This document shows, one piece after another, positions 1 through 64,000 of a stretch of DNA of 64,000 nt. The stretch spans positions 43,501-107,500 of the forward strand of contig CAJHZI010000426.1 of NCBI GenBank assembly GCA_905160935.1, read 5' to 3'. The translations under genes and the position numbers were made by a program. Source of the DNA: Enchytraeus crypticus (Eukaryota > Annelida > Clitellata > Enchytraeida > Enchytraeidae). The notes beneath the pieces are model-generated. The model was not told the DNA's origin, ran no database searches, and saw nothing but the letters and a program-made list of their open reading frames with translations. Every line of letters begins with the position of its first letter. Positions within the stretch are counted from its first letter, which is position 1.

Positions 1-887
1 ATGTGCCACAGGGCTCTGTTTTGGGGCCTCTATTATTTTTAGTTTACATCAATGACATTGACATAGATATTGTATCTAAATTTAGTAAATTTGCAGATGA
101 TTCTAAAGTAGCAAAGATAGTAAACAACATTGAAGATGCTGACATTTTAAAGTATGATATAAAAATATTACAGAACTGGTCTAGGGATTGGCTAATGGAG
201 TTCAATGCTGAGAAATGTGGAGTTATGCATATAGGGAATAATAATTTCGAAATTGAGTATACATTGAACAATGTTAAACTAAAATCCACAAACAGTGAGA
301 GGGATTTAGGAGTCTTTGTGGATAGCTCTTTTAAATTTAGTGAAACTTGAAATAAAGTTGTAAATAGTGCTAATTGTGTATTAAGAATGATTAAAAGAAC
401 AATTGCATGTAGAAATAAAGATATTGTGGTAAGGCTATATAAGGCTCTTGTACGGCCCAAACTTGAATACTGCGTTCAGGCTTGGTGCCCATATCTTAAG
501 AAAGATATCGACAAATTAGAAAGGGTACAAGCCAGAGCAACAAGGCTGGTATTTGACTGTCAAAAACTTAGTTATGAGAATAGATTAAAATTCATAGGAT
601 TAACCTCTTTAAGTGAGAGAAGAACTAGAGGAGATTTAATAGAAGTTTTTAAGATACTCAAAGGCTTCAGCAAAGTTAACCATAGTATTTGGTTTAATTT
701 ATCAAACAGCAGAAACACAAGGGGACATATTTATAAACTTAGTAAATTTAGAAGTAGACTAGATTTAAGGAAATTTTTCTTTAGTCAGAGAGTTATAAAT
801 GCTTGGAATAGTTTGCTACGCGAAGTTGTAGAAGCAGAATCAGTGAATGCTTTTAGAAATAAATATGGTAAACATAAGAACATGTAA
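1..887 (+). mobile_element. Non-LTR retrotransposon fragment, 3' part of reverse transcriptase ORF
   Basis: The reading frame enters from the left edge and runs to a stop at 885-887. Early residues hold the thumb-side reverse transcriptase motifs PQGSVLGPLLFLVYIND and the catalytic FADDSK (the FADD form of YXDD). Further on are LVRPKLEYCVQAWCPY and ERVQARATR, typical of the C-terminal region of CR1/Jockey-type LINEs. The frame is broken once, by a TGA at 348-350; the sequence either side stays open in the same frame, so this copy is dead but young. The endonuclease and 5' part lie outside the window. Bases to about 1060 may be its 3' UTR. It sits on the sense strand inside an EXOC6 intron. 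The exact clade is not settled. Confidence 0.85.
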
Positions 888-1202
888 ATAAGATGCTAAT
901 TACATGTTCAGTGTAATACATAGGCTATGTACAAATTTCACATGTTGACATGAAGTCTGTATGATTTGATTTATATTAATTGGTTTTAGTTAAGAGTCTG
1001 ATGAGTCTTAAACAAGCATATAATTGCTTCCTGACTCTGTAATGTTATGTTATCACAACCAGCACATAATTAATAATTTGTCTATTCTATCAGTAGTAAT
1101 AGTTCCATGTATTTGATCTGAAATAGAGGCTACCACACCAGCGACTAGCGACATCTAGTTGGTTACCTCAAAAACGAAATTAGTAGCGGAATAATAATAA
1201 TA
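888..1202. other. Intronic sequence, no gene seen
   Basis: This lies between the LINE reading frame and the first SINE. It may contain the LINE 3' UTR. I see no exon-like open frame with splice sites and no clear repeat unit. It ends in a short ATA-rich tract where a SINE-A copy begins. Confidence 0.5.
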
Positions 1203-1445
1203 ACACACATTATAGTTAAATAATCAACTATGTTGATATCTATCACTTTTTAATACCACATGTTTAAACCATTAGGCAATTTATTCCATTTTCCGTATAA
1301 CCAGTCCAGTGAATGTCCGAGATTTTACTCTCAGATCAGCGTGACTGGGATTCGAACCCACGATAGTTCAATTCACCTCAGGGTCTGTCATTTAATTCTT
1401 CATGACATTATCTACACCGCTAACTATTGCGCTATTAAGACATTC
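1203..1445 (-). repeat. tRNA-derived SINE, family A
   Basis: Read on the minus strand, the head carries an A-box-like segment and the B box GGGTTCGAATCCCAG. The conserved body follows (ATCTGAGAGTAAAATCTCGG), and then the 3' part with a TTTAAACATGTGGTATTAAA motif. About twelve copies of the family occur in the window on both strands. The head points to RNA polymerase III transcription and LINE-dependent mobility; the partner LINE is not identified. Confidence 0.85.
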
Positions 1446-1457
1446 AAAGCTATAATA

Positions 1458-1527
1458 TTATAAGCTATAGGCTACATAAGGTATGGATAAGGCATATACT
1501 CTGTGAAGGGATTAACTTGTTGATTAT
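1458..1527 (-). repeat. Fragment of dispersed repeat family D
   Basis: A short piece with the sequence around GGCTACATAAGGTATGGA and AAGGGATTAACTTGTTGAT, which recurs in fuller copies at 19438-19785, 27412-27779 and 52478-52838. It is wedged between two SINE-A copies. No coding potential is seen in the family. Confidence 0.6.
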
Positions 1528-1528
1528 C

Positions 1529-1760
1529 GAATGTCTAAATAGCTCAGGGGTAGCGTCATGAATTCTTAAAAGACAGATTCTGAGGTGAATTGAATCCTCG
1601 TGTGTTCGAATCCCAGCCGCGCTGATCTGAGAGTAAAATCTCGGACATTCACTGGACTGGTTATACGGAAAATGGAATAAATTGCCTAACGGTTTAAACA
1701 TGTGGTATTAAAAAAGTGATAGATATCAACATAGTGAGATCATTTCACTATTATGAATGT
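1529..1760 (+). repeat. tRNA-derived SINE, family A
   Basis: A full-length forward copy: A-box-like TAGCTCAGGGGTAGCG, B box TGTTCGAATCCCAG, body and 3' end. It is opposite in orientation to the copy at 1203-1445, so the pair forms a large inverted repeat with a family D fragment as spacer. Confidence 0.85.
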
Positions 1761-1769
1761 TTACTTTGT

Positions 1770-1850
1770 TTACAATTCACCTCAGAGTCTGTCATTTAAT
1801 TCTTCATGACGTTATCTACACCTCCAACCACTGCGCTATTGAGACATAAC
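1770..1850 (-). repeat. Partial SINE family A (tRNA head only)
   Basis: Only the tRNA-like head is present, including the segment around ACCTCAGAGTCTGTCATTTA and the GCGCTATTGAGACAT end. The body is missing. It ends about 25 bases before the acceptor of the first EXOC6 exon in the window. Confidence 0.7.
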
Positions 1851-1874
1851 TGAGAAGGAATGTTTTAAATGTAG

Positions 1875-2072
1875 ACGGCACAAGAGAACGGCCTGGACCC
1901 CACGCTAGCGAGCATGCACGGCAAGAAGAGGGCGGCCCCCCAGCCCCCCGGGCACACTGGCCCCAAGCAGAATGGTATCGTCGATATACACCAGGGGGCG
2001 AAAGATGTCGTGGCAGAAAAACATCGCAATAACCCCTTCAATGACGATGCCGCAACGCCTGATTCTGAAGAG
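1875..2072 (+). CDS. EXOC6: EXOC6 exon 1 in window
   Basis: Acceptor AATGTAG, donor GAGGTTAGT, phase 0 at both ends, 66 codons. It starts TAQENGLDP, in line with the ETAMKQAQ segment of vertebrate EXOC6, and ends TPDSEE. The rest is a poorly conserved hydrophilic linker (GKKRAAPQPP), more GC-rich than its surroundings. This is the least certain exon because the linker is not conserved; frame, splice sites and position in the protein all fit. Confidence 0.75.
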
Positions 2073-5000
2073 GTTAGTTCTTGATGCTTGGCTGGAGCCA
2101 GTGGCGACGTCGGTAAGATACTCGACCGCGGTGCAGTATGCGCGGGTTCAAATTCTGGGCTCGCCCGTCACTAACATCGCTTTCGAGTGAGAAAACTGAC
2201 GTTAATCTTAGCTTTTTAACTTTACTTTTTCAAAGATTTGTGATTTTAACTGATTAATTTGATGCAAGTAAGAAGTAAGATTTTATTATGCTGCACTGTG
2301 TCTATTCATTTTAAATGTTCTTATTTATTTTTATAATCTATGCCTTCATCTGATAAATTTTGTGTAATTAAGAGAAAATCTAGAATGTTAAATAGGTATA
2401 ACGCGACCATTGTTGAACTAGGATTCAAGGGAAGATTGTGGTGAATTAAAGTAAAAACTAAGCTAAGTTACGCTTTGTCCATGCTATTGAAATGAATCTC
2501 TAGAGCTGCGTATTATATTTCTTCCATTGCTCAAGTGACACTGAAACCGTCTCTGTCTCAGAGATTGTCTGAATGGTTTTATAACAAAAATGTTGAATTA
2601 ATTTAACCTAAACAGGCTGTCAATAACCTAAACTTACTTGAACCTAAATTAATTAAACCTAAACTGACAGTCAATCAATCAATCAATCAATAAGAATTTA
2701 ACCTCCGGTTCCTTGCCATAAAGCGTCTCTTGCAGACTCTGCACTAACAGGCGACAAAGCACCACACGATGACGACTGAATACATAGAGACCAAAAGAGA
2801 AAGCGAGATCAAAACAGTGCAAGTCCAAGATCCAAGGTCATGACGAAAGCTTGCCATACATTTAACTGACGTCTGTCGTTGAAGCCCAGAATGTTAATGA
2901 TAATTAGAATTTCAGTTGCTGATAAAATCAATGATTTGTAGGAGTCACGTTAAGCATGCTGTCTGACGATTGCTGTTGTTTTATAGGCTACAGCAGCCCA
3001 GGATCTGATAGACTTCGCTCCCGTGTACCGCTGCCTTCATATCTACTCTGTCCTCGTAAGTGAAGTCATCAATCAATCAATCAACCAATCAATCAAATCT
3101 ATTAATTCTGAATCCTATTGACATATCAGTCAATCCTATCAAGTCAATACCTTATAGACAGGCTTTGCTTTAGTATAGCGGATATACAAGAATAATTTAT
3201 TCTAAAGGATCTTTTTTCGCTTCTGTTATGGCGACTAAAGAAATCAGTTAAGAACTGCAGAGGTGAATTCTGAATCAACAATTTTCCCTGCAAGTAGATC
3301 TGTACCTGATCGATCGGTGTTGTGCTCCGTAAAGAACGAGATAAATTAGCATATTTTCTCGTACAATCCAACGAAGATCTGGAGAGATTAAGGCTGCGTC
3401 TCTAGTTTGTAATATTGTCCACTTGTCTCAAATGATGTGATTCTTAGGACTAAATAGAATTTTTATTTTTAGACTTTTCTATTTCATACAGTACAATATT
3501 AACAAAAATTTAAATTTAATCTCTTTTATATATATTAACTATTATGCTATATCTGATTGAATTGAAATAAACAAATGCATTATTATTACTACTATTACTG
3601 TTATCATTACCATTAACATTACTATTACTATTCTTATTATTATTAATATTATTATTATTATTATTACTACTATTACTATTACTGTCTTCGACTTCGACTA
3701 CTACTGTTATCAATATCGCCACTGGTTGGTGCCAGTGGCGATATTGATAAGATACTCGACCGCGGATCAGAATGTGTGGGGTTCAAATCCTGGGTTTTCC
3801 CCGTCACTGACATCGCTTTCGAGTGAGGAAACTGACGTTAACCTTAGCTTTACCAGCTTTTTATTACTATTTGAATATCAATGAACAAAGACAATTTGAT
3901 TGTTTGTTTATTACTGACTATTTAATTGTTTCAACGACTCGGTGTTGTTTTGTTTGTCGCAGGGGATTAAGGACACGTTTGAGTCGTACTACAGGAAGCA
4001 GCGGAGGAAGCAGGCAAGGCTTGCCCTTGAGCCTCCGACCAGCATGGTCAGTGCTTGATGTTATCATGAACTATATGATCCTTCTGTAGCATTGGTTGTT
4101 TTAGTGTAAGATTTGTATGATGTAGTTTCGAAGGTAGTTATCGAATAGAGGTGTAAGATGTTTGATACAATTGATTCAGTAATATGCAGCTACAGCAGTT
4201 GTTGAAGAAGATTTTGTTGCTTCAGGCAGTTCACAGGTGGCAGCAGCTGTTTATTTTCTGCAATTAAAATATATCGCTACAGTTAAGCTAGCTGTTGCCA
4301 TTACGTACATGCTCGAAGTGAAAATTCGTTCTTGACATTCTCGTAAGCTGGCAGAAATTGAAGGGTATCGTTTTCTAATTTATTTCAAAACTAAATTACT
4401 CTGCCATTGATAATTATTAGTGGATTTCTGATATTTTCCTGACGTAGCCTATTAACCTGAAGCCTGATTCTTGATCTAGATTAATTAGATCTTGCTCGTT
4501 GATCTGTAGGATCAGTCCTATGAACTGTAGGACTGATTGATAACGTCTCTTCAGTACAGCTTACTTTCATGTCTGGCTCTCCCATCACTGATGATGCCTA
4601 TAGGTGACAAGTGCTATATTGAATCTGTTTTAAGTTTCTGATAAAAGATATAAATGGATGCATGTTTTTACTAAGCTAATGGTGGAACATGTTGCTTAAG
4701 CTGACTTCTATTAGGCATTGCATGTTGCTAGGTTGTTGTAAATATGTTATAATACGTTTTAGTTGAATGGTATTGGTTAAGCTAATTCTTGCTCTCTGGC
4801 TCCTATTCTCTGTTTATTGTTAAGTTTCTATTTCTGTATCTTAATATGTGAGAGTTATTTTTCTTTAATTTTGATTCACATAAAGTCGTAATAATTTATA
4901 ATGTGTAATATCTTTTGAATGTGTACAATTTAGATAAGTATACTGTTTTTGTTGTCTTGCATTCTAGCTTATGCCTTTGCATGATTCTACTTCTCATTTT

Positions 5001-5909
5001 GCGTACTGACTGTTAATGCTATGCACTTCTCTACACCTGTCTCAAGTATAATACTGTTAGAAGTCTCTCTTTTTTCATTTGTCTAAACTATCTATAGTAC
5101 TATTATGCTCATCTCTGTAACCATATCATCTTTGTTATCTGTATCATCTTTGTTATCTGTATCATCTGTGTTATCTGTATCATCTTTGTTATCTGTATCA
5201 TCTTTGTTATCTGTATCATCTGTGTTATCTGTATCATCTTTGTTATCTGTATCATCTGTGTTATCTGTATCATCTTTGTTATCTGTATCATCTTTGTTAT
5301 CTGTATCATCTGTATTATCTGTATCATCTTTGTTATCTGTATCATCTTTGTTATCTGTATCATTTTTGTTATTTGTATCATCTCTTTTATCTGTATCATC
5401 TCTATCTTAGTGCCCACTGGCAGGTCCATGGCATATAACGCCTCAACGCTTCGCTCTCTTCCGTTTTCTCTTCATGTCCACATAAGAGTGGACCTTTAGA
5501 TCATTTAATATGACTTAGCATTATTCTTGGAGGATTCTGCTTTGACGAGGTGGGCCCCTATGCCTTTCTCAGCTTCGACTAACATTTACTGGACAGGGGC
5601 GTCATTCCTGAGAATAATCCTGTTTACCTATCTGTATAATCTCTCTGTTAATATCTCTGTTATCCTATTGTATCTGTTATTTTTGTTATATCTGTTATCT
5701 CTATTATCTCTGTTATCCTTGTTATCTCTATTATCTCTGTTATCCTTGTTATCTCTATTATCTCTCTTATCTCTGTTATTTTGTTATCTCTGTTACCCGT
5801 GTTGTCTCTCTCTATTAGGATATCGCTAAGAGAGCGGTGCAGCAGCATGGAGCTGATCCCAAACCGGTAAGAGAGTCTGAGAGTCCATAGTCCTCAATAG
5901 ATTGATCAG

Positions 5910-5944
<35 letters not shown>

Positions 5945-5945
5945 G

Positions 5946-5981
<36 letters not shown>

Positions 5982-5985
5982 CCTG

Positions 5986-6016
<31 letters not shown>

Positions 6017-7228
6017 TCAATTCAATTTCCTGCTTGCAGTAATATTTGCTTTGCTGATACCTGCATGATTTTATTGATCGATTGATTAATTGATTGATTG
6101 ACTGATTCATTGTTTGTTTATTGAAGATCAGTTGCTTTGCTTAATTTCGCTTGCTTTGAATTTTCTAGTCTTTTCTTTATTAGTGTATGTTATGCTTGAT
6201 TTAGCACAAACCTGTCCACAGTTCCAGTCTTTATCCTGTGTTAATCAAAATATTGTAAAAGTGTCAAACTTGATGTAATACTATTTATCTAGTTAAGAAG
6301 ATTTTGAATGTGCTTCATGTAGTAGAATGGAGTGTGATTAAATACTATTTTACTTACTTCACCATCAGTAAATGGGAAATGGATGTCGAATCTTGATTGA
6401 TTTAGTGATTGATTATTCAGTGATCGATTATTTAGTGATCGAATATTTAGTGATTGATTATTTAGTGATTGATTGATTTAGTGATTGATTATTTAGTGAT
6501 TGATTATTTAGTGATTGATTGATTTAGTGATTGATTATTTAGTGATTGATTATTTAGTGATTGATTGATTGTGATTGATTATTTGGAGTGATTATTACTG
6601 ATTGATTATTAGTGAGTGATTTTAATTTAGGAGTGCTTATTAGTGAGTGATTATTTAGGAGTGATGAATTTAGTGAGTGATTAATTTAGTCGGGATATTT
6701 AGTCGGTGATTAACCTCCTTAGTCAGACAGGGATTTAATTTAGTCGTGTGATAATTAGTGGTGATTAATTTAGTCGGTGATTAATTTAGTCGGTGACTAA
6801 TTTAGTGATTGATTAATTTAGTTAGTGATTGATTCCTATAGAAGACCTTTAGTTTAAGGATCTTAATATTACAACTTCTAATATGCGCATAAAGCTTTAG
6901 AATTTACTATCGGGTAACTGTGTTTATTCCTATGTGGCAGTTAACGTTGATATTGTGGATATGTTATAACTAGACTGGCTTGTGCTGCACAGAGGAAACA
7001 ACCACCGACATTGTTTGTTTCATACCAAATATAAAGTTTTTAAGATTTTCTGTTATAAAGTTTCTCATAATCAACCTGGGTAATACCCAAAAGAAGTTTG
7101 AAATATTCTTTGATTGAGCTTGAAGAAAGGACACATACTAAAAAGAAATTATCTTAATCAATATCTATTCTTGGGAAATCGCAGCAATGCGTTACTATTA
7201 GTAACATATAAAACTGTTGAATGCTTTC

Positions 7229-7270
<42 letters not shown>

Positions 7271-10200
7271 CACATTATAGTGAAGCGATCAACTATGTTG
7301 ATATCTATCACTTTTTATTACCACATTTTTAAACCGTTAGGCAATTTAGTCCATTTTCTATGTAACCAGTCCAGTGAATGTCCGAGATTTTACTCTCAGA
7401 TCAGCGCGGCTGGGATTCGAACCCACGAGGGTTCAATTCACCTCAGGATCTGTATTTTCTATATTTCTAGAATCATTAGAATCATTGCACACATACATCT
7501 GTTTCCCTATTTCCTACGTACCTTGATATTACTTATATCGGCAAACTGCTGTACTGCAGAGTGGCAACCTGTTTAGATATAAGTTTATTTAATAGTTATT
7601 TTTAATTGTAATTTAATTACTATAGAATGCTAAAAACGATAGAGATTCAAACTAAAAACTCATCTTTGTAATCAACCGTGGATGAGCAACCTGTTTGTAA
7701 ATCTTCAAAGTATTTTATTGTAACTAGGATATGCCACTAATGAAAAATCTATTATATTGTATTATTATGTAACTAGGATATGCCGCTTATGAAGCTTCTA
7801 TTTTAGTGTATTATTATTTAACTAACAGCTGAAAGCTAAGGTTAACGTCAGTTTTCTCACTCGAAAGCGATGTCAGTGAAAGGCGAGCCCTGGATTTGAA
7901 CCCCGCACATACTGATCCGCGGTCGAATATCTTACCGACATCGCCACTGGCTCCAGTCAGGATATGCCACTAACGAAGCTTCTGTTGTATTGTATTATAA
8001 TGTAACTAAGACATGCCACTGATGAAGCTTCTGTTGTATTGTATTATAAAGTAACTAGGACATGCCACTGATGAAGCTTCTGCTGTATTGTATTATAAAG
8101 TAACTAGGACATGCCACTGATGAAGCTTCTATTCAGAGATTTGCTAGTGTGATTTCATCTTTGCACAACTAAACTTTGCTTTCAATAGAAAATAAGACTA
8201 CAGTGGATGTCAGCAGGGCGGCTGCTAAATTGGGTGAGCAGCAACAACAACATGTTCAGATTAGTTGAAGGGGTGTGTGACGTGATTTGATGTTTTTGTA
8301 CAGACGGAGACGCTAGAGGGCTACAAAGCTTATTTCTATGACATCGTCGGGTCTGCTTATTCTCTTATATTGTATTTATATTTTTAATACTGTTTTCCAA
8401 AGGAGTAATTTAATGTTCAGAATCTTGTTTTATAGTAAATGAACGACTGCATAGCAGTCATAGTGCAGATGTTATTATGCTTTATTAGATGTTTTCTACG
8501 TTATCATATGTTATCATGCGTTATTAGATGTTATCATACGTTATCATGCGTTATTAGATGTTTTGTACATTATCATATGTTATCAAATGCTATTAGATCT
8601 TATCATACGTTATCAAGCGTTATTAGATGTTATTTGATGTAATCAGCTGTTTACACATGTTGTCATATGTTACGAGATATTCTCAATAACAAATCTGTTG
8701 GAATATATACTCAACAAGTCACTTATTTGCTTTATTATATGAATAATTGGAATATAAAGTATTACACAAGCTCTCCCACTATTGACTTGTATTGAGATTT
8801 GAACCTGGTCCAGGACTTTGCAAATATCTTAGGATATTTCATTTTCCTGATATGTCAAGGACGACGGTATCTCGCTAGGTACCAACCCTGACATGTTGCT
8901 TTATTATTTAATTTTCTATTAAAATTTCGGCGAGCCTCAGTGAAATCAATTGCTTGATTGATTCACTAATTGATTGACTGACTGTCAGGCTGACTGTCAG
9001 GCTGACTGTCTGGCTGACTGAATGATTTATTGATTGATATTTGCAGGTTCTTTGTAGTAGAAGATCGCATACTTAGCACAACCACCGGGCTGATAAACCA
9101 ATCCTATCTTGATGAACTGTGGGACTCGGCTCTAGCGAAGATTGTAGCAGTTCTAAGAACTCACATTGTATGTACACTGTACTGGCCCATTCATCTAAAC
9201 AACTCGTTTCCTTGGAATAAATTTATAATTAGTAATTTACGCAGAAAGAAGAAATGTATACGCCTAGGTGTATTGTTATTATAATTATTACTTTTTTGAC
9301 ACCGTGATGTTAGTGCCATTTTTATTTTTAAATTTTCGAGTGGTAAACATTTTTTTAGCGAGATATTTATGAATCTTGTATAGCACCTTAAATTTTAGTT
9401 GAGATTTTATTTTAATGCAAAATTCTCAAGGAAACTAGTAATATCGTTGTACAAGGCGTTAATGTAATATTATGCTGAATAATGTTTTAATGCAGTTTAA
9501 TATGTAAATGTAATTAAAGTAATAGCATTATGTATTAAATGTCTCAATGGCTCAGTGTGTAAGCGCGTTAGGTAACGGTATGAAGTTTTAAGTGGCTGTT
9601 TCTGAGATTCTGGGATCAATTCCCGGTAGAGCTGATCAGAGAGTAGAATCTCGCACAGTCACGTTTTAGGATACACTTGACTACTTGAGGTGAAGCTCTA
9701 CGGATTTCTGACCTTGACGTTAAACCCGTATTTTAAGAAATTGTAATGGCTTTGGATTACTATGGTTGTTAAATTATTGTATAAGAACTTGTTTGGGTTT
9801 TGTCAGGGTTTTTGCACAGACACGACACTACTGCTGCAAGTAAAGAATCTGATAATGCTGTTCTGCCTGACGTTAAGAGTACGTAGCTATACAACCTACT
9901 TCATTCAATTAAGCTTTGTGCCTTCTTTCTGAGATTTACTTAGTCATTCTATTTGTCAGATTTTATGGGTATGATGTTATACCTATTGTTTATTATGAAC
10001 AACTGTCGTTTGCTTTTTATTGCTACTGTCTGCTATTGCTGTCTGTTATATATCATTTGTTATTGACAACTGCTATTGTTATTGGCAGCTATTATTTTTA
10101 TAGTCAACTGTTATTGTTAAAGACAACTGATTTTGTTGAAGACAGATGCTAGTTGTTATTGACAGCTGCTATTTATTATTGACAGCTGCTATTTATTATT

Positions 10201-13200
10201 GACTGCTGTTATTTATTATTGACAGCTGCTATTTATTATTGATAGCTGCTATTTGTTATTGACTGCTGTTATTTATTATTGACAGCTGCTATTTATTATT
10301 GATAGCTGCTATTTGTTATTGACTGCTGTTATTTATTATTGACAGCTGGTATTTGTTATTGTTAGGGTTATGGCTTCTCAGTGAGTCAGCTCTATGAACT
10401 ACTGCTGGGTGTGAGGTGAGAGTTGTTGTTGTTGCTCTAATATTTATGCTTTTTGTGTAGCACAATTCTTTACTTAAAGTCATTATGTAATTTTATTCTT
10501 ACTTTTTCGTATTTAACGTTCAGTGTTTACTGTTTAGTGTTCTGTAATATATATCATGCCGAGGCGACTTTATGCTTAATTAGCTAAGTGAAGAAATATT
10601 TCGTGAGAGTATACTGAGCCGAGTTTAAGGATGGGAATTGAAAACTGCCTTGTGAATAATAATTTTGAAAGTAAAATATGTACTATATGAGAAGACAAAG
10701 TCATTGTTTTTATTCTAGAATAAATTGCCAATGAATTACTTTGCATGAGTATGACAATCAACTTTGACATAAGTGCATTAGGTGAATCCGTGGAGAGAGA
10801 GAGATAATATAGGGTGTCGCATAAGTTCGTATACCGTTTTCAAATTGCAGTAATTCGGCTAGTAAAGGTCGCATGTTCATAAAATTTCGTATTGGTGTAT
10901 AATAGATGTGAATTAGATGTTGGTGCAAGTTTATTTTCATTAGACCTGGAAATGACGTCACACGGCGCTGTCGCGCAATGTGACCCATTTTCTGACTGGC
11001 GCAGCTAGAGACACGCTGTGGCTGCATGATTCGCGTTCCTGGAAATTACCTGATGTTGTCGTCCAGGACCGCAGTCAAGGCTAATCAACGTGTCAATGTT
11101 ATTGTTCGATGAGGCCGCGTATAATTTATAATATGGATAAAATTAAAATAATACAATTACGTGCACAGGCAGTAGTATTGGCTAAAGAAGGATATTCGCA
11201 TAAATGTATTGCACAAAAGTTAAATCGGAGTAAGTGTTGGGTTACGAAGTGGGTAGGTCGAAGCAAATTTGACGAAAAACTAGTGGATATGAAACGTAGT
11301 GGACGTCCGAAGATACTGTCTAATACAGCCAAGCGTCTCATCCAATCCGCAAAATACAGACGTGGACAGAGTTTGCGCCGTATTTCAAATCAACTGAAAA
11401 TTCGTAATGAACGTGCTTCTAAGGACACAATTCGCAGATACATGGTTAATGACCTGAAGTGGAAGAACTGGCGTCGCAAAAAAATTCCACTGTTGACTGA
11501 TGCTCACAAGGTGAAACGTATTAAGTTTGCGCGTGATCATCGTAATTGGACTGTTCAGGATTGGTCAAATGTTCTGTTTACTGACGAGTCACCCTTCAAA
11601 GTGTTTTACATACCCAATCCCAAGAACGACACTGTGTGGGGATCACAGGAGAGTAATGTTCCTCCCGCTGCTCAAATGAAGTTCAGTCCCTCGGTTATGG
11701 TTTGGGGCGGAATGACTGCACACGGATTAACGAGTCTGCACTTCATTCCGAACGGTACACGACTTAACTCGGATTATTACATTGTAAACATACTGGATAA
11801 ACTCGTCAAGCCAGCGTTTCAAAGAATCGTAACCGGCGGCAACGTTACTCGAGTAAAGCTGTTCAATGACAATGACCTTGGCATCTTTCAACAGGATGGT
11901 GCAAGATGTCATACATCAGCCAAAACAACAAGATGGTTGGAAGACAACATTCCATCGTACATTAAGCCGAAGGACTGGCCACCGAACTCTCCAGACCTTT
12001 CTCCTATCGAGAACCTGTGGAGTATTCTGTCGTTTAGTGTCTACCGCGATCCAGAGCCCACGAATGTTGTGCAGCTGAAACGTCGTCTACAACAAGCTTG
12101 GAGATCAGTGAAAGTGGAAATACTTCAGACATTAATCAAATCTATGCCGGATAGAATACTCGCTGTCATTAAGCAAAAAGGAAATACTATAAAATATTAG
12201 TTTTTGCGAAAATGTGACGTCATTCAGAAAAATTTCAGTTTCTACTTAATTACTTGTACGATTACAAATTAAATTGTACCCATATATTTTATTTATCGTG
12301 TCTACATACTGTCCAAATTTGGTTTAAAACGGTTAAGTAGTTCCAGAGTTAATGCAATTTGAAAACGGTATACGAACTTATGCGACACCCTATATTTCAA
12401 CTCTGCTTATCAACCGTTCTGCAACCTCTCGTAATTCTTGCTTATTTAAGATGTCGTGCAATGCTTTAGCTTTGTGGTGTGTATGATCTCTAAGGGACCA
12501 GTACAGTGAGATCTTGAGGAAGAAGTGGGTCGAGGTGTTCAACAAGATATTTGAGGAGGACAACTACACGCCCATATCTGTGGAGACAGAGGAAGAGTAT
12601 CAGAGGATTGTTACCATCTACCCTTTCAACGATCCTGCGTTAGAACAGGTTAACATCGTCTGCTAGCGTTTAGCGCCTATTTACCATCAGAAGAACGTTA
12701 CACAGGAGGTGTGGCTAGGTGATGCATAGGAGGTGCGGCTAGTTGTTGTATAGCTTAGAATTAAATTTTAAAATGAACTAAAATAATTTTCCAGTTCGGT
12801 CTAAAAATTAATTCACCGATTCAACACAGTCTGGGCACCAAATTCGATGATTTTTTAATACCTATATAGGGTGATTGTTGTAGTACGTAATAACGATGAT
12901 TTTTGGAATATGTAAATACGTTGATTGTTGTAATATGTTATTAGAAAGGTTTTGTAATACATTGGACAGGCACCGTTTCCGAAGCGCTTTCCGTTCTCTC
13001 AGTTTGTACCGAGAGTTTACACAGAGGTTAAAGAGTACATCTATGGGTGCCTCAAGTTCTCTGAGGATCTTCATCTCAGGTTAGACAGTGTAATTGTACT
13101 ATTTGTCAGAATTTATAATTAATGAAGTCAAGATAAAATCTAAAGATCGCAAAATGAATGAGATAGATTCGTTGACTACTGAAATTGTTCACTGTCACAC

Positions 13201-16200
13201 ACAGCCTTGTGTGGTCTATGTGAGTTCAATGAACTTGTTCAGTCACTACCTGTGTGGTCTATGTGAGGTCAATGAACTTGTTCAGTCACTACCTGTGTGG
13301 TCTATGTGAGTTCAATGAACTTGTTCAGTCACTACCTGTGTGGTCTATGTGAGTTCAATGAACTTGTTCAGTCACTACCTGTGTGGTCTATGTGAGTTCA
13401 ATGAACTTGTTCAGTCACTACCTGTGTGGTCTATGTGAGTTCAATGAACTTGTTCAGTCACTACCTGTGTGGTCTATGTGAGGTCAATGAACTTGTTCAC
13501 GATATTTATCTGTGATGTCCGTGAACTGAGTAACCTAGGACGTCCCTGATATATCTGTGGAAGAGAAAATAGACGTTAAATTTGTTATACCATCAGTCAC
13601 TTTCTAGATATCTTTCTGTCATTTAGTTTTGTCATGTGCATTTGGTATGAGATAATGTGAAGTATCATAAAGATAATGTGAAGTATTATAAAGATAATGT
13701 GAAGTGTTATAAAGATAATGTGAAGTATTATAAAGATAATGTGAAGTATTATAAAGATAATGTGAAGTATTATATAGATAATGTAAAGTATTATATAGAT
13801 AATGTGAAGTATTATTTTACATTTATAGCAATTTTTAGAATGCAATATCTTTGCAAAATAATGGAATAAAATTGAGTAGAGAGAGCTGTTGAAAATGATA
13901 GAATTTATAGCAAGAAACTTGAGTACCTTGTAAATAATTGAGTGAAGTGATTTGATTGGTAGAAGAAGAAACATATGTTTATTTTGTTCACATATCACAC
14001 AGCACGACAGTCAACATATTTCAAATAACATAAAGGTACGAAGTAAAACGCAAAGACAAGCACACTACTACATGCAAAAACCAGGCCATCAAAGAGGGAG
14101 CATAACACCCTATCGAGTTGACCACCTGGATATCAATCACCCCGCTAACAATCGTCCCACATGTCTAAATCAAACTTTTAATCAAAATAAAAGAGTGAAA
14201 GTGTCATGGTAGAGTGATTGACTCAATGATCTACTGAGTGATTGGCTGATTGACTGCATAACTGATCAACTGATTGTTTGTGTGATTGATTAATTGATGG
14301 ATTGATTGATTAAATCACTGATTGACTGATTGATTGTATGATTGACTGATCAACTGATTGATTTATTGACTGACAGATTGCCTGATTGATTGAATCGCTG
14401 ATGGATTGATTTAAGGTATGATTGACTGATCAACTGATTGATTGACTGACTGACTGATTGACTGATTGATTGACTGATTGATTGACTGACTGATTGATTG
14501 ACTGACTGAATGACTGATTGATTGATTGATTGATGGCGTAAAGTAAAATAGAGAAAATTGAGATGGTACGGTTGGCCGCTAGTAACATAATGCAGAACAC
14601 TTTAAAGGATTGCATAACCGGTCTAATCAGGCAGCCTAGAATAGCCCTAGTACAGGTAACCTAGGCTCCGCGCCTGCACCACGGTTCGGTGGTTGGCTTC
14701 TAGCGTGTAATAGGCCCTAGTTAGGTCGGCTTTAGGCTTAGCTTTAGGCTGTTGCGAATTTGCTTAGGCTTAAACCATTTCTAGAAAATCAATAGTTTAA
14801 TCGAGGTTCTGAGAAATTGTGTGAATATTTTCATCTAGTTATTTTTCTAATATATTCTGTGACTAATACATGTATAATTAAAGGTGTAAAGCTTTATGCT
14901 TCATAACCTATCGTAAGTTTGAGATATTTTCCTGTCGTGTTACGTTTCTTTGCATTTTGCTTTGAATTTCACGTCTTTCTGGGGGTGACACTTTGGTTAA
15001 ATTTAACATTGTTATAATTGAAGTGGTGTAAGTTTAAATGGTCATAGGCTCAGACGTGGTAATTGCTAGTGAGGGTTTAATGTTGACTATATTTTAAGGT
15101 TTTTTTCTGCAGAAGTCTTATCAAGCATCTTAACCTGATAGGCGAAGGAGACAAGAAGTTTATAGGCATATAAATTACTTTTAAATATATTATTAAATTT
15201 AGATAAATTGTATGAATGAATGAGATTAATAAATTATAAAAACTAGATGTGCGAACTATTGATGATAAATGATGTAAGCTTAATGCAATTTTTCTTGAGT
15301 TTAGTGGAATATCATTTCATAGCGGGTTTATTTCCTGGCCATATCTCAAATCCTAGAAGTTAATTTCTTCTAAATTGTGTCCGACTATAAGTTGTATTGG
15401 TGTCGTTTGCTAACGTTAAATCTAGTATATCAATATTGGTTAGGCGTCAGTTGTATTTAACTAATATTAATGTTTCAGTTTCAATTCAGTACAAAGACCT
15501 ACTAGTTTTATTATTATTATTATATTAATTTTTATGCATTGCCTATGTTATTGGACGCAACTGCTAATGAAGATGCTAGTGATAGATAAATTTCCAGTAA
15601 GAATAACTTTTTATTAGTATTTGCAAAGCAACATTCTCTAAAATACTTAAAGAATAAGCAATATTTAGCACATTGTATCTCATGAAGCACCATTGAAGTG
15701 TTGATATGAATATTGTATGTGAAAGATATCCTAGCCTATTTCGACCAGTTCGTATTTTTATTTAATTCCTTGCTCGTGAGTTTCACTTAACTTGAGTAAC
15801 TCTTTGTGACGGTAGCTCGAGTGTGTCGAGTCGTCTTGAAGAGAGGCCTTGTGCTTCTGAACCTTGGCGTTAAGTACACTACAACCAGTTAGTCACTTGA
15901 TTTCAGTGTTGTTTTGTTAATACTGATTTTGATATCAGTAGAAAATAAACTGTTTGCCACAAAGGACTTAAGAAAGTGGGAATTGTAAAATCTGGATCAA
16001 TTGTTTGTGTAGATATCAAAATAGAGTTATATTGAAGAATCCCGTATCATATTTCTACAACCTAGCTACTTTAAACCATAACGTGCGCTTGTGCTTATTA
16101 GCAGAATAAAAATTCTCTAGAATAAGTAGAGTTGACATATTGAAGCAGTGACTATTAAATCTAATTAAGTCTTATTGACCTATTGTTTATGTATTTAGCA

Positions 16201-19122
16201 ATACGGTAGTCTACTGCAAAGGTGTTTATAGCTATGCGTTTGACTATTGCTTTGATATTTATAGCACCAAATTAGATTACTGGAATAGTGTTTAGAGCAA
16301 AAATTTACTGCAATAGTATTTATAGCAGTAAGTTAGACTATTGCAATAGCACTTAAAACTCAAGTTAGACTACCGCAATAGCACTTAAAACACAAGTTGG
16401 ACTACTGTAATAGTATATAAACGCTAGTTGGACTGCTGCAATAGTATATAAACTATGTTGAATCTGTATTTGTAATCTGTAATTGTCAATGAATTAAACA
16501 TCGAGTCTCTCTCTCTATAAACACCAGTTAGACTACTGCAGTAGCACTTAAAACACAAGTTAGACTACTGCAATAGCAATTAAAACACTAGTTAGACTAC
16601 TGCAATGGTATATAAACACAAGTTAGACTACTGCAATGGTATATGAAACACAAGTTAGACTACTGCAATGGTATATAAACACAAATTGGACTACTGCAAT
16701 GGTATATAAACACAAGTTAGACTACTGCAATGAGACTACTGAAATGGTATATAAACACAAGTTAGACTACTGCAATGGTATATAAACACAAGTTAGACTA
16801 CTGCAATGGTGTATAAAACACAAGTTAGACTACTGCAGTGGTATATAAAACACAAGTTAGACTACTGCAATGGTATATAAGCACAAGTTAGACTACTGCA
16901 ATAGCACTTAAGACATGTTAGACTACTGCAATGGTATATAAACACAAGTTAGACTACTGCAATGGTATGTGAAACACAAAGTTAGACTACTGCAATGGTG
17001 TTTCAGTCTAATGGAGGTGGAGGATATGATACGTAAGTTCACCAATGTTCTGCTGACTCGCACACTGGGCGGCTGCCTGGCTGGTCTCATTAAAAAGCCT
17101 CATCTCACTCTCCTACAGGTATTTCCTGTGTTCGGATATTTCCTGTGTTCGGATATTTTCTGTGTTCGGATTTTTCCTGTGTCCAGGAATTTCCTGGGTC
17201 CAGGGATTTCCTGTGTCCAGGGATTTCCTGTTTCCAGGTATTTCCTATATCCAGGCATTTCCTTTGTCCTGATACTTCCTGTGCCCGGGTATTTCCTGTG
17301 ACCATGTATTTCCTGTGTCCAGGTATTTCCTGTACCCAGGTATTTCCTGTACCAAGGTAATTCCTGTGTCCAGGTATTTCCTTTGTTCAGATATTTTCCC
17401 CTGTTATTCCTAAGTTCAGTTATTTTCTACGTTCAAACATTTCCTGTGATTGGGTATTTTCTGTATGTAGATATCACTGTTGTAGTTTATCGCTTATCAC
17501 CTTGTGATTAATTACTAATATTTTGCTTGAGTTTGTACTACACATCTAATATCATTCATTCGTTTAGATCTTCGTTGTTGCTTTTCTTTTATCTACTTTC
17601 ATGTTCTAATAGATTTTAAAATGAATTTAAGTAGTAATCTACATGGCACGCTATTCTTTTTATGATGATATAGTTATTTTTCTATATTAAACGCTTGTTG
17701 TGTGCTTTTATTTTTATAATAATATATAAAAATGTACCTGGTAGATATTTTTATATTGCTGTTGTTGCGCACATGCACAGGAATTTTATCTAATTCAGTT
17801 CACTTGTGATTGTTCATAGAGGTTTTAAATTTGTCTCTTGATTTAAAGATTATATCATTACTCACTCAAGCTGTAACTGCCTCTTATTACTCGTCCTGAC
17901 CTGTCAGAATAACATTTCTTATGGCGATTCTTTTTCTAACCTTTTAATTTAATTTATTTAAATATTTTTCCTTTGACTTTCTTCTAATACTAAATTTTCC
18001 GTACGTTTTGCTAACTAGGAGTGTCTTGCCAATTAATTAATTTATCATTTCTAACCCGCGAATTTCTCGATGGTGAATTCTCATATTCATTGTCGATTTT
18101 TTTAATATATTCATTTAAATAATACACGAGGGTTGCTCTAAATATTGAATGATTGCAATATAAATAAAATTAGTGATTGTTATGTCTACATTTGTTTTTC
18201 TCTAATCGTCTGCTTGTATTTGTTTTATGATCTTGTAGTGAACTAAGCATCTTGTAGTTGTGTATTACATGGGCTGATACTTTGTGATTGTTCATGAAAA
18301 TGATATTTCGGTCATCGGAATAATAATTCTCATTAATATTTAAATATCGGTGTTTTAAGTAAATAGCTCGTTGAAAAGAGTGGTGTTTTACGTCAGTGTT
18401 ATGCAACGTAATTCAGTTCTATTTTAATGACAGAATGCATGGCATGCTTGTTTGAGAAGCATGAAACTATCAGTTCTAATCGATGCCGAGCCATCCCGTG
18501 TGATACAGTCACTGACGCTAAAACTTAGTGTTAGCTTCAATAATATATTTGATATTAGGTTAAACGGTAAGAAAGCTGATAAAACTAATGTTAACGTCAG
18601 TTTCCTCACTCGAAAGCGATGTCAGTGACGGCGAGCCCAGGATTTGAATCCCGCACATACGGTATAATCTTTTAAACCTATTAGTTTATACTGACTGGAG
18701 CCACTGACTCCAGTATGTATAAACTAATAGGTTTAAAACAGTAATATATTTTAGAGGCCTTAATATATATTCTGTATAAGTGGCTAATGGCTTAAAATTG
18801 TCATAAGATTTTGTAGGATTTATCTGCCACTTTGCTTCTTATATTACATAAGTAATCAACTTCATGACTTGTTGATTTAATAATTAGAGAAAGTCTTTGT
18901 CATTTGTAGTTGATACAGATATCTATAAACATGGAGCACTTAGATAAGAGCTGTGTCTATCTAGAGGACTTCATAACCAACCTCACTGGGTCTGTCTCTT
19001 TCTCTCTGTCTCTCTCTCTCACTGTCTCTCTCTCTTTCCCTCTGTGTCTCTCTCTCTTTCTCTCTGTCTATATAGAAAATGCAGATATATATTGACATAC
19101 GATGAGTTATAGTGATATATAG

Positions 19123-19178
<56 letters not shown>

Positions 19179-19784
19179 CCCCGTTTTGTGCTCGGGTGGG
19201 GTTGGAATGTCTTAATAGCGTAGGGGTAATGAAATTTTAAATGACAGATCCTGAGGTGAAATGAACCCTCGTGGGTTCGAATCCCGGCCGCGCTGATCTG
19301 AGAGTAAAAACTCGGACATTCACTGGACTGTTTACACGTAAAATGGAATAAATTGCCTAACGGTTTAAACATGTGGTATAAAAAAGTGATAGATATCAGC
19401 ATAGTTGATCATTTCACTATAATGCGTGTTTACTTTTTTGCCTTTTGACCACTGCAGAATTGGGCAACCACAAACAATCTGCCGCATGTACGTAAGAGGC
19501 GATTAAAGGCAGGAGCTGAGGATGGCAAGAGGGGACCCACCTCACCATGAAATATTTTCCCCCAGGATTAAATGCTAATTAATCCACCTAACTGAGGAAG
19601 GCAACGGGAAACCACCTCAGAAGCCATACTTTTCCCAAGCTATAGGCTACATAAGGTATGGAAAAGGCATAGACTTTGTGAAGGGATTAACTTGTTGATC
19701 TAAGGAGTGTTCTTATGGAGCGAGAAAACAGACTTTGAGTGTGAATATGTACCTTGAACCTGCCACTTGGCTGTGCACTGAAGA

Positions 19785-19850
<66 letters not shown>

Positions 19851-22800
19851 CGATTTATATGGTTTTAAGTATTGCTATATTGTGATATATGTTGATAAAC
19901 GATGAGATATAGTGATATATAGTTTTAAATGGTGCTATATTGTTGTATATTGATATACGCTGAGATTTAGTTATATATATAGTTTTAACTATAAAAAAAA
20001 TATTAACCGGCATTATAGTGAAATGATCAACTATGTCGATATCTATCACTTTTTAATACCACATGTTTTTAACCGTTAGACAATTTAGTCCATTTTCCGT
20101 ATAACCAGTGCAGTGAATGTCCGAGATTTAATTCTCAGATCAGCGCGGCTGGGATTCGAACCCGCGAGAATTCAATTCACCTCAGGATCTATCATTTAAA
20201 CCTTCATGACGTTATCCCTACGCTATCGAGACATTCAAACTAGTGCTATTGTGATATATAGTGATATATAATGCTCTACTATTATATTCTTACAGGGCCT
20301 GCGCGGATAAACTCTACACTTCTAAGCTAACCGGTCAATCCATGTTTAAGGTAATACGATAAATAATTAATCATAAGAAAGAATATCTAAACTAAATATT
20401 TTAATTGCTTTCTGGTGACTCATTGATTTACTCTAACTTGTTGTTGACTGGCGGATACATCATTTAGTACGAGTACAATTTCTCTGTGAATTTGTACTGC
20501 GGTGTAGTTTATCTTCATAAAGCTTGATTGACTGATTTACTGACTGAATCGATTGATTAATTGATTGATTGATTAAATGATTTGACTGACTGATTTGATT
20601 GACTGACAGATTGACTGATTTGATTGACTGACAGATCGACTGATTTGGTTGAGTGATTGATTGATTGAGTGATTGATTGATCGATAGACTGATTTGGTTG
20701 ATTGATTGATTAACTGATGTGGTTGATTGATTGATTGATTTATTGTTAGAGTGCTAAGAGTGACGCTGAGAGTGAGATTTATCGACAAATCAACGTCAAG
20801 ATTGAAGAATTCTTTGAACTGGGTGAGTCGCCCGTAACATCAGTGATGTTGTTATTGTTGTTGATGTGGTTGTTGTTGTTGAACTGTGGCTCGATTCGCT
20901 TGTCTTATGTTTATAGTTAGAAAATGGTATCTATGAAACTCATATACGCTCCTGTATGTTTATGTAAAAAAATTGTGCAGCTGAATACGATTGGCTGATA
21001 ATTATATCTTGCGTTGTGCAGCTGAATACGATTGGATGATTATTATATTTTTCGTTGCGCAGCTAAATACGATTGGCTGATAATTATGTCTTTCGTTGTG
21101 CAGCTGAATACGATTGGATGATGGGCCATTGCGAGGAGGAGCCCAGTGGGTATATAACTGACATGATTGCATTTCTGCGTGGAACATTCAAATCTTTTAC
21201 TAATCTACCGGTCAGTCTCTCAACACTAAATATTAAGTCTCTATAAATTCTTACAAACATACAAGTGTATGCGTGTTAGTTGGTAAATATACAAGCAATA
21301 TAAAAGTGGCTACCATAAAAGGGCCGGAACTCTGTGCGGTAATGATATATGCTCACTAAGATAGTCAAAAGTGTGCATTATGAAAGAAACTGCATTACCA
21401 AATAGTGCATTGTAGAGTCTTCATTTTTATAAGTGCTGCATTATTACAATTTCTCGCATTATTGCAAATGGTGCACTATTACAAGTGCTGTATTATTGCA
21501 AATGGTGCATTATTACAAGTGCTGTATTATTACTAGTGTTGTATTATTAAAAGTGCTGCATTATTACAAGTGCTGCATTATTTGATTGATTGATTAGATT
21601 AAGGTAGCGCAGATAGCCTGTATGTCAGCCTGTAAGCTCATATCTCGGCTACTGATTTATTGATTGATTGATTGATTAAAATAAGGTAACGCAGACAGCC
21701 TGTATGTCAGCCTGTAAGCACATATCTCGGCTACTGATCTATTGATTGAATGATTGATTAGATTAAGGAAGCACAGACAGCCTGTATGTCAGCCTGTAAG
21801 CTCATATCTCGGCTACTGATCTATTGATTGATTGATTGATTAGAATAAGGTATCGCAGACAGTCTGTATGTCAGCCTGTAAGCACATATCTCGGCTACTG
21901 AGCTATTGATTGAATGATTGATTACAATAAGGTAGCGCAGACAGCCTGTATGTCAGCCTGTAAGCACATATCTCGGTTACTGATCTATTGATTGATTGAT
22001 TGATTAGATTAAGGTAGCACAGACAGCCTGTATGTCAGCCTGTAAGCATATATCTCGGCTACTGATGGAGCTACTCGTGGATGAAGAGGTGAAGTCAATA
22101 TCAACAGCACTGCTCAAACAGGTCGATAGAGACGTGCAAGAGTGCGAGTGTATGTCTCTCTCTGTCTCTGTCTCTCTCTCTCTCTTCTACATCTCTCTGT
22201 TGCCCTCTCTTTCTTTCTAACTTTCATTCTCTCCCTCTTTCTCTCTTTCTTTCTTTCTTTTTCTCTCTATATTTCTCCACTCTTACATCCCCTCGCTGTT
22301 ACTCTCTTTCTAACTTTCCTTCTCTCTCTCTCTCACTCTCTCTCTCCCTCTCACTTGATCAATCTCTCTCTCTCTCTTTTGATTATTATAACTTATTTGT
22401 TTGGTAGATACTGTGATACTATTTTAAAGTACTTTCATCATGTTTTATATGTCCATATAACTGATATGATATAACAAGTGTACTTTGCATCATGGTCTAG
22501 TTATTGTTGAGAAATAGGCTGTAGATAATTAGGCGAAATATTTATTATTTCTAATGATTTTAATTTGCTTTGATTGAATCAATATTGAGTCATAATTGAT
22601 AGAGTGACTGACTTATGGACTAATTAATTGACTTATATTTTGAATGACTGATTAGTATATTGATAGATTGATTAATTAAATGATTGATTGATTTTAGCGT
22701 TTGCTGAAGAGAATCCCATTCCAGGCCTTGACGGTAAAACATTCAAGATGGCTTTCGCAGATCTGCGTCAGGTTAGATGTTATCATCATTGTTGTATTGT

Positions 22801-24067
22801 TGCATTGTTCTATTGTTGCATTCTTTCATTGATGCATCGTTGCATTGTAGTATTGTTGTAATGTTGCATTGTTGCTTTGATGTATTCTTGCATTGTTGTG
22901 CAGGTAGTAATATTATCTTGCGTTGCTGTAATGTTAGATTGCTGCATTGTTTTGTTGTTGCATTGTTTTGTTGTTGCTTCTTACTCTAAAATCTATCAAT
23001 CAACCGCTCTTATGAAGTCACATGACTTTCTGAAGGACGTCAATTGTGCTAAATAATATGCCATTTAAATTTTATACCTATAATGAATTAATAATTACTG
23101 ATTGTCATTACCTCTAGATTATAGAGTTTTTCAATGCTGTAAGATTGTGGTGTTTTGTGTGATTATGGTGTTTTGTGACATTGTGGTGTTTTGTAAAATG
23201 GTATTTTATAAGATTGTGGTGTTTTTTAAGATTATGGTTTTTTGTGACTTGTGGTGTTTTGTTAAATGGTATTTTGCAAGGTTGTGGTATTTTGTGTGTT
23301 ACAGTTGCTCGACCTTTTTCTGAACTGGGACTGGCCAGACTATTTCTCAAACTATGGAAAAGATCAGAGCAAGTTTGTTCGAGTCAACCCGTCCACCAGT
23401 ATACTACTGCTAGAAAAGTATGTGAGAAATATCTGTCAGATGTTATTAAAAGCTTTTAACGTTTGCTTCCCTGTCCATGTAACATATCCGACACGTTTTT
23501 CTTCATATATCCTCATCATCTTCCCTTGATTCGCAGTTTAGTTAAGGTGAGGATAGGAATAGACTATCCATTCGTTTTAGAATTTTTTTAGCCATTTCTG
23601 GAGACTAAGCGCCCACCAACTGAATGCCCAGCCAATAACCATAACGATACCTACAAGTTACATGTATTAACGATTATAATTGTCACATATGTGATAATCG
23701 ACATGTTTGTTGTAATGTGTAGGCCTATACAGTATGCACACTTAAAGCAGACTCCCTATATTTATCATATAGCAGTAAACCTGCTGATGAAATGTGGAAT
23801 ATTAGTCTAACGAGGAATATCGCAATGAACAGATTGGAAAAATAAATATTATTTACCAATTTATTTGGTAATTAATGAACAGATTGGAAAATCAACCAAT
23901 TTATTTGGTAATTAATGAACAGATTGAGAGAAGGAGAGAAGAAGAAGAACAACAATCTGTTCAGTGCTCTTAAGAGGGATGAGAGAGACAAGAAGAAGCT
24001 TCTCGACACAGTACTCAAACAGCTTAGATTCCTCATCAGTGAACAGCACGTGTCACAGTTTAACTAG
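1875..24067 (+). CDS. EXOC6: Exocyst complex component 6 (Sec15), 3' part of gene, 18 exons
   Basis: Sec15 subunit of the octameric exocyst, which tethers secretory vesicles to the plasma membrane; in the family the C-terminal Sec15 domain binds Rab GTPases such as Rab11. Exons: 1875-2072, 2987-3055, 3963-4046, 8304-8350, 9047-9167, 9807-9878, 10366-10415, 12495-12648, 12970-13079, 17007-17118, 18910-18989, 20296-20350, 20750-20822, 21104-21210, 22008-22149, 22698-22771, 23305-23417, 23923-24067. All introns are GT-AG and all phases agree; the sum is 1806 nt, 601 codons plus TAG. Hallmark peptides, close to vertebrate EXOC6/EXOC6B as I recall them, are QDLIDFAPVYRCLHIYSVL, FEEDNYTPI, LKFSEDLHL, LLTRTL, YLEDFITN and RVNPSTSILLLEK. 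Vertebrate proteins are about 800 residues, so roughly 200 N-terminal residues are missing to the left. Its introns are loaded with repeats, several of them built from its own splice sites. Invertebrates usually have one gene for the vertebrate EXOC6/6B pair. Confidence 0.95.
2091..2215 (+). repeat. tRNA-derived SINE, family B
   Basis: Begins GGCTGGAGCCAGTGGCGA. It has an A-box-like segment TGGCGACGTCGGTAAG and a B box GGGTTCAAATTCTGG, then the family 3' end with TTTCGAGTGAG and CTGACGTTAA. About thirteen copies occur in the window. It starts within 20 bases of the preceding EXOC6 donor. Confidence 0.85.
2216..2986. other. EXOC6 intron, mostly unique, with a partial family F repeat
   Basis: There is no exon between the SINE and the next acceptor. 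At about 2675-2790 a TCAA tract leads into a half copy of the fold-back family F (TAAGAATTTAACCTCCGGTT). A family E-like snippet lies near 2400-2440. Otherwise nothing is recognised. Confidence 0.5.
2987..3055 (+). CDS. EXOC6: EXOC6 exon 2 in window
   Basis: Acceptor TTTTATAG, donor GTAAGT, phase 0 to 0, 23 codons: ATAA then QDLIDFAPVYRCLHIYSVL. This matches a highly conserved Sec15 segment. Two other AGs within ten bases downstream (2993, 2996) would also keep or nearly keep the frame, so NAGNAG-like acceptor variation is possible. Confidence 0.92.
3530..3724. repeat. ATT/ACT trinucleotide-rich tract
   Basis: A low-complexity run of TTA, TTATTA and ACTATT units with no open frame worth calling. 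It leads directly into an inverted copy of the first 18 bases of the following SINE-B. Confidence 0.7.
3708..3863 (+). repeat. tRNA-derived SINE family B with palindromic head
   Basis: The SINE starts near 3731 with CCAGTGGCGATATTGATA. The bases just before it (about 3708-3725) are the exact reverse complement of that 18-base head, separated by a six-base loop. The rest of the copy is full length, with B box GGGTTCAAATCCTGG and tail AACTGACGTTAACC. A second copy with a hairpin at its head end lies at 18568-18738. Confidence 0.8.
3963..4046 (+). CDS. EXOC6: EXOC6 exon 3 in window
   Basis: Acceptor TTGTCGCAG, donor GTCAGT, phase 0 to 0, 28 codons. The translation begins GIKDTFESYYRKQRRKQARL and matches the vertebrate ENYYRKQRKKQARLVLQ block. 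Confidence 0.95.
5114..5405 (+). repeat. 18-bp minisatellite TATCATCTTTGTTATCTG
   Basis: About 16 tandem copies with TTT/TGT variation at one triplet. Because the unit is a multiple of three, open frames exist on both strands here, but they encode only a six-residue periodic peptide and are not genes. Confidence 0.9.
5640..5812 (+). repeat. TTATCTC-type low-complexity array
   Basis: Imprecise repeats of GTTATCTCTATTATCTCT. They are related in composition to the array at 5114-5405 but separated from it by unique sequence resembling dispersed family D. Confidence 0.8.
5905..6120 (+). repeat. TCAA microsatellite followed by inverted TTGA tract
   Basis: A run of about 25 TCAA units with occasional G substitutions, then after 50 bases a TTGATTGATTGA tract in opposite sense, forming an imperfect inverted repeat. 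Confidence 0.85.
6395..6840 (+). repeat. TTAGTGATTGATTA array
   Basis: Tandem units of TTTAGTGATTGATTA, regular at first and decaying after about 6560 into TTAGTGAGTGATT and TTAGTCGGTGATT variants. It lies in the middle of the intron, away from splice sites. Confidence 0.85.
7231..7452 (-). repeat. SINE family A copy preceded by an AAT tract
   Basis: An AAT microsatellite (7231-7268) abuts the 3' end of a minus-strand SINE-A that is cut off within its tRNA head at GGATCTGT. B box GGGATTCGAACCC on the complement. It looks like a SINE with a simple-repeat tail. Confidence 0.8.
7725..8140 (+). repeat. 49-bp minisatellite split by a SINE
   Basis: Units of about 49 bp around CTAGGACATGCCACTGATGA and GAAGCTTCTGTTGTATTG. 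Two copies lie before and four after the SINE-B at 7827-7962, so the SINE inserted into an existing array or the array grew around it. The downstream copies are more alike than the upstream ones. Confidence 0.85.
7827..7962 (-). repeat. tRNA-derived SINE, family B
   Basis: A full-length minus-strand copy: CTAAGGTTAACGTCAGTTTT at one end and CATCGCCACTGGCTCCAGTC at the other. It sits within the 49-bp minisatellite. Confidence 0.85.
8304..8350 (+). CDS. EXOC6: EXOC6 exon 4 in window
   Basis: Acceptor TTTTGTACAG, donor GTCTGC (weak), phase 0 to 2, 47 nt. Translation TETLEGYKAYFYDIVG, matching vertebrate HETVDGYRRYFTQIVG; the final Gly codon is completed by the next exon. Confidence 0.92.
8470..8690 (+). 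repeat. TTATCATACGTTATTAGATG imperfect array
   Basis: Loose 12-13-bp units (GTTATCATGC, GTTATTAGAT) between EXOC6 exons 4 and 5. No coding potential. Confidence 0.75.
9047..9167 (+). CDS. EXOC6: EXOC6 exon 5 in window
   Basis: Acceptor ATATTTGCAG preceded by a CTGACTGTCAGG triplicate and TTGATTGAT; donor GTATGT; phase 2 to 0. Translation starts FFVVEDRILSTTTGLINQSY and ends AVLRTHI, as in vertebrate FFVVEDHIL and AVLRAHSS. Confidence 0.95.
9536..9735 (+). repeat. Diverged tRNA-SINE related to family A
   Basis: The head AATGTCTCAATGGCTCAG and body GAGAGTAGAATCTCGCAC resemble family A. The end reads CTGACCTTGACGTTAAACCC, the tail motif seen in families B and C, so this copy looks like a hybrid or a separate subfamily. 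Confidence 0.65.
9807..9878 (+). CDS. EXOC6: EXOC6 exon 6 in window
   Basis: Acceptor TTTTGTCAG, donor GTACGT, phase 0 to 0, 24 codons. Starts GFCTDTTLLLQVKNLIML. A nearer AG at 9818-9819 was excluded because it would put a stop in frame. Confidence 0.92.
10140..10365 (+). repeat. Intronic array abutting the EXOC6 exon 7 acceptor
   Basis: About ten copies of a 21-bp unit (TTATTGACAGCTGCTATTTA) run into the true acceptor TTATTGTTAG. Many units contain TTGACAG, so they look like 3' splice sites themselves. No exon bases are included in the unit. Confidence 0.85.
10366..10415 (+). CDS. EXOC6: EXOC6 exon 7 in window
   Basis: Acceptor GTTATTGTTAG, donor GTGAGA, phase 0 to 2, 50 nt. Translation GYGFSVSQLYELLLGV, matching vertebrate GYGFPVNRLFDLLFEI; the split Arg codon is finished in exon 8. 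Confidence 0.93.
10810..12392 (+). mobile_element. Mariner-like DD37E transposon, apparently complete
   Basis: The ends are inverted repeats of about 39 bp: TAGGGTGTCGCATAAGTTCG on the left is mirrored by the right end at about 12354-12392. TA dinucleotides flank both sides (10808-10809 and 12393-12394), the expected Tc1/mariner target duplication. It carries one transposase frame on the plus strand. Insertion is into the EXOC6 intron between exons 7 and 8, on the sense strand. The near-identical ends and open frame suggest a recent arrival. Confidence 0.93.
11109..12200 (+). CDS. Transposase, IS630/Tc1/mariner superfamily, DD37E
   Basis: 363 codons without interruption. The N-terminus has a helix-turn-helix region (EGYSHKCIAQKLNRSKCWVT) and a GRPKILS linker like the GRPR motif. 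The catalytic triad is visible: Asp 159 in FTDESPF, Asp 263 in FQQDGARCH and Glu 301 in SPDLSPIENLW, with 37 residues between the last two, hence DD37E. A second ATG eight codons in (11133) may be the real start, as the helix-turn-helix begins soon after. Function in the family is cut-and-paste transposition at TA. The enzyme may still be active; that is an inference from integrity alone. Confidence 0.93.
   Translation: MRPRIIYNMDKIKIIQLRAQAVVLAKEGYSHKCIAQKLNRSKCWVTKWVGRSKFDEKLVDMKRSGRPKILSNTAKRLIQSAKYRRGQSLRRISNQLKIRNERASKDTIRRYMVNDLKWKNWRRKKIPLLTDAHKVKRIKFARDHRNWTVQDWSNVLFTDESPFKVFYIPNPKNDTVWGSQESNVPPAAQMKFSPSVMVWGGMTAHGLTSLHFIPNGTRLNSDYYIVNILDKLVKPAFQRIVTGGNVTRVKLFNDNDLGIFQQDGARCHTSAKTTRWLEDNIPSYIKPKDWPPNSPDLSPIENLWSILSFSVYRDPEPTNVVQLKRRLQQAWRSVKVEILQTLIKSMPDRILAVIKQKGNTIKY
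12495..12648 (+). CDS. EXOC6: EXOC6 exon 8 in window
   Basis: Acceptor ATCTCTAAG, donor CAGGTTAAC, phase 2 to 0, 154 nt. Reads DQYSEILRKKWVEVFNKIFE then EDNYTPISVETEEEYQRIV and TIYPFNDPALEQ. This is among the most conserved Sec15 blocks. Confidence 0.96.
12970..13079 (+). CDS. EXOC6: EXOC6 exon 9 in window
   Basis: Acceptor ATTGGACAG, donor CAGGTTAGA, phase 0 to 2, 110 nt. Reads APFPKRFPFSQFVPRVY then TEVKEYIYGCLKFSEDLHL. The upstream intron has two weak copies of GATTGTTGTAATATG. Confidence 0.95.
13200..13500 (+). repeat. 43-bp minisatellite, seven copies
   Basis: The unit covers GTGTGGTCTATGTGAGTTCA and TGAACTTGTTCAGTCACTAC. The first and last copies have GAGGTCA in place of GAGTTCA. It lies about 120 bases after the donor of EXOC6 exon 9 and includes the small palindrome GTTCAATGAAC. 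Confidence 0.92.
13655..13820 (+). repeat. 21-bp minisatellite AAGATAATGTGAAGTATTAT
   Basis: About eight tandem copies. Open frames on both strands arise only from the period of 21 and encode a seven-residue periodic peptide. Confidence 0.9.
14215..14540 (+). repeat. GATTGACTGATT tetranucleotide-type tract
   Basis: A long tract of TTGA and CTGA units with rare interruptions. CTGAC and TTGAT in it both fit the branch-point consensus, but it lies 2.5 kb from the next acceptor. Confidence 0.85.
14541..16300. other. EXOC6 intron, unique AT-rich sequence
   Basis: No exon, SINE or array recognised in this 1.7-kb stretch. A short segment at about 15810-15880 (GACGGTAGCTCGAGTGTGTC, CTTGGCGTTAAG) recurs at 60560-60625 and may be a diverged SINE. 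Confidence 0.5.
16300..17000 (+). repeat. 31-bp array abutting the EXOC6 exon 10 acceptor
   Basis: About 18 copies of a unit built from CACAAGTTAGACTACTGCAA and TGGTATATAAA, interrupted near 16450-16500 by unique sequence. The last unit ends directly in the acceptor GGTGTTTCAG. The copies closest to the exon are the most alike. Confidence 0.88.
17007..17118 (+). CDS. EXOC6: EXOC6 exon 10 in window
   Basis: Acceptor GTGTTTCAG, donor CAGGTATTT, phase 2 to 0, 112 nt. Reads LMEVEDMIRKFTNVLLTRTL, then GGCLAGLIKKPHLTLLQ, matching vertebrate TEVDDMIRKSTNLLLTRTL. Its 3' splice site follows a 31-bp array and its 5' splice site starts a 17-bp array. Confidence 0.95.
17113..17410 (+). repeat. 5' splice-site array after EXOC6 exon 10
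   Basis: About 17 copies of a 17-bp unit close to CCAGGTATTTCCTGTGT. The first copy spans the real exon-intron junction TACAG/GTATTTCC. Several later copies keep CAGGTATTTCC intact, including ones near 17237, 17321 and 17337; others have TCGGATATT or CAGGGATTT in its place. Confidence 0.88.
18421..18545 (+). repeat. tRNA-SINE-like element, family C
   Basis: ATGGCATGCTTGTTTGAGAAGCATG near the start resembles the head of the elements at 30549 and 44074. A weak B box (GTTCTAATCGATGCC) and a TCACTGACGCTAAAACTTAG end follow. Heavily diverged. Confidence 0.5.
18568..18738 (-). repeat. SINE family B truncated by a perfect hairpin
   Basis: The minus-strand SINE-B body is present from 18568 to about 18662 and stops after the B box. 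The position of its head is taken by a hairpin: 18670-18690 and 18718-18738 are exact 21-base complements (TTTTAAACCTATTAGTTTAT and its complement), and ACTGGAG/CTCCAGT forms an inner stem at 18694-18714. The inner stem is made from SINE-B head sequence. Confidence 0.8.
18910..18989 (+). CDS. EXOC6: EXOC6 exon 11 in window
   Basis: Acceptor TCATTTGTAG, donor GTCTGT leading straight into a TC-rich tract, phase 0 to 2, 80 nt. Reads LIQISINMEHLDKSCVYLED then FITNLTG, matching vertebrate HLEKSCKYLEEFITNIT. Confidence 0.94.
19122..19178. repeat. TA microsatellite
   Basis: A pure TA run of about 45 bases with slight decay at its right end. A second TA run occurs at 19785-19848. Confidence 0.95.
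19202..19435 (+). repeat. tRNA-derived SINE, family A
   Basis: Full-length forward copy. The head TAGCGTAGGGGTAATG and B box GGGTTCGAATCCCGG are well preserved, and the 3' end is TTTAAACATGTGGTATAAAA. Confidence 0.87.
19438..19785 (-). repeat. Dispersed repeat family D
   Basis: A nearly complete minus-strand copy from GACCACTGCAGAATTGGGCA to CAGCCAAGTGGCAGGTTC (complement), ending at a TA microsatellite. It corresponds closely to 27412-27779 and 52478-52838. It has no open frame and no obvious terminal repeats; the class is unknown. Confidence 0.75.
20008..20236 (-). repeat. tRNA-derived SINE, family A
   Basis: Full-length minus-strand copy ending 60 bases before the exon 12 acceptor of EXOC6. 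B box GGGATTCGAACCC on the complement. Confidence 0.85.
20296..20350 (+). CDS. EXOC6: EXOC6 exon 12 in window
   Basis: Acceptor TTCTTACAG, donor AAGGTAATA, phase 2 to 0, 55 nt. Reads ACADKLYTSKLTGQSMFK, aligning to vertebrate ETVHTTRLYGLSTFK. Less conserved than its neighbours, but phase and position fit. Confidence 0.87.
20525..20749 (+). repeat. TTGA/CTGA array abutting the EXOC6 exon 13 acceptor
   Basis: GATTGACTGATTTGATTGAC-type units continue to within about ten bases of the acceptor TTATTGTTAG. The tract is rich in TTGAT and CTGAC, both of which fit the yUnAy branch-site consensus. Confidence 0.85.
20750..20822 (+). CDS. EXOC6: EXOC6 exon 13 in window
   Basis: Acceptor ATTGTTAG, donor GTGAGT, phase 0 to 1, 73 nt. 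Reads SAKSDAESEIYRQINVKIEE then FFEL, like vertebrate HAAEGEIYTKLNQKIDEFVQL. Confidence 0.94.
20964..21125 (+). repeat. Four-copy 41-bp acceptor array at EXOC6 exon 14
   Basis: GTGCAG or GCGCAG followed by CTGAATACGATTGG occurs with exon-start positions 20981, 21022, 21063 and 21104, exactly 41 bases apart. Only the last leads into the full exon. Each unit holds about 20 exon bases plus 21 intron bases including the 3' splice site. Using copy 1, 123 bases upstream and so in frame, reaches a TGA within the array; copies 2 and 3 shift the frame. Confidence 0.95.
21104..21210 (+). CDS. EXOC6: EXOC6 exon 14 in window
   Basis: Acceptor CGTTGTGCAG, donor CCGGTCAGT, phase 1 to 0, 107 nt. Reads AEYDWMMGHCEEEPSGYITD then MIAFLRGTFKSFTNLP, matching vertebrate ADYDWMTG and LIAFLRSTFAVFTHLP. 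The acceptor is the fourth of four tandem copies. Confidence 0.95.
21420..21585 (+). repeat. GTGCTGTATTATTGCAAATG-type array
   Basis: Loose 18-25-bp units around TGCATTATTACAAGTGCTG. It ends just before the first copy of the 82-bp acceptor array. Confidence 0.8.
21575..22066 (+). repeat. Six-copy 82-bp acceptor array at EXOC6 exon 15
   Basis: The unit is 59 exon bases (from ATTAAGGTAGCACAGACAGC to CTCGGCTACTGAT) plus 23 intron bases (CTATTGATTGATTGATTAG). Exon-start positions are 21598, 21680, 21762, 21844, 21926 and 22008, each exactly 82 apart. Only the last continues into the full exon. The AG of the acceptor is intact in copies 1, 3, 4 and 6 and mutated in copies 2 (AA) and 5 (AC). Copy 1 read in frame meets TGA right after the copied exon part. 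Confidence 0.96.
22008..22149 (+). CDS. EXOC6: EXOC6 exon 15 in window
   Basis: Acceptor TTGATTGATTAG, donor GTATGT, phase 0 to 1, 142 nt. Reads IKVAQTACMSACKHISRLL, then MELLVDEEVKSISTALLKQV and DRDVQECE, matching vertebrate GKVAQTACMSACKHLATSLM. An AAG six bases later would drop the first two codons. Donor runs into a TC-rich tract. Confidence 0.95.
22150..22380 (+). repeat. TC-rich low-complexity tract
   Basis: CTCTCTCTTTCT-type sequence starting at the donor of EXOC6 exon 15. Open frames across it encode only Ser/Leu-rich low-complexity peptide. Confidence 0.85.
22698..22771 (+). CDS. EXOC6: EXOC6 exon 16 in window
   Basis: Acceptor TTGATTGATTTTAG, donor CAGGTTAGA, phase 1 to 0, 74 nt. 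Reads FAEENPIPGLDGKTFKMAFA then DLRQ, matching vertebrate FARSGPVPGFQEDTLQLAFIDLRQ. Confidence 0.95.
22785..22985 (+). repeat. ATTGTTGCATTGTT array
   Basis: Imprecise 12-bp units starting about 15 bases after the exon 16 donor. Confidence 0.8.
23140..23300 (+). repeat. TGTGGTGTTTTGTGTGATTA array abutting the exon 17 acceptor
   Basis: About nine loose 17-21-bp T/G-rich units running to the acceptor GTGTGTTACAG of EXOC6 exon 17. The array itself serves as the polypyrimidine-poor intron end. Confidence 0.82.
23305..23417 (+). CDS. EXOC6: EXOC6 exon 17 in window
   Basis: Acceptor GTGTTACAG, donor AAGTATGTG, phase 0 to 2, 113 nt. Reads LLDLFLNWDWPDYFSNYG, KDQSKFVRVNPSTSILLLEK, matching vertebrate LLDLFMVWDWSTYLADYG and LRVNPNTALTLLEK. 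Confidence 0.96.
23510..23660 (+). repeat. Dispersed repeat family E
   Basis: Contains TCATCATCTTCCCTTGATTC, GCAGTTTAGTTAAGGTG and CTGAATGCCCA, shared with 24605-24860 and in shorter form with 29696-29745, 51970-52056 and 53400-53460. Starts with a CATCAT tract. Class unknown. Confidence 0.6.
23824..23926 (+). repeat. Acceptor-region triplication at the last EXOC6 exon
   Basis: AATGAACAGATTG occurs at 23824, 23874 and 23914. The spacers share ACCAATTTATTTGGTAATTA. Only the third copy is followed by the exon. The units are mostly intron and include the splice site and the first few exon bases. Confidence 0.88.
23923..24067 (+). CDS. EXOC6: EXOC6 terminal coding exon
   Basis: Acceptor AATGAACAG, phase 2 in, TAG at 24065-24067. 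Reads LREGEKKKNNNLFSALKRDE, then RDKKKLLDTVLKQLRFLI and SEQHVSQFN, matching vertebrate KNNIFAQFRKNDRDKQKLIETVVKQLRSL. No clear AATAAA was seen in the next 600 bases, so the 3' UTR end is not set. Confidence 0.95.
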
Positions 24068-24604
24068 TCCCACTCTTCTGTAGAAACTAATTGTAATATA
24101 TGTCCGCCTACGTGTAAATAGTGTAGCTATGAGATTACGGCTAGATAACGTTTGCTGCCCGTGATTTATTGCTTATAGCGCCCCTTGGTGAAAAAGTCAA
24201 ATTATGCATTCTGTGTGTGCATAATGTGCATTCTGTTATTTTCGCTATTTGTATAGATGTCACAAACTATTAAGTTTCTACTTCACTCGGTTACTTAGTT
24301 ACGAAACATCTAAGCTCCAGATTACGTCAATGGACGCTCTTGACTGTTCTAGGGATAAGCTATTTGTCAAATCTTACGGTTGTCATCCCGTCATCCTGTG
24401 TCCATTTCTTTGATTGAGACTCGAGATCTTTCATAGTCTCACTGAGTGAAGGAACGCTTGAGTCGTTTTAGTTTGTCAACTTTCTGAACGTTCACCTATG
24501 TTAAATGTGCCTGTTAATCTCTTACTCCCCACGATGACATCTTTAGTGTATGGCAGTATGGCACTTAAGTGTGATTTTCCTGCTGTTGTTCAGCTGTTTA
24601 TTTA

Positions 24605-24860
24605 TTGTTCATTATCATCAGCATCGATTCATCATCATCATCATCATCTTTCTTTGAGTCCCAGTTTAACTAGGATGGAGATATGAATGGATCTTCTCTA
24701 TTCCTCAAACTTTTCCATTCGTTGTAGAAAACAATTTAGCAATTCTAGAGCCTACTAACTCACCAACCGAATGCCCATTCTGACGTCCGGTTTAGATCCA
24801 AATGCTTTGTCGCCTTTAATGATACGTACAGTCCACGGTCGGTCTATTCTTCTGCAACCC
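24605..24860 (+). repeat. Dispersed repeat family E, longer copy
   Basis: CATCATCATCATC tract, then GTCCCAGTTTAACTAGGATG and CACCAACCGAATGCCCATTC. It extends further than the copy at 23510, with GTCCACGGTCGGTCTATTCT, a motif also seen near 60855. Confidence 0.6.
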
Positions 24861-25276
24861 GGACGCAACACTTTTAGTTTATTTATTTTGTTCAATCTTG
24901 ACAATTTGGTATCAGTCCAGCCTTTGTGATATCCTTGTTTGAAATTATTGCTTAATGTATACGAAATGATGTCTATAATAGAAATCTGTGCCTTGGTTCT
25001 GTCACGTGGCAGATATATCTTTAGATAATAATTGTCACTTATACCCAATCTTATAAACGGAAAGATATTCTCGCCGATATAAATCTCTACCATTTGACTT
25101 TATCCTCGAGATAACTACAAATCTGCTTCTTGCATCTTATGAAACTTTTCTATTCTCAACTTTGTCTTGAGCCTGTTATGTTACATTTCCAAGAATTCAA
25201 AACGTTTGCGCGGATTTCGCGCTCTCCTATTGACTGTAGCCACCTGCGACGATTGCAAGTCAGCCTCCTGGCGACG

Positions 25277-25613
25277 ACTTTGTTTTAATCTAACGGTGAC
25301 ATATCCGCCCGATCTCGACAAGATATAGCTCCGTCACATGTAGCTGAAATCAGCTCAGATGCCGAGCGACATCTCGTTCATAGTATGCAAAAGCGACTTT
25401 CGGCGTCGATATCGTTCTGATTGAAGCTTTATAGGATTGCACATTTGTTTAAATCAAACGGTGACATTAACCACCCGAGCTCGAGAAGATATAGTTCCCG
25501 CTACAAGTAGGCCTAGCTGAAATCAGCTCAGATGCCGAGCGACATCTCGTTCATAATATGCAAAAGCGACTTTCGGCGTCGATATCGTTCTGATCTTCGC
25601 TTTATAGGATCGG
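25277..25613 (+). repeat. Two direct repeats of about 165-173 bp
   Basis: Both units contain AACGGTGACAT, then GCTGAAATCAGCTCAGATGC, CGAGCGACATCTCGTTCATA and GCAAAAGCGACTTTCGGCGT, then CTTTATAGGAT. They are more GC- and CpG-rich than the surroundings. GCTGAAATCAGC is a perfect 12-base palindrome. No open frame spans them. Confidence 0.9.
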
Positions 25614-27411
25614 CTATTAATTAGTGTAGTCATTATAGATTGAAGAAATGAACGTTAAACTATTGGAACTGTTTTAATTGGGTGATCAGAGCATTGCTTT
25701 CTGGTGCTAATCGAGTGATAAATTTGATTGATTGATTGATTTTGATTAATTGATGACCAGCTTCTGGTTCTTTTCTGTTTGAATAATTTTATTTCTAATT
25801 GTAATTTTTATGTCATACTGATTTTTTTTTTTTTTTCTATTATTCTTTATTCTATTATTTATTCTATTATTCTTTATTTTCTTTATTATTGCTTTAGTCG
25901 CCTGCTACGGCACATGCAGCAGTTTAACGAATCTTTACATGAGTAGTTTTATAAGGGGCTCCAGTCATTGCTGAATTCTCATTTCTCTGCTGAATGCACT
26001 TGTAAAGTCAAGTGGTGAAGACTGTCGGTCGTCAGCTAGATTGGTGCAGTCAGCTAGATAGGTGCAGTAGAATCACTGGTCACGTGACGACAGATCTTAA
26101 ATAGAATGACTCATTCACTCGTGTGTCGTTGAGACGTCACTAATAGTCATCATTGAACGAGGAAACAGCCGTTAAACTTCTATCATTCGTATTGTTTCCT
26201 ATCACTGAGTTACTGTTTAATAATAATAATAATACTAATAATAATGATACTAAAAATGATTAATAATTATTTTGAGCGACAAGTAAATTCTGCCAGATTT
26301 TAACCCCTGTTTCGTCTGTCGAAGGACTCATTAGTGACACTTATAAGAGAGTTGAGATCTTGCTGCCTAGAGGCCACAGCTTTGCTATGCGCTTGTAGAA
26401 TGCCCGATTGCAGAGCCTTTAGGCTGAAAAGTCAATACAAATCTGCCTGTTATCACGTCTTAAAGCTATTCTGAAAGCGCAAGTGTAGTATGATAGAGTG
26501 ACTTTATATTTACATTGAATTGTTTGATATAACTTCAATTGTTTGATTGATCAACGATGTTATCTTTACAGTGAGCGATACAGTGGCGCTTAGTAATTTA
26601 TGCCATGGATCGTATATTATATGATTCAACACTAGTGACGCACAACGGTTTTATATTTTATTCACAGTCTCAATACAACAAGCAGCGGTTATGTCGTAGG
26701 TGGGTTAATCGATGTTACAAATTATAATAGATGAGATTCGAACCACCGCCAGTGGAATGAAATAGTTTAACGTCAATTTCCTCACTTGCAGCAGCTTTCA
26801 GTCACGTCTTAAACCGACAATAGCAACAATTACAATCACTATCTTCATCGCTCGTCCATCAAAACATCCAGGACGGTGAAAAAATATACTGAATTTTTTT
26901 ATTTTTTAGATAAAAATTTCATAACATTAAAATAAGCAAAATAAACATTCGTTAAGCTGTGATAATCATCTTGGTACATCCTTAATAAATCAGAAAAATT
27001 TCTAAATAAGACCAGCTTATAAGCTTTAACAAATCATCATCATCTTCTCATGTATCCCAGTTTAACTAGGGTCGGAATACGAAGCTTTAACAAATATATT
27101 AAATGTATTTGTTATTGTATGCAATACAAATATAGGGCAATACGTGCGTTTAGCTCCACAAGCCAAGGTTAAATTTTTATGTTAACAATGTGTTATTAAG
27201 AATTTATGCTAACATTGTGTTATTCTGCGATCACATAAAGGAATGTGTTAGCCTACACATTTGTTAGTAATGCTCCAGTAGGCACCAGTGTTAGTAATGC
27301 TCTAGTAGGCATGTGTGAGCAAACTAAATAATAAATCAAAATGATACCATCGTCAATGACATACCGAGCTTACTATGAAGCAAATCAAACATGATTGACC
27401 ATATTAGTATT

Positions 27412-27779
27412 CTCTCTCTCTTCAGTGCACTGCCAAGTGGCAGGTTCAAGGTATATATTCATACTCAATGTCTGCTTTCTCGCTCCATAAGAGCACTCCT
27501 TAGATCAACAAGCTAATCCCTTCACAAAGTCTATGCCTTATCCATACCATATGTAGCCTATAGCTTGGGAAAAAATATGGCTTCTGAGGTGGTTTCCCGT
27601 TGCCTTCCTCAGTTAGGTGGATTAATTAGCATTTAATCCTGGGGGAAAATATTTCATGGTGAGGTGGGTCCCCTCTTGCCATCATCAGCTCCTGCCTTTA
27701 GTCGCCTCTTACGTACACGCGGCAGATCGTTTGCGGTTGCCCAATTCTGCAGTGGTCCAACCACACCCGAGCACAACAA
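27412..27779 (+). repeat. Dispersed repeat family D
   Basis: Full forward copy: TCTTCAGTGCACTGCCAAGT at the start, GAGGTGGTTTCCCGTTGCCT in the middle, and CCAACCACACCCGAGCACAA at the end. No coding frame. Confidence 0.78.
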
Positions 27780-28109
27780 TTAGTATTCAGTATTCATTTA
27801 ATTTAATAAAATAAACCGCTGTTTTACACCAACAGCTCTCATTACTACCCATAATTCAGTGAATACTATATAACCAATACGTATAGCTGTAGAAAGTTAG
27901 AAACCACGTTTTACAACATTGTTATCTATTGACTAATGAATAAATGTGCAATTAATATCATCATTTATATAAATAAAATTAATTTAATCTTGAAATTTTA
28001 ATACAATTATTTAGAACAGTGACGAAGAACTAATTAATATGTAACAGATAAAATATACAAAAAATAAATACTGAGTAAACACATAGAAAACTGCCACATT
28101 CTCTCTTCT

Positions 28110-28140
28110 TTTCTTTCTATCTTTTATCTGTCTCTCTCTT

Positions 28141-28182
<42 letters not shown>

Positions 28183-28560
28183 GTGTTTCACATATTCTAT
28201 TAACTCACAGCCAATGTTCTCGCTCATTGAGAGCGCACCATTGATCAACCAGTTGATTCCACTACAAAGACCAAGCCGTACCAAACTGTAATGTAACATT
28301 TAGCTTGAAACAGTATGACTCCTCTATTGTATTAACACAATTATATGCCTGGGAGTATATGTGCCTATATACTGTCTACTATCTCGCTCTAACATGAGCA
28401 CACCATTGATGTATCAGTCAATATCACAATGTATTAAACACTCACAGAGTATTATCTAGGAAAATATGGCTAACAGATAGTTTCACGTTGGCTTCCTCAG
28501 TTTCTCAGTTAGAAGGCTCTAAGCAAACACTTAAGAGTTTTTCCATGATCAATTATCAGT
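28110..28560 (+). repeat. TC tract and diverged family D copy
   Basis: TCTC run at 28130-28180, then CTCACAGCCAATGTTCTCGC and further segments parallel to family D (TTCACGTTGGCTTCCTCAG), strongly diverged. Confidence 0.5.
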
Positions 28561-29019
28561 TTTATGGAATTCATCACAGGACACGATAGGATTTAGAATA
28601 TAAGAACATCGTAAATACATCGTTATAATATCTACAATAATAATTCTTGACAGCTCTACTAAGCAATACAACAACAACAACAATAACAACAACTAAGATA
28701 TCCAGAAGAATATATTAACCCATAAACGTACCACTTTCTAACCATATATTAGTATCTAACTGATTACGTTCAATGACATAATTACATAATTATGTCTAAA
28801 AGTCAACAGGTGGAACAATATAATCACTGTACACTGCATATACACAAAGTCACTGCAGTTGTTTGCTCAGAAAAAAAACTCGTTCTAAATCAAATGACAT
28901 TTTTAACTGTACTAGTTTCTGGTAGAATACTTGTAATATCGCTCAGTCAAATAATATCCCAACGATTTAAGTTCAGAATGAAATTGGCACTATTTAAATT
29001 AGTACATTATGTTACAGTA

Positions 29020-29097
29020 ACAACAACAACAACAATTAGACCGCTACGTTCGTCCACGCTAACATCAAGCACTATGAAGCTAGAGTTAATCCGTTAA
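29020..29097 (+). repeat. Family G fragment
   Basis: ACAACAACAACAATTAGACC followed by CATCAAGCACTATGAAG, matching the start of family G copies at 53745 and 59925 (complement). Confidence 0.5.
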
Positions 29098-30171
29098 GTA
29101 TTTCAGTAACTACGGTAGCTTCAACATTAGCAGAAATATATGATAAAGTTTATTGTAAGATAAACACAAGAACACACGTAACAATCAATATCTTTACAAA
29201 TAATTACCAACAGATTGCTAATATCTCTAGCTTTGATTGAGATTCCATAAAGTAAACAACTTATTAAGCAATAAAAGTGGATTTAATTTCCATTTTGTCA
29301 TCCGATGATGACATCACGAGTGTTCAAATTAGAGTAGAGATTAAAAATATTTTCATCCTGAACAAAATGTCAAAATATAAATGCATCAAAAATAAACAAT
29401 GTTGTTATTGGCCTACATGTAGATTTCATTGGTAATATAATCTACCCTACAACAATATAAAATAAAGGCAGAGTCTTAAAAAATCAAAAATAGTGCAAAA
29501 ACTTAGAGATTTTTTAAATACAGAAAAAGCAGTCTAAAAAAACTATAAAAATTTAAATAGTTTCAATAACTCGTAAAGTAAATTTACAGAGACACTGAAA
29601 GAGTTCTAAAAAGCAAATTACAACATTTTCAGTTTCTCAAATTGGACTTCGGAAGATAGCAATAGTTATAAACCTGATGACACACTTAGAATATCGGCGT
29701 CATCATCATCCTCCCCAGAAACCCAGTTAACCAGGGTCGGAAAAATAACATCATATAATAAATAGAAAATTAATGTTAGAAAAATAGACTGCAGGAAAAA
29801 TAATTAAGAAAACAAGTGACACTGTAAATCTGATCAATCAATCAATCAATTAACTATTGTATATCTTCATTACATGCTGCCAAGTCTCAGGACAAAAATG
29901 GCTGTGTAGACGGACAGAACCGATGTGCCTGGCAGAATTGTTTTCAAAAATTCTATTGAAGGCCAATTGATGTCTACGTACATGCCTTTAAATGCAAGAA
30001 AGCCAAAGGAATGCAATTGTTTTAAAGCAGAGGGTTTTATCAACTGCTAAAAAACTCAACTCAAAATTACAAACTCAGTACATAAAGATATAAATAAAGT
30101 TCCCAACAGACCCTGAATTAATATCATGTGGCACTAAACTAATACAAAAATATCAATGATTTAGCTACACG

Positions 30172-30297
30172 GCTGGAGCCAGTGGCGAAGTCGGTAAGAC
30201 ACTCGACAGCGGATCAGTATGTGCGGGTTCAAATCCTGGACTCGCCCGTCACTGACTCGCTTTCAAGTGAGGAAACTGACGTTAACCTTAGCTTAGC
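30172..30297 (+). repeat. tRNA-derived SINE, family B
   Basis: Full-length copy: GGCTGGAGCCAGTGGCGAAG, B box GGGTTCAAATCCTGG, tail GAAACTGACGTTAACC. Confidence 0.87.
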
Positions 30298-30548
30298 TTT
30301 ACTTTACATGCGGGAAGTTGTGAATCAATAAATTACACGTAAATCTCATGTAAATTAATAAAAACTTATATATCAACAAAACTGATTGGCTATTTCAAGC
30401 AAAACCAGACGATATATGTTGCAGTGAAATGATACAATAAATTCCCTAAAACTGTATCCATGCAAGCAGTAGGCGATCATGATCTTCCACAAAACATCCT
30501 GGCCATAATTACACTAACGAAACAATTACTAAAACTAACTTTAGTAAC

Positions 30549-30690
30549 AGTAGGATGGTCGAATTGGTAGCATGCTTAACTAAGAAGCAAGAGGTCATAG
30601 GTTCAAATCCCAACCAGGACACCTCTGAAGATATTCTATAAAATATTTGTAATAATAACCTCCGACAATTTCTATAGCGGTGTCACGGCT
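30549..30690 (+). repeat. tRNA-like SINE head, family C
   Basis: GGATGGTCGAATTGGTAGCA with B box GGTTCAAATCCCAA; similar to 44074. The anticodon-arm-like part is TGCTT/AAGCA around a seven-base loop, but no acceptor stem closes, so it is not a working tRNA gene. The following 40 bases (CTCCGACAATTTCTATAGCG) recur in reverse complement at 58263-58305, which marks them as part of the repeat. Confidence 0.6.
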
Positions 30691-30788
30691 GGTGTCCAGT
30701 CTTCGAGACCGCTTTACAGGTTCCTGACAGGTTATATGATGCGGAAACAGCCTTTAGCTTAGATCTAGCTTCCACAGTAAGAACTTCA

Positions 30789-30973
30789 TCAGTGCACAGA
30801 GCGACTTTCGTACTCTTTCTTGTCACCAGGGGGCCCGGGGGGCTGGGGGGTGGTAGATATCTCAGTGGGGTGAGTGAGGTTAGAGGAGGAATAGGACACA
30901 ACGTTACTGTAGCAGAGCAACGGGTCGTTCTCTGTGCTGTGCCACATTCCATAGGCGAAATAGATGAGAAACC
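30789..30973 (-). CDS. SLC7A4: SLC7A4-like exon 4 (terminal)
   Basis: Acceptor TATGTACAG preceded by TTGATTGATTGATTGAT; phase 1 in; stop TGA. Starts GFLIYFAYGMWHS, the last membrane helix of the CAT family, and ends in a Pro/Ser-rich tail (TPQPPGPPGDKKEYESRSVH). Its first bases are amplified into the array at 31000-32800. Confidence 0.94.
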
Positions 30974-33900
30974 CTGTACATATCAATCAATCAATCAATC
31001 AATTCTCAGAGCTCTGCCACATTCCATAGGCGAAATAGATGAGAAACCCTGTACATATCAATCAATCAATCAATCAATTCTCAGAGCTCTGCCACATTCC
31101 ATAGGCGAAATAGATGAGAAACCCTGTACATATCAATCAATCAATCAATTCTAAAAGCTCTGCCACATTCCATAGGCGAAATAGATGAGATGATTACTAT
31201 CACAACCTCTCTGTTGGTTGGTGAGTGCACTACAGAAATTTACTGATCCTTACTCTGGTTAAACAGGGATTCAAGGGAAGATGATGATAATTATTAATTT
31301 GTTGCTATTAAAAGCCTGCATATTTTGAGAAGAGAGCATTGTAGCATTGTGCCATACCCCATAGGCGAAATAGATGTGAAACCCTGTCATATCAATCAAT
31401 CAATCAATCAATAGGCGAAATAGATGTGAAACCCTGTCATATCAATCAATCAATCAATCAATAGGCGAAATAGATGTGAAACCCTGTCATATCAATCAAT
31501 CAATCAATCAATAGGCGAAATAGATGTGAAACCCTGTCATATCAATCAATCAATCAATCAATAGGCGAAATAGATGTGAAACCCTGTCATATCAATCAAT
31601 CAATCAATCAATAGGCGAAATAGATGTGAAACCCTGTCATATCAATCAATCAATCAATCAATAGGCGAAATAGATGTGAAACCCTGTCATATCAATCAAT
31701 CAATCAATCAATAGGCGAAATAGATGTGAAACCCTGTCATATCAATCAATCAATCATAGATGTCAATCAATCATCAATCAATCAATAGGCGAAATAGATG
31801 TGAAAACCCTGTCATATTCAATCAATCAATCAATCAATAGGCGAAATAGATGTGAACCCTGTCTAATCAATCAAAAATAGATGTGTGAATCAATAGGCGA
31901 AATAGATGTGAAACCCTGTCATATCAATCAATCAATCAATCAATAGGCGAAATAGATGTGAAACCCTGTCATATCAATCAATCAATCAATCAATAGGCGA
32001 AATAGATGTGAAACCCTGTCATATCAATCAATCAATCAATCAATAGGCGAAATAGATGTGAAACCCTGTCATATCAATCAATCAATCAATCAATAGGCGA
32101 AATAGATGTGAAACCCTGTCATATCAATCAATCAATCAATCAATAGGCGAAATAGATGTGAAACCCTGTCATATCAATCAATCAATCAATCAATAGGCGA
32201 AATAGATGTGAAACCCTGTCATATCAATCAATCAATCAATCAATAGGCGAAATAGATGTGAAACCCTGTCATATCAATCAATCAATCAATCAATAGGCGA
32301 AATAGATGTGAAACCCTGTCATATCAATCAATCAATCAATCAATAGGCGAAATAGATGTGAAACCCTGTCATATCAATCAATCAATCAATCAATAGGCGA
32401 AATAGATGTGAAACCCTGTCATATCAATCAATCAATCAATCAATAGGCGAAATAGATGTGAAACCCTGTCATATCAATCAATCAATCAATCAATAGGCGA
32501 AATAGATGTGAAACCCTGTCATATCAATCAATCAATCAATCAATAGGCGAAATAGATGTGAAACCCTGTCATATCAATCAATCAATCAATCAATAGGCGA
32601 AATAGATGTGAAACCCTGTCATATCAATCAATCAATCAATCAATAGGCGAAATAGATGTGAAACCCTGTCATATCAATCAATCAATCAATCAATAGGCGA
32701 AATAGATGTGAAACCCTGTCATATCAATCAATCAATCAATCAATAGGCGAAATAGATGTGAAACCCTGTCATATCAATCAATCAATCAATCAATCAATTC
32801 TCAGAGCAAATAACTTACCGACTAGTAGCCAGATGATGAGACGAACCCAGGTGTAGACGTTTAACTGCAGCATCATGCCAATGTTCAGCATCATACTGAC
32901 TACAGGTAGCAGTGGAGCACAGGGTACCTGCGTCAATCAATCAATCAATTAATTGATTAATCAATCAATCAATTAATTAGTTAAACAGAGAATCACACCA
33001 ATGTTCAGCAACATACCAAGTTAAGGTAACACTGATGCACACGGTATCTGAGTTAATCAATCAATCAATTAATCAATTATAAAAAAATGATGGCAGAGAA
33101 AAAAATTATTTTTTGCTTGATCCTTTCAAACAAAGTCAACATATTTCGTAACATCTTCACTGTAAGAATTACCACTCAGCTCAATGCTGGAGAAAAGAAC
33201 GACCCCGACATTCTAGTCTATCAATCAATCAATCAGTAAGAATTTAACATCCAGTTCCTCGCCATAAGGCAATGTCAGGGTCGTCTAACAGCAACATCAT
33301 GTAACTCCTAGAGAAATGACGTCCCAGATATGGCGAGGAACCGGACGTTAAATTCTTACTGATTGATTGAAAAGATTAACTCAACATTCCATTCTAACAG
33401 CAACATCAAAGACTACGAAGCAGTAAAGCTGGAAAAGCTAAGGTTAACGTCAGTTTCCTCACTCGAAAGCGATGTCAGTGACGGATGAACCCAGGATTTG
33501 CACCCCACATATACTGATCCACAGTCGAGTATCTTACCGACATCGCCACTGGCTCCAGTCAGTAACACAACAACAAAAATAGACGCACCTGAAACGTAAG
33601 AAAACTCTTGTTCTGCTCATGAGCAATGAGCAGCAAGAAGAAGACGATGAGCCCGATGCAGAAGAGAACAAGCAACAAGATGCTCCACCACACGGCACGA
33701 CCCAGGTAGTCGTTGGCCTTGAGAACCAGCAGCCAGAAAGCGACCATGAAGACCGTTAGTCCACACACCGCCAGCACTCCGGCGTAGCCGGGCGGTATAC
33801 GAGCCAGCAGCGGCAGGGAGAGGAGTCTCTTCTTGAGTTTGCCGATGTCGTCGTGGCTTTGAGACGCTGGCATGAGGTTACGTCTGTCGCCCGCCGCTCC

Positions 33901-35835
33901 ACTGCCCACAGCGCCACCTGGGCAATATAAATAATAATATTATCATAATATTAAACATTAATATTATAATAATATAATAATATTATAACATTAATAAATA
34001 ATATTATCAATAATATAATATCTCTACACAGCGCCACCTGGGCAATATAAACAATATCTCTACACAGCGCCACCTGGGCAATATAAACAATATCTCTACA
34101 CAGCGCCACCTGGGCAATATAAACAATATCTCTACACAGCGCCACCTGGGAAATGTAAAACAATCTGTTAAATAGGCTATAATTTTAACTTCAGCAGTAT
34201 CACAAGGGCAGATACACAGCAGTAAGTCTAATGAATTTTAAAATATAAAAATATTAAAGCATACATTTATAATGATACATGTTTTACTGATTTTCTGGAT
34301 TTTGAAATTTGCAACATTTTTGGACCCAAATTTTGCTCACTGAATTGATTTTGACTCAATAGCGCTCGACGTTGTCCTTGATGACTGTAGGACTCTAATT
34401 GCTGTTATTATTATTAATAGAAACTTGACAGACCAAGGAAATACCGGACTCCTTTCGAGTGAGTAAACTGACATTAACCTTAGCTTTACCAGCTTTATAT
34501 CAGACACCTACCTAGAGAAGTTGAATCCCCGACACTGGAGTCATCCATGGAAGTGGCGTCATCGTTGAGTGAGAGTGAAGAGGGATCAGGTTTCAGTTTG
34601 AACTGACACTTATCGACCGGCTCATAATGCAGCACCACCACGCACGCAGCCACTATGGTGAACCCCAGCAGTGTTCCTATCGACAGCAGTTCAACCAGTA
34701 CCTCCAGGTCCACCAGCAGTGCCAGCACTCCCGCGAGAATACCAAACACAATGATCGACAGAATAGGAGTCTGAGTCTTGGAGTTGACGTAGGAGAACGG
34801 CCGGAAGAACAGGCCGTCGGACGCCATGGCGTAGACAGATCGAGGGAGAGAGAAGAGAGATCCGAGGAGAGATGTGGAGATGCCCACGAGAGCTCCGATA
34901 GCGATGACGTATTTCGCCCAGCTGAGTCCGTGCTGGGAGAAAGCGTTAGGAAACGGTGCCGCTACGTCGACACTGTCGTATGGCACCATGAGACTCAAAG
35001 TAGCGGCACAACCCACGTACAGCACGCTCGCTATGGCAACAGCCATTCCGGTCGCGAGTGGAATGGTTTTCTCGGGATTCTTAGCTTCCTCTCCAGCAAT
35101 AGCGATACCTTCGAATCCTATGTAAGCGTAGAAACATGATCCGGCTCCTGCAATTACACCGGAAAATCCATGAGGGAGGAATGTGGACCAGTTAGAGGAA
35201 TCGGAAAGATAGAATCCCAGACCAATGATGAGACAGAGAATGGTTATGTTGATGACTGTAAGGATGCTGTTAAATGTTGTCGATACTTTGGCTCCGGCAC
35301 AGACGAACGCGACCACAAGAAGAACTGCAAGAAGAGCGATGAAGTCTGGATAGTGGCTGAACCACGGAACATCCATTCTTCCGACGTGTTCCATCGTTCC
35401 GTTCTTGATCTTTCCAGCAAATAAAGAATCAAAGGAACCACTCCAGGCTCTGGCAACCGATGCTGCACCGATGATATTCTCCAGTATCATACTCCAGCCG
35501 ACTATAAACGCTACAAACTCTCCTATAGTAACGTATGTGTAGGTATACGAAGAACCCGCTTTAGGGACCCTTGCACCGAATTCAGCGTAGCAGAGTGCTG
35601 ATAGGACGGCAGCGATTGCGGCAAGGGTGTATGATATCACTATACCAGGACCAGCTACGTTCTTCAGGACTGTTCCAGTAATCACAAAGATTCCAGCACC
35701 AACCATGTGACCAACGCCAAACAGTACGAGGTCAAAAAGGTTGAGGCATCGACTGAGCGGTGTTTCGAGAATGTCTGTGTTCAGTTTCTTCTTTCTGGTG
35801 AGTTTTGAGAGGAAGTTCAAGACAGCTGAAGACAT
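30789..35835 (-). CDS. SLC7A4: Cationic amino acid transporter, SLC7A4-like, complete
   Basis: Multi-pass plasma-membrane protein of the APC superfamily, CAT subgroup, which in the family moves arginine, lysine and ornithine; transport by SLC7A4 itself is disputed. Coding exons on the minus strand: 35835-34512, 33917-33589, 32927-32819, 30973-30789; phases agree and total 1947 nt, 648 residues. Start context AAAATGT. Early residues show LSRCLNLFDLVLFGVGHMVG, then CYAEFGARVPKAGSSYTYTY, and later CFYAYIGFEG and LFSLPRSVYAMASDGLFF. VPWFSHYPDF and the VSTTFN region are closest to SLC7A4 as I recall it, rather than CAT-1. The last two exons carry the C-terminal permease domain (TWVRLIIWLLVGFLIYFAYG). 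Introns 1 to 3 each hold copies of the following splice site. SLC7A14-type is the main alternative. Confidence 0.93.
30974..32810 (-). repeat. Giant acceptor/exon-start array in SLC7A4-like intron 3
   Basis: Next to the exon are three longer copies (about 76 bp each, with CCACATTCCATAGGCGAAAT) near 31014, 31090 and 31158; the last lacks the splice site. From 31361 to about 32793 there are 28 copies of a 50-bp unit (ATAGGCGAAATAGATGTGAA, CCCTGTCAT, then ATCAATCAATCAATCA). They start at 31361-31711 and 31943-32743 in steps of exactly 50, with three irregular ones between. On the minus strand each unit reads TTGA tract, ATGACAG acceptor, then the first 23 exon bases; translated in frame it gives GFHIYFAY and a stop. 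Between the two blocks (31200-31330) is unique and family E-like sequence. Confidence 0.96.
32819..32927 (-). CDS. SLC7A4: SLC7A4-like exon 3
   Basis: Acceptor TTGATTGACGCAG, donor GGTAAG, phase 0 to 1, 109 nt. Reads VPCAPLLPVVSMMLNIGMML then QLNVYTWVRLIIWLLV, the CAT family VP..P.LP motif and penultimate helix. Confidence 0.95.
32993..33053 (-). pseudogene. Decayed partial copy of SLC7A4-like exon 3
   Basis: On the plus strand ACACCAATGTTCAGCAACAT and CACACGGTATCTGAG parallel the exon's ATGCCAATGTTCAGCATCAT and CACAGGGTACCTGCG. The copy includes the acceptor (CTCAG on the minus strand) and the first 50 or so exon bases, with an in-frame TAA. It is flanked by TCAA tracts like the real exon and lies about 65 bases upstream of it in gene sense. 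Confidence 0.8.
33226..33369. repeat. Fold-back element, family F
   Basis: 41-base arms, 33226-33266 and 33329-33369, complementary but for about two mismatches (TCAGTAAGAATTTAACATCC versus its partner GGACGTTAAATTCTTACTGA), around a 62-base loop. TCAA/TTGA tracts form the arm ends. A half copy occurs at 2675-2790. Confidence 0.85.
33428..33560 (-). repeat. tRNA-derived SINE, family B
   Basis: Full-length minus-strand copy in SLC7A4-like intron 2, hence on the coding sense of that gene. B box slightly degraded (GGTGCAAATCCTGG). Confidence 0.85.
33589..33917 (-). CDS. SLC7A4: SLC7A4-like exon 2
   Basis: Acceptor TTATATTGCCCAG, donor CAGGTGCGT, phase 1 to 0, 329 nt. A cytosolic loop (GAVGSGAAGDRRNLM, KLKKRLLS) leads to two hydrophobic helices (VLAVCGLTVFMVAFWLLVL and WWSILLLVLFCIGLIVFFLL) and ends EQNKSFLTFQ. 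Confidence 0.94.
34021..34160 (-). repeat. Four-copy 36-bp acceptor array in SLC7A4-like intron 1
   Basis: GCGCCACCTGGGCAATATAA repeats at 34031, 34067, 34103 and 34139, exactly 36 apart; the real junction has the same block at 33911, 120 bases away beyond an ATA-rich tract. On the minus strand each unit is TTTATATTGCCCAG plus the first 11 exon bases GTGGCGCTGTG. The fourth copy has GGGAAATG. In frame each copy meets TAG at once. Confidence 0.95.
34310..34415 (-). repeat. Family G copy
   Basis: TTTTGGACCC, TTTTGACTCAATAGCGCTCG and GACTGTAGGACTCTAATTGC match the minus-strand copy at 59925-60040. Ends in a TTATTATTA tract. Confidence 0.65.
34442..34496 (+). repeat. SINE family B, 3' fragment
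   Basis: Only the tail (TTTCGAGTGAGTAAACTGAC, ATTAACCTTAGCTTTACCAG) is present; it stops 15 bases from the donor of SLC7A4-like exon 1. Confidence 0.75.
34512..35835 (-). CDS. SLC7A4: SLC7A4-like exon 1
   Basis: 1324 nt, from ATG to donor CTAGGTAGGT, phase 1. Encodes about 10 membrane helices of the permease core plus a cytosolic Ser/Asp-rich stretch (DDATSMDDSSVGDSTSL) that is interrupted by the first intron. Having most of the protein in one exon suggests intron loss or an ancestral retrocopy. Confidence 0.95.
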
Positions 35836-36368
35836 TTTGATTGTTGAGTTGATATACTATTCCGAATAAAATGTGAATTTTCTTGAAGCAGTTATCATCC
35901 CTTTACACTATGCTAATTAGTCTGATGCATCTTTCACAATTCAAGCTCTAATTCTAGAATTACCTATCAGTTAATCTGCACTCGAGGCTGAAAGCAAAAT
36001 AACACACGTTGTGTAATATTTCTGTAGTTCACATCTCCACACGAAAAGCTATGATGGGGACCAGTCAGCAAATGTAAGGAAAACAAAATTTCACAAACTT
36101 GTGTTTCAAGTTTGGACTTTATACCATTCATCTGTAACCTTTAGCTTTCCTTATGAAACTTATATTTGTCTCAAATTTATCTTTATTTTTAGCTTGCAAA
36201 TTTTGATCAGGCGTTTAAAAATAATGCAGATAAATTGTCCCTCAATTAAATTTTTGCTGAAGTCGAAGAATATTAAATCAAAATAAATGTGTTAAAATGT
36301 AACACCCCATAAAACACTTAACTTGTAATGTATACACGCAACTTTGCTTACCTGTTCATGGTCCACAT

Positions 36369-36410
36369 ATATGTGTCATACTTATATATATATATAAGTA
36401 TGACACATAT
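36369..36410. repeat. Perfect 42-base palindrome
   Basis: Arms ATATGTGTCATACTTATAT and its exact complement meet at a TA-rich centre between 36389 and 36390. All 21 pairs match. It could extrude as a cruciform. Confidence 0.95.
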
Positions 36411-36904
36411 TATTAGGTTCCTTATTGTTAAATTTAAAAAGGAAATTACATGCAGTCAAAGAACAGCAAAGCTGATTTAATAGCGAAACGAATGGATATA
36501 ATTGTCCAACGTGGACATGCTTCACCTTCGCTTTAACATCCTCATAGAATTAGGGTTAAAGGATAAAATCTGAAGCAGGTTCGGGAAACAATACTCCTAA
36601 CCCACACACAACCATTCTAATTAAAATTAAATCAAATTTGTTACAATTTAACAACGCAATAGTACCGATGAGTCAAATTCAACTGAGCTACACAGAGAAA
36701 TAACGGTGAATTAACATAATTTAGAAAATATTTACCTGAAATTTAATAGCATTCGCTGACATACACCGACACACAGGCGACACACCTCCCGTATGTTTTC
36801 TTACCATATGGTAAACATACAGTAGCTGATAGCAGCTGATAGCTGCTGCTAGCTGCTCACATTTCCAGTTGGTAGTATATATTTGCTGAATCTTAGATTT
36901 TCTA

Positions 36905-37050
36905 AGTTTTCTTTGAGTTAGGGTAATTAGAGTGTTACTGTCACCCATGACAACATCGCACACTATTGTAAAAAATCCAATTTGGCTAGCAAAATGAAAG
37001 TACAAAGCGGTGCAAATTTGAAAATCAGTCCAAAAAAGGGAATTAAAGAA
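36905..37050 (+). repeat. Family G copy
   Basis: AATTAGAGTGTTACTGTCAC, GACAACATCGCACACTATTG and GCGGTGCAAATTTGAAAATC parallel 53755-53870. An 85-codon open frame overlaps it but is explained by the repeat. Confidence 0.6.
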
Positions 37051-38156
37051 AAGGAGGTTTATTTGCTGGTCGTAACTCATGGACATTGGATGGAAAAGAG
37101 AAATGGAGAAGTTGGATCTTCAACTATTATGAGCATAGAAGAATCAGTAAACATACAATACATTCACACGCATATAGAAGTATCACACATACCTACACGT
37201 AAACATGCATATATGCCAAAGACACATGCCATTAGTTAAAGTTTTGGTGTAACTTTTCTAGTAGTTAAACGCTTAGCTATTATTTAAAAAAGGTAACTTT
37301 TTGCCCATCATTGCTATTTAGACATATGAAAGCTAGCTTGGGTGTTGAAATCATTTAGTTCCAAAAATTAATGTGATGCAAAAAGTTAAAAAAGTATGAA
37401 AAACTTAAAAATGTAGTGATGGCAGCTCATTGCGCGCGATTTTTAATATTTGTTTCTGAAATAAAATAAATAATATAATAAAATAAATATTAAAATTATA
37501 ATCAAAAATAGTAAAATATGAGTTTGTGTGTAAGATATATATTGACAGTTGTCTTAAACATTCTTTGTTAATAATGAATGAATTACATTGACAAAAATTT
37601 TCTGTGTTTATTGTTATTCATTTCAGCTGTATAACATCCTAAACTTGCCAAAAATTGGAAAAGCAAAAGGTAAAGACAGCAGGACAGTGCTCGATTGTAT
37701 ATTGGTTTATGTAGATTTCTATATTTGTGTTGCTGTTGTTATAGTCATTTAAACAGTTTTTACATTGTAATGCACTTTAATTGCCTCTGTATCTATCAAA
37801 TACTAAACCAATAAGTAAGATTAGTAGCATTAAAATCTAACATAGAAATCAATGATATGGCTCATGAGCCTATCGATATACATCAAACTGTGTCATTTCA
37901 AAAGCCGAAGTATCATTCTAATAATTTTAATCGAGTGACGCAGAAACAATTGAAAGAAAGAACAGGTCTATGAATATATAGAGCTCTGTATTGTCGTAGG
38001 TAACAACTTAACACGTATTATATAAAAAATTGGTATGATATTTCACTTAATTCATTTATGTCACTTCTACGAATGGGTCAATCCCAGTCTTTAATTTAGT
38101 CTAATTTAGTCTTTCGTGATTGATCATAATGAATTCCCTTTCACATATATTTGCAG

Positions 38157-38179
38157 GATAAAATTTAATACAGTCAAAA
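38157..38179 (+). promoter_or_regulatory. 5' UTR end of MAJIN-like gene, after a 3' splice site
   Basis: ATATTTGCAG precedes 23 bases of leader before AAAATGA. A TAA in the ATG frame right after the splice site shows that the protein starts at this ATG or later. Confidence 0.65.
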
Positions 38180-41100
38180 ATGACTACAGAATTTTTAAAT
38201 ACTAAGAACCATCAATACAGACTGGTGCAATATCGTGGAAAAGCATTTAAGTTCAAATTCTATAAGGACGACATTCTGTCTACGGCATCGTCCCATTACC
38301 AGCAACTACTGGAAGAAGATATGCGACAAGTGGTTAAAGTTGTATTGCGTCAAGTTGATGAGGACGAGGTTTTGTGCAGATCTTTCGAGACGACGCATCA
38401 CCGATTCGGTTGTCTCGAGGTCTTTTGGCCGTTGTCAAGAAAATTTCAGATTGTCAGTAATGGAAAAGCACTGGAGAATCATCCTATGGAATTTTTTCTA
38501 CGAATAAATCTAAAATCTTCTTCAAGGCATTTGATGAAATTACATGAGTATGATAATTGTGCTTCAGAAATTCCAGGTGATTGTAATGAAAGCAGTAGCC
38601 GCAGTGTTAACTTCAGTAAGAATAATAAACATGTTGATAGCACTGACAACGCTATTCCAGATTCATCAATGGTATCAAAAGTAAAGGAATCAAATCTGCA
38701 TGAACCAGCTCGCAGGAGTGCAAGCAGCTGCTCTGAATTTACTGCGAATGAACAAAACAAAAAGTTGGAGATTCAAGCAGTAAAGGTGAGTTCGACTACT
38801 AAGCAATTGAACGAAAGTCAGCTTAGGAAGCGTTCTGCTGACAAGGAGAGAAATCTGAAGACTGAATTCCAATTGGACACTGAAACTGAAGAGATTCCGT
38901 TTTCTAACAGATCAGAAAGCGGTCACTTCTTCCCTTTTACTACTTCTGCTAAACCTAGTGCCCGGAGTTGTGATGTGAATTTTAATTTCGGAAACATAAA
39001 TCCTGAAAATAAATTGACATATTGTAAGAGTAACAATGAGTTTTTAGTAGCAGATAAAAGCAGTTGTAGCAGGCAACTTTCGAGCAGGTCAAAAACGTTA
39101 TCTCTAAAATTGAGATATGAAAATCGTAAAAATTATTCCAGTAATATACTCGAAGAGTCTGACAGCTGTAAGAAAACGTTGGAGACTATTTCATTATCTA
39201 ATCAGTACTGTGTTGAGAGATCTGTTGAAGCTAGTTGCAGTGGGGGTGGATTTAACTCAAATAATTTATCTAATGAACAGTTTAGAACAAAAACGGTTGT
39301 CTCAAATTCTGACACTGATGTTGCATACTTAAAAGGTAATGAGCAAAAATTATATCCTACTTCTGACACTTCAAATTCTGGAACTAATACTCTCAATGTG
39401 AAGGGTAAAACCTCAAGCCATCATATTGAATTGCTCTATATTGGCAAACCAAGAGCCAATGCTGTCAGTACGAATGACCAGGGAAAGCTGCATTCTGTCG
39501 CTTCGCACGGCAATGAAACAGATTTAAACGAATCACTGATGGATGCAGACTTTCACGTCATTTTCTCAGAAAACACTCCTCTTCGTGTAAAAGTTCCCCA
39601 TATCTCTTCAGCCGATAGCCACTCTTCATTCGTTGGCAGCAGAAGTAAATCATCACACAATGTTCTCTATATGCCTCGTATCGTAACGAGACGCACTGCC
39701 TCAGGATTGTCGTCCACGCAAGTTACTCTACTTCCTGTGTCAGACGATTCCAGCTCATGCTTGTCCGACGAAGAAAATTCGACTTCGTCTATTAGTCAGT
39801 CGCGAAACAAAAATGAACTAAAAGGTAGTCTTGCAGTGTGTAATGCTGGGTATGTTAATGCAAAGTACGAGGAATTTAAACGTCCGGCTAAACGGTCACT
39901 TGAGTCGGCATTTGCTGAGCTGACACCTAAAGGATCTTCGAAGCTGAAGCGTGCTAAGATGACAGGATGTGATTTGACGTCTCAACTCAGTAGTGGCAAC
40001 ATTCGAGACTCTGGCTACAGTGATCGTGTGTTTAAAACACCCACGTGTCTCAATATACCTTTGGCTTCTTCAACGATGCAGAAACGAACTGCTATAGTTA
40101 GCAAGTCATCAGATCACGATATCACCTTATCGAGTAGCCTCTCACTGTCTAATATATCTGCTGTAAGTTCTCATAGTAAGAAAACTTACAATCCAGTGGA
40201 AAGTCCAAGGAAGGAGGATCGGGCAGAAGTGGCTGAGTGTAAGGACAGGCTTGAAATGTCCTGTAAAACCAAAGATGAAGTAAAACCACGAAAAGAAATA
40301 ACGAAAAGCTTCAGTACTGATTGTGGTGCTGGAGATAGAACTTCTGAATCCTATTTAGCTCTGAATGGTGTAGTTGTTACAAAACACAACAAATCGCAAT
40401 GTTACATTGATGCGAGCCATTGTAGTAGAATGAGAGGTAATGTAGATGAGTTGAGAACTTCGAATAAAGAACTATATCTTAACAGAGATACCAGCAAACG
40501 TCAGTCTTTAACTGATCTCCCTGCACCTTCTCCTAAGCAGCGATTGGTTGAACTAGACACTAAGCAGCAGCCTGTAAAGGGAGGAGGGAACATAAGTTTT
40601 CAAGAAATGGTCCGAAGCAGAAAATTAGATTCTTCTTGCGAAGCCTGCATGATAATTGAACGGGAAGCAAGGGAACGTTCGTGTATGGAGGACGTTTCAT
40701 CTAGAGAGTCTACTGTGGCAAATGAACTGCATAGCTCAGCGAGTGACTGTGAAGAGAATTGGAGTGATGCTGAAGAGGAAAAGATTTCTAATACTGGATC
40801 GAACAAGAACTGCATGATCGCATTCAAATCTAAGAACGGTGATAATCTGACTCCTATCAACAAAGATGATACTGTCTCACAAAGGCTGAGTCACTGCACC
40901 TCATCTATAGATGACGTATTCTCTCAAGATCCACTTAACTTATTTAATGAAACTAATTATAATGCAAACAACGATATTCTTGACAATTCAGATTACGTTG
41001 ATGTCAACAACAATTCCCAATTATTCAACGATGATGATGATGATTATGGTTATGATAGAAATGAAAAAGGCGTCAGTATCATGATTGGTGTGACGGGTGA

Positions 41101-41839
41101 AGAAAAACAGGCGAGTGGTTCATCGGTTATGTTGAAGTATTCAGAGACTCAGAGGATCAACTCTCAGCTGATGACTGCAGGCCAACATGTCGATGGATTT
41201 AATAAAAGATCAGACGTGATAGAGAGATCAACTGAGGCTCATAATCATGCTCATATCTTTATCAATTTGACTGACAATAACCAAACTGCAATGACGGCCG
41301 GTGTGGAGTCGGCTGTCTCTTCTGCCATCAAGCCGGCTGTCTCTTCTACCGTCAAGCCGGCTGTCTCTTCTACCGTCAAGCCGGCTGTCTCTTCTGCCAT
41401 CAAGCTGGCTGTCTCTTCTACCATCAAGCCGGCTGTGTCTTCTGCCACCAAGCCGGCTGTCTTTTCTGCCATCAAGCCGGCTGTCTCTTCTACCATTAAG
41501 CCGCCTGCGTCATCCAGTGTTAAGCTGGTTCACTCCTCTGCAGCAGCACCTGATGATTGTCTGTGTGGTGGTGACTCTTCTGTCGCAGATAAACAGGTTA
41601 ACACTGACTGCTCTACCCTGGTACCACGCAGCAAACCCTCTGTGTCAGGACCTCCGAGTAGTTCTGACAACTCTCAGGCAGACTGTTCCAGATCAGTGGT
41701 TCACCCGGGTGATGTTCAGTCAGGTATGAGGACACAAGTATCCCCTGCAGTTCAGCGGCAGAGGTCGTTGCTCCGTGGACTGATTGCTTATCTTCATTCC
41801 ATCTGGCGAGCTTTGAACGCTGAACCCTCTCACTATTAA
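38180..41839 (+). CDS. Large single-exon protein, possible MAJIN (meiotic telomere) homologue
   Basis: 1219 codons. Residues 1-115 look folded (QYRGKAFKFKFYKDD, EEDMRQVVKVVLRQVDEDEV, HPMEFFLRINLK); order and spacing recall the N-terminal domain of MAJIN, which binds TERB2 and tethers telomeres to the inner nuclear membrane in meiosis. Residues 120-1180 are Ser/Asn/Lys-rich and look disordered, with an acidic patch near 950 and about nine 8-residue repeats (AVSSTIKP) at 1040-1113. The C-terminus has one hydrophobic or amphipathic helix (SLLRGLIAYLHSIWRAL), where MAJIN has its membrane anchor. Vertebrate MAJIN is only about 250 residues, so the call rests on the two ends and is an inference. 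The reading frame itself is secure: it is far longer than chance at this composition. Confidence 0.9.
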   Translation: MTTEFLNTKNHQYRLVQYRGKAFKFKFYKDDILSTASSHYQQLLEEDMRQVVKVVLRQVDEDEVLCRSFETTHHRFGCLEVFWPLSRKFQIVSNGKALENHPMEFFLRINLKSSSRHLMKLHEYDNCASEIPGDCNESSSRSVNFSKNNKHVDSTDNAIPDSSMVSKVKESNLHEPARRSASSCSEFTANEQNKKLEIQAVKVSSTTKQLNESQLRKRSADKERNLKTEFQLDTETEEIPFSNRSESGHFFPFTTSAKPSARSCDVNFNFGNINPENKLTYCKSNNEFLVADKSSCSRQLSSRSKTLSLKLRYENRKNYSSNILEESDSCKKTLETISLSNQYCVERSVEASCSGGGFNSNNLSNEQFRTKTVVSNSDTDVAYLKGNEQKLYPTSDTSNSGTNTLNVKGKTSSHHIELLYIGKPRANAVSTNDQGKLHSVASHGNETDLNESLMDADFHVIFSENTPLRVKVPHISSADSHSSFVGSRSKSSHNVLYMPRIVTRRTASGLSSTQVTLLPVSDDSSSCLSDEENSTSSISQSRNKNELKGSLAVCNAGYVNAKYEEFKRPAKRSLESAFAELTPKGSSKLKRAKMTGCDLTSQLSSGNIRDSGYSDRVFKTPTCLNIPLASSTMQKRTAIVSKSSDHDITLSSSLSLSNISAVSSHSKKTYNPVESPRKEDRAEVAECKDRLEMSCKTKDEVKPRKEITKSFSTDCGAGDRTSESYLALNGVVVTKHNKSQCYIDASHCSRMRGNVDELRTSNKELYLNRDTSKRQSLTDLPAPSPKQRLVELDTKQQPVKGGGNISFQEMVRSRKLDSSCEACMIIEREARERSCMEDVSSRESTVANELHSSASDCEENWSDAEEEKISNTGSNKNCMIAFKSKNGDNLTPINKDDTVSQRLSHCTSSIDDVFSQDPLNLFNETNYNANNDILDNSDYVDVNNNSQLFNDDDDDYGYDRNEKGVSIMIGVTGEEKQASGSSVMLKYSETQRINSQLMTAGQHVDGFNKRSDVIERSTEAHNHAHIFINLTDNNQTAMTAGVESAVSSAIKPAVSSTVKPAVSSTVKPAVSSAIKLAVSSTIKPAVSSATKPAVFSAIKPAVSSTIKPPASSSVKLVHSSAAAPDDCLCGGDSSVADKQVNTDCSTLVPRSKPSVSGPPSSSDNSQADCSRSVVHPGDVQSGMRTQVSPAVQRQRSLLRGLIAYLHSIWRALNAEPSHY
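41290..41520 (+). repeat. 24-bp in-frame coding minisatellite
   Basis: About nine units of AAGCCGGCTGTCTCTTCTAC within the MAJIN-like frame, changing mainly at GTC/ATC and ACC/GCC codons. The period of 24 keeps the frame. Confidence 0.93.
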
Positions 41840-41936
41840 TGTTGTATTCTATGGATCTAGTCTGTGTACTCATCTGTGCGCTAACTGTTTATATTTATTG
41901 TTTGACTGATTAAGCTTTCTCCAATGAATTGTAATC

Positions 41937-41942
41937 AATAAA
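41937..41942 (+). promoter_or_regulatory. Candidate poly(A) signal of MAJIN-like gene
   Basis: AATAAA 98 bases after the stop codon, followed by a TCAA tract and a T-rich stretch. This is the only canonical signal close to this gene's end. Confidence 0.55.
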
Positions 41943-43068
41943 TCAATCAATCTACCTCTCAATCTCTGTAATTAATGTTTTGTCAATTTATGGTCTGTGG
42001 TATATATTACCCGCTATCTACTTCTGTGCTCGGTGTGATCACTATCAGTTTCCTGATTAGCTGAGGAGCACTCCATCGATCAACCAGCTGATCCTAATGT
42101 GTGGCTTAGAGGTGGTTTTCCATTGTCTTCCTCAGCTCTTCTTTAATCACCCATTTCGACATTCTCAGTGACTGCCATGTCTACGATTAATAATTAATCT
42201 CTCAAAAAAGCTATTTCTTTTGTTATTGATTGATACACGATTGTATGAATGATGTAGAAATAAATATATTACAATCTGTGAAGAAGCGTTAAGTTGTGCT
42301 GTTTGAATGCTGAATATTTGTGATTGTCATTTTTGTGAAACCGTAGTACCAATAATATAATTAATATTTATTTAATAAAAACAAATGTAACTGTTGCTCT
42401 CATACAGTCATTCATTAGAGAATTGAGCAGCTTGCTGAAGGCTGAGATATGGTTGCCATAACGTAACTTTAGATCATGACAATTTCTGTACATTGTATTA
42501 CATAGGCTTAAAATTTACCTCGTGAACTCGGGACAATTGTAATAGTGGGTAGTATCATGCTAGATGATAGACGATTTACTTTGCAGTTCTTTTTGTATTT
42601 AGGACTTTGTCGTTTAAGTAACTGTAGTTAAAAATCTACGAGTTCTTTTTGTTGTTATGGACTTTTTGGTGTGATTTCGTTTCATTAATTAGGCGGTTTA
42701 TTTATTGTTGTTATTTGGTTTTTTTTGGATGATAATTTTTGACTACTTTTAAATGGGTTTCTTTTTATTGATGGATTTTTATTTAATTCGTTAGCGAGTT
42801 CTTCCTATACTCTAAGACGGTGATTCTTAAACCTTTTACCACCCCTTGTCAACACTTTCTTGTGCCATCTTTCTGGTTTATATTGGCAATGCTTCTTTGT
42901 GGACGAATACGTTTGTGTACATGGAAACAAAATATTCCCCTGCATAGAATGCTGGTTCTGCTGTTGCTATCCTTTGTAGTCCTCATAGGATTATCCTAGT
43001 TCAACTCTCTCTCCCTGATATTTGAAGAAAACTGTGACCGCTGTCACTTTGTTATTGTCCTCTTTAAA

Positions 43069-43294
43069 CACGCATTGTAGTGAAATGATCAACTACGTTG
43101 ATATCTATCACTTTTAGTACCACATGTTTAAACCGTTAGGCAATTTAGACCATTTTCTGTGTAACCAGTCCAGTGAATGTCCAAGATTTTACTCTCAGAT
43201 CAGCGCGGCTGGGATACGAACCCACGAGGGTTCAATTCACCTCAGGATCTGTCATTTAAAACTTCATGACGTTACCCATACTCTATTTAAGACA
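43069..43294 (-). repeat. tRNA-derived SINE, family A
   Basis: Full-length minus-strand copy, B box GGGATACGAACCC on the complement. Confidence 0.85.
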
Positions 43295-43499
43295 TTCTCT
43301 ATAGCTGTTATTTTGTTGTTTAGAAGCTTTTAGCAAGTCTTTTATATTTGCTGTGTCCTGTTTTACATTTACTAATCAAGTGTTCTTGTTTCTGTTCTTA
43401 TTTCAAACATTAAAGTTCTTTGAATCATTTATAATTGTATGTGTCTCTTTCTATTCAATACTTAAGCTTTTTGAATCAGTCATACTCATATGTTACTGT

Positions 43500-44035
43500 A
43501 TGTGGCTCTTTCTATGCACTGAGCTGATAACTGGTATGCAGCTCTTTCTTTGCACTGAGCTGATAACTCGTATATAGCGCTTTCTATGCACTGAGCGGAT
43601 AATTGGTATATAGCTCTTTCTATGCACTGAGCTGATAACTCGTATGCAGCTCTTTCTATGCAATGAGCTGATAATTGGTATATAGCTCTTTCTATGCACT
43701 GAGCTGGTAACTTGTATGCAGCTTTTTCTATGCACTGAGCTGATAACTCTTATATAGCTCTTTCTATGCACTGAGCTGATAATTGGTATATAGCTCTTTC
43801 TATGCACTGAGCTGATAACTCGTATGCAGCTCTTTCTATGCAATGAGCTTATAACTGGTACATAGCTCTTTCTATGCACTGAGCTGATAACTGGTGTGCA
43901 GCTCTTTCTATGCAATGAGCTGATAACTGGTACATAGCTCTTTTTATGCACTGAGCTGATAAGTCATATGCAGCTCTTTCTATGCACTGAACTGATAACT
44001 GGTGTGCAGCTCTTTCTATGCACTGAGCTGATGCC
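43500..44035 (+). repeat. 36-bp minisatellite, about 14 copies
   Basis: Unit GCTCTTTCTATGCACTGAGC plus TGATAACTGGTATGCA. The period keeps a 152-codon minus-strand frame open with a 12-residue repeat (SSVHRKSYIPVI), which I do not regard as a gene. Variants alternate between TATGCAG and TATATAG in a higher-order pattern. Confidence 0.9.
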
Positions 44036-44073
44036 AGTGTCAGCTCAGACCTGAGTTGGTTAAATACTGGTAG

Positions 44074-44200
44074 AGGTGGGATGGCAGAATGGATAGCACG
44101 CTTGTTAATAAGCAACAGGCCATCGGTTTGAAACCCTGCCAAACAGTCTATAACTGTATCTCTTGTGACACAGAAACAGACGTTAAACTTAGCTTGATAA
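44074..44200 (+). repeat. tRNA-like SINE, family C
   Basis: GGTGGGATGGCAGAATGGAT, GCACGCTTGTTAATAAGCAA, degraded B box GGTTTGAAACCCTG, tail ACAGACGTTAAACTTAGC. Related to 30549 and 18421. Confidence 0.65.
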
Positions 44201-44702
44201 AACCTGAACATGATTCTATCAGTGCACAATGGAGACCTCTCTGTTGGAGAAATGAAAATGAAAGCTTTGTTAGCGACAGAGAAATCTAGACAAATATTCA
44301 ATTACATTCAACTCAACAAAAGCCATTATTGTGAGCAAAAGTTCTTCTACACGTGAATCAAGTTCATTGTCAAGATGTTATGTAAAACTTAAAGCCTATC
44401 AAATTTAGACAAATGTTATATATATCAAACATCTTAAATATAAAATTAATTCAAGATTGAAAGCAGACACTAGAAAAAGTTGGAACATCTAGAACTGGCA
44501 CTTGACATTAGATGTCACATGTACAACAACAACAACAGCTGTCATTGCTCATCAATTGCTTAGCGTTGAACTTATTCTAAAGAACTTATAAAACTACAAA
44601 ATTACAAAATGTCCGACAATTAAGAAGAACAGTAATTACTGATAATGGATTTACAAAAAAGCAGCATTCACAGGAATGTTGATAAATTTTGAATATTAAT
44701 AA

Positions 44703-44852
44703 AGATTTAAAGCCGATGTTAACGTCAGTTTCATCTCTCTTAAATGATATCAGTGACAGACGAGCCCAGGATTTCAGCCCACACATACCGAGTATAACTT
44801 AACACACCAAGGTCAGGTATCTTACTGACATCGCCATTAGCTTCTGCCTATA
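44703..44852 (-). repeat. tRNA-derived SINE, family B, diverged
   Basis: GATGTTAACGTCAGTTTCAT at one end and TGACATCGCCATTAGCTTCT at the other; small insertions in the middle. Confidence 0.75.
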
Positions 44853-44974
44853 AATTTACTACAAAATAGTATCACACGGCAGCATTTTCGGAGTGTGACT
44901 CGATACAGTCAGGTATTGTAGCAGTGTGAAGCTTTGATTAAAATATATAGCGAAAGATCTTTCATGCTGACATC

Positions 44975-45108
44975 AGTTTTATACCACATGTTTAAACCGT
45001 TACATAGTTTACAATTAATATCAATTAATATCGATATCGGTGAAGTGAATGCTCAATACTTACTCCCTGAAGTTACCAAAAGCTCCTTACTCTTAGCTAT
45101 TGAGACAC
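44975..45108 (-). repeat. Degraded SINE family A
   Basis: ATACCACATGTTTAAACCGT and the terminal AGCTATTGAGACACTC are recognisable; the middle is replaced or rearranged. Confidence 0.55.
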
Positions 45109-45334
45109 TCATTTAGTGAATGCAGTAAATCGATCATTTATTTATACAATGAATAAGCAAAGTCAGCATCACGATAGAGCATTTGAGTGAGCAACAGTAT
45201 AAAGTGAGTTGATGTTGTATTGTATATAGTATTAATTTTAATTTCAACATGTAATATGTGCATATAAGAAGTAATTCATTTAATTATGCTTCTGACTAGA
45301 AGCATAAGTCAAACTATGCTGAATAAAATATACT

Positions 45335-45367
<33 letters not shown>

Positions 45368-45450
45368 AATATATATATATATATATATATATTATAATTT
45401 ATATATATAATATATATATATATATATAATAATTTATATATATATATATA

Positions 45451-45508
<58 letters not shown>
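45335..45508. repeat. TA microsatellite with internal palindromes
   Basis: Long TA runs broken by TAATTTATA and CTAATA. The tract is self-complementary at every scale. Open frames over it encode only Tyr/Ile repeats. Confidence 0.95.
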
Positions 45509-45509
<1 letters not shown>

Positions 45510-45954
45510 TATATTTCACGGGGATATCGATGATGCTGATTAGTAACAATTACAGTAAGTTGATTTAATTAGCTAATAATAAATGCCTGCAAATACAAGC
45601 TGTACAACTATACATTAATAATGTTCAGAACGACTTAATATCAAATTTGACATTAGCACGACCAGCTGCACGTACAAAACACTTTACAGGTAACAACACG
45701 ATAGTTTTACAGTACGGCAGATTAATAGATCTCTGACAATTATAGTCTAGAAATCATTGCCAAAGTGATCTGTAAATAGTCCAAGTTGTATAGTTGAATT
45801 ATTGCAGAAACCCTAGCGATGACATACAATCTAAATGGCAAGATTTGTCTAATCTGATACATAAAATTGGCACACTTATTAGCTGAACTAGTAGAAGATT
45901 TATCTAACACAGTAAAATCCATTGAGCCTCAAGTTTAGCTAAGAGTTAATATAG
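45509..45954. other. BRF2 3' flank
   Basis: AT-rich sequence that should include the BRF2 3' UTR. No poly(A) signal was identified on the minus strand and no repeat was recognised. Confidence 0.4.
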
Positions 45955-47301
45955 TTAACTATCAACAGTTGAGATATACTGCGACAATTCCTCCTCGCTT
46001 ACATCCAGCTCACAGAGTTCTGGACTATCCAGATCATGTGTGATAACCCTCTTCACGTCTTTCTTTCCATCGGCTCCATCGCAACGCTTCATATCTTTCC
46101 TGCGCCACTGCCTAGAGCACACTCTGTTTCCAAACATAACTGCGTCGGCTAGTCTTGCGTTATTCGTCAGTTCAACTTGATGACGACGACTTTTACGAAA
46201 GCCTAATTGAACAGGATTACGCTTAAAAGCAGCATCGAGAACTTGCAAATCATTGTCACCGACACGAGGCATGGCATCATTTGACAGTTTAGCATTGCAG
46301 GAATTAGTCGACGTTAAATCGTCGTTGTTACTACACGACTCAGCGTCAACACCGCTCAGGAGAGTCTCGACAAACGAGGCTTCGTAGGATGCCTGCGAGT
46401 CACTCAACAGCGTGTTGCTAAACTCCTTCACATCCTCCGTGTACATTGCCACGTTACACAGCGTCAGGGTTTCCTTCCTAACCCACGGCAACTGAGAGGC
46501 AAGTCTGTACAGCACGCCAGCGAGAATATTCGACACGTTACTAACTGTTCTTCTCGCAGGAAGACCTCTCTCCTTGCAGAAGCTTTCCAGTTTCGTTTTC
46601 CAGCGCGCGCTCGGTTTGAACGACAACCAAGAAAGATACGCCGCGGCTGTGACGAGATTTTCTCTGTTTATGCCTTCAGTTATCTGAACATGAGAACAAA
46701 CATCAAGAATATTTAACGCCCTCTTGCTGACAGCATCTTCTAAACCAGCCGATCCATACTTAGCACGAGCAACGTCTACAACAGATATCGATTTAATGGT
46801 GAGATTTAGAAGTCGAGTGATGAGCAGCAGCATTCGCCCAAATTTTGACATATTGCATCTCACGCTGGAACAAAAATCTACGACAGTGATTGGTCGATCA
46901 TATTTTCTGCACGCAATGAACACACTACAGGTCGCTATCAATTCTTTGGCCGGCAGCTGTTTATAGCGAAATTCTTTCAAATCGTAGGCCCTGTCGAATA
47001 TGTCAGTGGCTTCCTTTAGCACTACATCACTCGCATCGAGATTTTGAATGAGTCGCTTAACTGCCTTCCTACCGAGGTTTCTTCCAAAAGAACTTATTTC
47101 ATTTTCCTTCTCATAATTGTGATGTAATTTCCACGGAGCTACAGATTTAAATAAAGGTTTTGAATGTTCGTTGTTGAACGACGGAGGGAAGACTTCCAGT
47201 GCATTCTCCTCCAGAATATATCCACATCCAGAGCAAACATTTCTTCCATCATCGGTGACAGAATAGTCGTCGAGACTGCAGTTGCAGTTAGGACAGGTCA
47301 T
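45955..47301 (-). CDS. BRF2: Transcription factor IIIB 50-kDa subunit, BRF2
   Basis: 448 residues in one coding exon. The N-terminus is a zinc ribbon with Cys 3, 6, 23 and 26 (CPNCNC and NVCSGCGYI). Two cyclin-like folds follow: about 70-160 (KELIATCSVFIACRKYDRPI) and about 190-290 (LVTAAAYLSWLSFKPSARWK, LYRLASQLPWVRKE). The second resembles human BRF2 (TAATFLAWQSLQPADR, LRMAEQLAWLR) as I recall it. A near-terminal SEEELSQYI matches the human SDSEIEQYL motif. In the family BRF2 replaces BRF1 in TFIIIB at gene-external Pol III promoters such as U6 and 7SK, acting with TBP and BDP1 in the nucleus. The length fits (human 419). A 3' splice site 12 bases upstream of the ATG (AATTTCAG, ending at 47314 on the plus strand) shows a 5' UTR intron. 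Alternatives TFIIB or BRF1 fit the C-terminus less well. Confidence 0.9.
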   Translation of the reverse strand: MTCPNCNCSLDDYSVTDDGRNVCSGCGYILEENALEVFPPSFNNEHSKPLFKSVAPWKLHHNYEKENEISSFGRNLGRKAVKRLIQNLDASDVVLKEATDIFDRAYDLKEFRYKQLPAKELIATCSVFIACRKYDRPITVVDFCSSVRCNMSKFGRMLLLITRLLNLTIKSISVVDVARAKYGSAGLEDAVSKRALNILDVCSHVQITEGINRENLVTAAAYLSWLSFKPSARWKTKLESFCKERGLPARRTVSNVSNILAGVLYRLASQLPWVRKETLTLCNVAMYTEDVKEFSNTLLSDSQASYEASFVETLLSGVDAESCSNNDDLTSTNSCNAKLSNDAMPRVGDNDLQVLDAAFKRNPVQLGFRKSRRHQVELTNNARLADAVMFGNRVCSRQWRRKDMKRCDGADGKKDVKRVITHDLDSPELCELDVSEEELSQYISTVDS

Positions 47302-47313
47302 TGCGAGAGACGG
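47302..47313 (-). promoter_or_regulatory. BRF2 5' UTR fragment after a 3' splice site
   Basis: On the minus strand TTAATTTCAG is followed by CCGTCTCTCGCA and the ATG. The promoter and first noncoding exon must lie further right and were not found. Confidence 0.6.
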
Positions 47314-47499
47314 CTGAAATTAAATACAATTCGATCTGTCAAAATTTTGTCTGTTAATAACTTAACAAATAAATTATGAACAATAGTGAATCTTAACAAT
47401 ACAAATTAAAGAGGAACAGTGATTAAGTAAAAGTGGAATAAGTTAAAGAGTAAAATAGAAAAAGTAGAAAAGAGTCAAATAAAGTAGTATGTCTCACTG

Positions 47500-47636
47500 G
47501 CTCCGGCTGGAGCCAGTGGCGAAGTCGGTAAGACACTTGACCGCGGATCAGTATGTGCGGGGTTCAAATCCTGGGCTCACCCGTCACTGACATCGCTTTC
47601 GAGTGAGGAAATTGACGTTAACCTTAGCTTTACCAG
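47500..47636 (+). repeat. tRNA-derived SINE, family B
   Basis: A very well preserved copy: GGCTGGAGCCAGTGGCGAAG, B box GGGGTTCAAATCCTGG, tail GACGTTAACCTTAGC. Its 3' end joins directly to a SINE-A. Confidence 0.88.
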
Positions 47637-47880
47637 CTTTAATAGCGCAGTGGTTAGAGGCGACAGGTAGCATCATGAAGTTTTAAATTACACCTCCTGA
47701 GATAAATTGAGCTCTTGCGGGTTCAATTCTCAATTGCACTGATCTTATAGTAAAATCTCGGACATTCACTGGACTGGTTAAACGGAAAATGAACTAAATT
47801 GACTAGCGGTATTAACATGTGGTATCAAAAGTTCTAGATATCAACATAGTTGATCATTTCACTAAAATACGCGTTGTTAA
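47637..47880 (+). repeat. tRNA-derived SINE family A, fused to the SINE-B before it
   Basis: TAATAGCGCAGTGGTTAGAG head, B box GGGTTCAATTCTC, body and TGATCATTTCACTAAAAT end. No spacer separates it from the SINE-B, so the pair may form a dimer or nested insertion. Confidence 0.8.
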
Positions 47881-49358
<1,478 letters not shown>

Positions 49359-50325
49359 GGGGAGAGCGGGGCAAGTTGATATGAGGGTAGGTTGATACAA
49401 GTGGCATAAAATTGCCAGTTTTGATTTCTTTCCAACGAGAGGCCGTCTACATGTAGTACCAGTAGTTCTACTTCTTGACACATTTCCGTTAGAAAATGAA
49501 ATAAGAGGTTTAGAAACAATAGACAAAATTGTTTTTATTCACTCATCTAAAATAATCAAGGATGTTTTCATAAGCTTGTATAATCAATACGTTAAGCAAG
49601 ATTATTAATCTTTTTATATTAAAGTAAGCCTAGTTATACAGTGCATCGACTGTGCTGTTACCGTTTGTCTACTAATAAACGCCAATTTGCTATTAAATTT
49701 TTCATACACGAGTGTGGATGGGGCTAGTTGATACATCGTGCGTGGGGCAAGTTGATACATGTATCAACATGACACTTTTAAATAGAAAAACAAGAAAAGA
49801 GTGGATAACGTTATTGAGTGTTAAATGTGGGCACATTATGATTGCACAAATAGAAATCAGCACTTCATTTGTCCAAATTGCAACTCTTATGATGCTATAT
49901 AGCCATACAATTTAAAAAATAAATTTCAAGATGATAAATTCGTATGTGGTAACACGTAAATGTACGGTATGAGAAAAAAGCCATAGATTTAAGTAGTTTG
50001 CTCTAACTACTGACTGCTCTGAATATTATATAGCTGTAACTATCACCCTCTTGCGACAATTCAATCAGCTAATGGTATGTGTATCAACTTGCCCCTCGTC
50101 AGTATCAACTTACCCCGCTATGGGGCAGGATGATACAATTTGGGTTATGATATTTGAAGTCAATTTACTGTTAGTTGTTTATTTGTATCGGACCGGTTAT
50201 GCATTGAATGTATCACTGAAATATGTTGCTAAAATAATATATAGATTGGATTGTTCATGTCCTAATATATTATTGTAAAATTGGCAAAACGTTAAAATAG
50301 TATCAACTTGCACCCCGCTCTCCCC
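49359..50325. mobile_element. Non-autonomous DNA transposon with GGGGCAAGTTGATA ends
   Basis: Left end GGGGAGAGCGGGGCAAGTTG, right end complement GGGGAGAGCGGGGTGCAAG, each flanked by TA. Internal copies of the end motif recur in both senses near both ends: GTTGATACAAG, GGGGCTAGTTGATACATCG, GGGGCAAGTTGATACATG, TATCAACTTGCCCC and TATCAACTTACCCC. The 967-bp body has no transposase frame. Clustered sub-terminal motifs are typical binding sites for a transposase supplied in trans. The superfamily is not assigned. Confidence 0.85.
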
Positions 50326-50340
50326 TATAATTATATATAT

Positions 50341-50394
<54 letters not shown>

Positions 50395-50397
<3 letters not shown>

Positions 50398-51139
50398 GGT
50401 GAGTAAAAAAAAGATAAGACCTGCAAAAAGTTTGAATATCTCAGGCTATTGTTAATATTTGTAAATTAAACTTTTACCAATTAATAAGGGACTAATTTCT
50501 GGTGGGGTGGCCAATTTTCATCCATTTTGGTGCATAGATTGCCCAGTTATGCATGTTCCATCAGAGCAACCCCCCATTTTTACCTTAAAATGGCGTTTGA
50601 TACAACGGTAAGGGCAGATTGCACTTCATTGACGAGAAGGTAAGGTTGAACTCTCAGTATTACGTCAGTACTTTGCTTCCGGAGCTGTTTGATGATTGCC
50701 ATGATCTTCTACCAAATGGTTTCATCTTTCAGCAGAATGGTGCTCCGGCTGATGCATCTCGTCATGCACAGGAAAGGATCAGCGAGAGAAACCCGGATTA
50801 CATCAAGAAGAATGAATGGCCTCCAAACTCACCCTATCATAATCCTCTGGATTACCATATCTGGGGAACCATGCTGCATCTCTATCAGAAACACCAGCCG
50901 AAGCCTAAAAATAAGACAGAACTGCAGGAGGTGCTTTACGCCATTTTTAGGTAAAAATAGGGGGGTTGCTCTGCTGAAACTTGCATAACTGGCCTGTCTA
51001 TGTACCAAAATGGATGAAAATTGGCCACCCCATCAAAAATTAGTCCTTTAGTAATTGGTAAAAGTTTTATTGTAAAATATTAACAATAGCCTGAGATATT
51101 CAAACTTTTTGCAGGTGTATTCATTTTTTTTACTCACCC

Positions 51140-51141
<2 letters not shown>
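50395..51141 (+). mobile_element. Fold-back element of mariner type with about 190-bp inverted repeats
   Basis: Left arm 50395-50590 and right arm 50950-51141 are near-complementary (CAGGGTGAGTAAAAAAAA; AAAGTTTGAATATCTCAGGC; AAAATGGATGAAAATTGGCC complement). It is embedded in TA microsatellites on both sides. The interior holds a C-terminal transposase remnant. An RNA through it would fold into a long hairpin. Confidence 0.9.
50619..50954 (+). pseudogene. Transposase remnant, IS630/mariner type
   Basis: 111 codons, C-terminal part only. GFIFQQNGAPADASRHAQ corresponds to the second catalytic block (usual QQDGAP; here Asn replaces the Asp) and EWPPNSPYHNPLDYHIWG to the third (Asp kept). With the N-terminus and first Asp missing and the second mutated, it cannot be active. 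Confidence 0.85.

Positions 51142-51206
<65 letters not shown>
51142..51206. repeat. TA microsatellite
   Basis: Continues the TA tract found left of the fold-back element (50340-50392); the element probably inserted into one TA array. Confidence 0.9.
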
Positions 51207-51209
<3 letters not shown>

Positions 51210-51369
51210 CCTACATATATATGTTATAACTATGGTTTGATTTTCAGGACAGTATTTTCCTCGTCACTGGTTTCTGTCGTCCCTTCAGGGACGTTTCCCC
51301 CTTTGGTCTATGACACAAAATTCCACTCAGTATGGTTACAATGGTACCGTACTATAGTACGATACCCCC

Positions 51370-51510
51370 TAAGTTTGATTTTCAAGTACCCCCGGAGAAT
51401 TTCTTCACGCAAACTGTCATCGCTGGCAGGGTTCAAATCCGGTGCTCGTCCAAAATCTGACAGCTATAGGTTCCTCAGAGAGGAAACTGACATTAATTAA
51501 GCTTGGCGAT
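51370..51510 (-). repeat. Possible diverged tRNA-SINE
   Basis: CGCTGGCAGGGTTCAAATCC supplies a B box and GAGGAAACTGACATTAATTA the shared SINE tail motif. The head does not clearly match families A to C. Overlapping open frames are not supported as genes. Confidence 0.4.
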
Positions 51511-51969
51511 GGCTTTAGCTTTTTACTTCGCCTGGATCCACATACAAAACTATTAACCAAGATACTGAAAATGACAAAGAGAAGCTGTTTCAGAGACTTT
51601 ATATTTCTTGTCATTTTAAAGGCGACATCACTTTCAAGCTTGATATTAGACTATTTTGTTAGATAATCTCAACTCGTATGCAGCAATAACAAATCTCAAG
51701 CGATGCTCAACAAAGAGCGAGTTAGTAGAAGTTCTACAACGTACGCGTGAATTTCTGCTGTGGATCTACTCTGCGTTCAGATCTTTGGAAAATAAATATT
51801 GATGAAAGGTTTTAATTGAAAATGTTGACAACCCGAGATGATTATATGAACTCTGAGGATGTTGTACTGTAGAATTTATTCGATCGACTGAAGTATTACG
51901 TTTAGTAAACAGTATGATAACAAATAACGAAATAATAGTAAGATTTTCTCAAACGAATGAAAGAGCTTT

Positions 51970-52190
51970 GGTATGGTATGGTACAGAGAGGAGTGGAGAA
52001 TGTCCATTCGTATCCTGACCCCAGTTAAACTGGGATTAAAGCGAAGATGATGATGATGATGAAGAAATAGTATAACAACAATTTTTTGGCAGCAGCAACA
52101 ACATCAACAATAAGAGATCCATTGTCGTCGATGACAACATCGAACACTATTGAACTAAAGCCAACCCGACACTAAAAACGGAAATTTTTG
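51970..52190 (+). repeat. Family E fragment followed by family G fragment
   Basis: GACCCCAGTTAAACTGGGAT and a GATGATGATGAT tract, then ACAACATCAACAATAAGAGA and GATGACAACATCGAACACTA of family G. Confidence 0.55.
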
Positions 52191-52477
52191 TATTAAAAAT
52201 TAGGGGCGTTAAAGACAGAAACTTCGTAATTAAGGGAAGCCTTTATGCTGTAGTTACTATTTACTGTTTTGTTCTTATTGCTCACTGTCACAGTGTTGTC
52301 ATTCTCAAGGAATTTTTAATGTTCTGATTTATTGCAGAGCATTGCGAGCAGGCTTGCTCTAGTCGTGGGAGAGTTCTGTCTATAGCTCTGCAAGGTCACA
52401 TTGCTCTGAGCATTTATAGGCCCGAGGTATAAATTACTAAGAAACAATGATAAGATTAAGGAATTTTTCCTCTCTTC

Positions 52478-52838
52478 TCTTCAGTTCTCTGCCAAATGGC
52501 AGTTGCAAAGTACATATTCATACTCAAAGTCTGCCTTCTCGCTCCATAAGAGCACTCCTTTGATCAAACAGTTAATCCCTTCACAAAGTCTATGCCTTAT
52601 TCATTCCTTATGTAGCCTATTGCTAGGGAAAAATTAGTACTGCTTCTAAGGTTGTTTCCCTTTGCCTTCCTCAGTTAAATGGATTGATTACCATTTAATC
52701 ATGGGGAAAATATTTCATGGTGAGGTGGGTCCCATCTTGTCATCCTCAGCTCCTGCCGTAGTCGCCCCTTACGTACACGCAACAGATTGTTTGCGGTTGC
52801 CCTATTCTGAAGTGGTCCAACCACACCCGAGCACATAA
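52478..52838 (+). repeat. Dispersed repeat family D
   Basis: Full forward copy, from TTCTCTGCCAAATGGCAG to CAACCACACCCGAGCACA, close to 27412-27779. Confidence 0.78.
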
Positions 52839-53399
52839 TAAACATCTAACAGATAATTATCCACAGAAGAGTCCTGATTTATCACTGTCAGATAATCAGA
52901 AAATGATCGATAAATGTATAACTGTGGTTGAGGAAAAATAACTTACTCTAGCCCAAAGATATGGCATATAGCATATAGAGTAAATCTTTATTCTATGATC
53001 TAGCCTGTAAATTAGTGCAAATTAATGAAGAATCTAAATTCTTTAGCACGTTAAGGTCATGACACACGTAGTCAGTGTGAATGCTCGTTTAGATCTGTAA
53101 TTATTTGAAGGAGATCCTACAAGTGTGTCCTATAACCAGTTAAGCATGATCCAGCAATTATAGATAAGTAAATTCATGGCTCAAACACTCTCCAAATGGC
53201 TCAAGCCAAATGCAAGAAACGGTAGCAATAATTGCGGTTATAGCTGAGAAAGTCTTGAAGAAAAGGTGTTTCTTTCACTCAAAATCGTGACCGAGGAGAA
53301 CCATTTAACTAAATATAAACTAAACTAAACGCTCAGTGTTGGCTATGCCCTGAGACCCTCAGAAGAATTGAACTATGCTAGGTTTAATTCCCGGTCAAA
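52839..53399. other. No feature recognised
   Basis: AT-rich unique sequence; no frame longer than expected by chance, no repeat matched within the window. Confidence 0.5.
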
Positions 53400-53460
53400 C
53401 TTATTGACATCATCATCATCGTCATCTTCCCTTAAGTCTAGTTTAGCTAGTAGGGTCGAT
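53400..53460 (+). repeat. Family E fragment
   Basis: CATCATCATCATCGTCATCT then CCCTTAAGTCTAGTTTAGCT, matching the start of family E. Confidence 0.55.
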
Positions 53461-53555
53461 AAACTTACGTGCATAAAAGCATAAAATCTTACATTTTCAA
53501 GACACTTATAAATGTGCAGAAGACTATAAGCTGATGAATTGATTTTAAAGCTAAA

Positions 53556-53692
53556 AGCTGGTAAAGCTAATGTTATCGTCAGCTTCCTCAATCGAAAGCG
53601 ATGTCAGTGACGGGCGAGCCCTGGCTTTGAACCCCGCACATACTGATCCGCGGGCGAATATCTTACCGACTTCTCCACTGGCTCCAGCCAAT
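53556..53692 (-). repeat. tRNA-derived SINE, family B
   Basis: Full-length minus-strand copy; B box complement GCTTTGAACCCCGC. Confidence 0.85.
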
Positions 53693-53724
53693 TGTGAGGT
53701 TGGATACAGTGGGTTGAGGTGACA

Positions 53725-53880
53725 GAGCTGCTAATAATAATAACAATAATAACAACAATTAGAGTGCTACAGTCATCAATGACAGCATCGAGCACTATTG
53801 AGTCAAAATCAAGCCACCGAGCAAAGAGAAGGTCCAAAAACGGTGCAAATTCCAAAATCCAGAAAATCAGTCCAATTGAA
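53725..53880 (+). repeat. Family G copy
   Basis: AATAATAACAACAATTAGAG, GACAGCATCGAGCACTATTG, GTCAAAATCAAGCCACCGAG, AAGGTCCAAAAACGGTGCAA. The clearest forward copy of this family. It starts with an AAT/AAC tract. Confidence 0.7.
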
Positions 53881-55140
53881 GTCCAAAGATCTGTCTGGAG
53901 AAGAATTCTTCATCACAATGTCCCGCCATCTTTTGAGAAGATTTAAGCAAAGTGCGCATACATACGTTGCACTTACTTTATCTAACATGCTGTTGTTGAA
54001 GCTTTGCACCGTTTGTTCTTTCTACAAATCTAGGTATATGTGGTCAAATACTGTACACACGCACTGTTTATACGTGCATATGTATATGCATGTATAAATT
54101 GTTTCACTTTATTTGTGTATGCTCGTATTGAAAGCAAATGTATTCTGTGTGCAATGCATAAGCTGCAGTGGTTTTGTCTGACATGCCATTGTTCAAGTGC
54201 TGCAATGCATGTTCTTTCTCACAATGTAATTATTTATGCATTCCGTGTAATAATAGCATCAAAAAAATACTGCTTAGTCACAAATCTCTTCACACGTTGA
54301 TACTTCCCTTCATCAAATACCTGAGCTATCTCATTGCATGGAGGAATGTAAAAATTAATATTACAAGTTGAAATAATAGTAATACTACTACTACTACTAA
54401 TAATAATAATAATAGTAATAATGGTGACAAAAATAAAAATAATAAAAGAAATATTCCTGTAGCAATTCATTCGTCTTGCTCTGTGTTGAGAATTCCAGCA
54501 AACACGATCTTGTGTGACATCATTATAATAATAAAATAATAATAATAGTAATAATAATAATAATACTAATACTAATAATAATAATTATAAAAAAAGTTAA
54601 TAATAATAATAATTATTATTACTATTGCTACCGCTATTCTTATTATTACTAAGGTATACATTGAGGCGGAATCTTCATTGCTTTTTTAAAAGCGCGGATC
54701 CTCCTAATAGTCAAGTGCATACGATTAATCGTCCAGTCTACACTGACTAATCGTTGCTCTGCAATAGGCTTCGTTGTTATGCACTTATTTAGTGGAGATC
54801 TTCTCGACCCATGTGTTGTTAGAATCAAGAAGCTCAGCCTTCAAGTCAAGTATTCTCTTCTACAACGTAGGTTATATAAAAATGTAATTTTTTAATCATT
54901 CGAATGAAGTGAAATTGGTTTTTAAAAGCTCAGATTTAATTCTTTAAAGTAAAAAATTCAACAAGACAGAAGTTTTATTAATTGTTTTGCCGCTTTTACT
55001 TTGTCTGTTGAATTTGTATCTCATGTTTGCATGACTTGATCAACACTCGAGTGAGAGAATGACAGTAAACTGGTGAAGTCATGGCTGCTTTCATTTCATG
55101 TCGGCGTCAAAACTGATGTCTATCTCTTGTACATGTAACT
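53881..55140. other. No gene recognised; AAT-type microsatellites
   Basis: AATAATAAT/ATT tracts at 54370-54450 and 54525-54650. Overlapping open frames on both strands (for example around 54040-54300) lack family features and splice context. Confidence 0.5.
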
Positions 55141-55144
55141 GTCT

Positions 55145-55375
55145 TCATTTGTCTCAATGTATATGTTTGTATGCCTACATGTGTGTCTGGTTATAATTGT
55201 CTTCATATGTCTCAGTGTGTGTGTGTTTCTATGCCTACATGTATGTCTGCTTGTAACTATCTTCATATGTCTCATTGTAAATGTTTATATGCCTACATAT
55301 GTGTCTGGTTATAACCGGCTTCATATATCTCAATATTTGTGTTTGTATGTCTCGATGTGTTTTATAACTATTTGC
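55145..55375 (+). repeat. 57-60-bp minisatellite, four copies
   Basis: Unit around CTTCATATGTCTCAATGTAT, GTTTGTATGCCTACATGTGT and GTCTGGTTATAA. Confidence 0.85.
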
Positions 55376-55479
55376 TAATTGCTATAACAAATGCACTGTT
55401 GTTGTCTGCTATTTGCTATTACACTCTTGTTATTCAATAGCACACGGCATTGTTAGTGTATGTTATTTGTTATTAGAAT

Positions 55480-55805
55480 TCTATCTAATAACACATGGTA
55501 CTGTTAGTGTTATTAGACCTCTATCTTGTATTATGTGTTATTAGACTTCTATCTAATAACACATTTGTTATTAGACTTCTATCTAATAACACATGCGTTA
55601 TAAGATAGAAGTCTTATAACACATGTGTTATTAGACCTCTATCTAATAATACATGCGCTATAAGACTTCTATCTAACAATACATGTGTTATAAGATAGAA
55701 GTCTTATAACACATGCGTTATTAGATAGAGGTCTAATAACGCATGTGTTATTAGATCTCTATCTAATAATACATGTGTTAGTAGATCTCTAATAACACAC
55801 GGAAC
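55480..55805. repeat. Array of alternating inverted units
   Basis: TTATTAGACTTCTATCTAAT and ATAAGATAGAAGTCTTATAA alternate with AACACATGTGTTA linkers. AACACATGTGTT and CTTCTATC/GATAGAAG are self-complementary pieces, so neighbouring units can pair as hairpins. Confidence 0.88.
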
Positions 55806-56097
55806 TGTTAGTATCCGTTATTAGTGCTTTATGGCTACAGACAGAGATGACGTTACTTGAATCGGGACTTCAGTAGAAACCACCGAGTACAATAATAAAA
55901 GTCATTGAAGTCTTCCCGTACATGTGCAGAGAGAGACGACAAATTTGCCGACGTTTTTAGTGGCTAGCCACTCTATTAACTGACACATATTTACAGTTCA
56001 CACGTACATCTTAGCGCACTATACCAGCGAAGCACTGGTGCTCCTGAGATTAACACTGCGAACACTACAACAGGCCCCTACCACTACGCTATCATAT

Positions 56098-56290
56098 ACC
56101 CATTGATACAATACGTCATAGCACTAATGCTAATAGACACAATACGTCATAGCACTAATGCTAATAGACACAATACGTCATAGCACTAATGCTAATAGAT
56201 ACAATACCTCATAGCACTAATGCTAATAGACACAATACCTCTTAGCACTAATGCTATTCGACACAATACGTCATAGCACTAATGCTAATT
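56098..56290 (+). repeat. 31-bp minisatellite, six copies
   Basis: Unit ACAATACGTCATAGCACTAA plus TGCTAATAGAC, with CCTCAT or CCTCTT variants. Confidence 0.9.
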
Positions 56291-56404
56291 TCCGGTTGCT
56301 GTGCCAAAATGTGGCGGGCGAGAAAGCGGGACATTGTTGTCTCTAAATTAGGCAAAGATGTTAATTAATGTGACTTATTTAAGCGAAGGTTTTATCTTTT
56401 CCCA

Positions 56405-57030
56405 TGGCTCTCTTTTCTCTCTAAGTGCGCTGCCTACTGGCAGGTCCATGGTATATAACGCCTCCATGCTTCTCTGTCATCCGCTTTCCTCTTCATTTCC
56501 ACATACAGTGTATGAGTGAATCTTTACATCATCCCATGGCATGGTGATAAAACTATAAACATAATCTTAAAATATTATTAAGAGGCGAAAGAATATGAGC
56601 TGAGGAAAGCAACGGGAAACAGCAATCACCTCGAATCCATCTTTTCTTAAGTTATAGGTCAAATTATACATAATGCAACAGTTAGCTTGTCTAATCGCGT
56701 GCTAAAGTCATGTAACTCACAGATTTCTTCCATTGGAAGTGCCTTTAGAACCCGCATCTGACATTGATCTGCGTATTTGTAGAGGATGTTAAATTCAATA
56801 TCTTATTTTATTTTATTGTGAAATATGCATATTGACTGTCTTAATGTCTGAAATAAATAAATTAATGATGATGATGATGATGATGATAAAGTGTGGATAA
56901 AGCAGAGTATTTTCTGAAAGGATTAACTTGCGGACCGTTGAAATGGAGAACTCTTGATAGAGAGCTACATGTACAGCTAACTGTGACTAAGAATATGTAC
57001 AGTACAGTGAATTTGCCACCTGGCTGAATA
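56405..57030 (+). repeat. Diverged family D-like sequence
   Basis: GTGCGCTGCCTACTGGCAGG, ATGGTATATAACGCCTCCAT also seen at 5405-5490, and later GCAACGGGAAACAGC. A GATGATGATGAT tract is at 56867-56888. Confidence 0.5.
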
Positions 57031-57567
57031 ATAATAATAAAGGTTTAACGTCCGTTTCCTCATATAAGGATAATGTCATGGACGTCATTATTAATGCAAG
57101 AAAGAGAGAGATCAATGTATAGTATAGACATTAATATATTCAATTGCATTATACTGGAAGGCTGGATTATAAATACGTTAGTCACCTTTTAGCAGTGGTT
57201 CTTTGCTGTCGACGGTTCAATTCCATTTTTAAATCAAAGGAAATTATTGTTTGCGTATTTTTGCAGAAACTATAAAAGGTTTTTCTAGAATTGACATGGT
57301 TAAAATCTAGTCCTGTCCTATTTTAATACCTGATCTGTCAGAGCCCAGTCAGTCATAAATCCAATGTGACAACACTTTACACAGGAAGTCGGTTTAACAA
57401 GCAAACGTTATGTAATTCTACGTAAAACCCGCCTGAATGGGGTCTTAAGTCACGGGTAGTAGTTACCACCTCCCCGCACACAGTGCTTCACCTTGACCTT
57501 CAAAGAGGTAAACCATTGGAGATGAGGCAGACAAAGAATTGATCAAGAGACCATCCTCTAGATTAGA

Positions 57568-57706
57568 AAAGCTGGTAGAGCAAATATTAACGTCAGTTTC
57601 CTCAAGCGAAAGCGATGTCAGTGACGGGAGAGCTCAGGATTTGAACCCCGCACATACTGATCGGTGGTCGAGTATCTTACCTACATCGCCACTTGTTTCA
57701 GCCAAG
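57568..57706 (-). repeat. tRNA-derived SINE, family B
   Basis: Full-length minus-strand copy ending TCGCCACTTGTTTCAGCCAA. Confidence 0.83.
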
Positions 57707-57724
57707 CACTGTAATGCTAATAGC

Positions 57725-57845
57725 AAAATGCACCATTATAGCTAATACGAATAGTGAAATGCACTATTCGAGCTAATACGAATAGTGAAATGCACTATTC
57801 GAGCTAATACGAATAGTGAAATGATGCACTATTCGAGCTACTAGG
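57725..57845. repeat. 31-bp palindromic minisatellite
   Basis: Three to four units of CGAATAGTGAAATGCACTAT plus TCGAGCTAATA. GAATAGTG and CACTATTC are complementary, so each unit is a hairpin with a five-base loop. Confidence 0.9.
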
Positions 57846-58180
57846 AATATTTGTTCCCTTATTCGACTGGATATTGGCAAGGTTTCTGTAGTGAATAAAT
57901 CATTTCTTATAGAAATAAACATCAGCTGTGTCAATAAAACAGATGAAATTAAAATATGATCTGTAAAATTTAGTCGTAATTATATTATTAAACTTGTTGG
58001 ACTCTTTAATTTCGCTAGGTAATTGAGTAACTCTTTGATATATAGACCGGCACTTAGGGGTCAAACATTATTACTGCACCGTATTCGGCTAAAGCTATTG
58101 GACTTAATAACAAGCAGCCTTAAGTTGGAAACTAACACGGGTTCATCCAGTGACAAAGGAAATAGTAAAAGAAAGATCAT
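57846..58180. other. No feature recognised
   Basis: AT-rich sequence without a credible frame or repeat match. Confidence 0.45.
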
Positions 58181-58183
58181 CTG

Positions 58184-58382
58184 CGCTGATCTCAGATAGA
58201 ACAAAGATAAACTCTTAGAGTACTTGTCTTCATATCCTCAGTACACATCTTCTACATATCGGACATCGACCATGACACCGCTATAGAAATTGTCGGAGGT
58301 TATTATTATTATTTATTATTATATCTCAGATGGAACAAAGATAAACTCTTAGAGTACTTGTCTTCATATCCTCAGTACACTA
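58184..58382 (+). repeat. Direct repeat of about 60 bp around a copied SINE tail
   Basis: GAACAAAGATAAACTCTTAG and AGTACTTGTCTTCATATCCT occur at about 58190 and 58328. Between them 58263-58305 is the reverse complement of the family C tail at 30650-30690. This may be a long target duplication around an insertion. Confidence 0.7.
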
Positions 58383-58739
58383 CAGTACCAGGCGCCAATT
58401 TATGAATTTGTAGATTTTAATACGAGTGCTTTGCGGGGGCTGCAGTTGAAATGAAAGATTAGCAATAAATCTCTACAGCTTATTCGCTGTGTACACTTGT
58501 GGCATCTCATGTGCAAACTCTCAGTGCAAATCTTCCAATCAAGTGTGGCCGGCAGCCCGCAGACTGTGACAAGCAGTCGTCAGCGGAGTTACAAATCAGT
58601 CTGAGGACGATTTAGCGTCCGTCTCGAGGTCTACTCGGTGCAGTATGAGTCGCGATGGTTGTAGCCAAAACTTTTTGGGAAGAGTTTCGAGCTAGATGTA
58701 GACTTGGAGTTAGAGGAATACCTGGAGTTAGAGGCACTA

Positions 58740-58796
58740 TCACATCATATCATATCATATCATATCACATCACATTACATCACATTACATCACATA
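58740..58796 (+). repeat. CATAT/CACAT pentanucleotide tract
   Basis: ATCACATCATATCATATCAT units leading into the tail of the following SINE-B. Confidence 0.85.
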
Positions 58797-58931
58797 AAAG
58801 CTAAAAGCTAATGTTAACGTCAGTTTCCTCACTCGAAAGCAATACGTCAGTAACGTGCGAGCCCAGGATTTGAACCCGGCACATACTGATCCGCGGTCGA
58901 ATACCTTACCGACATCGCCATTGGTTCTAGC
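58797..58931 (-). repeat. tRNA-derived SINE, family B
   Basis: Full-length minus-strand copy inserted within a CATCA-rich satellite (58740-59130). Confidence 0.85.
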
Positions 58932-58959
58932 AAGTGGAGATGTGGGTAAACATCATATA

Positions 58960-59130
58960 CATCATATATACATCAATACGTCATATCACATCGCATCACA
59001 TCACATTACATCGTCACATCACATCACATCTCATCACATCACATCACATCACATCGCATCATATTACATCACATCACATCGCATTACTGCACATCACATC
59101 ACATCATATCACACTATATTACATCACAAT
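58960..59130 (+). repeat. CATCACATCA pentanucleotide satellite
   Basis: CATCA, CATTA and CATCG units. Two open frames over it give only His/Ile/Thr/Ser repeats. Confidence 0.9.
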
Positions 59131-59247
59131 CCAAATCCGAACAAGGAGAGAGGTCCGTACTGTGAAGGGCGGTAGGGAAAAGGATTGACAGCTTAACGGC
59201 GTCAACAGATCTTCAACTTTCATAAAGATCCTTGCGCTTCCATCCGA

Positions 59248-59480
59248 GAGCTTCTTAATAGCGTAGGGGTAACGTCATGAAGTTTTAAATGACAGATCAT
59301 GAGGTGAATTGAACTCTCATGGGTTCGAATTCCAGCCGCCCTGATCTTAGAGTAAAGTCTCGGACATTCACTGGACTGGTTACACGGAAAATGGTCTAAG
59401 TTGCCTAACAGTTTGAACATTATGTGATATTAACAGTGATAGATATCAACACAGTTGATCATTTCACTATAATGTTTTTT
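59248..59480 (+). repeat. tRNA-derived SINE, family A
   Basis: Full-length forward copy: TTAATAGCGTAGGGGTAACG, B box GGGTTCGAATTCCAG. Confidence 0.85.
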
Positions 59481-59924
59481 ACTTTTTTCTTAGAACCTTT
59501 CTCAGGTTGACAACTCTCCAAACAACATTCTCAATATCAAACTTAGCCAAATGAGAGATAATCGTTTCAATAGAGGTACGACGCCCGATTCCTGAACATT
59601 TTCTGTCTAAAGATTGTAGATCGCAGCAGTGTTTGGACTCAAATCAGATTTTAAGTCTGATCTCAAAAACCACTCAGTCTCTACTGAAACGAGTTCTAAC
59701 TTATAAATATTTGCTGATAAATATTTGCATACGACGTAATTTTTTTCGTAAGCATTTTGTGCCTCTATAGGTCAAACATCAGTCTTTAGCAAACAAGGAT
59801 AGCAGCCTTAAACTAAAAGTGAATGAATTTAAAATGTTATCTTCCTCTTACAGACTAGCGTGATACTTACGCGACTTTTGCAGAAATCAAACTTTTAAAT
59901 ATAAAATCTTATTTGTCTAAACTC

Positions 59925-60025
59925 ACTCTTTTGCATCGTTTTTTGGACCCTCTTTTTGCTCGCCGGCTTGATTTTGTCTCAATAGTGCTCGATGTTGACA
60001 TTGATGACTGTAGCACTCTAATTGC

Positions 60026-60085
<60 letters not shown>
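59925..60085 (-). repeat. Family G copy with TTA tract
   Basis: TTTTTGGACCCTCTTTTTGC, TCAATAGTGCTCGATGTTGA and GACTGTAGCACTCTAATTGC, followed by an ATT microsatellite of about 55 bases, the counterpart of the AAT start of forward copies. Confidence 0.7.
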
Positions 60086-60088
<3 letters not shown>

Positions 60089-60368
60089 GGTTTTGCTAAG
60101 TTTTGTTCCCAAGGGAGTTGTCAGAGCGTTCTCTCTGAAGCTGCGATGACTGTATGTGTTTCAGACAGGCGGCAAATAAACTGAATTAAAACTCAACTAT
60201 TGATTTGTCGTTTTCTCTACTCCGCAGTCAATGGGTTGAAGAAATTCTAAATTGGCATCCACTCAGGAGCGAGAATAGGGGGGTTAGCCCCCTAATTCAG
60301 TACTCACAACCCCCTCAACCTTCAACCTTTTCTCCATATAAGCTATAATCAAGCTAGAATGGAGCTAG

Positions 60369-60502
60369 GCTGGAGCCACTGGCGATGTCGGTAACATATT
60401 CGACCGCGGATCAGTAGGTGCGGGGTTCAAATCCTGGGCTCGCCCGTCACTGACATCGCTTTCGAGTGAGGAAGCTGACTTTAACCTTAGCTTTACGAGT
60501 TT
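60369..60502 (+). repeat. tRNA-derived SINE, family B
   Basis: Full-length forward copy: GGCTGGAGCCACTGGCGATG, B box GGGGTTCAAATCCTGG. Confidence 0.86.
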
Positions 60503-60629
60503 TTTTACTAGCAGTAAGGCTCTCGATCAATAAGCCGCAATAAGCTTGATGCTTTGTGACGGTAGATCGAGTGTGTCGAATCGTATTTAAGAGAAGCACT
60601 GCTATTCTGAAGCATGACATTAGAATAAT

Positions 60630-60860
60630 GATCTCTCTCAGTGTTCTGCCAAGTGGCAGATCCAAGGTACATATTCATATATAGGTCCGAGGGCCTATAG
60701 AGCACTCCACAGATAAATTAGTTAATCCCTTCACTACAGGCTTGCCTTATCCAATGCCTTCTGTAGCTTGTGGCTTGGAAAAGCACGGGTTCTGAGGTGG
60801 TATCGCGTTGCCTTCCTCAGTTTTTGCTGTGTCGCCTCTTCCTACAGGTGCAGTTAACGG
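60630..60860 (+). repeat. Diverged family D copy
   Basis: TCTCTCAGTGTTCTGCCAAG, TTAGTTAATCCCTTCACTAC and GTTGCCTTCCTCAG; ends with GGTCGGTCTATTATTC as in family E at 24840. Confidence 0.6.
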
Positions 60861-60869
60861 TCGGTCTAT

Positions 60870-61890
60870 TATTCAGTATCCTGAAAAAACGGAGAAAAAC
60901 AAAATTAAATAAATTATAGTCTACGTAATTACTATTACATACTTTCTAAATCAAAGCGCATATAGCTTTTGCTATTGGCAGTTTAATGCTCTAGTGTTTA
61001 AAAAGCCACACATAGAAAAATCGACGCATTTTTTGAGTAGATTATTTATTTCTAGAAAAATTAAGGAAACACCTGGCTTCTTACCGTAACGTTAAGCTTA
61101 TATACGAGCAAGCAAACCCAACCCATTGTTTGTCCCACGCAATTCCCTGCCTGCCCCAGGGCCTATGAATGAGTCATGCCCTGATATCTGCAAAACACAA
61201 CATTGGGCGTCGCTACAATTTACTACAAAATCTCACGATCTCAGAGAATCATTAGCAAAAACTAATCGAGCCGCTCTGTGAGTAATACTCGGTAACATGG
61301 CACTCTGCTGAAGAAGTACAAAGAAAAGAATATGACGAAGTAAATGTACTGTAAAGTTTTGATTTAGACGGAGAGGATCGAGATATTCCTGAAAGTTCAA
61401 CAGAAGCCTCTACAAATTTGGTTCACGGAATAATACTGTCCGTATCAGGACGTTGACTTTTTTTTATTATTCCGTATAGTTACACACATGACATACCGCA
61501 CGTACTACATTGTTTCCTTGCTTGGTTTCTGTTTTTTGTAGTTTTCTTTATTTCCTCCCTTTCCTCTCCATGGTTATTAGTAATCGTTGCCTTTTGTTCA
61601 TTTAATTGGTCTTTCCCAAAACCAAGAAACCTACATCGAAAAATCTTTGGAAATTAAAGGCTCTAGACTATTTGAGTTTCTCATCGAGACTGGGGGATGC
61701 ACCCCTATGGGCCCCCACTGCCCCTGGCTACAGTATTGACTGGTAGAAATATTAGCTCTGATATACAATAACCTCTTACTCTCTTTCAACTCTACTCTAG
61801 AACCATGCTGAGATAATTAGCGTAACGTTCAGGCAGGTTTTCTGATATAAACAACATTTAAACTTTTCGTTTTTTTATTAATGAGCTCCA
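60870..61890. other. No gene recognised
   Basis: Unique AT-rich sequence. The segment TTATTAGTAATCGTTGCCTT near 61574 recurs near 62792 just before the 5S-like repeat, which suggests a shared, otherwise unrecognised repeat end. Confidence 0.5.
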
Positions 61891-61894
61891 ACCT

Positions 61895-62005
61895 CTGCCA
61901 TGACGCCACTGATAGCTGCTCACTCTGTCTTGACGTCACTTATAGCAGCTCAGGTCTGCAATAACGTCACTGATAGCTGCTCAGGTCTGTCATGACGTCA
62001 CTCAG
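61895..62005 (+). repeat. 31-36-bp minisatellite, three to four copies
   Basis: TGACGTCACTGATAGCTGCTCAGGTCTG-type units (quoted here as TGACGTCACTGATAGCTGCT). TGACGTCA is a perfect CRE-type palindrome present in three units. Confidence 0.85.
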
Positions 62006-62089
62006 AGGTTACTAAGAGGGGCATATATAGGATTTCACTGTTGGCCCTATTTCTCTTCCTACAGTTTGTCTCTTATCAATCTCCCTCTG

Positions 62090-62500
62090 TTTTCTCTCTC
62101 TCACTCTCTCTCTCTCTCTCTCTCTTTCTCTCCCTCTTTCTGTCAATCTCTCTCTCTCTCATACTCTCTCTCTCTCTCTCTCTACCTCCGTCCCTCCCTC
62201 TCTCTCGATATCACACAGAGATTAACTATTCATTCATTCATTAAACGTAAGCAGCAAGCGTGGAAGATCTTAGCATTTCTTATGTCTACACAGAGCGAGG
62301 AAACAAAGCTACTTTATAATCCTTCATGCGAAACTTCCCCTCTGCTTCATTCTCCCTTCTCTCTCTTTATCTTCCTCTCTCTCTCTCTCTCTCTTTCTCT
62401 CTCTTTATCTTCCTCTCTCTCTCTCTCACTAACTCTCTCTCTTTCTCTGTCTCTTATCTCTTACTCTCTCTTTCTCTTTCTGTATGTCTCTCCCATCATA
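62090..62500 (+). repeat. TC-rich low-complexity tracts
   Basis: Two CTCTCT blocks (62095-62210 and 62350-62495) around 130 bases of unique sequence. The overlapping open frames are low-complexity Ser/Leu and not genes. Confidence 0.85.
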
Positions 62501-62669
62501 TACACATACACTAATATTCACATATACACGAATATACACAAATACACAGATATATACACACATGTACAATATTCTCATATAATTATATTTATTAGCATTA
62601 TATGCATTCGACCCTAGCCCATATGTGTTCTGAACTTTATACAATAATACATGATGTTTAAGATTTCAT

Positions 62670-62735
62670 ATTCATAACGGCACACTAACATAACGGCACA
62701 CTAACATAACGGCACACTAACATAACGGCCCACTG
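62670..62735 (+). repeat. 16-bp minisatellite CATAACGGCACACTAA, four copies
   Basis: The last unit has GGCCCACTGG instead of GGCACACTAA. Confidence 0.9.
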
Positions 62736-62811
62736 GGTCAGGAAGCACAGATGCTTGTTTAAAACCCATTTCCTCCTTCCTCTCCATAGTTATTAGTAAT
62801 CGTTGCCTTTT

Positions 62812-63003
62812 GATGGCGCATCAATTGCAGCCGGCGCGGATTTAAGAATAACCTTCCATCACCCTGGGATTTTTTCCTCCCTAAGCTTCTACCAACACTC
62901 GGTCTTCCAAGGTGGTCACCCACAAAGTACTAACCGAGGTCGATGCAGCTTAACTTCGATAATTGACGCGAAACTAAACCAAGTGCGCTAATCCCGCCGT
63001 CAT
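62812..63003 (-). repeat. 5S rRNA-like repeat
   Basis: On the plus strand CACTCGGTCTTCCAAGGTGG, CACCCACAAAGTACTAACCG and TGCAGCTTAACTTCG correspond to the reverse complement of the 3' half of 5S rRNA, where AGCTAAGC and GGTTAGTACTTGGATGGG form the internal control region. Pairing and the 5' half are not preserved, so it is a 5S-derived SINE or pseudogene. A 62-codon open frame over it is not a gene. Confidence 0.65.
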
Positions 63004-63331
63004 TTCATATGCACGACAAGTTACGTCTTTATATCGTTGCGTCAAGATCTGATGTAATCTTATTTATATAGAGTTCATAACGCCATCCAACACTGTGAAG
63101 GTAATATAATCCCACGAAAAATTGTAGTTTAAGCGATTCAAATCAATCAATAATAATTTAATGTCCGGCTTCAAATGCAATAATATTACGCTATTCGAAT
63201 CAGCATCTGATTTAGTCGCCTTCAAGTTATGCGCCATTGAAATGAATGGTCTAATCTCAAACGATTCTGAATCAAATACTGAAAAATCTCAATCCGTCTT
63301 CTAACTTAAATTCCACCAAATTAAAGTAAAT

Positions 63332-63525
63332 ACGCATTATAGTGAAATGATCAACTATGTTGATATCTATCACTTTTAATACCACATGTTTAAACCCCTA
63401 CACAATTTCGACCATTCTCCGTACCAACAGTCCAGTGAATGTCCGAGATTTTACTCTCAGATCAGCGCGGCTGGGATTCGAACCCACGAGAGTTCCATTA
63501 ACCTCTGGATCTGTCATCTAAAACT
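63332..63525 (-). repeat. tRNA-derived SINE, family A, head-truncated
   Basis: Minus-strand copy from the 3' end up to just past the B box (complement of GGGATTCGAACCC). Confidence 0.83.
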
Positions 63526-64000
63526 TCTTTCTAAAACCATAGAAGCTGCATAATCAAAACCTGGTGGAAATCAAGGGTGTTGCACAGTGATTGGATTAAC
63601 GTGTGGGTGAGATAAGTTATGTTTAGCTGGATGGGTTAATTTTTTGTTTTTTAGTTTGATTGAGTTGTATTTTCTGTGAGCTGCCTGGCTTGGGTTGGCC
63701 CGGTCGGTGCAGTGTTTGGTTGGGTTATGAAATTACAACCCATCGATATTTCTATCATATCAAATCAGGTTTCGATTTTCACATTTCACAAAAAATCTCA
63801 ATGCCAGAATATAACAGTGTCCACACAAAACTCGCCACGCTTGACTGGTTATATTGTTTGTAGAGATGAATGTGTAAAATTATATAACGTCTTGTTTCGC
63901 GCACAGTCGTTCACTGTAGGTCGTACCACATGTAAGATTATATAACGTTCCACTCAGTGAAGGTGTACCACTATTGCTCCTGTGTGAATCTGTCAGTGAA
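63526..64000. other. Right end of window, no feature recognised
   Basis: Two short overlapping open frames at 63660-63945 show no family features. The sequence is slightly richer in GC around GGCTTGGGTTGGCCCGGTCG but has no clear splice context. Confidence 0.45.

Follow-up and report, generated by a model that had tools for sequence, protein, structure and literature searches.

Tandem arrays that copy intron/exon boundaries were found in 7/7 genes that we modeled in Enchytraeus crypticus, located on five contigs (C333, C189, C641, C446, and C410). Acceptors carry such copies at the background rate of the intron, donors lie below it (at about half of the expectation in the genes not chosen for repeats), and exon interiors are near zero. 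With a probability of about 0.78, we interpret these arrays as minisatellites of the type named ‘mirages’, in which the growth of an intronic array would spill over a junction while the exon-proximal site stays in use, the copies being tolerated rather than used. The original prediction concerned six acceptors in the window (the whole stretch of 64,000 nt analyzed here; C333:43501-107500 in an assembly of 524,188,772 bp and 802 contigs). At all six, copies of the acceptor and the exon start are present on the intron side according to Tandem Repeats Finder (TRF), inspection, and a gapped junction search. At least one same-intron copy occurs at 6/21 acceptors of the window (3/18 in EXOC6 and 3/3 in the SLC7 gene), in agreement with the predicted ‘six of about twenty’ introns. 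The presence of boundary arrays in all seven genes also bears out the claim that they represent independent, recurrent events.

The plus-strand gene of the window is EXOC6/Sec15 (Pfam Sec15_C, E-value 3e-106), and the minus-strand gene encodes an SLC7-type permease (Pfam AA_permease_2, E-value 6e-49), labeled ‘SLC7A4-like’ by the original prediction. The EXOC6 exons were modeled by hand with one open frame kept, and the SLC7 gene was modeled by hand only. A purpose-written spliced protein-to-genome aligner matched 19 out of 22 hand-made EXOC6 introns exactly. The three introns that were not reproduced are the linker and the two introns flanking the alternative exon 14544-14655, which was skipped by the aligner. 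The EXOC6 linker exons (C333:42361-C333:46487) were not placed, and one 4.1-kb ‘intron’ at this site may therefore hide exons. Two optional EXOC6 exons (x1 and x2) were excluded from the counts. The EXOC6 exons 14544-14655 and 17007-17118 (+ strand) are homologous, both 112 nt long and in the same phase. Since the inclusion of both or neither in a transcript would shift the frame, their arrangement resembles that of mutually exclusive exons.

The arrays and exons in the window are given in Table 1. The short repeat ahead of the last EXOC6 exon consists of ...ggtaattaatgaacag/ATTG recurring approximately 40 bp apart, with 4 exon nt copied. In the SLC7 gene, a distance of 120 bp separates the true junction from the nearest upstream copy of the exon 2 array, and 11 exon nt are copied, while exon 3 has a junction homologue at 33047 (true acceptor at 32927) that is absent from the TRF list. 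The true acceptor is indeed the exon-proximal copy, as predicted, but this holds by construction, because only that copy adjoins the remaining exon. Arrays at donors are an addition to the original prediction, which named acceptors only. The unit of the 17-bp donor array of EXOC6 falls below the length that the 30-nt junction test can handle; the array was scored 0 and not counted. EXOC6 has two further donor arrays shortly before the start of the window. One, at C333:39831, is a 29-bp array with the exon end and donor, of which 7 copies were matched; the other, at C333:42361, has a 70-bp unit with 39 exon nt and the donor, and the exon ending there is flanked by copies on both its sides. At C333:39817-40085, most of the 29-bp units read ...cag/GTAGATAAACTAAAG/gtaag, so that GTAGATAAACTAAAG forms a 15-nt, microexon-like unit (VDKLK) with splice signals at both ends.

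Table 1. Splice-junction arrays and associated exons in the window (a slash marks the exon/intron junction).
Feature	Position	Strand	Remarks
17-bp array from donor CAG/gtattt of EXOC6 exon 17007-17118	17116..17396	+	TRF, 16.5 copies
41-bp array at the acceptor of EXOC6 exon 21104, unit ...ttgtgcag/CTGAATACGATTGG...	20973..21122	+	TRF, 3.7 copies; 19 exon nt copied
EXOC6 exon (LAEYDWMM...)	21104..21210	+	acceptor in the 41-bp array, at the end next to the exon
82-bp array of (TTGA)n, acceptor, and 59 nt of exon	21582..22066	+	TRF, 5.9 copies
EXOC6 exon (IKVAQTACMSACKHIS...)	22008..22149	+	82-bp array holds the acceptor in its last copy
Short repeat ahead of the last EXOC6 exon	23824..23930	+	absent from TRF list; limits by eye
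Last EXOC6 coding exon, including stop	23923..24068	+	
SLC7-type permease exon 1	34512..35835	-	Pfam AA_permease_2
36-bp array, acceptor tatattgcccag/GTGGCGCTGT of SLC7 exon 2	34017..34164	-	TRF, 4.1 copies
SLC7-type permease exon 2	33589..33917	-	
Single diverged upstream copy of SLC7 exon 3 acceptor and exon start	32996..33073	-	limits by eye
SLC7-type permease exon 3	32819..32927	-	
50-bp array of (TTGA)n and gatatgacag/GGTTTCACATCTATTTCGCCTAT, decoy acceptors of SLC7 exon 4	31361..32794	-	TRF, 28 copies
75-bp array across the true SLC7 exon 4 acceptor	30928..31190	-	TRF, 3.6 copies; 46 exon nt copied
SLC7-type permease exon 4, including stop	30789..30973	-	

The total sample comprises 116 introns in seven genes, including 91 introns in five genes that were not chosen for repeats (hereafter the unbiased genes). 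The latter are CLTC (30 introns), PRPF8 (24 + 8 introns, 28 kb), DAW1 (11 introns), a PLCG1-like gene (three introns), and part of XPO1 (15 introns, 10 kb). CLTC, PRPF8, and XPO1 were selected for their conservation; DAW1 and the PLCG1-like gene were taken because their exons lay in stretches already in hand. Conserved genes were placed with human protein segments, the template letters serving only to place exons (template identity of 84.5% for CLTC and 93.4% for the PRPF8 part). PABPC1 (two introns) and TMEM184C (no introns) were dropped before counting for poor models, as were the last PLCG1-like intron (one out of four) and the duplicate last intron of the N-terminal PRPF8 part (one out of nine). 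No identity filter was applied otherwise, and flanking identity is low at a few kept junctions (PLCG1-like, some of DAW1, and the last CLTC intron). The exons of AP2B1, dynamin, POLR2B, and DDB1 were located and lie outside the counts. The junction search aligned 30 nt across each junction with gaps, allowing at most six edits, within the same intron and 2.5 kb; it represents one threshold family and is blind to short units and heavily diverged copies.

EXOC6, whose segment immediately preceding the window was counted in, and the SLC7 gene together have copies at 7/25 acceptors and 2/25 donors. The corresponding numbers for acceptors and donors are 5/30 and 3/30 in CLTC, 0/32 and 2/32 in PRPF8, 2/11 and 1/11 in DAW1, 1/3 and 0/3 in the PLCG1-like gene, and 3/15 and 0/15 in XPO1. 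Donor arrays were thus detected by junction search in EXOC6, CLTC, PRPF8, and DAW1. In DAW1, a tandem donor series follows residue 404 (C189; L014:343-1926), where 30 copies of the donor and exon end were matched.

Expected counts assume that a junction behaves like a position drawn at random from the intron to which it belongs. In the 91 unbiased introns, 11 acceptors have a copy versus 10.7 expected (P for at least 11 = 0.52), and for all 116 introns the numbers are 18 versus 15.7 (P = 0.28). The convergence on acceptors that had been predicted is thus not borne out: the comparison that the original prediction proposed, acceptors against other positions of the same introns, gives no acceptor excess in the seven genes, and donors are struck as well. 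An acceptor-specific class of satellites, or a mechanism specific to acceptors, is rejected on these counts from seven genes, in which acceptors do not exceed other intron positions. Copies are found at six donors versus 11.7 expected in the unbiased introns (P for six or fewer = 0.019) and at eight versus 17.1 in all introns (P = 0.002). The direct comparison of acceptors with donors gives p = 0.059 for all introns (18 versus 8 out of 116) and p = 0.31 for the unbiased ones (11 versus 6 out of 91). With more acceptors than donors hit, and donors below expectation, junctions are not all alike. Under a stricter limit of four edits, 9/91 acceptors and 3/91 donors retain a copy (14/116 and 5/116 in the total sample). 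The identical search in string-reversed introns returned 0/116 acceptors and 0/116 donors (and 50/3675 intron positions), which excludes chance similarity as a source of the junction matches. Exon-internal windows with a copy in the flanking intron amount to 5/491 in the sample before XPO1 was added. All of these are several tests on one sample from one assembly and seven genes, and array rates will differ by region: repeats with a period of at least 10 cover 8.4% of 14 arbitrary 10-kb stretches (140 kb) with a range of 0.9-22.7% per stretch, and 15.4% of the window. Once the background is measured, a local pattern that seems striking can turn out to equal it.

These counts are consistent with a model in which tandem arrays with units of about 20-100 bp would form freely in introns, presumably via slippage or unequal exchange, and would overlap an acceptor junction at roughly the same frequency as other places in the intron. 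Selection on the protein would keep deeper exon sequence free of arrays. The exon-proximal site would keep working, probably favored through cross-exon recognition with the downstream donor, and the distal copies would be decoys whose use would nearly always mean a frameshift or a stop. Given these consequences, we infer that the arrays are tolerated and not used. Close to acceptors, some arrays probably grow out of (TTGA)n.

The distribution along the introns follows the same pattern, with one deviation. On the acceptor side of the first 79 introns, search windows with a copy make up 12-18% of the total at a distance of 200-400 nt from the junction and 22-28% at 20-180 nt. They make up 15% at the acceptor itself, and their share drops to 5% (+20), 3% (+40), and 0-1% (+60 to +100) inside the exon. 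On the donor side, copies are found for 14-23% of the windows within the intron, for 9% at the junction, and for 1% at +20. For introns of at least 450 nt (67 unbiased, 87 in all), the last 160 nt are denser in arrays than the middle of the intron, with 25.0% versus 14.8% in the unbiased introns (20 introns up, 11 down, p = 0.025) and 28.7% versus 17.4% in all 87 introns (p = 0.007), indicating that array placement is not quite uniform. The first 160 nt have no significant excess over mid-intron (unbiased 18.1%, p = 0.74; all 21.0%, p = 0.66), and setting the last 160 nt directly against the first reveals no significant difference (p = 0.24 and 0.15, respectively). The p-value for the last 160 nt shifted with the sample, from 0.009 (CLTC and PRPF8) to 0.056 (five alignments) and 0.025 (six alignments), and we regard the enrichment as suggestive.

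The same intron ends are rich in (TTGA)n. The sense-strand motif TTGATTGA is present within the final 100 nt in 17/108 introns and within the initial 100 nt in 2/108 (9/85 versus 1/85 in the unbiased genes, p = 0.018), while antisense TCAATCAA is absent from all 73 last-100-nt segments examined. TTGA units are found in 9/18 acceptor arrays under a lenient criterion (TTGATTGA or TGATTGAT 8-mers at least as numerous as the copies), which the CLTC array at 38894 barely passes. The acceptor tract is T/G-rich and C-poor in the first 79 introns. TTGAT fits the branch-site consensus yUnAy, and we take (TTGA)n to be a branch-site-like microsatellite. Arrays could thus be seeded near acceptors, (TTGA)n at intron 3′ ends nucleating duplications that carry the acceptor and the exon start. 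The strand-specific motif, its presence in half of the acceptor arrays, and the denser last 160 nt speak for such seeding, but the other nine acceptor arrays have no TTGA, donors bear arrays too (8/116), acceptor occupancy does not exceed the intron mean, and the two intron ends do not differ significantly; we therefore consider it possible but rather doubtful. Slightly more speculative is its wider form, that the branch-site-like repeat seeds many arrays, so that the splicing signal itself would drive local duplication and about one acceptor in 6-8 would be preceded by tandem decoys. In that case, splicing would have to disregard as many as about 30 nearly identical acceptors upstream, and 3′ splice-site choice by exon definition could be tested directly in nature. 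The interpretation given in the original prediction is thus partly supported, in a weaker form: the last 160 nt of introns are richer in arrays and (TTGA)n is preferentially located there. The array units, which it described as unrelated in sequence, have (TTGA)n in common in the nine acceptor arrays concerned.

The copies are spaced by about 23 to 196 bp (19 arrays) and most have preserved their splice dinucleotide. The AG is intact in 74/79 acceptor copies and the GT in 54/54 donor copies, counts that are dominated by two 30-copy arrays (SLC7 exon 4 and the DAW1 donor). This retention is accounted for by homogenization without any function, and functional decoys would look alike. Translated copies were predicted to end in a stop at once. 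None of the 74 acceptor copies with an intact AG is both in frame and stop-free up to the true junction, but only 24 of them are in frame, and the first stop comes 1 to 42 codons in (12 arrays). Any use of a distal acceptor would therefore be unproductive, as expected if distal acceptors were used on purpose for unproductive transcripts that lower expression. We consider such a role very unlikely, since any intronic extension in AT-rich DNA would probably give the same outcome (an argument from composition), the arrays are present at the intron background rate in housekeeping genes, and RT-PCR in amphioxus suggested regular splicing in the reported cases (PMC3087553). Among the 54 donor copies, 18 are in frame and four of these are stop-free, all four from one 45-bp CLTC array. 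This array lies in the intron after residue 548 (C189, approximately 881433-882214, - strand), which has a 50-bp acceptor array as well.

False tandem expansion at repeats during assembly has, in our view, the lowest probability of the explanations considered. Array length in any single assembly can err, and the draft genome of amphioxus reportedly contains one such array in aberrantly assembled form. The copies described here, however, differ from each other by substitutions and indels, the 18 acceptor and eight donor arrays are spread over seven genes and five contigs, and the coding frames are otherwise intact.

The original prediction knew of no described class of satellites of this kind, but the ‘mirage’ minisatellites of amphioxus have the same structure. 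They were reported in Adh3, the globin genes BflGb6 and BflGb9, troponin C, and PGBD5 (PMC3087553; PMC3902484), the PGBD5 case being added and troponin C cited in the latter paper. In the passages of these papers on which our comparison rests, three structural features recur that our arrays share at the sequence level: the tandem unit spans the intron/exon boundary (here at 18/116 acceptors and 8/116 donors), both 5′ and 3′ boundaries can be duplicated, and many copies have AG or GT while unit length varies by locus. The present arrays are thus, judged by these features, of a kind already described in lancelets. The amphioxus arrays were reported not to disturb regular splicing (Ebner et al., 2010; PMC3087553). 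In amphioxus, the described cases were noticed gene by gene, and splicing and length polymorphism were examined, whereas our arrays are known from the sequence of one assembly and were counted over 116 introns against a background; (TTGA)n in half of the acceptor arrays also sets them apart from the amphioxus cases as described. No published case outside lancelets was found among the matches listed in our literature searches, which mostly did not extend to subscription papers. A lancelet GFP sequence, run as a weak test of a cephalochordate host and with no positive control, had no match in the 524-Mb assembly. The Rogers model, in which introns are gained by tandem duplication of proto-splice sites (as outlined in PMC3087553), likewise involves tandem AG/GT copies inside genes that could supply new splice sites, but our arrays are known as repeats and not as new introns. 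They resemble ordinary intronic minisatellites in how long their units are, how far the copies have diverged, and how densely they occur in introns; what distinguishes them is that functional splice sites and coding sequence form part of the unit.

The few cases known from lancelets are hereby extended to a measured rate: in seven genes, tandem copies are found at about 12-16% of the acceptors and at 7% of the donors, at or below intron background. Gene prediction calls for caution at these sites, as most decoys retain AG or GT. The arrays also offer natural tests of how the exon-proximal 3′ splice site is chosen, and introns might be gained or exons lengthened from such material.

The window contains several other features. 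An open frame of 1219 aa (38180-41839, + strand) has no Pfam match and includes a 24-bp coding minisatellite with about eight copies (41310-41507). A single-exon, BRF2-like open frame is located at 45958-47304 (- strand; Pfam BRF2-like C-terminal cyclin repeat, E-value 2e-16); a protein search with a BRF2-like sequence gave no match. Tc1/mariner-like transposase frames (11085-12200 and 50601-50954, + strand) and several copies of tRNA-like short interspersed repeats (e.g., 3726-3860, 19240-19430, and 47505-47640) were named by eye.
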